From Tribonema minus (taxonomy: Eukaryota > Sar > Xanthophyceae > Tribonematales > Tribonemataceae), in contig JAFCMP010000032.1 of assembly GCA_017506865.1 (NCBI GenBank), positions 77,001 through 141,000 on the forward strand: 64,000 bases of DNA, read 5' to 3'. Position numbers and translations under genes: made by a program. Below the pieces are notes generated by a model, which did not search any database, had not been told where the DNA came from, and saw nothing but the letters and a program-made list of their open reading frames with translations. The stretch's first letter is position 1, and the number at the start of each line of letters is the position of its first letter. Positions 1 to 64,000 of the stretch are shown here, piece after piece.

Positions 1-3000
1 GATGTCCCCCGTGTCCAGGCTCAACTGCAACCGGGCAGGGCAGTCATGACACAGAGATCAGTGATCCATGCCACGGATTTAGGGCTTGCTCAAATCGATT
101 GTGCAAAGATGATGCCGCGCTGAGGGCTGTATGAAACGTCACGCCACAGCAAATTTGAATCTGCGCAGGAGGACTCCGCCCCAGAGCGACGCAGTCGCAG
201 TCCGTGCGGCGGACTTCCATTTTGCGATGACTTGACAAGTTGAAGTTGCAGCTAGAGATCTCAGTGGTGTGGTGCTCAGTCCATATCCACTCGCTCGTTA
301 GCACACTCTGGCGCGGCAGCAGAGAACGGCGCAGCGCGGGCACGGCTCAACACCGCCAACTTCAGGTAGATAAAGTACGCGGCGCGTGACAAACTGACAT
401 CGCAGGCAACACAGATGCCATTGCTTGCACAGCCGGCAGGCAACCCAGCAACATGCCGTTACTTGAACGGGGCGGCAGCGGTACCCTTCAACTTACTTAT
501 CCCCGTAACCACAATGTCCACCACTGCGGTCTACAGAGCAAATGCCACTTCGGAACTTCAACCACTGGCAGGAGCACACACTAACATACATACATACCCT
601 TCAACTTACTTATCTCCGTAACCACAACGTCCACCACTGCAGTCAACACAGCCAATACCGCTTTGGAACGTCAACCACTGTCAGGAGTACAAACTTCAAC
701 ATGTGTACCTCAAGCACCGCAATGTCTGAGCCGCCCAGGTTCGGTGCGCGGAGGTCGCCGCGCGTGCTGCCTGCCACTAGCACCCTGTCATCGTCATGAA
801 AAAATTGAGCAGAGAGCGCCGCAGCGGTGGTGGCAAAACGTGAGCTGCAGCACGCAGAATTACCAGAGACGTGAGCTAGAGCAAGCATGGAATGCGTTGC
901 TGGGCAAAACGTGAGTTACAGCATGTATGCAGTGGCGCCGGAGCTAGACCCTAACTTCAAGCAGGGAGTGTGTTGCGAACTGCGTGATCTGCAGGGGGCC
1001 GCTTAGAACTAGGGTTAGGGTTAGGAAGTGCGAGTGAGAGCATGCAGTATCACAGGAAGCGTGAGCTACAGCAAGCAAGGAGTGTTTTGGAACTGTGTGA
1101 GCTATGTAGGCACAGCAAACAGGGGGGCGTTTTAGTGAATGGTGACTGCATCACTGGCCCATGAGACTTGTCGCGATGCGGGGTAACGGCGTTGCCCCAG
1201 TGCTCACCCACTCGCAGCGCTCAGGCTGGCAATCAGGTGCAGTATAATAAGGTACGCGTAAGCGGCCGTCTCATGACGCCATCTAACCATCGGCTTCGGG
1301 TGCCCTCGACCCCGCTTCCCAGCGTGTGCGTATGGGGCCATGGCACCGCCCCAGTGCTCATCCGGTCACAGCGCTCAGGCTTGCATCTATGTGCAGTATA
1401 ATGTACATGCAAAAGCTACAGTGTCACGCCGCACCTTGACACCAGTATGAGGGTTGCCCCGACTCGACTCTCCAGTGTGTGCGCACAGGGTGACCAGGCC
1501 ACGCCCCCTCCCCCAGCGCTCAGCAAGCAGAGCGCTGGGTGTGACTCTCCCTCAACGCACCTGTTCGGACCGCGCGTTACGTGCAGTAGGCCACGACCAC
1601 CCGTGTGGAGTGCTATGACACGACTCCGCTTGTGCGTTGTCAGGTCCGCCTCAAGTGCTCTGCCGCAGTGCCTACTGTAGTTGTCAGCGCAGGGTGTGAC
1701 TCTCCCTTCGACGCACCTGTCCGACATGCGAGCATGTGCCGTAGGCGGCGTCATTCTTAATCCTAATCCTAACCCTAAACCCCTACACAGCGCTCAGCAC
1801 ACAAACTGCAGGGTGTGACTCTCCCTCAACGCACCTGTCGGACAGCGCGTACGTCACTAGGCCACCACCACTTCGTTGCAACCCAGCCTGTCCTGGTCTC
1901 CCTTCCTGCACCGTTGCGTCCACCTCCAGTGGCCTACTCTGCAACGGCGTCTGGTGTTGTTTCAAGTTAAAACAAATAAAACAAAGGGTGTGACTCTCCC
2001 TCAACCGTACCTGTTGGACAGCGCGTACGTGCCGTATGCGGCGTCGTTCCTTACCCTAACTTTAAACCCTAAACCTGACCCTAACCCCTCACACAGTGCT
2101 CAGCACATGATTCAGGGGTGTGACTCTCCCTTGGCGCACCTGTCCGACAGCGCGTACGTGCCATAGGCGGCGTCGTTCTTGCCGTCGGCAGAGCCATACG
2201 CGCGCGCCCACAGCGCCTGCCCTGACGCCGCGTCGAGCGCTGTGACGTGCATGTCGGTGTCGGCGTCGGACTGCAGGGCGCGCGCGCGGCGGCTGGAGCA
2301 GGGGAGCGTCACCGTTTCGTGTCATGAGCAGGGATTGCGGTGCAGCAGTGCGTAGCTGCAGCAGGAGAGGGTCACCATTTCTCCCTTATTGTTAAGGCGT
2401 GCGGTGCGGCAGTGCTCAGTGGAACTTGTTACGATGCTTCAAACTTATATACTTCACTGTCAGGTGCTTGTCGGTCTCAGCGTCGGACGCCAGGGTGCGC
2501 GCACGGCGCATGCGCCCTGAACGACCGCTGCACCGGAGGAGCATGACCATTTGTTGTTGTTAGAAGGGCGTGCGGTGCAGCAGTGCTCAGAGGAACTTTA
2601 GTTTTGAAGTGTGGGCAGCAAGCGCCAGAACACCAGTGCAGCCTCAACATTGTGTGAATCACAAGTGACGTACGTTAAAGTCCGGTCTCTGTGTCGGATG
2701 CGAGGGCGCGTGAGCGGTCGCGTTGGAAGGGCATCCGGTCTGGTTTTGCTCAGTGGAATATGAAATTCTGTGTGCACATGCCAAACGCAATGGTAAACTG
2801 TATTCGGCGTTGGTTTGCGGTAATCAAGCTTTGAAAGGCCTTCTTGTGTGGCATTGCTCAGCGGTATTTGAAGTTCTGGGTGTATGTGTGTCAGGCGCGT
2901 TGGTCAACAATTGTTGGCGTTAGTGTGTGGTTCAAAAGCTCCTGCACGCCTCGCAAACGTTTCAAGGCAGCGAGTCCATTTTGCGCCAAGAGGGGCTTCC

Positions 3001-6000
3001 AGAGTGGCATTGCTGAGGACAATTCTGTGTTTCACAGTAAGCGCCATAATGAGCATCAGAGGCTTTGTCGCGGTCAACGGTTCAAAGGGCGGCAGGGCTT
3101 CGGCGCGTGTGTAAGGGGCTTCCGATGCGGCAGTGCAGCAATTTCATGTTGGTGAGTGTGTAGTTGAAGTGTGCACCCGGTGCGTCACCCTGAGGCACAG
3201 CAGGACACGGGAGCCGCTCTTGGCGCATACAGCACGCCATCCGATTGCTGCAGCTGCGGCAGTAACGTGTCGATAGACGGAACGCTAGAGCGGAAGGGCA
3301 GAAGTGCGGGTATGGGGGCATCCTGCGCCGGCCAGCCAACCTGTATATTGAGCCAGTCTGTATACATAGTACAAAGTGCCTACGGCCATGAAGTAACCAG
3401 CTTACAGTTCGTCAATCCGCATTGTTTCTCTTTGCCGCAATCAGGCAACGCATTCGTCTCCTGATGCCATTCGTCTCCTGATGCATCTGCTCGTGCCAGA
3501 AACCAAATATCTGTGCAGTGCCACCCTGGTACCAGTGGCCAGATAAAAACGAAAAGTGCGATTTACGTCCATTAGAAAACTTCATGTTATTGTTAAAGTA
3601 TGGGTGACTTACCCGCCATCGCCTCCGGTTGCACCAGCAACAAACATCTGCGCAGTGCCAGCAGCAGTGGCCGCGCCCCATGCGGTCTCGTAGTTGCCTG
3701 TCGCGGCGCACGGCAGCGGGGCAGCGTATTGAAGTATGAGTGACGCTGCCATCTTCAAGTGCAACAGACACTTTCAGCGCAGGATGTTCGAGCGCCTCGC
3801 AGTTGCCCTGGAGTGTTGCAAACTGTGAGTGTTGGATATCAGGAACAGAGCGTGCGGGGGCTCCGGTGCTGTCTGTTGAGGAGGCAGCCAGGTGGCTGCG
3901 TAGCTCTCCGCTTGCTACCTGCGCCGGCCATCCCAGCTCTCGCCACAACCTTTATGTAAACTGCAAGCGTTTGCCAGCTACTAAAGTTGCTACGTGCAGG
4001 AAACAACGCACGCGCTACCCTAACCTTAACTCTAACCCTAAAATTTCTCCAGACGCGTGATCTGATGAGGCTTGATGAGGCTTCATGTCAACTTCAATTG
4101 CAACTTCAATTGCAACTCCGCACGCACCCGCAGCGCCCTGGTACTCCCTCAGCGGCTAAAGACCCGCCTTGTGCAACCTGCACCCCAAAAAAATGCGTAC
4201 ACCATCGCATAGCTGACCAGCCCTAGCCCTAACCTATTGCGACAAACTCTATCTAACCCTAATCCTAGCGCAACCGCACACGCACCCGCAGCGCCCCGGT
4301 ACTCCCAGAGCGGCCACACACATGCCTTGTCCGAACCCCACCCCAAAACACTTCATACATGCACCATACACCATCACGTCGCCGACCGGCCTAGCCCCAA
4401 CCCTAACCCTGACCCCAACCCTAATTCATTCCACATGCATGCAATTTAAACTCCGCGCACGCACCCGCAGCCCTCTGGTACTCCCACACATAGCCTAGCC
4501 CTAACCCTACCTGAACGCAACCTAGCCCTACCCCCTAGCGCAAACAGCCGTGCGTACGCACCCGCAGCCCCCTGGTACTCCCACAGCGGCTGCAGCCCCG
4601 CAACGTCCTGCTCCCCCAGATCCACCCCCCCGGGCGCAAATGCGGGGGCAGGCGCGGGCGTCACCACCGGCTCAGCAACCGTGCGCGGTTGCTCAGCACC
4701 CGGGGGGGGGGGCGCGGCAGGCGTGGGGGTACCCCCCCTTGCCCCCCCATCAGCGGCCACGGGAGCGGGGGTTTGCGCGGGGGAGGGCGCGGGGGTAGTT
4801 TCTTGCTCTGGCGGGGGGTCGGTGGGGGGGTCCGCTGGGGGGTCTGTCAGGGGCTCAGTGGGGGGGGGGTGGCGGGGGCTGTTGGCTCGGGGGTGTCGGC
4901 GGCGGTTGGTGCTGGGGTCTCTGGGGTCTGGGGGGGCGGCGGCGGTGGCGAGAGAGGGGGGGGGGTTGAGAGAGGTGGAAGGTGAGGCTCCACTGCATTG
5001 TGTGCATGCATGCATTTTCCGTACTGAAGAAAACAGCGCTTCTGTTTGGGGGGCAGGATTCCGGATTCGGAGAGTCGCAGGCAAACTTGCATCTCGAGTC
5101 CTTCACCTGTGCCACCAAAGGTGATGTCAACTCATCAGCAAAGTATACTGGTGCCATTGGCCGGGACTGCAAGTGATATCGCAATCGGTTCCGTAGGTAT
5201 GCATCAGTTGATGCAGAGTTCCCAACCCTCGCATGCATGGAAATGAATCAAAAGATCGTAGCGCTCTAGGTGACAAGGGATGGTTAGCTGCAAGTGCCAT
5301 CCACCAATAATACATACCTCAAAGTATCAAGGGATGGTTAGCCGCAAGTGCCTTCCACCAATAATACATACTTCAAAGTATCTCGCTATCATGTTGATCA
5401 GAGTTGATGCATCACGAAGCTCACGTCGCCCTGTACATGATCTAGCAATACTGTCGGCGGGTGCTATGGTACCTGAAACATACTTCTGCTTGAGGTATTG
5501 TGAATGTACATGTATTGTGGGTGTACATGTCTGGTAATGGCGTTCATCGGTGCTATCTGCAGCTAACTAGACTGCTACTTCAAGTACACCTACTGCAAGT
5601 ACATCATTGTGGAATGCATGCGTACCAAGACAGCCGTGGGGGCGGGCGGGTCCGCCGCTGTCAGCGTTATGCTACGTCAAGTACAACTACTTCAAGTACA
5701 TCATACGGAATGCGTGCATACTTACCGAGGCAGCTGCTGTTGGCGCCGGCGTGTCCTTGGGCTCGCTGACATCAGGCGTTACGCTACTTCAAGTACATAT
5801 GATGCTACTTCAAGCACATGATAATGGAATGTGAATGCGTGCATACTTGCCGAGGCAGCTGCTGTTGGCGCTGGCGTGTCCTTGGGCTCGCTGACATCAG
5901 GCGTTATGCTACTTCAAGTACATATGATGCTACATCAAGTACATGATATGGAATGTGAATGCGTACACACTTACCGAGGTAGCTGCCGTAGGGGCAGGCG

Positions 6001-9000
6001 TGTCCTTGGGCTGGGTGACCTCAGGCGTCGCTGCGACTGTGGGCGCGGGGGTCTGCGCACCAGCGGAAACGCGCAAATTGCATCACATGACAACAATTCA
6101 TTTCAGTGCTGATGGGACTGCCATGTTTGTCAGATGGTGACCAGGTCATGGCAGGCCTCCGTTCAAGGATGGGCTTCTGACTCGAGGCCCCGCACAGCAC
6201 GCTTCGGGTTAGGGTTAGGACTAGGGTTAGGCCGTGCTACTGGGCTTGCTGACCTCGAGCGTCGCTGCGGCTGTAGGCGCGGGGGGCTGCGCGCCAGCGG
6301 ATGGGCGCGCATCGCGCATCAAGACGATGATGCGCTCTGCTTAGCATCATCCGTGGCTTACTGATCACGTGACGATGAGTCCGAATGATCCCGCGGCATC
6401 TATATTCAGCACATATGGCGTGCATGTGTACACTACAATGTATGACCACGTGTACATTTCGCGTACGTTCATGTGGTGATGTCTCCGGACACAAATCGTG
6501 CATGCAGGTTCACTCGCAGGTTTGGATACATCACGGCAGTCCTCCCCCTGTTAGTGCGCGAAACTGTATCGTTGCTGTGCAGCGCTCAACACTCTTCAAA
6601 CCCGGCCAGTTTCTGACGCGCCGCCATGTTCTTCCCCCTGCTGATACGCGAAACTGTCATGTACTGCACTGTTCCTGAACTCGCGCTGTACTGTTGCCGT
6701 ACAGCGCCCCCCACCGCTCATCCAACCTATCCACTTTCCGCGATGCATCACGAGCATATGCGCCGGCGCACTTGCCTCAGGCACAGCAGTCGGCGCGGTA
6801 CTGCACTGTTGCTGTACCGTCGCTGTACTGTCGCTGTACTAGCGCCCCCTAGCACTTTCCGTGACGCGCGATGAGCATATAGAACGCGCACTTGCCTGAG
6901 GCGCAGCAGTCGGCGCTGGCGTCACTACAGGATCCACATCGACCCCAACAGTGGGCGCAGGCGTTGTGGTTGCTGCTGTAGGAGCCGGCGTCGTTTCTGC
7001 CGCTGTAGGCGCTGGCGTTGTACCTGCCGCTGTGGGAGCCGGTGTCGTTTCTGCTGCCGTAGGCGCTGGTGATGTTTCTGCCGCCGTAGGCGCTGGTGTC
7101 GTTTCTGCCGCTGTAGGGGCAGGCGTCGTTTCTGCCGCTGTAGGAGCCGGCGTTGTTTCTGCCGCAGTAGGGGCCGGCGTCGTTTCCGCCGCTGTAGGCG
7201 CTGGTGACGTTTCTGCCGCTGTAGGCGCTGGTGACGTTTCTGCCGCTGTAGGGGCAGGCGTCGTTTCTGCCGCTGTAGGGGCAGGCGTCGTTTCTGCCGC
7301 TGTAGGGGCAGGCGTCGTTTCTGCCGCTGTAGGGGCAGGCGTCGTTTCTGCCGCTGTAGGAGCAGGTGAGGTTTCTGCCGCTGTAGGCGCCGGTGACGTT
7401 TCTGCCGCCGTAGGCGCTGGCGACGTTTCTGCCGCTGTAGGGGCAGGCGTCGTTTCTGCCGCTGTAGGGGCAGGCGTCGTTTCTGCCGCTGTAGGCGCCG
7501 GTGTTGCTTCTGCCGCTGTGGGAGCTGGAGTGGTATCTGCCACTGTAGGCGCCGGCGTCTGCAGATAGCGCAGAGAGAGAGGGAGCAGCAGCGTTAGTTG
7601 GACGCATTGTGGCGGGTGCGTAGGCATGTGCTGAAAATGTGGGCTTTCTGCTGTCAATAACGTGCGGCGGGCGGCTGAGCTGTGTGGCAATGCGCTGGTG
7701 TGCGCGTGGTGGCGAGCTTGCAGGAGTGGGTGGAAATAGTTAGGGTTAGGGTCTAGGGTTAGGGTTAGGATTGCCGCTTGCCTGCGGCATGTGTGGCGTG
7801 CGGCTGAGCCGCTGCTGCAGTGGCGCACCGGGCAAGCCTCGTTAAAAGCAGAACTATACACATACTCAGGGTGTTGCAATGTGCCAAGTAAAATACTGCT
7901 GCTGCCAATGGCGTGTGGCAGGCGGCTGAGGCGCTGCTGCAGTGACGCAAGGTCATGGCAACGCTCAGGCCTGACCCTAACCCTAACCCTACCCCTAACC
8001 CTAACCCTAACCCTAAGGGCATGGCAATGCTCAGGCCGCATGCGCGAACCGAGTACTTAGCCGATGGAACAGGTCGACAGGCACTTCTTTGCAAGAAGCA
8101 TCTGATATTCATCGTCACATGTGGTCGTCATCATGGACGATGAAGCAATGTGTTGATTGCATTTTACCAGCAAGTCACACGCATTTACGCGCACAAGCAC
8201 CCCCCCTCCCCACTTGTCCCTCCCTCGCTCACCGTTTCAGCTGCTGTGGGTGCTGGAGTAGTATCGGCGGCCGTTGGCGCGGGGGTTTCAGGGTCTGCAG
8301 CCGCTGCTGTAGGGCCAGGCGTCATAGCGGCGGTCGGCGCAGGCGTCTGCAAGGGAGGGAGGGCAACGCTCAGCATTATGGTAACGCTCAACATTGATGA
8401 CAGCGCTCAACTTTGTTGCAACGCTCGGCGTTATGGCAACGCTCAGCATCATGACAACGCTCAGCATTATGGCAATGCTCAGCGTAAGGGCAACACTCAG
8501 CACCATGGCAATGCTCAGCATTATGACAACGCTCAGCATTATGACAACGCTCAGCATTATGACAACGCTCAGTATCATGACAACGCTCAGCATCATGACA
8601 ACGCTCAGCATTATGGCAACGCTCAGTGTAATGGCAGTGCTCAGCATTATGACAACGCTCAGTATCATGACAACGCTCAGCATCATGACAACGCTCAGCG
8701 TTATGGCAACGCTCAGTGTAATGGCTGTGCTCAGCATCATGACAACGATCAGCGGGAGGGCAACGATCAGCATCATGGCAATGCTCAGCATTATGGCAAC
8801 ATTCATGGCAATGCTCAGCATGGTGGCTAAGCAACACCCGGCCACACGATTCACAGGCAGGCCCTGTGCCTGAAGGTACGTGTAGGAAGAGCCCAGCATT
8901 ATGGCAACATTCATGGCAATGCTCAGCATGGTGGCTAAGCAACTCCCGGCCACACGATTCACAGGCAGGCCCTGTGCCTGAAGGTACGTGTAGGAAGAGC

Positions 9001-12000
9001 CCACAATGAATTGTGCAATTTGCAAGCCAGCCGCCAAATACACAAACGAATGCACATATAAGACTCACCCTAACCTTAACCCGAAATTTCTTTGCAATTG
9101 CAGTGCATGGATCAGCGTGCTGATTGACAGAGATGGGAAGTGCTCGCAAGCCGCAGGTGACATCAGGCAACCAGGAAATACCGATGCTCCGTGTGTACAG
9201 CGGCTTCAGTTCCATGAAGTATGCCAGTGCCGCGGAGCGCATCTGCCGGTGCAGAAGCGCCGCTTCCGCACATGGGTATGTAGCAAAGTCACGGCGTTGA
9301 ATTGTGAATGTTGCCTTGCAAGCATTCACAGAACTGGTGAGCTTACCTCTGCGACAGTTGGGGCTGGCGTGATGGCAGCTGTTGGAGCAGGAGTCTGAGG
9401 GTCTACAACTTCAAGAGTTGGCGCTGGCGTCTGCAGACGCATAAAGCGCAACATCAACGAGGAAACTTGAGAAAAACAAGCAAGAGTGCTTTTAACATGC
9501 ACAGACGCAGCGGTACCAGGGTTTTAGGACACACGGGCACACCAGAAGCAGGCTCTGTGGAGTCTGAGGGTCTGGAACTTCAACAGTTGGAGCAGGAGTC
9601 CGCGGGCGCACAGAGTGCAACATCAACAAAAACGCACAGTAAACGGTGCTTTCATCGCACAGAGGCACGGCAGTACCAGGTTTTCAGGACACACAAAACA
9701 CCAGAAGCATGCTGCGTGCAGTAATCAGCGGAAACAGCACACTGGCAAGTGGAGCAACAGAGCCCTACCAAGTCAGTGGGCGCAGTGCCAACAGGCCCCT
9801 TTCACACCCCTCGATGTCCAAAGCGCCACCGGAGCGGAGCCTGGTAGCTTGTACTTATGCCTCAACTTCACATGCGGCTATCAGGCACACCAAACTGTTT
9901 CAGCAGAGCAGACACTGGCTCTTCACAACCCGATACACGCTGCACACAAGCGCGCTGACCCAAGTCATCACGTCTCCACATCGACTGTGAATTACATGTC
10001 GTTTAGTGCACGCCAACGGTAGAGGCAGCGTGCAACGCACTTCAACTTGTACTTCAATACAGAAGCATACATGCGGGGGGGAAGGTGCAGCATGCGGTGG
10101 CCGCCTTGCAGGCCGCGCTGAACAACCATCTGAGCATGGTTGCAAGCCCCTGCCTTACCTCACCCTACCCCCAACCTACCCCTGCTGTAACCTTGACTAA
10201 ATCCTATCCCTAACCCTTGAGCAGCGCGTCCCCCCACTCGCCCTATCTGCCTTTCAGCCTGCCCCTGAGGGTGACTCAGCAGCAGCAGAGGCGCGCGCCG
10301 CTGCAGCGCTGTCGCGCTAAGGCAGCCTTCGGTTACCTCTAAGCTCCAGATGGCGGTATCTACCAGCTGTACACGCCTCCTGTTCCACCGATAAACAACT
10401 CAGCACGCAGCCACAACCTCAAGATTGAGCTTCCGCTGCACTCACCGCTGCGGCCGGCGTCGGCGCCGGCGTCTCCCCTGCCCCCGCCCCCGCTCCCCCC
10501 CCCTCCGCCGGCGCCTCCGTGTTCGGCAGCGTATTGGCGGGGGTCCCCTCCCCCGTGGGCGCAGCCGTTACGCCACCATCTACAGGCGGCGCGGGCGGCG
10601 CTACCGTGTTGTCCCCGACGCTCGGCGCCGGCGTCGCGCCCGCCTCCGTCGGCAGCAGCGCTGGCGCCACGGTGGTATCGAGTGCCGTGGGCACGGGAGT
10701 GGTCGGCGGCAGCGTCGCCAGCACCGTGTCGGCGGGCGTCTGCTCGGGCGTCGGCGCCGCCGTCGGCGCCGGCGTCTGAGCATCCGGCGCCAGCGGCGGT
10801 TGCGGCGGTTTCGGCGGTTTCGGGTCCGCGGGCGGATCTGCTGCCGCGCCGCCGTCGGAGGTGGCGCTGCCAGCGTCGCCGCCATTTCCGCCGGCGCTGC
10901 TGCCGCTGGAATCGGCGGAGCTGGACCCAGCGCCGCCGCCCTGATCGGCGCCAGAGCTAGCAGCGGATGTCGTCGCACCGGGCGGCGCTGCGGCGCCGGC
11001 GTCCGTGTTGCTGCTGCTACTGGCAGCAGCCGCGCTGCTTGCGCCGCCGCCGCCTTTGCCGCCGCCGCCGCCGCCTTTGCCACCGGCAGCGCCGCCATCA
11101 GCACCGTTGCCGCCGTTACCCCCACCGCCTCCGCCATTGCCGCCACCGTTGCCGCCACCGCCACCAGCACCGCCGCCATCGCCGCCAGCATCGCTGCCGC
11201 TGTCGCTGCCGCCAGTACTGGATGCGCCAGCACCGCCGTCCGCTGCGCCACCTGCTGCCGCCGCCGCCGGCTGCGAAGGCTTCTCAGGCTTCGCGGGATT
11301 TGTGGGCTGTTTCTCAACTCCGGCTTTTGCTTGCTTTACGTCGAGTCGCCGTCGTTGGCGCGCAACATCTGACGCAAAGTTGAGGAGGTCATGGTCTGAT
11401 GAACCTGTCCTGTGCTGCCCAGACTCCCAGACGGTAGCGCTGATGCCTCTGCTCGATGCGCCAGGTATTTGCGCACGGAACTCAGCTTCTGTTGCTGTCA
11501 AGGGTGGTGGCGGTAGTGGCACACCCCCTGCAGCACGATTCTGATAGGCTGTAGCAGCGCCAGGGCGTTGCCGCGACTGCTGCAGCGTGTCCGAGGGCAG
11601 GGCAGTGCCATGATCCAAGCCCTTCTGGTGCTGTGCGACGTGGTCAGCTTCTGCACCATCCATGTGCTGCAGTCGCATGAACGATTGCAGTGCAGGTGCC
11701 AACGTCGGCGCAGGTGCAGGCGCTTCCCGGAACACCTCTTGCAGCAGTGCCGGCGTATGTAATGTAAAACCGGCAGCATCGGCTTCAATATGCTGCAAAG
11801 ATATCTGCTTTGCTGCGGCAGCGTCAACGCCGCTACGTGGTACTGGTGCCGCTGCTGCCTGGGAGTCGCGCCTGCTGCTTGTTAACCTGCGGACTGCATC
11901 TTCGCTGCGACTTGAGTCACCACGAGAATCATGCTGATGCGAGTGAAGAAGTCGCACCGGTCTTCCTTCTTCCCCGCCTCTCGCAGCTGCTAGCCAAGCC

Positions 12001-12035
12001 ACGCATACGCAGCACACCGCCGTCACCTGCACCAT
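1..12035 (-). CDS. Large secreted/membrane beta-propeller protein (gene A), 5' ten exons, continues beyond the left edge
   Basis: Proposed exons (minus): 12035-10446, 9430-9347, 8346-8233, 7558-6896, 6052-5975, 4853-4562, 3697-3613, 2292-2140, 784-709, 24-1. All phases agree and the joined part gives 1053 codons. The protein starts with a signal peptide (MVQVTAVCCVCVAWLAA), then an acidic/Ser-rich region, an RRRL site, a Gly/Ser-rich stretch and many TPAPTAAE-type repeats. FAPGGVDLGEQDVAGLQ then leads into propeller-like exons (LWEYQGAAG, FVAGATGGDG, HVTALDAASGQALW, VLVAGSTRGD, LSLDTGDI). These five last exons match gene D in order and phase, which is the best evidence for the model. The 7558-6896 exon ends at an apparent GC donor. 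Exon 4853-4562 is ambiguous: its TPAPT-coding extension to 4927 is out of frame across a 10-base C run. A further 33-bp mini-exon near 6290 is possible. Likely surface-exposed; ligand unknown. Confidence 0.75.
709..3613 (-). repeat. Exon-edge echoes in gene A introns (propeller exons)
   Basis: In the introns on either side of exon 2292-2140, its 3' edge (coding YALSDR, then the donor and downstream intron bases) recurs in degraded form near 1550, 1700, 1830, 2000 and 2530. Each copy keeps the sequence around the donor followed by the same intron start, but not the rest of the exon. Short telomere-like runs lie between copies (about 1011-1025, 1757-1785, 2060-2090). Confidence 0.7.
4110..4500 (-). 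repeat. Three echoes of the gene A exon edge coding LWEYQGAAG
   Basis: The 3' edge of exon 4853-4562 (WEYQGAAG and donor) is repeated at about 4125-4160, 4270-4315 and 4445-4490. Each copy is followed by CCCTAA-type runs on the plus strand. The copies carry the donor-like sequence but no full exon, so they are unlikely to be alternative exons. Confidence 0.8.
5236..5393 (+). mobile_element. Dispersed short repeat, copy 1
   Basis: Shares AAAAGATCGTAG, CTCTAGGTGACAAGGGATGG and GCAAGTGCCTTCCACCAATAA with four other copies. It has an internal duplication and lies antisense inside a gene A intron. Confidence 0.75.
5610..6310 (-). repeat. Echoes of a TPAPTAA exon of gene A
   Basis: Around the chosen exon 6052-5975 lie at least four related segments, near 5620-5680, 5715-5775, 5850-5905 and 6240-6300. 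All encode variants of PAPTAA with a following GT or GC donor. Most would change the reading frame if spliced in. The copy near 6290 has both an acceptor and a donor and would add 11 residues in phase 0, so it may be a real mini-exon. Confidence 0.65.
6896..7558 (-). repeat. 27-bp coding tandem repeat (TTPAPTAAE units)
   Basis: One exon of gene A consists almost entirely of about 24 copies of a 27-bp unit encoding TTPAPTAAE with third-base and E/T variation. The 221-codon exon stays in frame. Thr/Pro-rich repeats of this type usually form extended, O-glycosylated stalks in surface proteins. Because the unit is a multiple of three and GC-rich, other frames and the opposite strand are also open; those are shadows. 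Confidence 0.9.
7738..8022. repeat. Telomere-like runs in a gene A intron
   Basis: TTAGGG-type runs at 7738-7770 and CCCTAA-type runs at 7972-8022, in opposite orientation and each a few imperfect units long. The window interior position and short length show they are interstitial, not a chromosome end. Confidence 0.85.
8353..8830. repeat. 18-bp minisatellite in a gene A intron
   Basis: About 26 imperfect copies of an 18-bp unit, consensus GACAACGCTCAGCATTAT on the plus strand. Because 18 is a multiple of three, long open frames arise on both strands, but their products are simple repeats (DNAQHY; VVMMLS). The array contains the word GCTCAGC that recurs through the window's introns. Confidence 0.9.
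8786..9001. repeat. 108-bp tandem duplication
   Basis: Two nearly identical units, 8786-8893 and 8894-9001, follow directly on the 18-bp array and include its last unit. They differ at very few positions, so the duplication is recent relative to the decayed exon echoes nearby. It lies in the intron between exons 9430-9347 and 8346-8233 of gene A. Confidence 0.9.
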
Positions 12036-15000
12036 CAGAGGCGCCTAGTGAAGCAGCAGCGGAAGTCGCGCGACGTAGCCCACTCTCCACGCTCGCCGGC
12101 GCATAGGTCCTGTTTCCAATACGGATGGCGCAGCTGCCTCGCCCAGCCCCTACCACTGCTGAGGCGCTGACTCTGTGTGTTGCTTACTTCAGCCCGGCTT
12201 CTGCAATTGGCATGCTCAACCGCCAAGGTGCAACAAGCCGTCAAACAAAAACCACACTGCTATGCGTAGCAGCAGCTCCACTGAAAGCAACTATTGACGG
12301 AGCCTGAATCACGGCACAGGCCTGAATGCGGGCGCGTACAACTGATTCAACAATTTCGCCGAACTTCAAACTGGCTGGTGAACTTTGCGCGAAACCCTCG
12401 AGCTCGCGTCTAGAGTACCTCTGCCCTGGAAGCTCTTGTCAACGCGCAGGAACAAGAAATGCGAGACATGAATAGCGCATGTCGACGGGCGCATAGCCTG
12501 TGTCTTCCTGGCTGCTTGGCACATGCGCTGACGAGGCACTATTACTACCGGTGACCGGCACGGCAAGGCTGGTGAGAACTCGCCTTATGTACAGACATGG
12601 TTCTTTACATATGTTCCACTCCGGCGTGGATCATATGCGGCGAGCATTGAATGCGTGCGAGCCGCGAGCGCGCTGCGGCTGGATTCGTTTTTTTAAAGCA
12701 GGAACGGAACGAGCACGAGCGCTACGCTCTGAAGATTTCGACTACATTGGTAGCGAGCTACAGCTGCTGTGCTCCATGCTTCAGCAAGAGCTAGTAATGA
12801 CATTTACACTCCTTTGCGCTTTTAACGTGAAGTGACAAAATCTTTTGTCTGCGATGGTTTGAACTTCGGCCATATCAATGTTTGGCAGCGTGCAACATGC
12901 TGTCAGTGCCAGCCACCTGTGTATTGCGTTGTGCTGCGGCCGCCCTTGGATTGCGCTGCGCTGCGCCGCGCCTGTGATTGCACCTACATTGTGTCCACTT
13001 TGAACTCAGTCTATGTCACAACTTGCATCCTCATCATAATTGAACACTGGGGCATCGTCCGACGCTGTACAAGCTGCATTTGATCGTCCCTTAATGAGCG
13101 CAATGTATCATCATGATGTTCGCATGATACGAGGTGCATGGCTGCTGCTATACTGTCCTGTCCAGCAAAGCGGCTGGTACGGCTGAAGACTGCAACAAGG
13201 CTCTGCAAAGATGCTGGCAGTGATCAATTGGGCATCAGCACCGCCGAGTGGCAAAGTACTCGTGCACCATATATCCAGCGCACTCAGCTGTGAAGCAACC
13301 ATGATGGGAGCTCATGGCAGTATTGTGCCTAAAGCCCTTGTCACCCCGAACCAGGCCAGGCTGCAGACATGTCAGCCAGCAGACCAACATGCCAATGGCA
13401 TATGTCGCCCTTCAGGCTCAGCTTAAATCGGGTACAAGGTTCTTCTTGCGTACTTCGATTTGAGAAGTAGAAGAGCACAACCTTTTGTAGGTCAAGCAGA
13501 CTGGGTGAAGGCTGGCATGCATGTATACACATCACGGCAATGCATGTATACACATCACGGCAATGCATAGCATTGACTATGTGGTTGCATAGCACAACAT
13601 GCCTTGCGTGCATAGCACAACTTACCTTGCGTGCCAAGGCTGTACCCTTTGCATCTTCAGCAGGGGCATCCTAGTCTGATAAAATGTTGCAGCCTCCAGC
13701 AACTTGTGGACATACAATGTCATATTGCAGTTTGCCTACTTGATAGGCCATTATTGACTTGTGGATTTTTGGCTCAGTTGACTTACGCTTCCTCCCCTCC
13801 AACTTCACCTTTTCATGTAGTCGTTGAATTCAGACCTGCGCATGCCTCACCTGATACAACAGTTAGGCGCGTACGACGGCCACAATGTATACAGTACGAC
13901 AGTTCATGCATCCATCATAACATTTATGCATCCACCCAGCATCTGATAGCGACTGCCTGCCAGTGATTGCTCCAGGCAGTGACACCTGCATGTTTGTTCA
14001 GTTGCAATTTGAGGTTAAGGTTCTGTATCAGCCGCCCTGAGCATCAATGCTGTGTAAAGACTCAATCGCCTCGGCTAAGTTGCAGGCCTGGAGCAACTCT
14101 GACTATTATAACATCCAAAAGAGTGGGTTTGTTTATCACTTAGCATGCATAAAACTGGAGAACTGAAATAAATGTTCAGTACAACGCTGGCGAATAAAGG
14201 TGAATAAAGGTGAACATGTCCATCTTGTGCTATTAAATACGCATTTTGAATGGTACCACCATACAACATACACTGTGAGGAGTGTAGGTTGCTGATAGTT
14301 GCAACCATGGGTGCTGAACATTATACCATCTGTCATTGTGAGGTGTGTAGGTTGCTGATAGTTGCAACCATGGTTGCTGATATGTTGCCGTAGGACCTGC
14401 TCAAGCCACAATGACATGATGGTATGATGTTCACAACGAGCTGCACATCAGCAGATGTAAACTTGGGTTACAATGATTCAAACAAGCCTTTGTAATGCGC
14501 TGCACTCCCAGCACATGATGGTTTGTTTGAAAAACTGTCAGCTTAGACTGAAAGACAGAAGAGGCGATTCATTTGCCTGTGGCGATGATGGGGAACTACA
14601 CTTCAAGCAACATGAAAGATCAGCCATGAACCACACATGTGCACACATATCTGATGACTGCAACATCACCAGCACGGCCACATCATTCAGCAGCAGCAAG
14701 AAGCTGACGAGAATCGTACACAAATCAAGCTTTGCAGCAATGGTGGTGATTGTGATTATGTGTTGCATTACCATGCACCATATAAACATACATGTGGTAC
14801 TCTAGCCATAACCATGAAGTGCTACATATAGCAGATCTGGCAGCACAAGTACCCCAGCCAGTGGGATAAAGCAGAATGACTGCTACGACATATACAGGCA
14901 CCATGACGCTCGAACGCCGTACTAACTACAATCCGATCGCCGCACAGCGTATGCAATGCTATCTGATAAAGGATGATAGCTGACTGCAGCTCTATCTCTC

Positions 15001-15278
15001 AGCATCCGGGGTAGCACTCGTACATCAGTATCACGGCTGCAGCAGCATGGGCCATGGTGCTAACCTCCCTACCCGCAATCCGCTTTGCTCAGACCAAAGA
15101 GCCGACTGCCAAATTAAGTACTACTCTCTCGAATGCTGAGTGTCACCACCTCCCCGCTCACAACAACACTCAGGCTTCTGCAACATCGCTCAACCCTGCA
15201 CAAGCGCCCCCCCCCCCCACAATCGCACACATGCCAGTGCGCACGCCATTGTGGATTTGCGCCTCGTACATGACGCGC
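12036..15278. other. Intergenic region between gene A start and the lumen-protein gene end
   Basis: About 3.2 kb with no convincing coding exon. It should hold the gene A promoter (just above 12035). There is a short tandem repeat near 13522-13566 (about 23 bp, twice) and a direct repeat of about 40 bp at 14275-14315 and 14338-14377. Open frames here are short and have no recognisable motif. Confidence 0.6.
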
Positions 15279-17286
15279 TTAGTTGTTGAGCACCTTGCCG
15301 AGCTTGTTGACGCCAGCCTGCGCCTGCGAGCCGAAGAACGGCGCGGACGCGCGCGCATTGTCCTTCACCGCGTCCACCGCGCCGTCGCGCTGCGTGATGC
15401 CGCGCTTGGCGTCGTTCACCGCGTCGCGCGCGCGCTTAGCGTTGTCGCGCACCCCCGCCTTGGCAATCGCAACACCCTCCTTGGCGGACGGCGCGCCGCG
15501 CGGGTTGAGCGCTGATGGCGTACCCCGCGTGCCGCTGTCCGCGCCGAGTGACTGGAGGCCGCTCTTGCGCGTCTGCTCCGCGTTGACGGTGTCGCGCGCG
15601 CGCTCGATGTTGTTCTGAGCGCCGCTGCGCGCGACGTCGGCGCCCTCCTGGAAGGAGGGAGAGTCACCCCCCGCGTTGTTGGGGGTGAGGAGGGTGGAGG
15701 GGTCGCCGCTCTTGAGGGGGTTGATGGCGCCGGCGCCGAGGGGGGAGGCGGGGTCGACCGCGGAGGTGATCACGTTGGAGGCGGCGCTCTTGACCTGAGG
15801 GTTATGAGGAGAGGGGAGGGGGGGAAGGGGGGGGGGGGGGGGGGGGGGGGTTCAGCACTGAGTGCAAGATTCGACGACGCAGTTGCTGAGGCTGACCGTC
15901 GCGTGTATTGGGACATGATGGAGGCCCGGTGGGGGGGTGACGGCGGACGCATTTGCAGGAGTCAAGTGGTGCTCACACTGCAACCGTGAGATACTCCTAT
16001 GCAAAAACGTAGTAGTGTGCCGGAAGGTGCTGTGGGATGTGTCAGCACAGTGGTTGCGGAGCAGCACTACAAGGGACAGCGCAGATACAAGACATGAGAG
16101 ATAGCATGGCAATTGCTGTGGCAGCACACGTGCCTGTTGATTCTGTAGGCTCTGGCCTGGTAGGTATATGATACGCTGTGTCACAAGAGTATTGCGGAAA
16201 GCTGTCTTGATGCTGCATGGATAGAGGAGTGGCTCTGTGCTGGCAACATGTTGGTTGCGCACCACTCTGTAAGAGCTTGAGGCTTCATCAACATCTGCAG
16301 CGCTAGCAGCAGCTATCGAATCTGCAAGAATCAACATCGCCTGTGATACTGTTGTACACTATGCTGGGCAGTACACAGTTGGCGTGAGCTTCACCAGCTG
16401 CAATGACGCCTACTGCAGCTGAAGGCAAGCAGTCTGCCCGTTTGACACACCAGTGTCCAACTTACACTAATAGCACAGGGAAAGAATAGAACACAGGTTG
16501 CTACTTCAACCTGTGCCCGACTCTCTCTTCATAAATGAAATGACAAGAGTTTGTGGGAGTTGCCTTTTGCTGGACTATGATATGTGTTCTAACGAGAGTG
16601 CCTGTTGATCCGCAATAGTTGATGGCTTCAGCTCTCGGGCCACAAACATATTCTAACTCAACACCAATAGGCTGGATCAAAAACGCCAGTAGCCGTACAT
16701 ATTTGAACATAGTTGCAAGATCATCAGATGTCAAAATCTGATGCGTGATGGATCATACCTTGTCGGGCGCGCCGTTCTTCAGACTCTGCGCCTTGCTGTT
16801 GACGTCTTGGCCGTTGCCAGTTGCGTCTTGGACAGTCGTCTTCGCATTCGCAGCCAGGTCGCCCCAGCGCTGGTTGCTCTCCGTGTCTCCCAGGTTAGTG
16901 CTGCGCAGGTTCGGCGCCGCCTGCGACGCTGCCGCCTTCATCTTGTCAACGGCATCCGCGGCGCTAGGCACAGCGCCAGAGATGTCGCTGGCGACGTCGG
17001 CCACCTTCTGCTTCGCGGATCCCCAGTCCTGGACCACGGCCCTTTGGATGCTGGTGGCGGGCGCGGCGTCGAACATGGCAGCATCTGCGGGGACGGGTGC
17101 GGACAACGCGCCTTGCAACAGGATGCCCGCCGCCACGACAGCTGCTGCGGATCCGCCGTGCTTAGCGCTCATCTGCACCTGCGCAGTGGGCCTGGATCCG
17201 GAGTGCATGGGGGGCACAACGAAGGCGCTGCTGGAGGCCACCATGGCGGCGCATGCCGCGAGGGTGCTGGTCTTCGAGATAGTCAT
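15279..17286 (-). CDS. Nucleus-encoded plastid (thylakoid lumen) protein, function unknown
   Basis: Two exons, 17286-16759 and 15794-15279, joined in phase 0, give 347 residues. The N-terminus is a signal peptide (MTISKTSTLAACAAMVA) followed by SSSAFVVPP, which resembles the ASAFAP cleavage motif of complex red-type plastids, with Phe at the expected +1 position. After a short Ser/Gln/Lys-containing transit region comes a second hydrophobic stretch (AVVAAGILLQGALSAPV) ending ADA-A, a typical thylakoid-transfer signal without twin arginine. The mature part is Ala-rich and polar, with helical heptad-like repeats such as AKAGVRDNAKRARDAV and ADVARSGAQNNIERAR, suggesting an extended or coiled-coil protein. 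I do not recognise the family. Targeting is a strong inference; function is not known. Confidence 0.8.
15827..15850. repeat. Poly-G run of about 24 bases
   Basis: A long homopolymer in the intron of the lumen-protein gene (C run on the coding strand), about 33 bases upstream of the acceptor at 15795, so it may act as a pyrimidine tract. Length may be unreliable in the assembly. Confidence 0.7.
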
Positions 17287-17783
17287 GGTTGTAGAATGTG
17301 TTGTGTCGTAGCTGTTGGTGTGCCTGTATGGTCGGGCTGGTGCAAAGCACAGAACTTTGGATCGTCAGTAGTTCCGAGGTCGCAAACTTCAAGTTTCCCA
17401 GTTCCCGAGCACGGTGCTGCCGAATGATGAATGAATGAATGAAGCTGCACCCGGACGCAGCTGCTTTTGAATGTGGCTCCCCTTGGTTTCCGATCCTCTG
17501 TGATGACGCAGCAGCTATTTGGATTGTAAGAGGTACTGGCAGAACAGAGCAAAATGCAAACATCACAACAAACGAAGTGACAGTGGCTGATGGTAAAGGA
17601 AATCATACCTTTATTCGATAGCATCAGCATCTGATAGGAACAGAGGACACTGTAAAGGAGCTACATCTGATGCAGAGGTTGTCTAGAGGACGCGACATTC
17701 AACGGCGCACGCACGCACGCACACCAAAAAGCAGACCGGCGCAGCACAGCCGGTCAATAAACCCCGCCATCGCCATCTCCAAA
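17287..17783. other. Intergenic region: lumen-protein promoter and USP 3' end
   Basis: About 500 bp between the start of the lumen-protein gene and the stop of the USP gene, both on the minus strand. It contains an ATGA microsatellite near 17424-17442. No clear TATA box or RNA gene was seen. Confidence 0.5.
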
Positions 17784-20700
17784 TCACGGCCGATCCTCAG
17801 GCTCAAGAACCACAGGACCCCCGCCATACACCCCCACCAGATACTCCCACACCGCCGCGTTGGTGACAAAGTAGTCGCGCGCGGCCCGCGTGTCGGCGCG
17901 CAACCCCCCCCCCTCGTCTACGAGCTCCGCGTTGTCCAGCGCCCCGGGGTACGGCACGGGGAAATCCTCATCCTCCCCCCCCTCCGCCCCCCCGCCCTTG
18001 AGAAAAGCGTTCCAGCGCGCGAGCCACGCTGCCGCGATGACGTGCCGCCGCGGCGCGGCGGCGGCGGCGTCCTTCTGCGAGGTGAGCGCTGCCACGGTGG
18101 CGCGGTCCACGCGGCGGCGCTCGGCGCGCTCCTCCGCCTGGCCGCGGCAGACCTCGCAAGGGTCGAGGCGCCGCAGCGCGCGCGCCGCCGCCGCCGCGCC
18201 GGGCGCCGCGTGCGGGCCGTAGGCCTGCGCAGCAGGAGAACATGGTGTGTGTGCAGTTGAAGTAGGGCATTGATGGGGAGCGAGGCGAGGGCGGTTGGAT
18301 GCGCGTGGCGTGCGCAGCAGCGGCAGCGCGCTTCGCGCCTGGAGGCGTGGCGCGCCTTGCTGCCGGGGTCGCGGGAGTGCGTCGCGAGTCACGGTCGGCT
18401 AGCCGCTGCGGCTGCAGCAGCAGTGGCACTGCGCGCATGAGCTTGTCCGAGTATACGGCAGCAAATCTCGTAAGGCAAAGCGCCATGTGCAGGCCCGCGT
18501 GCGTTCCCAGTGCAATCATCTGCTGAGAAGACTGGTCACCACGTGCACAGTGGGTGCCGTTGCGGTTGCATTGCACAGTGGGTGCCGTTGCGGTTGCATT
18601 GCTGGCAGTACGTGAGTGTACTGCTAGCGTACATGCACCTGACAGCAGGGCTGTTTCGACGCACCTTCACAAGCGCGCCAAAGCTGCTCAGCGGCACCGC
18701 CACCAGCTGCGTCTCCACCGCCGTCGCCGCCGCCACGCGCGGCTTCACGCCACCGTGCCGGCACACCAGTGCGTGATTGTTTACAGGGCCAGGGGTCGCA
18801 GCAGTGAGCAGGTTCACCGTCCAAGCCCTGGACAGATACACCACCGGCTCCTCTACGCCAGCGCCGCTGCCGCTGCCACCACAGCTGTCCTCATCCCTGT
18901 CCCCGCCGCCGCCGCTGCCGCTGCCGCCGCCGCCGCAGCTGCCTCCGCCGGCAACACCACCATCAGCGGCTGCGGAAGCGCCACCGCCGCCGCTGCTGCC
19001 GCCCGGCGCGGCGGCGGCGGACCAGCGTAGCGCGCGCAGAAGCGGCGCGGGCAGCGGCGGCGGCGGCGCCGCGTCTGCGGGCGCGCGCCGCCGCTTGTAG
19101 AACAGCACGTATGCGCGGCTGCGCGCGACCTCGCGCGGCGACACGTTCATCACAATTGTATCATCGAAGTGGCGCCACTGGCGCCTGCGCGCGCCGCCGC
19201 CGCCTCCCGCTGCCGCAGTGCTCAGCGCGTAGGCCGTGTAGTGGCCGTAGGTGAGGCCGCCGGTGTGCGCGACGACGCTTACGAGGTCGTATAGTAAAGG
19301 GGATGGCGGCGGCGGCGCGGGGGCGCCGGAGGCGGTCTTGGGGGGGGCGGGGCGCGATATGTAGGGTGACATGTCGAGCCCCTCTAGGGGGAACATTAGT
19401 CTGCATTGAAGGGGGAGGGGGGGGCAAAGGCGAGTTCCATGAGTGAGCTGAGCTCTGCTGCGGGATGGCGTAGCATAGCACTACTCAACACCACTTATGA
19501 CTGAGCATAGGGAATTGAAACTTGGCAGTTGGCAGTGCAGGCGAAGCACAGTTGCAAAGCGGTGTGCCGCTTGCACAAAAAATAACCCAACATGCTCGAA
19601 ATTTGAGACAGGACTGTTTTCTGCTTTGCTTGGGCTTTGGCTCCAGCATTCACTGACACCCATTGTAGCACAGTTGACCGCAACTGGGGGTGCCAATTCG
19701 CACAGTGCGCTGCAGCGCCAGCCGCTCTCAAGCTATGTACAAATACAGACTCCATGATGCAGGCGAGGCAGCATGCAGCTAGCATTCCGCACTCAGCAAG
19801 TACAGCTATGGCCGAACGTGCAGCTTCTGGCTCCGACATCTGATATCGAGCTCCAATGACCGCCCGCTCATCAAGCACTGTTGTTGGTGAGTTCTGAAGC
19901 AGCACCTGGCTTACAGGCAGAGCACAACCGGGTGCAGCATCTCAGTCACAACGCCACATGGCATCGGTCCGCGTTGAGCGCCATGACGCAGCTGCAGCGC
20001 TGCGGCAGCGCACTCGCCCGCTGTTGAGCTCGCAGTCACAACAACATGGCATGAGTTCAACACCGACATCGTGATGAAGCTACAGCACCACACACAGCGC
20101 AACGCTCGCGTTGATGAGCCCGCAGTCAAAACAACATGGCGTGAGTTTACAGTCGACATCATGACGAAGCGGCAGCACCACAGTAACACAACGCGCTCGC
20201 CTGTTGTTGAGCTTGCGGCTCCAGCAGCCGCTCGTGAAGCGCTTCACGTGCACGCACAGCACCTCCGGCGCCGCGGCGACGCTCAGCGCGCGCTCCGCCT
20301 CGCGCTTGCCGCCGCACGCGTTGCAGTGATACCTATCGTCGCCTGCCATGCGCTCCGCCCTGAAGAAGTGCGCGAGACACGACGCCAGCGGCACCGGGTG
20401 CAGCCCCAGCCACAGCGCCGCGTCGCGCGCCGCCGACAGGACGCCCGGCCGCCTGCCGCCGCGCCGCGCTGCTGCTGTTGAAGTTGAAGTTGGCGAGCGC
20501 GCCGCCGCGCCGCGCAGGTCCAGCAGCGGCACCGACAGGTCGAAGCAGCGCTCGAGGCGGCGGCTGACGGTGCCGCACGCGTGGCACACGACGCGGCTCT
20601 CCAGCGCGCCCTCGAATGTGTCCGAGACGAAGCTGCTGTGGTAGGGGGGCGGGGGCGGCGCCGTCGGCGTTGTGCGCCTGGGCTGCGGTACCTGGTGCGC

Positions 20701-21726
20701 GCTGCCGCCAGCTGCTGCAGCATCGCAATCAGCAGCTGCTGTTGCTGAATGAACATCTGTTGCCGCCGGCAGTGGTCGTTTGCGCGCTGCTGCACTAGCC
20801 GGAACGCTATGCGCATTGCTGTTCCGGGTTTGCTGCGGGGAAGGGGGCTCTGTAGAAGTGGAAGGTGCGGCAGTCTCAGCGGCGGAGTCCCCCGCCGGGT
20901 CAAACGCGCCTGGCAGTGGCAGCTTCGTTTCCTCGTGCATGACGTCGAGCATGAGCCTGAGGGTTTCGTGCGCATCGTGCTGCTGCCAGCCCCCAAACAT
21001 GCTGTTGGACTGCACAAGAGCCTCCCTGACGCGTCGGACGTCGGATGACCCATCGGAGTAAAGGTTCATCATGGCGTTGGTCATGGGCGTGGACTGACGC
21101 CCAGCGGCCCCCACGCAGCCCAGGCGCAGCCTGCTGACGAAGGGGTCGCAGCAGCCCAGCGCTTGCAAGATAGCGTTCAGGAAGCAGGTGTTCCCGAGGT
21201 TATTGTAGCCGCCGCGCGAGGTCCGGCCCTGAGATTCCTGGAAAAGACCTATGAAGTCAGACAAGGAAGGCGGTTGTGCGCGCTGCGCCTCGTCTAGCGG
21301 ATCCTCCTCCATGTGCTGCGGGCGGCTGTCACTACTGTTGTCTTGCGCATCGTCCGCTGCACCGGCGGCGCTGGCAGCAGATGCAGAAGCCCGACAAGAA
21401 ATTGCATCTTCATGTGCATCTCCTGCTGATGCTTGTTCTAAGGCAACCGGCTCTGCGCCAGCTTGCAGATGTCTCCCAGCTGTTTCTGCAGCATCCTCCG
21501 CCGCCGTCTCATCTCGAGGCTCTGCCGGTGCTGTCTTCGCCGGGCTTTCTTTCGATGGCGCTTCTCGGGGTACGTTTCTATAGAGCTGCGGAGCCACGCC
21601 ACTTCCAGCGTCGCTGCGGTCGCCATCGCCGTCGTTCATAACGAGGGAAGCGATGCTCTTCTTCGCCAATGATGCTGCATGCGTCGCCGTCGTCTGTGTG
21701 TACATTACTTCGGCGGCGGCAGACAT
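17784..21726 (-). CDS. Ubiquitin-specific protease (USP family) with two C-terminal DUSP-like domains
   Basis: Exons 21726-20201, 19400-18665 and 18224-17784 give 900 residues. The Cys box is NNLGNTCFLNAILQALG, followed by QQHDAHETLRLMLDVMHEE; a zinc-finger-like CHACG...CNACGG pair, HVKRF and KLNN-R-LMFPLEGLDMSPY; then the His box GGLTYGHYTAYA and RHFDDTIVMNVSPREV with AYVLFYKRR. These are the core elements of a peptidase C19 deubiquitinase. After it, VVYLSRAWTVNLL...GPVNNHALVCRHGG and HVIAAAWLARW...PGALDNAELVDEGG look like two DUSP domains, as in USP20/USP33, but no ZnF-UBP is visible. A 90-residue low-complexity insert follows the Cys-box half. The first intron starts with GC (AG|GCGAGC), supported by perfect family continuity. 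An in-frame upstream ATG at 22077 would overlap the divergent neighbour, so 21726 is preferred. Confidence 0.9.
18543..18600. repeat. 29-bp tandem repeat, two copies
   Basis: The unit containing CAGTGGGTGCCGTTGCGGTT occurs twice back to back within the second intron of the USP gene. Confidence 0.85.
19980..20200 (-). repeat. Echoes of the first USP exon's 3' edge
   Basis: The edge coding KLNNR with its GC donor is followed, within 200 bp, by two degraded copies (about 20100-20125 and 20010-20035) that keep a CTCAACA-like core and GCGAG-like donor plus shared downstream bases. Confidence 0.6.
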
Positions 21727-21792
21727 ACATACGGGTATGGATGGACGTAACTGCTCGATCCATAGTGCTGGCCGTCTCTGGCCTTCGCAAGC
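21727..21792. promoter_or_regulatory. 66-bp bidirectional start region
   Basis: Only 66 bp separate the chosen start codons of the USP gene (minus) and the VTT-domain gene (plus). Any shared promoter must lie here or in the first exons. No TATA-like box is evident. The inference depends on the two chosen starts. Confidence 0.45.
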
Positions 21793-24053
21793 ATGGGCAG
21801 CCAGAGATCCCGTCAGCACGAGCTGAGGTCTGACTTGCTTCCTCAGGCATCGCCACGAGCCTCTGCCTCTGCAGCAGCGCCCGAGAATGAGGATCCACAT
21901 GATTCGCTGTGCTCCAAGGTGCTGGCAGTGATCCTTTTGCTGGGACTGCTGGGCACGCTGGGCTTCTTCATCTACGATCTGCTGCACGATAACATCATCG
22001 TCGCTCACGCAGAGCGCATCATGGTGAGCCGGTGTCGCTCTTATGTGATGTGGCCCATGAGCATCATTGGATCGCACGTCGACGTGAAGGATCTCACGAG
22101 AGGATCTGACGGGCGTAGGAAAGAGTTGCAGCTGGGTCTATTGCGTTAACGCATGTTCCGATTCCGAGGTGTTGGGTCGTCAAATACGTGTTTTTCCTGT
22201 GTTTGGTGCCTCGACCCCAGCTCTGAGCCTTGGCACTCGTGACATGCCTGCCACAATGACAACCTGCGGAGGATTGCCGAACAACTACAACTTTGAGCAA
22301 ACAAGAACCGCCACCGCCATCACCGTCACATAATTCCCTCACATATTCGAGCAATTAAGCTTGCCCTCACATAAACACAAAACTGCCACTCGCCCACTAA
22401 TGTGCTTGCGCAGGACTGGCTGCTGGAGCTGGACCCCCTCCTGCAGACAGTGGCCATCGCCGTCTTCGCAGGCGTCTGGTCCCTCGTGCCCTTCTCGCCC
22501 AGCATCGTGTGCGTCGGCACGGGCCTCGTGCTGCGGCAGTCGCTGCCGCAGTGGATGGCAGTGCTCGTCGGCGTCGCCGCCGTGTCGCTGGGGGTGTTGT
22601 GGGGGTCCGTCGCGGCATTCCTGCTGGGGCGCTACCTGCTGCGGCGGTTCGCGGCGCGCACGATCAAGAGGCACCGCATCCTGCAAGGTATGGAGTGTTA
22701 TTTCTTTCGCCAAGGTGCTGACTTGCGCCGCGTGCACAAGTAGGGTCTGGCGAAGCACACACGGCCAGAGTGTTGAAGTGTTGTCGTGCAGGTGACGGGT
22801 GGACGGGCGGACTCGTGTGCTGCGGAGGCGCGCTTTGATGAGTGCTTTGGGGTTCCTTGCGAGGCACCGCATCCTGCAAGGTATGGGATGGAAACGATTC
22901 AAGCGATCGTAGAGCTGTAGGTGACAAGGTGTGGTTGGCAGTCAGTGCCTTCCCAGCCATGACCGTGGTCGCCGCTGTCGCAGCAATTGGCCACGAGTCA
23001 AGCAGCGCCACCGTATCCACAGGAGCCGAAAGACTTGTGTGTATAAACTTTGTGGCGTTCGAGGCATGGGTATTTATTTTTGTATGGAAAGCTCTCATGT
23101 GTTCAGCAGGCCAGCTCCGAATGTTGTTTCTGTCGTCAGGTGCTGCCTTTACTGCGTGGACGTGAAGGGCATACGCGAGCGCCGCGCGGCCGGTGCTGCT
23201 GGGAACGCGCAGCGCCATGACACTGGCACAGCGCCAACCATCGCTAGCAACGCTTTGCCGGGGGCCGGCACGGAGCGGTATGTATGTATACGTGGTGCCC
23301 TTGGCAGCGTGCAGCGCCGCGCCACCACCACACCGCTGCCACCGATGAATGAAAACAAGTTTATGTAGCAGTTGATACAAGCAAGCGCATGACATGCGGC
23401 CATCGACCTCATGTGTCGCCAGACACCCCTGAACCTCTGGCACTCCAAGCCAGCGCACATCAGTGCGGCCAGTGACCCTGTGTACCCTCTGCAAACGCCG
23501 CCCCCCGCGCGCAGGCCTGGACCTGGGCCTGCTCCACCGCGGCGCGCGCGTCAGCTTCCTCCTGCACCTCACCCCCGTCGTCCCCCTGAGCCTGTGCAAC
23601 TACGCCCTCGGCGCGACCTCCATCGCCCCCTGCGACTTCCTGCTCGGCCTCACCGGCTTCCTACCCTACGTCATCACCTTTGTCTGCCTCGGCACGCTCT
23701 CGACCAGCATGACAGACATTGGCGCGAGCGTCTTCGCCAGCGTGTCCCTCGCGGCGTGGCAGTGGGCGCTGCTGGCGGCGGCGGCAGCGGCGGCGGCGGC
23801 AGCGGCGGCGGCGTGGCGCTGCACGCGCGGCGAGCTGGTGGCGCTCGTCGCGTCGGCGCACGCGGCGGAGGCGGAGGCGCAGCGCTGCAGCGCGTCGCCG
23901 CCGGGCAGCGCGGAGCGCCGCCGCTGCAGCAGCAGCAGCGGCGGTGGCGGCGGCAGTGCTCGCGTCGCTGCTGCTGCTGCCAGGGGCACTGCTGCTGGTG
24001 CCGCTGGGGGGGTGCTGGCGGAGACCGGCACCGGCGGCGCGCCGGCGGTGTGA
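21793..24053 (+). CDS. VTT-domain membrane protein (DedA/TVP38/TMEM64/VMP1-type)
   Basis: Exons 21793-22023, 22414-22687 and 23515-24053 give 347 residues. The N-terminus is Ser/Ala-rich and cytosolic-looking, then a membrane helix (VLAVILLLGLLGTLGFFIYD). The core has SLVPFSPSIVCVGTGLVL, a GSVAAFLLGRYLLRRF re-entrant/helix element, LLHLTPVVPLSLCNYALGA and a GFLPYVITFVCLG helix. The LTPVVPLSLCNYALG block is the VTT-family signature (SNARE-associated Golgi proteins, lipid scrambling or lipid-homeostasis roles in known members). The C-terminal tail is Ala/Ser-rich and low in complexity. The gene diverges from the USP gene and converges on EF-Tu. Subcellular site cannot be read from the sequence; a Golgi/ER or plastid membrane is plausible. 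Confidence 0.85.
22850..22890 (+). repeat. Echo of the VTT gene exon 2 donor edge
   Basis: The 3' edge of exon 2 (coding RHRILQ, donor GTATGG) recurs about 190 bp downstream in the intron with the same donor. A dispersed repeat starts immediately after this second donor. Confidence 0.8.
22885..23095 (+). mobile_element. Dispersed short repeat, copy 2
   Basis: Full-length-looking copy of about 200 bp starting at an echoed GTATGG donor in the VTT gene intron. Ends near GGCGTTCGAGGCATGGGTAT. No protein-coding capacity that I can recognise. Confidence 0.75.
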
Positions 24054-24740
24054 AGCGCTCCGCAGCACGGGCGCGCGCATTGTGCAGCGGCAGCAGCGGC
24101 GGCGGCACTGCGCAGCCTCTGGCTGCCGCAGCGGGACCCCGGCACGGAAGGCGCTTCAACGAGCGACAGCGACTGCGCGTGGGCTGATTGGGCTTCTTCA
24201 GCATGCAGCCATTGAGATGCTGCTTTGACCTGATGCTGGCGGCCAGCAAATTGCATTGAGCTGCCGAAACTGAAGCGGTGGCAGCGTCGTCGCTTTGCAG
24301 ATGACGCATACCGGACAGAAACTTGCAGCCACCGGCGACTCGGCTAAGCTGCGGAGGTGGCGTCGTCAGCAGGCGCTGCAGCAAGCTCTCCGCTGCTTGG
24401 CCTTGCTTGAGCGGCGGGCAGCTCGGGCGCGAGCAAGTCTTGCGCACAACGCGAGGCGCACGAACGCCTCGCTGCGGTTGGCACACGCGCCCCCCCTCGC
24501 AGCCAGCATCTCTACAACAGCAAGACAGCTCGCCACTTCAAAACATGACACCACACGAATGAGCAGCCAAATGACCAGAACAACAAACAGGAGGCGGAAA
24601 GATATGCGCGCGAGGTACTGCTGCAAAGAAAGCGTTATGTGCTCGGTTCCCCACTGCGCCGGCACGGCCGGAGCGTGATGTGATGTTCGTCGGCGCAGCG
24701 CGCGCCTCAAGTACAACAGCAGTACATCAATGTACCTGCG
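24054..24740. other. Convergent 3' intergenic region
   Basis: Lies between the stop codons of the VTT gene and EF-Tu. It should contain both 3' UTRs. Open frames on either strand are Arg/Ala-rich shadows without recognisable motifs. Confidence 0.5.
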
Positions 24741-25057
24741 TACTGTACTGTGTGCTCGCAGCACCTTTGGGCGACGATGCCGCTGCCCTCGCGCAGCGAG
24801 TACAACGCCCGTACACCTGTGCACTGGTGAGTACACCTATGAACTGCCCGGTGCACGTGTACTCGCAGCACCTTGCAGACGACGCCGGCGCCCCCGCGCA
24901 ACGAGTACAACCCAGTACACCCGCGTACCGCTCGGTACACCGCTGCACTCACAGCACCTTGGAGACGACGCCGGCGCTGACCGTCCCCCCCCCCCCCCCC
25001 CCCGCGCAGCGAGTACAACGCCAGTACACCCGCGTACTGATAGGTACACCGCTACAC
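24741..25057 (-). repeat. Echoes of the EF-Tu 3' coding end downstream of its stop
   Basis: The final codons of EF-Tu (coding GAGVVSKVL, stop) with adjoining downstream bases are repeated at about 24947-25010, 24850-24910 and 24750-24810. They are separated by sequence rich in GTACACC. A 17-base C run lies at about 24987-25003. Unlike the other arrays these copy a terminal exon end rather than a splice site. Confidence 0.8.
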
Positions 25058-37005
<11,948 letters not shown>

Positions 37006-40000
37006 ATGGAGCGAAGCATGGCAGTTGTGGTGCTGCTGCTCGTTCTGCACGGAACCATCATACCAGGCTGGTCTCATGCGTCTCAGTTGCGCCAAGTGGG
37101 GCGAATCCACGATTCCGAGCTGCAGGCCAGCTTAGGGTCAGTTGCAGAGCGGCAATTTTCAGCTATCTCAAGAGGACAGCGCCGGCGGCTATCTGGATCT
37201 GGAAGCGACGGAGGAGGCGGCAGTGGCAGTGGCGCTGATTATGCGCCGCCGCCGCCGGCCGACAGTGGCGGTGTTGGATCTGGATCAGACGGAGGTGAGA
37301 GTTACCTCAATGCAGAGAAGCATGAACCATCTTTGCTGAGGTTGCATATTAGCTGATGCACGTGCTACCGCGCGTATACGAAGCCTAAAAACCATCGAAA
37401 ATTTGCTGATGTGCTCTGTAAAGCCGGTGCACTGCTTTGAGCCCCTGTGCGAGACGCACTAGCTTCCCATCTTAGTACCTACCGTGCCTGCAGCTGACAT
37501 CACAGCAAAAATTGCACGCACGTTCCTGCTGCCCATGCTTCTGCTTACGCCCTCTTCCACTCATGGCCACCAAGTCCTCACCGAACAGCATTACCCAATC
37601 ATGCGCAGTGGCAAGCGGCGCAGCAGGTCTGTCTTGAAGTCCTTTAAATCATATCATCCCTACAGTGCACGACAGCTCCACTGCATACAATCCAATCACA
37701 GGCACGCACCGTTGGCGCTTGCTCAAAGCTGGATGAGCATGCGCAGGCATCTCACAGCACGTGTTGCATCCTACTTTAAAGCTTGACCATCCACTATGCT
37801 GCATTTTCACAGGTTATGTGCCACCACCGCCTGCCGACAGCGGCTATCAACCACCGCCTGCCGATAGCGGCTACCAACTCCCGCCGGCTGCTAGCGGCTA
37901 CCAACCGCCGCCTGCCGATAGCGGCTACCAACCGCCGCCTGCCGATAGCGGTTATCAGCCGCCGCCTGCCGATAGCGGCAGTGGCGGCAGCTCGAGTGCA
38001 GGCAATGGAGCAGACTCAGGCTCCGGCACCTACGTGCCGCCTCCTAACAGCGGCAGCGGCGGAGGCGACAGCGGCGGCGGCAGCAGCGGCAGCGCAGCAG
38101 ACTCAGGCTCTGGCACCTACGTGCCGCCTCCTAACAGCGGCAGCGGCGGCGGCGACAGCGGCGGCGGCAGCAGCGGCAGCGCAGCAGACTCAGGCTCTGG
38201 CACCTACGTGCCGCCTCGTAACAGCGGCAGTGGCGGTGGCGACAGCGGCGGTGGCAGCAGCGGCAGCGCAGCAGACTCAGGCTCTGGCGCTTACGTGCCA
38301 CCTGCTTCCAGCAGCAGCGGCGGCGGCGATAGCGGCAGTGGCGGCAGCGACAGCGGAGCAGACTCGGGCTCTGGCGCCTACGTGCCACCTGCTTCCAGCA
38401 GCAGCGGCGGCGGCGCCAGCGGCAGTGGCGGCAGCGGCAGCGGCGGCAGCGGAGCAGACTCTGGCGCCAACGTGCCACCGGCAACTAGCGGCAGCGGCAG
38501 CGACAGCGCTGGTGGAGATACAGGATCTGGGTCTTCGTCCAATGGACTGCTGCCACCTGGTGGCACCACCAGCGGCGGCAGCGACAGTGGCTCAGGCACT
38601 GGGTCCAGTGACGGTGGCACTGGATCTACGGCCAGTAGCGGCAGCGCTGCGGATGGCGGCGGCAGCAGCGGCAGTTCCGCAACAGCGGGTAACGGCGGGG
38701 GTACCCCGATGCCTGCGGAGCCGTTGCCCACACAAGCCGCTACCGCCGCTCAGAGTGCACCTGCAACTCCCATTGAGGTAATCATCTTGTGGCACTCGCA
38801 GTTGTATGTCAGCAGTTGCAGTATCACCGCTGTATGTCAGCAGTTGCAGTGTACTTTGAAGTGTAGCCTAACAGTCAGTGATGTTCACACAACATAGGAT
38901 GGCGTATGCGCCCAGTTGTAAAGGCGGGGCTGTTTGTTTTGAGATTTTGTTTACTCAAGTTGAAGTTGAACATGAAATTGGGCAGGGCACACCGCCCTGA
39001 GAAGGGCTCTTGCAGCAGCTGTCGTGACAGTAAAGCAGCTGCTCTGATCTGTCGAAAACTGTAATGAATGCGCTGGACAACTAGCAGCGAGGCGCGCTGT
39101 GCAATAGTTTTATAACTCTGTGGCGCATAAAACAGCAGCACAGTGCTGCAAGCTTGCAGAGTCTGACTGAGTGCCATTGACTAAGGTTTTGTGACATTCG
39201 GTCACACGTGCGCTTCTTACACGTGTTCGAAGATGGTCACTGTGGGCCGCTAGGGCATACTGGCAGCCGTGGCATACTATGAAGCAGCTGCAGCGAGACT
39301 GCACCCCCCTAACGAATGGTGAACTGTGCAACTGCTGGTCTTGCAAGCCTGCTGAAGTAGCTTCAATTTGGGCTGTGAGGATTCTCAATATATCATTCCA
39401 CCAAGAGGTACCTTCAACCGATGCGTAGCAGACACTTTTGTCGAGGTATGATGGCGCTGCAGACTGTCACATGCGCAAGGCACACTGCGAGGTACGCATC
39501 GCATTGCATAGTTTTCACCTCAACCCTCGACAGCGATGTGACATCACTGCGGAGGGCGCAACTGATGCCATGCAATGGTGCAGATGCAACGATCATGTTC
39601 AAGTTCAGGCAGTGCGCTTTGTCTCTGAACTTCAAGGCCAACCATCTGCCGTGGGGCCACTAGACCCACACAGGCGTCATGCACGCGGCCGCCTACTCGG
39701 CAAACTTCAACATTGACTCCGGCGAGCCCTCGCCCGGCGTCCGGCAACTTCAAGCACTGCCTGCACAACTGTTTTCACAACTACTTCAAGAACTTCCTGC
39801 ACCAGTGCGCCGCAAGGCTGCGGGCAGAACAACCACAACGATTTCTCAATCATTTCTGCCCCTCTGGCGCTGCTCTTGCTGATGGCGGCCATGGCGTTGA
39901 TGTGATGAGCCTGTTCAATGTGCAGGAGTGTCTCTGCGACACTTCAAGACCTACCATCATGGGGCCACCAAGCGCACAGTCGTCATGCATGCCGTCATCA

Positions 40001-43000
40001 TAAAACCGTGCGGGCTGAAAAATCGTTTCAACTGATGCTGCCCCTCTGGCGCTGCTCTTGCTGAATTGTGGACTTTGCCGCTTGCTTGACGCGCACAGGC
40101 GCCGGACACTCCAGGCCCGACACCGCCGGTGGCAACTGCAGCTGTGACAGCAGATGCCTCTGTGGCAGTTGCAACTGAAGGTCCTACTGAGCCACAGGCG
40201 ACGGCAGCAGCGACACCAGATGCCTCAGTGGCAGCAACTGTAGGTCCCACTCAGCCAGAGGCGACTGCGGCAGCTACACCAGATGCCTCGGTGGCAGCAA
40301 CTGTAGGTCCCACTCAGCCCGAGGCGACGGCAGCAGCGACACCGGATGCCTCTGTGGCAGCAACTGAAGGTCCCACTCAGCCACAGGCGACCGCAGCAGC
40401 TACACCGGATGCCTCGGTGGCAGCTACTGAAGGTCCTACTGAACCACAGGCGACCGCAGCAGCTACACCGGATGCCTCGGTGGCAGCAACTGAAGGTCCC
40501 ACTGAGCCACAGGCGACCGCAGCAGCCACACCGGGTCCTACTGAACCACAGGCGACCGCAGCAGCTACACCGGATGCCTCGGTGGCAGCAACTGAAGGTC
40601 CCACTCAGCCACAGGCGACCGCAGCAGCTACACCGGATGCCTCGGTGGCAGCAACTGAAGGTCCTACTCAGCCTGAGGCGACTGCAGCGGCAACACCGGA
40701 TGCCTCTGTGGCAGTTGCAACCGAAGGTCCTACTCAACCAGAGGCAACTGCAGCGGCGACACCGGATGCCTCTGTGGCAGCATCTGTAGGTCCCACTGAG
40801 CCAGAGGCGACGGCAGCAGCAACACCGGATGCCTCGGTTGCAGCAACTCCAGATCCTTCTTTGGCAGCAACGCCAGACCCCTCTGTTGCAGCAACACCGG
40901 ATCCCTCTTTTGCAGCAACGCCAGATCCCTCTGTAGCAGCAACACCAGATCCATCGGTACCAGCAACGCCAGACCCGTCCTTAGCAGCAACGCCAGACCC
41001 CTCCATAGCGGCAACACCGGATCCCTCGGTAGCAGCAACACCCGACCCGACGCAGGCGCTCGCGCCCGAGCCGACGCTCGCAGCGACGCCCGCCGCGTCC
41101 GCAGCCGTCACCGCCGCCGGCACCCCCATCCTCCCCACCGCAAACGGCCCCACCGCACCCCCCACAGACGCCTTGGCGCCGCAGACTGTAACTACCCCTG
41201 CACCAACGTCTGCACAGACGCAGGGGCCCGGGGAGGAGAACGTTCCGCAAGGTGCGCCGGTCCCCACGCCTGTTCCCGGGACCGTTCCCGGGACCGAGCC
41301 GCCGACGCCGTTTGTGCCGGGCGGCATGGACCTGGGCAGGCCCGACGTGGCTGAGCTGCGGCCCAAGTGGGACTACCAAAGTAGCACAGGTATGTATGTA
41401 TGAAAAACGAATCAAAAGATCGTTGAGCTCTAGGTGACAAGGGATGGTTAGCCGCAAGTGCCTTCCACCAAAAACCGTGGTCGCCGCTGCTGCAGTCATT
41501 GGCCACAAGTCAAACAGTGCCACCATAACCACAGTAGGCAAAAATACTTCTGTGTACAACCTTTTTAGCGTTCGAGGTACGTATGTATTGTCGTATGTGT
41601 CATGGAGTGTATAGGGTGTGGCTGTGATGTACAGGCGCTGCATGGCGGAGGTGCTGTGCCTCAGGCGATTGCTGCTGGGCTTTCCGTAGCGACCAGAGTA
41701 AGTGGAGAGATGTGTGCGCAGCGCAGTCGGTGTTGCTTCTGATCTCTGATTTTTTCATGCGCAGCAGCTGAAGTGCTTCTGCGCTTTTGAAGCCACGAAT
41801 GATGACGAGCGTACTGCAGTGCAAGGTGGTGCAACTCATACTCAGTGCAGGTGCTGCTGTACGAGCTAGCTTCGTCTGCCAGAGCAAGGTGCAGTTTTGA
41901 GCTCATTACCATCGTATCATCAGGGAATGTATACGATTCGCGTCTTGACAACGTGCTCGCCGCCATGGGCGTGCGTCATTATGAAATGCATGTCCATGTG
42001 TGTACATCCATGGTTGAGAAATCTTGAAATGCATCAGATCAGTACACGCATGTACGCTAGCAGTCCAGTGCATGTGGAATACGGTCAGGCTGGTTGGTGT
42101 TGTTGGATCCCTTACAGATGATCGTTCCAACGGCACGCTGATACCCATGGCGGGCCCGTGCGTTGTTGCAGTGCACGACTGTCTGTTGAGCGCTGCATAC
42201 TGCTTGTGCGCAGGGAGCGTCCACCTCAGTGCTTTCAAGACGCATCGGCTGCCTCATCAAAAGGGCTAGCCTGCCTATTCATCTCGCCTGCGGCAAACTG
42301 CGGCATGCCAGGCTCATGTCCATCCGTCCCTTCCACTCAACAGCGCCTACAACTGCTTGTCTCCTGGCCCGCCTGCGTGCACTGCTGTGTCCACAGCTTT
42401 TCAAAGAAGATAGAATGGGCACTGAGCTCAGCCTTACCCTTTACCCTAACCTCAACCCTTGCATAGGCACAGCCTACCCTATACATACCCTACCCCTCAC
42501 GTGTGCAGCTCTGTACCACTGTCCGAGCAGCGGCGCCGAGCTCAGCCCAATTTCATACCCTAACGCCCAACCCCTGGGGTATGCACAGCCTAACCCTATA
42601 CGTATCCTACCCCTCACGCACGCAGCCCAGTACACGACCGTCTGAACAGCGACATTGCTGAGCCTTACTCTATACGTACCCTAACCCAAACCTTGACCCT
42701 TGCGCGTCGCTTGCCTAACCCTATACGTACCCTACCCCTCGCGCATGCAGCCCAATACACGACCGTCCGAGCAGCGGCGCAGAGCTCAGCCCAATCCTAT
42801 ACCCTCACCCCCCAACCCTCAGGGTATGCACAGCCTAACCCATACATACCCTACCCCTCGCGCGTGCAGCCCAGTACACGACCGTCAGAACAGCGGCGCT
42901 GAGCTCCGCGGGCCAGGTCTTTGTGGCCGGCGCGAGCGGCGGGGATGGAAGGTCAGTGCGGCAGTGCTCAGTAATGAAATGTCATCGCTCAGCACGCCAG

Positions 43001-46000
43001 GTATGGCTTGAAGTTAGGGTTTGGGTCTGCTGAGGGTTAGGCAGGAGTGGGCCGGCGCGAGCGGCGGGGACGGAAGGTCAGTGCGGCAGTGCTCAGTAGT
43101 GAAATCGCTCAGCACGCCAGGTATGATTTAGAGCTAGGGTTTGGGTCTGCTGGGGGTTAGAGTAGCCGGCACAACCGGCGGGAACGGGCCGGCGCGAGCG
43201 TCGGGGATGGAAAGTCAGTACCCATGTAGTGGCAGTGCTCAGTAGGTAAATGTCAACGCTCAGCAGGCCAGCAGGTATTTGCAGGGGTTATCAGTGATTA
43301 GGATAGCAGAGCAGCGAACATAATGAGTATTTTGATATGGCAGTGCTCAGTAATCAAATGCCATTGCTCAGCAGACCAGCAGGTATTGCAGGGTTATCAC
43401 GGCTGCACAGTATTTGAATGACTACGAGTCCGACTCCGAGTCCAACGACTTGCGACTCATGCGCTTACGACTCCTGCTCCGCTCCGCGAAGGTCAGTACA
43501 TACTCACCAACGGCAGTGCTCAGCAATTAAGTAGCATCGCTCAGGTCAGGTATTGTGCCCTTTGCAAGCGGCGGGAGGGTCCGTTCTCAAGTAGGGTTTG
43601 GACCCGCTACTAAGGTCTGCGCAGGCTCGATGTGGGGCCTAGTAGTGGTGCAACGGATCACGCCAGGTTTGCGATCCAGCAATGAGCTCTTCCAGTTTTT
43701 GGGTGGCGCTGATGCTTGGCACTTGCGCTGTGCTTAGTCTGAAGTTGCTGCATGTACCGTGCCCTTGAAGTAGAAGTACAAACGGAGCTGAAGTGTCGAA
43801 ATGAGGGGCGCTTATGGTAACACGTTCATGACGTCTCCTGTCTCAATGCCATCTGATCTCCATTTCCATTTCATGGCTCACAATTATGTATGTATACCAT
43901 CACGCATGCGCTTCTAGGGTTTGCGTAAGACTGAGCCTAGTGTTGCAACGGATTGCACCACGATCACTGCTAGGCAGTGCGCTCTTGCACTTTACAGATG
44001 TGACAGGACAGTCTGGCAGCTGCGGCTCTGCTTGCCCTGAAGCTGCTTGCTGCGTGTGCAACGCTCTCAGTAAGCAGGTGGAGTTCAAGCGTCAAAATAA
44101 CGGGCACCTATGATCACGCGTTCATGTTGTCTCCAATGGCATGAAATCTCCGATTCCAAACCATTCGCGCTGGCTCACGAGAACATATTTTTACTATCAC
44201 GCATGCGCAGCGCGTTTGCTAGACGGCGCGGGCGGCAGTTACAGACCAAGGGAGCGTCACCGGACGCCGATGTCACCATCACAGCGCTCAACACGGACGT
44301 CTCCTCTCTCAATGCCATTTGATCTCCAATTCCATTCCATGCGTGCTGGCTCACGCGAACGTATCACTTGTGCGCAGCGCGTTTGCCAGACGACGTGGGC
44401 GGCAGTTGCAGGCCAAGGGAGCGTCACCGGACACGGATGTCACCATCACAGCGCTCAACGCGGCCAACGGCAAGGCCCTCTGGCACCGCACCTGGGGGTC
44501 CCACGACGCGCAAGACGACGCCGCATTTGCCACCTACCAGATCGGGGACAGGTATGTATAGGTATAGTTGGAAAGCTGGGCTATGCAGGCAGGCACTACG
44601 CTACCAGTGCATGGCAGCAGAGGTAGCAGGAGACGCTGGCTGGTGCGAAAGTAGAGAAGCGATCATTGAACGCAATTGCTTCCCCTGCCCCTCGGGTGGG
44701 GGCACAAACTGTCTCATAAAATGACAGAACCTGCCAGATCGGGGCCAGGTATGTATGGGTATGGGTATGAAACCGTCATCTGGGGCTGCACGCGAGGCTG
44801 TCTGACGTCAGTGCGGTGCGATAAGCATAGAGGTCATTGCGGCGCGACAAGCATAGATATCTTTACAGTAATGAACCTTTCTTCGTGCCAGATCGAGGAC
44901 AGGTATGTATGGGTATGGACCTTCTTTCCCGCTACTGTCTTTTTGCTGCACACGAGGGTTTCTGTCAGCAGTGCAGCACAATGTGCAGGGCTGCTTTTAC
45001 TGAGCGCTGGCAAAAATGGTACCAGAACCTGAAGTCACAGCCACGGGCATGTCATGTGTTTGTGTGCAGCTACTGTCAGGCCTAGCAGCAAGATGGTCGC
45101 AACTGATAAGGGTCTGGCAATTGGGCTGCACGTGAGGCTGTCTGCGATGAGCATAGGCGCGCGTAGGCGTAAACTTTCCTTCCTGCTAGTGGTGCTGCAT
45201 GCGAGGTGATCTGATTGAAGCGCGAGCGGCGGCAACGTGACTTCAAGTTGAAGTCACAGATGCTTGCAGGCCCCAAGGGGCGTGTTCATCTGCGGGGCAC
45301 ACTCTTGTGTAACTGCAGCTACTGCAAGGGCTACTAGGACGGGCGCAGCGGACATGCAGCTGGCCATGGGGTCAGCATATGGAATGATGACGATGGCGTC
45401 GCAACCCCAACGCTACCCTCACTCCGTCGGTATACGCCTTTCTCGTGACCAGCGCACGTGTGACTGACCAAAAGCAGTGCTCATCAGCAGGCGCGATACT
45501 CAGATCAACACTTGGGCACCAGGACTCATGCGACGCCTGCACACGGTACAGCCTAATGACCTGGTCCCTTCGACATGACAACTATGTTGATGAAAACGAA
45601 TCAAAGACCGTAGAGCTTTAGGTGACAAGGGATGATTGGCCGCAAGTGCCTTCCACCAATAACCGTGGTCGCTGCTGTTGCAGTCATTGGCCACGAGTCC
45701 AAGAGTGCCATCATATCCACAGTAGTCAACAGACTTCTGTGTGCAAGCTTTTATGATGATGGTTTCATGATGCATGTCTATGTGCTTCATGATCTCTTTG
45801 CGCTGAGCGCTGCTTTGCGTACCCTCGCCCCTGCAGCGTGCATACATGATCATCAATAAGTGCATTCATGATATGGTCATGATACATCTCTTTGTGCTTT
45901 TAAGCAGATCATTCAAAAATGGCTTCTAAGCGCTGTGCGCTGCTTTACGTACCCTCGCCCCCGCAGCGTGCTGGTCGCAGGCGCCACCTGGGGCAACATG

Positions 46001-49000
46001 TTCGGCCCCAACCAGGGCGGCGCAGACATGGTGGTCATGGAGGTGAGTTGTTGAGGTTGTGCGGTTGAAGTTGTGAGTTGATGAGATTGTACAGTTGAAG
46101 TTGGTAACATTGGGCCCCCAGGGCGGCGCAGACATGGTGGTCATACAGGTGAGTGGTTGAGGTTGTGGCGCGGTTGAAGTTGTGACACACCTTCAATCTC
46201 GGCTAGGATTGTTGGATCACCGCTACTGCTGCACTGTCTGCAGGCGAGCCAGCAGCCATCGCGCACAACAAGCAGCATCTGAACGTCGGGGTTCGTTATC
46301 GATCAAGCCTACTTGTGAAAGTATAGAAGTATTGGGTAAGTACGGTGGCGGATCCTTCCTGTGCTGAATGGTCTCTCATGCTCAGTGCACAGTGCATCAG
46401 TTGCGTCACTGTCAGCCTGTGCGTATATGTGAGCGTACTGCCAATGAGGGTAGTACTTTGACAGCTGTCTCATTCCATCGTTGTCCCTCGCAAGTCAACA
46501 CAGCGTCAGATCTGAGATGAACAGCGGTCGTGAAGGCCTCAAACGCTTCGCAGGGCGCCCGCAGCACTCTTATTTGAAGCTGGGGCATCATCGCTCAGGC
46601 ACCTGCGTAACTGTCACTCACGACCTGACAGTTACGACCTGACAGTTACGTAACTGTCAGTAAATGCCTGACAGAGTCGACCAATCGCTACGCAGGGCGC
46701 GCGCAGCACTCACATTTGAAGCTGGGCATCATCGCCAAGGAACCTGCGTAACCGTCAGTCACTACCTGACAGTTACGTTACTGTCAGTATATACCTGACA
46801 GTGCTCCACGCAATTCCCCCACCTCTGTACACACATGCACCGGCACTTGCGCCGCTCCGCCGCAGCTGCCACGGGCCGCGGCGCCTCCCCCTGTTTGCTG
46901 CGAGCGGTGCTCCCCCCCCCCGTTCCACACGAGCAGTATCACGCACAAATTTGTGCTCCTCCACGATGCTGCGCATTCATGGCGTGGTCGCGGGCAAGGG
47001 CAGTAGGCACGCTGACTTGAATCGCACTCGTCGCTGTACTCAGTGTACTGTCCGCTGTACTCGCAGTGCACCCACTGCCACAGTCTCGCCGCTGCGCTGC
47101 CGCTGCGGTGCCACGCACTGTTCTGCTCCTCCATGGGCCCGCCCGTTCATGGCGTTGTTGCTCGCAGCCACCGGCGACGGTGGTCGACGACCTGCACTGT
47201 GATCGCTCTCTGTGTACTGATCGCTGTACTCGCAGTGTACCCACCGCTGTCCTCAATTTTATGCTCCTCCCACGATCCCGCCCGTTTATGGCGCGGTCGC
47301 GGGCGAGGGTCGTCATCGTACTCAAAGCACTCAACTTGCTGTACTCGCAGTGTACCCACCGCCGCCACGCCGCCTCAGCTGACGGCTGTACTCGCAGTGT
47401 ACTCGACCGCTGTACTCGCAGCGCACCCACCACCACAGTCTCGTCGCCGCCCGCTGCCGCCGCCGCCGCTGCCGCAGGTGCACGCAGCCACCGGCAGGCT
47501 GCGCGGCGGCACCTGCACTTGTCGTCGTACTCGCTGTGCTGACCGTTGTCATCGTACTCGCTGTACTGACCGCTGTACTTGCAGTGTACTCAACCGCTGT
47601 ACTCAAAGTGTACCCATCCCTCCCCCGCACCGCTTCCGCTGCGCCGCCTCCGCCGCCGCCGCAGGTGCACGCTGCCATCGGCAGGCTGCGCGGCGGCTGG
47701 CAGGTCGGCACGGGGCGCGACAACGCCGCCGCCTTTGCGCTGAGCGCTGCCGCACCATCGTACTCGCCATACTGACTGTACTTGCAGTGTACCCACCGCT
47801 GAATTTAAACTGTACCCACCACCGCCGCCGCTGTGCCGCCGCTGCTGCTGCCGCCGCTGCCGCTGCAGGTGCACGCTGCCACCGGCAGGCTGCGCGGCGG
47901 CTGGCAGGTGGGCACAGGGCGCGACGATGTCGCCTTTGCGCTGAGCGCTGCCACACAGCCGGCGGCAGGGGGCGCGCCAGATGTGGTGCTGGGGGGCGCC
48001 ATCGGCGGCGCGGCGTTCGTCGCGCGCTACGCGGCGGGCGGCGCCAAAGTGTGGTCCACGCCGGGCGTGCAGGGGGTAAGCAATCATATGAAGTATTACA
48101 CTGCAGTATATGCTTCACCATGGGGGTAAGCATGTAGACTCTGCGGCAGCCTTTTTTGAGGCAGCGTTCTTTCAAGGTTAGCAGTTGTACATGATCAGGA
48201 TGGCGCTACGCGGCGGGCGGACGGCGCCAATGTGCAGTTCACAACGGGGGTGGAGGGGGTATGCAATCATCCATATATATATGCATATATTCGTCTATGT
48301 GCTCCACCATTAGTGATCATGCATGCTCAGTGTGGTCCACATACATAGGAAGGGGTTGAGCGTGGGTGCTTGAGTTTGGGGTCAGGGGTCAGAATGTATG
48401 CTCAGGATCAGGAGCAGGGGCACAGCCAGAGTGGGGCCGACGCGTGGGCGCAGCTGCATGCATGCATGCAGGTGCGTCCACGTACTTCGAAATTGAAGCA
48501 TCAACTTCAAGTTGAAGCCTTCAAAATTGAAGCATCAACTTCAAGTTGAAGCATCTGCAAGCAGATTTCGCGTCCACGGAACGTGCATTGCGCAGTCTGC
48601 ATCGGCCTAGAGTGGCGCTGGGGTGAAGGCGCGACGTGATGGCCGCCCTCCTCGCGGTGCCAGCGAGAATGCGTTACACCTACATAATAACAACCACTTC
48701 AAACCTAACCCAAACCCCGGTCCCCTCCGCCGCGTCCCCGCAGACGACAGCGACCATCGCGGTCAGCGCAGACCGCGCAGTTTGCATCGGCTTAGGTTAG
48801 GGTCAGGGTAACACTTCACCAGAACCACTCTAGCCCTAACCCCCCCCCTGACCCTAACCCGAACCCTAGTCCTAACCATAACCCTAGCCCTAACTCTAAC
48901 CCTACTTCCCACCCCTCCGTCCCCGCAGACGACGGCGACCATCGCAGTCAGCGCCGACCGCGCCAACGGCATCGCCACCGTGCTGCAGTCCACCGTGTCA

Positions 49001-52000
49001 CCGCTCAGCGACAGCAGCGCCGCCGCTGCCGCCGCCGCCGCCGCTTCCGCCGCCGACACCGCCGCGGACATGCTCGTGCTACAGCGCCTGGACCTCGCTA
49101 CCGGAAAAGTCCGGTGGAAGACGGTTTATGAGGGGGCGGTGGGCACGGCGATGGCAGTCGCGAAGGGGGGTATCGTGGTGGCGGTGGGGAGGCAGGGGGG
49201 GAACGTCCTGGCGGTGGCGTCGCGGTATAGAGACGGCGCGCGGCTGTGGGAGTATGGGGGGGGGCGCACGGGGGGCGCGGAGGCGGTGACGCTGAGCGTC
49301 GAGGGGGGGTTCGTGGTCATCGTGGGGAGCACTGCTGTGGAAGGTATTAACGCCTTAATAGTGCTGAAACGCGTCAACCCTCGACTACATAGTAGTCGTG
49401 TACAGTCCGCCAGTGTAGTGGTCATGGGTCTTAGGTCACTTAGGTCACGGTCAGGTTATGCTGAGCGCCAAGGGAGGGTTTGTGGTCATCGTGGGGAGCA
49501 CCACTGTGGAAGGTATGTTCAGAACAAGTCGAAATGTCTTTGAAAATGATAGGTATCCTTGGTTCATAGAAAAAGGTATAGATACGGCGCGCGGCTGTGG
49601 GAGTATGCGGGGGGGGGCGCGGGGGCTGCGGAGGCGGTCACACTGAGCGTCGAGGGTGGGTTCGTGGTCATCGTCGGCAGCACCGCTGTGGAAGGTATGG
49701 TCGGAACTAGTTCAGCGCACTTATCACTTCCTCGTCTCGCCCCGCTCTGCGGGCGTGAGCGCTGCTGCAGTTGACAGCGACGCCCGGTGACATCTACTGC
49801 ACGCGGGCTTCTCTCTGTTTGACACGGTGGCAGTGCTCAGTGGGGTGGGGGACAGAATGTGGCTTCTGCAGTGCTCAACATGGCAAACAGAGAGAAGCCC
49901 GCGTGCAGTGACGAGCACTGACACGGTGGCAGTGCTCAATGGGGTGGAGGGCAGAATGTGGCTTCTGCAGTGCTCAACATGGCAGTGCTCATCACTCTCT
50001 GCCGTGTTGAGCACTGCAGCATATGACACTGTGTCAGCGCTCATCACTCCCTGCCTGTTGAGCACTGCAGATGCCACAGCGTGTCAGCGCTCATCACCCC
50101 CGTCCCGCACCCCGCTGAGCACTGCTGCTGTGTCAGCGCTCATCACTCTCAGCCGTGTTGAGCACTGTGGATGTTGTCAGCGCTCATCACTTGTTTCACC
50201 ACTCTCTTCTGCCTGCTGAGCGCTGCAGATGCCACACTGTGTGTCAGCGCTCACCACTCTACTTCCGCCCCGCTGCTGCGCGCTGCAGATGCGAGCGGCG
50301 CGCACATGGACGCCTTTGTGCTGACCCTGGACCCCGCCACGGGCGACGAGCTGTGCTACTACTCGTTCGGGTCGCCGGCGGATGACGTGGTGAGTGCATT
50401 GAGGGTATATGTAATCAGGCCTGCATTGAGGGTATGCATGTACTCTTCATTTGAAATTCTCGTGCAGGACGCGAGAAAGCCCAGGTGAATGGCATTGAAT
50501 TAGAAGCTTGCTGTACGGAATGTACATGTTGTGTGACAGTCTGAAAGTGTCTCATTGACAACCACTCAAACGCCGCCGCCGCCACTGGCAAACGGCATCT
50601 CGGAATCCTCCCCTACGTCCTCCTCCCTTTGCCCCCCCCCCCTGGATTCTGCCATGTGTGTCATGACACGGCCAGAGTACGCCATGTGGAACGCTGCCGC
50701 CGCCGCCGCCGCTGCGCGCAGGCGACGGGTGTTGTCGCGAGCTGTGGCGCCGCCGCCACCGGCACCGTGATACACCTTCCAACACCTTCCAATACGTATT
50801 TAAGACATGAGTCTGTTGCCGCCGCCGCTCACGCCGCTGCCGCCGCCGTCACCGTCACCACTGCGCAATCGCACTTCAACGCACTCTGCATCCGCGCCAT
50901 CGAAAAGCTCTTCTATGCGCCGCTTTTAGCGCATGTGTGCTCGTCCCAGTGCTTCACATTGTGACACACCTTCCAACACCTTTCAACGCGTGTATTCACA
51001 ACACACGAGTCCGCCGCCGCCGCCGCTGCGCGCACGCGACGGGCGTCGTCGCAAGCGGCGGCGCCGCCGTCACGGTCACCATAACACACCTTGCAACACC
51101 TTCTAATACGTATGCTTTGAAGTATAAGACATCAATCTGCCGCCGCCGCCGTTGTGACACACCTTGCAACACCTTCCAATACATATGTGAGACACAAGTC
51201 TGCCGCCGCCGCAGCCGCTGCAGGCGATGGGCGTCGTTGCGAGCGGCGGCGCCGCCGTCACAGTCACTGGCCGCACGTCCGGCGCGCTCTTCGCCGCCGC
51301 CGCCGGCATGTGACAAACCTTTTAATATATATATAAGACATGAGTCCGCCGCTGCCGCCGCCGCTCACGCTGCTGCCGCCGCTGCTGCCGCCGCCGCTGC
51401 GCGCAGGCGACGGGCGTCGTCGCGAGCGGCGGCGCCGCCGTCACGGTCACCGGCCGCACGTCCGGCGCGCTGTTTGCCGCCGCCGCCGGCGCGTCCGACG
51501 CCTTCGCCGTCGCCATCGACCAGGCGACAGCGTGCACGCTGCCGCCGAGCACTGCCCCGGCGGTTTTCCAGGACCCCGCCGTCGCCGGTCGCGTCGCCAA
51601 GACGCTCACCGCGACGACGGCGGCGGCGGGCGGCGGCGCGATCGCCATGGCCGCGGCGGCGCCGGCGGCCGCGGCGGGGGCGGGGGTGCAGGTGGCGTCG
51701 TTCGCGGGCGGGGCGGCGGCGTTCATGATGGTCGGGCAGCTGCAGTTCATCAGCACGACGTCGCTGGTGGACGCGAATCAGAGCCGCCAGGTGCGGTCCA
51801 TCGTTGAACATCAACTTTGTTTTGTCAACTTCAATGTTGCTGCAGGGGGAGTAGTGGGTGTGTAGCACTCGTGATGGTGCGTCACTGCTGAAGTTCATGA
51901 TGGTCGGGCAGCTGCAACTCATGAGCATGACGTCGCTGGTGGACGCGAACCAGAGCCGCCAGGTATGGACGGTCCCTGAACTTCAACTTCAATAATGTTT

Positions 52001-55000
52001 CAATTTCAATGGTTCAACTTCCAAGTGCTGCTGAAGGGGGAGTAGATGGGTGTAGCGCATCGTGATGGTGCGTCACAGCTGCAGTTCATCAGCACGACGT
52101 CGCTGGTGGATGCGAATCAGAGCCGGCAGGTATGGGCGGTCCCTGAACTTCAACTTTGATAACGTTTCAACTTCAATGGTTTAAACTTCAATGCTGCTGA
52201 AGGGGGAGTAGATGGGTGTAGCGCATCGTGATGGTGCGTCACAGCTGCAGTTCATCAGCACGACGTCGCTGGTGGACGCGAATCAGAGCCGCCAGGTGAG
52301 TGCAAGTCGCCAAGTCGGAGTCGCTGGGGGGTGAGTCGCGCCCTTACGTCAGCATCAAGATTGCGAGCCCGTAGCTGTTGCAGGTTGAGCTTGTGGCGCT
52401 GACTTCGCTGGTCGACGTGAACAGAGAGTCGCCAGGCAAGTCAGAGTCGCCAAGTCTGAGTCATTGCGGGCGAGTCGTGGCGTGCGCTGCCGCGCCCTCA
52501 CGTCAGCATCGTAATTGCAAGAGCCTGTAGCTGTTGCAGGCTGATCTTGTGGCATTGACGTCGCTGGGCGACGCGCACCAGAGAGTCGCCAGGCAAGTCA
52601 GGGTCGGCGAGTCAGAGTTGCCGAACGAGCGAGTGGCAGCGCAGACGGACTTCCTTACTTGTAATGCTAACCCCAACGGTCGTCATGGAAGTGAGCAACA
52701 ACGGCGGACCGTCATCCTGTGACCCTGACCCTGACCCTAAGACGTCAACCCGAGCCTGTCAGGCACTCTCAGGGTCTAGGTCAGGAATAGGACAGAGCTG
52801 AGGATTAGGATCAGGTGGATTAGGTTTGGTATTTTAGGGTTAAAGTGAGCGTTAGGGTAGAGTCGCCGCTTTTTTTTGGGGGGGGGGGGGGGGGGGGAGT
52901 GCGGCAAGATACAATCACGGATCGATCGGGGTAAGTTCCTGGTGCACCACCGCATAGCGCATGCGCGCGCACCGTCGCCGCTCTGCATGTTTTCCGATGC
53001 AAGTGCATCAAAGTCTTGGCAAACTGGGCTGCATTGTCCACACGTGCCACGCTGGGTATGTAGAGGTATCCTTTCTGCGGCCTTAAACTCACTGTCATTT
53101 GATGCTGGCCTTGCCCTGCCGCGTGCGCAGTTTGTGGATCTCGCGGGGAGCCTGCGCTGGATCAACCTGTGGTGGAGCGCTGACGCGCTCATACCGGACG
53201 GCAGGTAATGCATACCTACCTAATTAACTGGCAGTTTGATGGCGTGCTGACAAAGTCATGCCCGGCGGCAGGTAATGCATACCAACCTTAGTCAACTTCA
53301 ACTTTGGCAGTGTTCAACCTGTGGTGGAGCGCCGACGCGCTCATACCCGACGGCAGGTAATGCATACCTACCTAATGAACTTCAGCTTTGACAGTTTGAT
53401 GGTTTTGCAACTGTGGTGGAGCGTTGACGTACTCATACCCGACAGCAGGTGATGCATACCTACCTGAGTCAACTTCAACTTTGAATCTGTGGTGGAGTGC
53501 TGACACACTCATACCCGACGGCAGGTAGTACCCAACCTTACTCAACTTCAACTCTGGCAGTAGTTGCAACCTGTGGCGGAGCGCTAACGTCATACCAGAC
53601 GGCAGCTAATGCATACTTACCTCAATCAACCTCAACTTTGCCAGTAGAGCAATAACTTTGGCAGTCATGCTGCAGGGTGTGGGCGTAGGGGACAGGCGGT
53701 GTGTACGCATCCGGCCAGTCTCTACAACAGTACGTTCCGATATGTTCAAGAGGCAGAAACCCCAGTGGAAGTACATGTCTGTCAAATCATAGCAAGATTT
53801 GCCAAAGGAGCACTGTTGGGCGCTGTTGAAAGAGGGTTAGGGTGGGATCATCCACACTTGGAGGTCTAAAAACACAGCGACCCCCCCCCCCCCCCCCTCA
53901 CACACACACCATACGCTGCACGATGTACAGTCTGTTTGGTCACAAGGTGGCCTACAATAGCCTGTGATGATTGTGGAGATCAACGAACTCAAGCATACTC
54001 TGTTCACTCTCCCACATGCATGCCTTCACTGCGCGGAATGCATTCTGCTGCCACCAGTGCCTCAGACGTATCTGTATCGCCGCAGGGCTTGTCTGTTATC
54101 TCTACACAAATTAGTATGTCTTCAAATACCACTTGTTTGCAGCTGCATCACCAAGGATGACACCAGAGTCGGCGGCGACACAACACTGCTCAAAACCATA
54201 ATGTTCTTCAAGTTAAGGTTTGGATTTGAAATCCAGAAATTCAGCTGCACTTGTCTGCTTGCCCGAGTATGTTTTTTTTCTCCGGACGTCTCTTGTTTTG
54301 CAACTGCGTTGCTAAGGACGACGGCGGCGTCACAACAGCACTGCTCAGTACTGCCAAACTTTGAACTTAAAGTTAGCAACAAAATTGGGCTTCACAGCTT
54401 GTCCAACAATGTTCTTTTCTCCACATGGCTTCCGTTCGCAGCTGCTCGCTGAGGACGGCAGCGGCGCCGGCGGTGACGCCTTTGTCGGCAACACCATCCT
54501 GGTATTCAAATTGAAGTTTGCAGCCCGAACTCCGCCAGCTACACTTGCCTGCTTTTTCCAGCAGCTATTCTTATTGCCCGGACGGCTCTTGTTTGCAGCT
54601 GCATTGCTAAAGACGACACCGGCGTTGGCAGCGACACCTTTGTTGGCAACACCATCCTGGTCTTCAAATTGAAGTTTGCAGTCCGAAATTCAGATAAGAA
54701 TCAGCTGCACTCGTCTGCTTTGTCCAACGATGGTTCTTTCTCCACATGGCTTTTGTTTGCAGCTGCATTGCTCAGGACGACACCGGCGTCAGCGGCGACA
54801 CAGCACTGCTCAGTACTGCCACATTCTGAAGTTTACCACCAAAGCTCACCAACACTTTTCAGCTTGTCCAAAGATGGTTTTCTCCATATGGCTCTTGTTT
54901 GCAGCTGCATTGCCAAAGACGACACGGGCGTCGGCGGCGACACGTTCGTCGGCAACACCGTCCTGGTGGTGGGCATCACAGCGCTCATCGTGCTGTTCCA

Positions 55001-58000
55001 TCTGGTGGGAGTGTCACTGGTTGAAGCTTGCTGGCTCGCCAAGGACAAGGCGCGCTACCACCAGAGCGGCGCCATCGTCGTTGATACGCCTGATGCAGCG
55101 GAGTCGGTGAGTGTTCAATGAAAACTGAAAATACAGTATGGAAACAACTCAAAAGATCGTAGAGCTCTAGGTGACAAGGCGTGGCTAGCCGGCGCCATCG
55201 TCATCGACACTTCTGACGCGGCGGAGTCGGTACGTGAGCACCCGTGTCCTGCCGACTCATACTCTTGAGCACTGCCATGTACTTCAAGAAGTATTGCATC
55301 AACATCAGGCATCAGCCTCAGGGGGCGGAATTTGAAGTTGCATTGCCAGCATGCTCGGTGCACGAGGGAATGAGCACTGCCATACTTCGAAGTTATATAC
55401 CATCAAGGGGCGCACCTTGAAGTTGTATCGACAGCATGCTCGGTGCGCGAGGAAGTAAGCATTGCCGCGTACCGTATGGCATCATCCTCAAGGGACGCGT
55501 CTTGACAGATGCGGCTTTGGAGTTTCAGCCGAGTTCCAACCAGCAAAGGGGATGCGCATGCTCTCAGCAAGGTTCCAGCTACGAGTGGTGGAGGAGAAAG
55601 CGCGAGGTATCAGTGTCATTGTCTCACATCTCATCCCACTTTCTACTTACCGCGGTCACCTGAGCGGTGGGCTGGTAGTCACAGCGTACTCACGGTCAGG
55701 GTTGAGGTGAGAGTTGGGGTCAGGGTTGCGGTTATCAGTATGGTCAGGCTCCGCTGCAACTTCAGTGAGCCTTCAGTACAATAAGGCTTGTGAAGGCACT
55801 CTGCTTTGTGTGGCTGGCTAGAACTGGCGTCTATTCAGAAGCCCTGGTTCAGGCTCATGCCTCGATATATCTACGCACCTCACGCTTGTGCTGTCTGCCG
55901 GTGAACAATGGTGCAGGGCGTGATCCGCGCCGACAGCGCGCCGCTATCGGGCAGCCACGGTGTGTCTTCAGTACAGTCAGGCTTGCGAAGGCACTGTGCT
56001 TTCAGCTAGGACCCCCGCATCTAATCAAAAGCCCTGGTTCAACCCATGCCTCGATACACTATGCCGTATGAAGCTCACGCCTGTACTGTCTGCTGCTTTG
56101 TTGCAGGGCGTGATTCGCGCAGATGCGCACCCCTGTCAAGTAGCCACGCTGAGCACCGTGCACACCCTGCTGACTCTGTGCACATGCATCAACAACAGCG
56201 CCCTACTGCGTATCAGCAGCTATATATATATAACGCGACCATCATGCACGCATGCCTGATCGATTGCGAATGCCTTGCCCTCACCGCGCCGCGCGCTGCT
56301 CTTTGTCTGCCAATTTCGGTGCAGGGCGTGATCCGCACCGACAGCGCGCCGCTGTCGCGCAGCCACTGTGTGTCTTCAGTACAGTCAGGGGCTTGCGAAG
56401 GCACTGTGCTTTCAGCTAGGACCCCGGCATCTAATCAAACGCCCTGGTTCAACCCATGCCTCGATACACTATGCAGTATGAAGCTCACGCCTGTTCTGTC
56501 TGCTGCTTTGTTGCAGGGCGTGATTCGCGCCGACAGCGCGCCGCTATCAGGCAGCCACGGTGTGCTCGTGACGCCATCGACGGCGCCGCCGCGCGACAGG
56601 GGCGTCTCAGAAACGGACAGCGAGGGCGAAGTCATTGTCAACATGGTGACCGCGACCAAGTCCAAGCGGTCAAAGAAGGTGATTGGTGAATGAATTCATT
56701 CATGATCGTCAACTTTCGGGATGCGGGCCGCTGCATGTGTACAAGATGTGAGAGTAGGGAGCGAGGGCAAAGTCATTATCAACATGGTCACCAGGACCAA
56801 GTCCAAGCGCCGCTGCTGTGTGCGCGTGGGAATGGGACAGTAGGTCCCGCAGCTGCTTCCAGTGCGCTCTGAGAGATCCTTCTTTCACTTTCTCGTGGAA
56901 CCGCACTTGTTGGCTAGCTTTTCAGCACTATGGTCTGCTCAGATGCTCAGTTACTTCTTGAAGTTCAACGCCCGCCTCTGCCCTCCGTCGACCACCCCCC
57001 GGACCACGCGCGCCAGCGCTCGCTGTCAACTTCATATTTGAAGATACTGATTGAAGTTCAGCAACCGCATCTCTCCACGCACCGACCGCTCTCTCCAATC
57101 GCGCAGCTCTTCAACGCCGCGGACGATCACCCCGCGGACCACATGCGCCAGCGCTCGCGCTCACCTCAACTTGAAATGTATGTTTGAAGCTACTTATTAA
57201 AGTGCAGCCCCTGTCTCTCTCCACGCCGCGCAGCTCTTCAACGCCGCGGACGACCACCCCGCGGACCACGTGCGCCAGCGCTCGCGCGCGCTGTGGCTCC
57301 ACTTCATGCTTGAAGTTGCTTCTTGAAGTTCAACACCCGCCTCTCCCGTCCGCGCGCCGCGCAGCTCTCCAACGCCGTGGAGGAGACCACGTGCGCCAGC
57401 GCTTGCGCTCGCTGTGACTGCGTGTTTGAAGCTGTCATTTTGAAGCTGCTGATCAGAACTTGAACAACTGCCTCTCTCTCCGCGCCGCGCAGCTCTTCAA
57501 CGCCGCGGACGACCACCCCGCCGACCACGTGCGCCAGCGCTCGCGCTCCCTCTGGCTCCACTTCCCGCACGTCGAGCTCCTCTTCCTGCTCTTCGCGTAC
57601 GAGGGCGCCGTCGCCGCGCAGGCGTCCATGCTGCGGAGCCCGTGCGCGTCGCTCGTCGTCGCCTCCGTCGCGCTGCTGCTGCTGTACCCCGTGCTGCTGC
57701 TGCTGCTGGCGTGGCGCGTCGTGCAGGCGCTGCGCCTTGGCGCTGCCGTATACGTACCTCATGGGGACAGCGCTCAGCACGCTGCAGAGCGCGCCGTTGG
57801 GCGCTGCTGTCGGACCGCGCTGCGCTCGCCAAAGGCGGTCGTTGTGGGTGTTTACAGGTGCGTGTGTGTGTAAGTGTGTGTGTGCGTGTGTGCGTGCGCA
57901 TGTTGTGTGTGCGTGTGTGTGTTGTGTGCGTGTGAGTGTGTGTGCGCGTCTGTGTGCGTATGTGTGTGTGTGTGTGTGTGTGTGAGAGTGTGTGCGTATT

Positions 58001-61000
58001 TCTTTGATGGGAGCCAGCGCCGGGAACGACCTCAGTACATCGAACAAGAGTACACTTCCGATTACGTTGCGTGATTCTTCAAGTAGTGACAAAAAGCCGT
58101 CATGTGGTCGTCTACGAGTGCGTGGCGGCTTGCGCGAGCAGTGGCGCCGGGAGTGACCGGCCAATTCTACAAGAAGTGCATGTTTGCAAAACGCTGAGAT
58201 CAACGCTCTCGCGCTGCTTTATCATTGGACTCGGGTTCGCATTAGGGTTACATAATGGTGATGATCATGTGGCTACACTTGCTTGCGTGCTTTGCTTGGT
58301 TTGTGCGGGTGGCGGTGACGGGAACGACCATGTCGCATTACGCAAGAGCAATGCTTGTCAACGCATGTTCAATGAAAGTCACCGTGGGCACCCACCCCCC
58401 AGTAATTTTTTGCTGAAGCCTTTGTCTCGCCCCGATCGCCGCGCAACCCTGAAGCCCCCCCCCCCCCCCCCACCACATGATTCTATGCCAAAACCTTTTT
58501 CTTGCCCCGTTTGCAGCGCGTTTCGAGATGCCTGGCGGCACGGCGAGAGCATATTTGCCGCGGGCGACAAGGGGCACTGGCAGGTGCCCGAGGGCGTGCG
58601 CGACGACAAAGCACGATTAGACAGGGAGTCCTTCATGATAGGCTATGAGCCCGTGTTCCGGGACTTCACGGCCGGAGGCACGTACTACGTGCTGGTCATC
58701 ATGCTGCGACTCATGGGCACCAGCCTGGTGAGTCGGCGGCGCGCTGCTGTACTTCAATGTTGAAATAGAGTAACCTGGGGCAGCCCGACGAGTTGGGGCG
58801 CAGCTGGAGTTCAACGTTGAAGTAAGGGCGGACTTACCGGCTGGCGGCACGTATTACGTGCTGATCATCATGCTGCGGCTCATGGGCACCAGCCTGCTGC
58901 ACATCAATGTTGAAGTAGAGTAACCTGTGCAGCCTGTGGGTGAGTCGGCACCAGCCTGGTGGGTCGGGGGCGCTGCTGTGATTCAATGTTGAAGTAGAGT
59001 ATCCTGCCCGGCCTGTGGTGAGTCAGGGCGCTGCTGGAGTTCAACATTGAAGTAGGGCAGCCTGCGCCAGTGACCTCTGGGTTACGCGAAATTCGCGGGG
59101 TGTGCGTGGTTGCGTATGTCGACGCTCACGGCAGGGCGAGCTATAGGTGGCGTGTCACGCTGTCACAACACTGGGCAGCGCCTGGCCGCGTGAGTCCAGC
59201 TGAACCTCAACATTGTAGTTTACCCTAACCTTAACCCTAACCCTTGTGTGCGCGCTGTACACCCCTGTTCACAATGTGTCAAAGTCTGCAGACGCATTAC
59301 CGAACTCGGCCTAATGCGGATGCTTTCTGATCGCACCCCCCCCCCCTTGACATGCAGATCTCGGCGCTGGTGAAGAACGGCGCCGTGGCGAGCGCGCTCC
59401 TGTGCGCGCTGTACGCCTCTTCATGATCTCCAATTTTGTGCCAATACGTCTCACCGAACCACGTTGAACCGCAATGCCTCCTTACCGCTGCACTGCCCCC
59501 CCCCCCCCCCCCCCCCTCCCTCCTTTCCTCCCCCCTCGCGCCTGCGTGCAGATCTCGGCGCTGGTGAAGAACGGCGCCATCGCGAGCGCCCTCCTGTGCG
59601 CGCTCTACGCCGCCAACCTGCTGCTGGTCGCGGCGTGGCGCCCCTTCTGCAACACCTTCCTCCAGGTCGCGGAGACCGCGATGCTCACCATCAACCTCGC
59701 GTGCCTGCTCATCACGTGGTTCGGCGCCGCCGCGGCGCACGATGACCCCACGCTCAGCGACGTCATCTTCGGAATGTTCCTCGTCCTGCAGCTCGTTCTG
59801 TGCTTCTGCATCGTCCTGCCCGTGTACGTCGACATGGTGCTCGTCGTGGTCGGCCGCGCTAATAAGAAGTTCACCAAGGAGAAGAAGGGGGGCGGCGGCG
59901 AGGCGCCGTGGCCGCGCGCGCGCAACGGCGGCGGCGGCGGCGGCGGCGTCCACGTCAGCGTCCGAGTCCCAGTCCGAGTCAACAGGCGCGACGTGCTCGC
60001 GTACTTCAGGGTCATGGTGCGGCAGAACGCGCTCGCCATGTGGCGCAGCCTGCGCTTCGGCGTGCGCGCCGGCGACGAGGTGAGCAGCAGCGCTCGACAT
60101 TGCAGCACTTACTAGGGTTAGGGTTTAGGGGTTTGACATGTGACGCAGCCTGCGCTTGGCCGTCCGAGCACTGAGGTAAGCCGCAGTGAGCAGCATGCAG
60201 CACCAGCCAGGATTGGGGTTCAGAGTTACATGTGGCGCACCCTGCGCTTCGGCGTGCGCGCCGGCGACGCGGTAAGCAGCAGCGCTCAGCATGCAGCGCC
60301 TTATTAGGGTCAGGGTCAGGGTTAGGGTTGGGGTAGGGTTAGGGCCATATGGCGCAGCCGGCAGTTTGGCGTACGCGCGCCAGTGACGAGGTGAGCAGCA
60401 GCGCTCGGCATGCAGCACTTACTAGGGTGATATTTCTTTGAATAGGGTTACGGCCACGTGGCGCAGCCTGACGTTCGACGTGCGACAGTGCGCAGCACTG
60501 TGATCATGGCTGCATGCAGGCATTAGACTCAGGGCTGAGGCCATGTGGCGCAGCCTGCAGTGCGGCGTTCGCGCCGCGATGAAGCGCTCAGCGTTCAGCA
60601 TTCAACACCTTCTAGGGTTGGAGTTAGGGCCCTGGCCCAAGTCATGCTCAGCACCAATCGCACTTGGTATGTCTGCCTTCGTAGCCCTGCGTGTCAAACC
60701 GGAGCGATGATGCCACATGCGCGCGCGCGCGCGAGGCGCTGCGTGCAGTCCCGCAGCCGCACTTTTAACGAAAAAACATTACAGTGCTCATGTCTGCTGC
60801 TACCCCTAACCCTAACCCTAACCGTACCCTGGGGCACTTGAAGTATCATCTGCCTTAGGCCACTGCGTGTTTTCAAGAACTGACGCCCGTGCGCGTATTT
60901 GCACGGCCAATAGAGCAAATGCAGACCCATTTCTCTGTACGCGTTTTGAGGTACTTCCAAAGCAACAACAAAATGCTTACAGTATTCAATTTGGGGCGTG

Positions 61001-61898
61001 GTCTGTGGTTCCATGCACAGACTGCTAAGGCAAGGAACCACAGACTGCTAAGGCAAGGAAGGCAGCTGTTATGTTAACGTCATGTGAGTGGTATCCAGCA
61101 ATGATTTTTGTTGGTTTCTCCATACAACACACTGCTAAGCCAAGGCAGCTGCTATGTTAACGTCATGTGAGTGGTATCCAGCAACGGATTTTGTTGGTTT
61201 CTCAAAATGGCTGCTTCGCTCAAACCCAAAGCTTGAGAGCGCCAAACGTCTCTGGCTGGGTCAGGTCTGCGTGTGCAAGCGGTGTGGCCAATGATAATGC
61301 ACACTCCAGTCATTGCAGCCGGCCATTGTACAGCATGTTGCTATTTTGCGGACCGGGCTGGGGCAGACGCGCAGGCTACTTCAAACCTGCTACTGAGCGC
61401 GCTTGCAGACGAACAACTCACAACTGCAAAGCTGCCCCTGCGCTGCCACCGACCGCGCACACAAAACACCTGCAGCGTGAGCGTGACTCTGAAGCGTGCG
61501 CTCGAACTTGATGACTGACCCCACCCTGCCATCACATGCACACTCGAAACAGTGGCATGCAGCTGACACCTTGAAGTGTGCGCTTGAACTTGATGCTTGA
61601 ACTTGATGCTTGAACTTGATGTTTGAGCGCGCAGGTGGAGCTGCCGCCGCAGCACGGCGTCGTCGGCGGCCTCGTCGCGCCGCCCGTCGTCGAGAAGTGC
61701 CTGCCGCGCCGCAACTCATCGCTCAGCTCGCTGTACTCCAGCAGTACACGTGGACTGTACACTGCGGACGACGAGCAGCGCAGCGGCAGCGTGCGCGCCG
61801 CGTTCGCGGCAGGCGACAGCTGGCGGCGCAGCGCCGGCAGCATGAGCACTGCCGCCGACGGCGGCGGCGAGGGCGAGGCGGCGGGCGCGCGCAACTAA
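37006..61898 (+). CDS. Giant surface protein: Pro/Gly/Ser stalk, SBBP-like beta-propeller and TRP-like polytopic membrane domain (gene D)
   Basis: Exons 37006-37294, 37813-38777, 40099-41389, 42894-42951, 44390-44551, 45967-46042, 47869-48075, 48929-49343, 50289-50389, 51407-51790, 53131-53204, 54905-55106, 56517-56678, 57493-57857, 58517-58727, 59552-60079, 61635-61898. Every junction keeps phase; total 1917 residues. Signal peptide (MAVVVLLLVLHGTIIPG); RRRL; YQPPPADSG and Gly/Ser repeats (to about 418); ATPDASVAATEGPTQPQ and ATPDPSVA repeats (to about 770); propeller blades (about 830-1260) such as DAFVLTLDPATGDELCYYSF and MLVLQRLDLATGKVRWKTVY; then about seven membrane helices (about 1280-1800) including VGITALIVLFHLVGVSLVEA and HVELLFLLFAYEGAVAAQ, and a Ser-rich cytosolic tail. 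The membrane part recalls fungal/oomycete TRP-like proteins; an ion-channel or sensor role is inference. Exon 14's donor is the least certain. Confidence 0.8.
37813..38777 (+). repeat. Coding repeats: YQPPPADSG and Gly/Ser units
   Basis: Exon 2 of gene D opens with about six 27-bp units coding for YQPPPADSG, followed by four to five longer units of roughly 84-90 bp coding for SGSGGGDSGGGSSGSAADSG plus a YVPP link. The exon is in frame throughout and probably forms an extended extracellular stalk. Confidence 0.85.
40129..41060 (+). repeat. 63-bp and 24-bp coding tandem repeats in gene D
   Basis: About ten copies of a 63-bp unit (ATAAATPDASVAATEGPTQPQ, with T/E/Q variants and one short copy) are followed by about ten 24-bp units (AATPDPSV). 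The 63-bp unit is composite, containing the shorter TPD(A/P)SVA word. Ala/Thr/Pro repeats of this type occur in heavily glycosylated stalks. Confidence 0.9.
41392..41592 (+). mobile_element. Dispersed short repeat, copy 3
   Basis: Begins right at the real donor of gene D exon 3 (41390) and ends near GCGTTCGAGGTACGTATGTA, which carries another donor-like GTATG. Sense to the gene, as with copies 2, 4 and 5. Confidence 0.8.
42425..42890 (+). repeat. CCTAACCCTATACGTACCCTACCCCTCGCG repeat units
   Basis: About six units of 60-130 bp made of CCCTA-rich sequence, CACGCAGCCCAGTACACGACCGTC and GAGCAGCGGCGC(C/A)GAGCTC. The last unit overlaps the real acceptor of gene D exon 4 (42894), so this is an acceptor-side echo array fused with telomere-like sequence. 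Confidence 0.85.
42955..43560 (+). repeat. Echoes of gene D exon 4's 3' edge
   Basis: The edge coding AGASGGDGR plus GTCAGT donor and the next roughly 60 intron bases recur at about 43048-43140, 43190-43285, and more decayed near 43310-43395 and 43490-43555. Copies share AGTGCTCAGTA and AGCACGCCAGGTATG. Confidence 0.85.
44200..44310 (+). repeat. Echo of the front of gene D exon 5
   Basis: About 95 bp starting at the acceptor of exon 5 (RRGRQLQ...VTITALNTD) is copied about 180 bp upstream. The copy is still open over this stretch but lacks the second half (GKALWHRTWGSH...) and a donor, so it is not a usable alternative exon. Confidence 0.9.
44700..44930 (+). repeat. Echoes of gene D exon 5's 3' edge
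   Basis: The edge CAGATCGGGGACAG plus GTATGTAT donor recurs near 44735-44765 and 44888-44920 with the same GGGTATGG continuation. Confidence 0.85.
45588..45765 (+). mobile_element. Dispersed short repeat, copy 4
   Basis: Closely matches copy 3 (ATTGGCCACGAGTCCAAGAG, CCGTGGTCGC). Lies in a gene D intron about 1 kb from the donor. Confidence 0.8.
46550..46800. repeat. Direct repeat of about 140 bp containing a 22-bp perfect palindrome
   Basis: Two related units (about 46550-46670 and 46690-46800) share CGCAGGGCGC, CAGCACTC, TTTGAAGCTGGGGCATCATCG-like segments and end in CCTGACAGTTACG blocks. The palindrome CTGACAGTTAC/GTAACTGTCAG is perfect at 46639-46660 and changed by one base in the second unit. 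It lies in the intron before exon 47869-48075 of gene D. Confidence 0.8.
47040..47868 (+). repeat. Echoes of gene D exon 7's 5' edge and GTACTCGCAGTGTACCCACC units
   Basis: The acceptor and first codons of exon 7 (VHAATGRLRGG) are present at about 47482-47520 and 47661-47760 before the real exon at 47869. The 47661 copy also matches the next 70 bases (GWQVGTGRD) but leaves the frame soon after. About ten copies of a 20-24 bp word containing CTGTACTCGCAGTGTACCCACC fill the gaps. Confidence 0.85.
48786..48905. repeat. Telomere-like runs before gene D exon 8, with an exon 8 echo
   Basis: A (CCCTAA/ACCCTAACC)-type run, degenerate, lies between an echo of the exon 8 start (48741-48790, TTATIAVSADRA) and the real exon at 48929. 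Confidence 0.85.
49440..49700 (+). repeat. Echoes of gene D exon 8's 3' edge
   Basis: The exon 8 end (coding AVTLSVEGGFVVIVGSTAVEG and GTAT donor) is repeated at about 49456-49515 and 49577-49700. The second copy covers about 120 bp (from ARLWEY on). Both retain a donor. Confidence 0.9.
49820..50288 (+). repeat. GCGCTCATCACTC / GAGCACTGCAG repeat cluster before gene D exon 9
   Basis: About ten units of 35-60 bp alternate TGTCAGCGCTCATCACTC with TTGAGCACTGCAGATGCCAC. The latter resembles the real acceptor GCGCTGCAG-ATGCGAG at 50289, so the cluster is an acceptor-side echo array. A larger 100-bp duplication is visible at 49830-49985 (shared segment AGAATGTGGCTTCTGCAGTG). Confidence 0.8.
50460..50770 (-). 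mobile_element. LINE-like fragment, copy 2
   Basis: Shares with 29515-29720 the block from GACAGTCTGAAAGTGTC through GGCCAGAGTACGCCATGTGG, including a C run. It ends where the first copy continues with FGSIGEQGRKLL-coding sequence. It lies in the intron between exons 9 and 10 of gene D. A mobile origin is inferred from its presence in two unrelated genes; family assignment is weak. Confidence 0.4.
50770..51406 (+). repeat. Echoes of gene D exon 10's 5' edge
   Basis: The acceptor region (CTGCGCGCAGGCGACGGG) and first codons (ATGVVASGGAAVTV) recur at about 50715-50765, 51025-51085, 51220-51305 before the real exon at 51407. Units of about 150-200 bp share CACACCTTCCAACACCTT. Confidence 0.85.
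51880..52640 (+). repeat. Five echoes of gene D exon 10's 3' edge
   Basis: The edge coding QLQFISTTSLVDANQSRQ with donor recurs at about 51895-51965, 52075-52132, 52240-52298, 52380-52436 and 52530-52594, with increasing decay away from the real edge at 51790. Three units share a 120-bp intron segment containing CCCTGAACTTCAACTT. Confidence 0.92.
52870..52898. repeat. T8/G-rich homopolymer run
   Basis: Eight T followed by about 20 G in a gene D intron. Length is likely uncertain in the assembly. Confidence 0.6.
53280..53620 (+). repeat. Four echoes of gene D exon 11's 3' edge
   Basis: The edge coding NLWWSADALIPDGR with GTAATGCATACC continuation recurs at about 53310-53370, 53408-53465, 53488-53535 and 53567-53620. 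Each is preceded by AACTTCAACTTTG-like sequence. Confidence 0.92.
53881..53897. repeat. Poly-C run (17 bases)
   Basis: Homopolymer in a gene D intron, followed by a short CA-rich stretch. Confidence 0.7.
54130..54904 (+). repeat. Five echoes of gene D exon 12's 5' edge
   Basis: The acceptor TTTGCAG and first codons (CIAKDDTGVGGDTFVGNTVLV) recur at about 54137, 54298, 54434, 54593 and 54757 before the real exon at 54905. The 54434 and 54593 copies keep the longest match (GDAFVGNTILVF / SDTFVGNTILVF) but then diverge. Spacing is about 140-165 bp, with a shared TTGAAGTTTGCAG segment. Confidence 0.93.
55137..55200 (+). mobile_element. Dispersed short repeat, copy 5 (truncated)
   Basis: Only the left about 60 bp (AAAAGATCGTAGAGCTCTAG, GTGACAAGG) is present, starting some 30 bp after the real donor of gene D exon 12. 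It then passes into an echo of the exon 12 end (GAIVIDTSDAAES). Confidence 0.75.
55910..56516 (+). repeat. Three echoes of gene D exon 13's 5' edge
   Basis: Acceptor GTGCAGGGCGTGAT and codons for GVIRADSAPLSGSHGV are repeated at about 55914-55965, 56104-56150 and 56324-56370 before the real exon at 56517. About 150 bp of upstream intron (AGTACAGTCAGG... AAGCTCACGCCTGT) is duplicated with two of them. Confidence 0.92.
56960..57492 (+). repeat. Four echoes of gene D exon 14's 5' edge
   Basis: The segment coding LFNAADDHPADHVRQRSRSL with its acceptor recurs at about 56980-57025, 57105-57165, 57230-57300 and 57360-57415 before the real exon at 57493. Units of about 120-135 bp share TTGAAG(C/T)T(A/G)CT intron words. 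Confidence 0.92.
57858..57993. repeat. TG-rich microsatellite
   Basis: A (TG/CG)n tract directly downstream of the proposed exon 14 donor at 57857. It makes open frames on both strands that are not genes. Confidence 0.9.
58800..59060 (+). repeat. Echoes of gene D exon 15's 3' edge
   Basis: The edge coding GGTYYVLVIMLRLMGTSL is repeated at about 58840-58900. Shorter remnants with TTCAA(C/T)(A/G)TTGAAGTA and AGCCTGGTG-like sequence follow near 58950 and 59030. Confidence 0.9.
59350..59425 (+). repeat. Echo of gene D exon 16's 5' edge
   Basis: Acceptor ATGCAG and codons for ISALVKNGAVASALLCALYA are found about 190 bp before the real exon (59552), with a C run before each. The copy stops after about 70 bp. 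Confidence 0.92.
60120..60620 (+). repeat. Five echoes of gene D exon 16's 3' edge with telomere-like runs
   Basis: The edge coding MWRSLRFGVRAGDE and its donor recurs at about 60138-60185, 60230-60280, 60347-60400, 60455-60500 and 60543-60600. TTAGGG-type runs sit between most copies (60114-60128, 60301-60345). Confidence 0.92.
60980..61205. repeat. Direct repeats in the last gene D intron
   Basis: A segment containing ATGTTAACGTCATGTGAGTG and TTTTGTTGGTTTCTC occurs at about 61060-61122 and 61148-61203, each preceded by an ACTGCTAAGGCAAGG-type word (four copies in all). Confidence 0.85.
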
Positions 61899-63777
61899 CT
61901 AGAGGCGCGCGAGTTTTGGCCGGCCACGACCGCGCGGCGATTCGTTTTTCGGCATGCGCCAGCATGCTCTTTTTGCGAGGGCACTGAGTGCCCCCTGCTG
62001 GCGGCGCCCGGGGACGCCGAAAACTCAAGTTGAAGTAGATGGACCTTGTGCGGCAGAGCGCACAGCCACCGCTGGCTGCGTCCAGCACCACCGCCAGCGT
62101 CATGCACGAGGCTGCACTTGAAGTTGTGGCAGCTCCACGATGAGTGTGCGCCAAAGTGGTGCATGCATGGGACTGCTATGGTACGGATCAGGCCGACGCA
62201 GCGCGATTTTGTCATTTTCCCGGCGCGCGCGCGGCACAGCAGCAGCGGCAGCAGCAGGAGCACCCGCGCGCGCCTGCTACGCCCGCCGCGCCAGGGCAGC
62301 GAGCCTGGCGCGCACGCGTACGCAGAATGACTGCGGCGATGTGCTGCCAGGCAAGCGCATGCTGGCATTGTCTGGGGGTGCTTTAAAACGCTATTGGCCC
62401 AGGGGCTTTGGGCGCAGGTAGCTACTGCAGTTGCGTAAGCATTTGAGTCCGCCGTCGCTGCAAGCAAGTCCTGCAGATCTCGGCTCGTAGGTAACTATTC
62501 GAGGATGCGTTGGAGTGCATCGCTATAGGTCAGTCCTGCAGATCTTATCCCCCTGCTGTGGGACACATGGCAGCCTGCAACTTCAAGTTGACGCCCTAGC
62601 CGGCCATTAGGTTGCGTGTGAGTTGACTTCCAAGCATTCAACAGCAAGTTCATTCCGCTCTTGAGCTGAGGATTGCATATTACTGGTAGGTACGTATCAA
62701 ATTGTAGGTGGCCCATGCCCCGGTGCAATCAGGGCCTGTGTATGTTTAGCCAACACAAGCTACGCACACCATCGAGCTGATAGACAGGCCATAGGTCGTG
62801 CGTAGTTGCATATATTCCTCTCTCTTGTGGCCGCGACACTTATCTCAATGAACGTCATTTATGCTTGCCTACACTATTCGTCATTATCGTGCAAGCCATC
62901 TCTTGCGCACGCATTGTGTCTCGTCTATGTACAGGTGACTCTCCTACAGACATGGTGCTGTCCAGATCCCAACCAGCTCAATGCCGCACACAGCGCAGTA
63001 TAGTGTACGTTTGGACGTGTTTTAAATCAATTGGTATGTTTCTGCTGAGCAAGGCTTGCTGCTACGCAGTGCCATTGCGCGCCTGTTGTATGTGCGCCCT
63101 CAACTTCGAAATGCCACGTCACTCATTGCACTGCATGAATGAATTGTGACCTGATCAATTGCGCCGCGACGGACTTTCTCTGTGCATGCTGTCTGGCACG
63201 TGGCCTCAGATTGCGCCTGCCTTAACGCGAAGTTGTCTCTGTGGACATGGCAGTTGCTCAAGGCCCCGCCTCGGAGAGCCGTTTGGCACACCTACATACG
63301 GTTCCTGCTTGCACTGAGAGGGGCGAGCTGCCCCCCCCCCCTGCTTGTACCCTCACTGGCCACAAGACGCTTTCAGGCACGGTGAATATTCACATGGCAC
63401 AGTTTGTGATGATTGTCAGCTGCGCATGGTGACAAAGAGTTTCCCGTGAATGTGAAGACGACGTGTCAACCAGAAAGGAAACCATCAGTAATTGATGCGT
63501 TACTTCCATTTGGTTTAGGGCGGAAATTGAGCTGCAGGACATACGCTACAGCTTTTCCATTGATGCCTTCCTGCACACCGTGTAGACATGTCACTGACTG
63601 ACACTCTGGCCCTCTAACCCTAAACCCTAGTTTTAAAACCCCGACGTGCTCGCATACTACCGTATGTATGCAGAGCATTCATGCAAAAGGTCTCTGTTTG
63701 CAGTTGCTGTACGCTAGCACGTGTGCGCTCACAGTCTCTGTGGCCTAGTGTGTGTGCGCCTGGCCGCCTGCCTAGCC
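61899..63777. other. Intergenic region between gene D and the RRM gene
   Basis: About 1.9 kb with no recognisable coding exon. It holds the gene D 3' UTR and the RRM gene promoter. A short CCCTAAACCCTAG run is at about 63616-63630. Confidence 0.5.
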
Positions 63778-64000
63778 ATGGCTGACCTACTGGCCGCCGA
63801 TTTCCAGTCATTGAACCTGGACATCGCCCAGTATGATGGGGATCAATCACAGGCTGCTGCGGCCGATTCGCTAGCTCCCACCGAGGCAGAGCTGCAGATG
63901 GCGCAGGCGGCGCTGAACGGGGTGTCAGACGAGGGCGAGCTTGACAAGGACAATGACATCCTGGGCAAGATCTTCGTGGGCGGCATCAGCTGGCAGACAT
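63778..64000 (+). CDS. RRM-type RNA-binding protein, N-terminal exon (partial)
   Basis: The ATG at 63778 opens 74 codons that run to the window edge. The first 60 residues are acidic and Ala/Gln-rich (MADLLAADFQSLNLDIAQYD), with no signal peptide. They end in NDILGKIFVGGISWQT, where KIFVGGISW is the RNP2 motif and first strand of an RRM of the hnRNP A/B, Musashi or DAZAP type. RNA-binding is a firm inference from the motif; the exact subfamily cannot be set from this part. The rest of the gene lies outside the window. Confidence 0.8.
   Translation, partial: MADLLAADFQSLNLDIAQYDGDQSQAAAADSLAPTEAELQMAQAALNGVSDEGELDKDNDILGKIFVGGISWQT

What the first reader, a model, noticed from the sequence alone, without database searches (positions are those of the whole stretch)
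709..61634. Introns built from decayed copies of their own exon edges ('exon-edge echoes')
At nearly every exon of the EF-Tu and A/D genes, and at single junctions of the USP and VTT genes, the last or first 30-120 bp of the exon, with splice site and adjoining intron, recurs 1 to about 15 times in the neighbouring intron. Copies are truncated inside the exon, tend to decay with distance, and are often spaced 100-200 bp. They occur on both donor and acceptor sides and in unrelated genes on both strands, so this is a genome habit and not a gene feature. I know of no standard intron-expansion model that describes junction-anchored serial duplication of this kind.
Basis: seen in the sequence. Interest (0 to 1): 0.88.

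Follow-up and report, generated by a model that had tools for sequence, protein, structure and literature searches.

The report
Introns grown from duplicated exon ends
In this stretch of an unidentified eukaryote's genome, about half of the intron DNA of three genes has a nearby side-by-side copy, very often of a piece that straddles the end of an exon, which suggests that introns can lengthen by duplicating their own borders.

Summary
Of 42 exon-intron borders tested in six genes, 27 have at least one direct copy of the border (exon end, splice site, adjoining intron) inside the neighbouring intron. Inverted matches occur at 2 of 36 borders. The copies are tandem duplications: spacing median 158 bp, 60 of 67 between 90 and 250 bp. 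The exon part was 88 bp or less in 68 of 69 junction-crossing copies. Of 90-bp intron tiles in the three echo-rich genes 504 of 983 have a nearby direct copy, against 6 of 232 in four stretches outside those genes.

I expected uniform tandem duplication plus selection against in-exon events to explain this. It did not: 0 of 23 simulated parameter sets without border bias met the target, against 20 of 46 with 70 or 90% of founders at borders. A border preference is therefore likely. 'Serial copying from the exon' is only partly right: in the largest array 8 of 11 copies are closer to another copy than to the exon. The splice site need not be the anchor: the EF-Tu stop codon is echoed three times. 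One window, no RNA, mostly predicted gene models.

The parts
25060..35935 (-). EF-Tu (mitochondrial-type) coding exons: 35935-35849, 33457-33246, 31886-31725, 28790-28633, 26574-26477, 25525-25060; presequence further upstream not resolved
   Evidence: Pfam GTP_EFTU, D2, D3; tblastn; spliced alignment, GT-AG at all five introns; the stop codon at 25060 read from the sequence
29252..31724 (-). Echo array of the exon-3 donor edge in intron 3: 11 junction-crossing copies plus fragments
31887..32780 (-). Echo array of the exon-3 acceptor edge in intron 2: 6 junction-crossing copies
32913..33154 (-). Echoes of the exon-2 donor edge in intron 2: one crosses the junction, one (93 bp of exon) stops at it
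28898..29008 (-). Echo of the exon-4 acceptor edge in intron 3
27234..27427 (-). Two echoes of the exon-4 donor edge in intron 4, 1.25-1.34 kb from the donor
26290..26341 (-). Echo of the exon-5 donor edge in intron 5
24750..25011 (-). Three echoes of the EF-Tu coding end, stop codon and 3' flank: an edge without a splice site
41191..61898 (+). Right PQQ/TRP-like gene, tested exons ..-41389, 44412-44551, 45967-46042, 47869-48075, 48929-49343, 51407-51790, 54919-55106, 56517-56685, 57493-57857, 58517-58727, 59552-60079, 61635-61898 (predicted; 56685, 57857, 58517 and 61635 least certain)
   Evidence: codon-model prediction, corrected by edge alignment and by the left paralogue; PQQ_2 at 20.1 bits, under the Pfam cut-off of 27.6
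44110..60629 (+). Echoes at 16 of 22 borders of the right gene, e.g. 51893-52298 (donor 51790), 54119-54801 (acceptor 54919), 55827-56372 (acceptor 56517), 60229-60629 (donor 60079)
711..4799 (-). Left paralogue, tested exons 4799-4562, 2270-2140, 784-711
   Evidence: tblastn of right-gene exons, junction strings
1514..2100 (-). Four echoes of the left-paralogue donor at 2140
4107..4488 (-). Three echoes of the left-paralogue donor at 4562
19982..20119 (-). Two echoes of the USP donor (GC-type donor, first intron base 20200)
   Evidence: UCH domain
22861..22886 (+). Echo of the VTT-gene donor (first intron base 22688), 26 of 26 identical
15795..16758 (-). Negative case: intron of a plastid-like gene, no echo at either border
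   Evidence: 0 of 23 duplicated tiles in 15900-16650

Best explanation
The echoes are local tandem duplications. A unit of about 96-240 bp, with one end 20-88 bp inside an exon and the other 63-190 bp inside the intron, is duplicated in place. The outer, original splice site stays in use, so the duplicate falls inside the intron and is tolerated. Some arrays then grow, probably also by copying copies, and the copies decay. Shown by sequence: direct orientation, tandem spacing, inclusion of splice site and adjoining intron, decay, scarcity outside the echo-rich genes. Inferred: that the outer splice sites are the ones used; that duplications start at exon borders more often than elsewhere in introns (supported by simulation); and the reason. 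I prefer that exons are the conserved, alignable blocks in fast-changing genes, so that misaligned exchange or repair starts in exon ends, while events wholly inside exons are removed by selection. A direct role of splicing or transcription is not excluded.
For: Direct against inverted local matches: 42.0% against 3.5% of 2,131 tiles over the whole window, coding repeats included. Spacing median 158 bp, 60 of 67 in 90-250. First echo 96-240 bp away at 23 of 24 borders; its exon part is 20-88 bp, its intron part 63-190 bp, and the exon share is at most 0.51 in 23 of 23 (KS against uniform p = 1.2e-5); 8 of the 23 exons are shorter than the unit, which caps the share, but the maximum is also 0.51 in the other 15. 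Exon part 87.5%, intron part 82.0% identical, as expected if one side is conserved. Duplicated tiles: 504 of 983 in introns of three genes, 6 of 232 in four other stretches. Models without border bias: 0 of 94 kept draws reach 18 of 28 borders; 0 of 23 meet the joint target of at least 20 of 36 borders with interior frequency at most 0.2; with 40, 70 and 90% of founders at borders 3 of 29, 9 of 23 and 11 of 23 do (observed 23 of 36 and 0.157). Homologous donors of the two paralogues differ in copy number and exon part. Of 27 near-perfect tandem pairs, the 10 that I read as coding all have periods that are multiples of three; of 13 that I read as non-coding 5 do.
Against: With intron sequence only, duplicated tiles are as frequent far from borders as near (0.48-0.66 over six distance bins), and 18 of 28 borders touched equals the duplicated share of intron, 15,623 of 24,200 bp. 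Taken alone this looks like no border preference; the preference rests on the simulations. The class 'outside edge arrays' is partly circular. My simulation priors are narrow, the biased model took its 90-bp limit on the exon part from the data, and one unbiased draw reached 23 of 36 borders without meeting the interior criterion; one reached 16 of 28 with only three interior points. Gene models other than EF-Tu are predicted or hand-set. Exon breakpoints vary within a border (intraclass correlation 0.23 over 15 borders). GC does not distinguish duplicated from unduplicated intron. Some kilobases inside introns of echo-rich genes are also empty (3-4, 29-30, 34-36, 41-42 kb). No RNA evidence.
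Confidence: 0.62

Rival explanations
1. Uniform neutral tandem duplication with purifying selection: duplications strike everywhere at one rate, those inside exons are lost, and the exon-edge ones are merely the ones that can be recognised.
For: Flat duplicated fraction with distance from borders; border coverage equals overall coverage; clear interior duplications exist, e.g. 27533-28197 and 26130-26212; stop-codon echo.
Against: None of 94 and none of 23 unbiased kept draws reproduce the pattern, nor did the 12 hand-chosen settings; four stretches outside the echo-rich genes have 6 of 232 duplicated tiles; the exon share of the unit is not uniform.
Confidence: 0.2
2. Minisatellite-type arrays: one rare founder per border, then amplification by slippage or unequal exchange; the border is incidental.
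For: EF-Tu intron 3: 8 of 11 copies nearest to another copy; exon parts of 34-61 and 45-59 bp within the two largest arrays, EF-Tu I3 donor and I2 acceptor.
Against: 9 of 24 positive borders have a single copy, so founders are common without amplification; does not explain why so many borders were founded.
Confidence: 0.12
3. Splicing- or transcription-directed duplication, for example repair at RNA-DNA hybrids or templated by unspliced RNA at the border.
For: Border bias in simulations; duplications scarce outside the intron-rich genes; exon part short and bounded.
Against: Echo also at a stop codon; a spliced gene with none; no direct evidence for an RNA step.
Confidence: 0.15
4. Mobile elements or introners that carry exon-like ends.
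For: Dispersed repeats exist in the same introns.
Against: Each echo matches its own adjacent exon and intron; copies are local and in direct orientation.
Confidence: 0.02
5. Assembly artefact.
For: No reads available to check.
Against: Copies differ from the source by about 12-18% on average and have varied breakpoints.
Confidence: 0.02

Closest known systems
Internal tandem repeats at exon-intron boundaries in human segmental duplications (PMC2812944, 2009; passages read)
   Same: Tandem repeats that sit at exon-intron boundaries and change introns
   Different: There units of about 30 bp, repeated about four times, in recently duplicated primate genes (around 7% of those genes hold variable repeats); here units of 96-240 bp at most tested borders of several genes, with splice site and intron included
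Intron gain by tandem genomic duplication (PMC3443670, passages read; PMC4974935, listing and start of abstract)
   Same: Tandem duplication in a gene, splicing hides the duplicate
   Different: There an exonic segment with AGGT is duplicated and a new intron arises; here existing introns lengthen and each copy carries an existing splice site with its intron
Human introns from tandem arrays (Zhuo et al. 2007; title seen only in a reference list; the paper is not held)
   Same: By its title, introns associated with tandem arrays
Direct repeats near intron splice sites (PMC11782384, 2025; abstract and passages read)
   Same: Direct repeats near exon-intron borders
   Different: There 4-30 bp repeats (mean 11.4), one near each end of an intron, read as insertion scars; here long copies of one border inside the intron
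Introner elements (Amoebophrya, PMC7789003; passages read)
   Same: Repeats in protist introns
   Different: Repeated introns with inverted repeats that spread in the genome; here local copies of the neighbouring exon end

Membership tests
Tandem duplication at exon-intron borders | Copies in direct orientation, close by, in tandem spacing | tested here: met
   Direct 42.0%, inverted 3.5% of tiles; spacing 90-250 bp in 60 of 67
Tandem duplication at exon-intron borders | Unit spans exon end, splice site and adjoining intron | tested here: met
   67 junction-crossing copies at 24 of 36 borders
Intron gain by tandem genomic duplication | Intron lies between two copies of an exonic AGGT segment | tested here: not met
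   In the alignments shown, copies run across the existing splice site into intron sequence; I made no separate search for flanking AGGT copies
Introner elements | Same element at many unrelated intron sites | tested here: not met
   Echoes match their own border; the dispersed repeats found within this window are other sequences
Minisatellite array | Copies share one register and are related to each other | tested here: inconclusive
   Largely so in EF-Tu I3; exon-part intraclass correlation only 0.23 over 15 borders
Alternative splice sites or exons | Copies are used in mRNA | not testable with these tools
   No RNA data

The most novel reading that the evidence does not exclude
Exon-intron borders are themselves hot spots for tandem duplication in this lineage, through a process tied to splicing or transcription, so that introns lengthen mainly by pushing older copies of their own borders inwards, with an age gradient from the exon.
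Probability: 0.3. Interest if true: 0.85.

Novelty: new variant of a known kind. Interest (0 to 1): 0.64.

Why it matters
How introns lengthen without mobile elements is, to my knowledge, poorly documented. Here the copies keep a record that could be dated, because the exon stays conserved while the echoes decay. If the border bias holds genome-wide it would be a steady source of decoy splice sites and of raw material for new exons, and would point to a testable mutational mechanism.

Tried and rejected
Uniform neutral tandem duplication was my first explanation; simulations with and without array growth, insertions, deletions and a quiet period did not reproduce the data. An argument that borders are covered as often as random points I do not take as conclusive, because every copy adds covered interior DNA while a border is counted once; it is reported as evidence against. 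A permutation that confined duplicated runs within introns (18 touched against 3.7 expected) I rejected as biased the other way. GC as driver: duplicated edge tiles 0.554, other duplicated 0.532, unduplicated 0.541. Hairpin seeds: perfect hairpins are in excess (30 centres, nested ones counted, against 5-13 in 5 shuffles), but I did not compare them with breakpoints. Selection on decoy sites: donor copies keep GT in 32 of 36, acceptor copies AG in 20 of 31, but the search itself requires matches across the junction, so no conclusion. Relatives of two window proteins in viral contigs: none confirmed. No genome is held for the window; the organism was not identified.

Rows changed or dropped: searches used earlier gene models (28 borders); searches use revised ones (36). 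In one search, with the earlier models, exon parts ran up to 125 bp at a border later found misplaced. One search holds two misplaced donors, corrected. Simulation draws with mean intron length outside 1000-2600 were dropped (94 of 336 kept, 98 of 288). Pfam was run on the plus strand of 34-64 kb and the minus strand of 1-15 and 19-34 kb only, the PDB search on the plus strand of 49-64 kb only.

Full report
What is there. The window reads as eukaryotic; no genome is held for it. A mitochondrial-type EF-Tu gene lies on the minus strand, with six exons and five GT-AG introns of 951-2,934 bp by spliced alignment. A large gene on the plus strand, predicted from codon usage and corrected by hand, has a sub-threshold PQQ_2 match; its TRP-like membrane segments are my reading, without a Pfam or PDB match. 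A paralogue runs off the left end on the minus strand. A USP gene (UCH domain), a VTT-like gene (recognised by eye, not searched) and a plastid-like gene (17266-16759 and 15794-15294; its N-terminal motif is recalled) are also present.

The observation. tblastn with EF-Tu already shows it: pieces of the exon-3 end at ten places in intron 3 and of its start at five in intron 2. Aligning each border with its own intron gives 34 hits in EF-Tu and none to the reverse complement. With revised models, 24 of 36 borders in three genes have junction-crossing copies, 67 in all, with inverted matches at 2 of 36; after correcting two donors, 25 of 36; under a stricter rule 23 of 36. USP and VTT add 1 of 2 each, the plastid-like gene 0 of 2: 27 of 42.

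Anatomy. Copies are direct and spaced 90-250 bp in 60 of 67 cases, median 158. The exon part is 8-88 bp in those 67 (the 8 is my cut-off); two further copies have 59 and 120 bp, and one copy that stops at the junction has 93. At 23 of 24 borders the first echo is 96-240 bp away, with 63-190 bp of intron. Its exon share is at most 0.51 in 23 of 23; 8 of these exons are shorter than the unit, and the maximum in the other 15 is the same. A uniform share is rejected (KS p = 1.2e-5). The exon part is 87.5% identical to the source, the intron part 82.0%; identity falls weakly with distance (Spearman -0.36, p = 0.003, pooled non-independent copies). In EF-Tu intron 3 the copies look like one array: 8 of 11 are nearest to another copy and 3 to the exon, with one copy-copy pair at 90/90 and most forks open. 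Across 15 borders with two or more copies the exon part is only loosely shared (intraclass correlation 0.23), so several borders may have had more than one founder.

Not only splice sites. The last 23-39 coding bases of EF-Tu, its stop codon and about 60 bp of 3' flank recur three times downstream. So the edge of the conserved sequence is enough in this case. The assumed EF-Tu start gave no echo, but its position is uncertain.

Is it more than uniform duplication? About half of intron tiles have a local direct copy, at any distance from the border. In four stretches outside the echo-rich genes 6 of 232 do; one of these lies in the intron of the plastid-like gene, the others are presumed intergenic. 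A kilobase map shows duplication in most of the three intron-rich genes and little at 12-18 and 62-64 kb. It is also absent at 34-37 kb, most of which is EF-Tu intron 1, whose borders have no echo by the crossing rule (one acceptor copy carries 6 exon bases), and in single kilobases within other introns (3-4, 29-30, 41-42 kb). At 18-25 kb it is intermediate, and inverted matches are about as frequent in parts of it (18-20, 23-24 kb), so low complexity contributes there. I simulated introns under uniform duplication with purifying selection, array growth, insertion, deletion and a quiet period. None of 94 kept draws reached 18 of 28 borders. In a second run 0 of 23 unbiased draws gave at least 20 of 36 borders with interior frequency of at most 0.2, though one reached 23 borders with a higher interior frequency; with 40, 70 and 90% of founders at borders 3 of 29, 9 of 23 and 11 of 23 did. 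Observed: 23 of 36 and 0.157. The biased model took its 90-bp limit on the exon part from the data. I conclude that a border bias is likely, with the caveats that the priors are mine and that three echo-rich genes of one window were used, two of them paralogues.

Recurrence. Homologous donors in the two paralogues differ: left donor 2140 has four copies with 29-44 bp of exon, right donor 44551 two with 15-20 bp; left donor 4562 has three, right donor 41389 none. I did not align the arrays of the paralogues with each other. They formed separately or turned over after the gene duplication.

Mechanism. Shown: local tandem duplication followed by decay; array growth is likely in the largest case. 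Of 13 near-perfect tandem pairs that I read as non-coding, 11 have overhangs of 0-6 bp and two of -1 and 11, compatible with slippage or microhomology repair; I did not test this against chance. Inferred: the outer splice site stays in use. The cause of the border bias is open; I prefer exons acting as conserved anchors for misaligned exchange or repair, with splicing- or transcription-linked damage as the main rival.

Literature. Ten searches of the held open-access library listed no paper that I recognised, from title and start of abstract, as describing pervasive border echoes. The nearest are tandem repeats at human exon-intron boundaries (PMC2812944, passages), intron gain by tandem duplication (PMC3443670, passages) and short direct repeats at splice sites (PMC11782384, abstract and passages). 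Most subscription papers are not in the library, so this does not establish novelty.

Noticed in passing
5237-5310, 22888-23086, 41404-41597, 45590-45752, 55138-55191: A dispersed repeat family, all copies in the same orientation, 79-91% identical in the longer pairs; two copies start within about 35 bp of an exon end (41389, 55106).
   Followed up: no
29489-29729 and 50439-50699: A 261-bp dispersed repeat (84% identical) in introns of EF-Tu and the right gene, possibly part of a mobile element.
   Followed up: no
7739-7769, 7970-8016, 32443-32490, 48830-48904, 60304-60344: Telomere-like TTAGGG/CCCTAA tracts inside or near genes and introns.
   Followed up: no
6950-7559, 37823-38502, 40113-40848: Low-complexity repeats that I read as coding (TPAPT-like, GSG-rich); near-perfect pairs there have periods 27, 63, 87, 102 and 15 bp, all multiples of three.
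   Followed up: partly
whole window: Word AACTTCAA occurs 55 times on both strands, and perfect hairpins are in excess (30 centres against 5-13 in 5 shuffles); relation to the arrays not tested.
   Followed up: no
20200: The USP intron appears to use a GC donor (CAG|GCGAGC).
   Followed up: partly
27533-28197: A 330-bp tandem pair, 93-95% identical, deep in EF-Tu intron 4: a fairly young interior duplication without exon sequence.
   Followed up: partly
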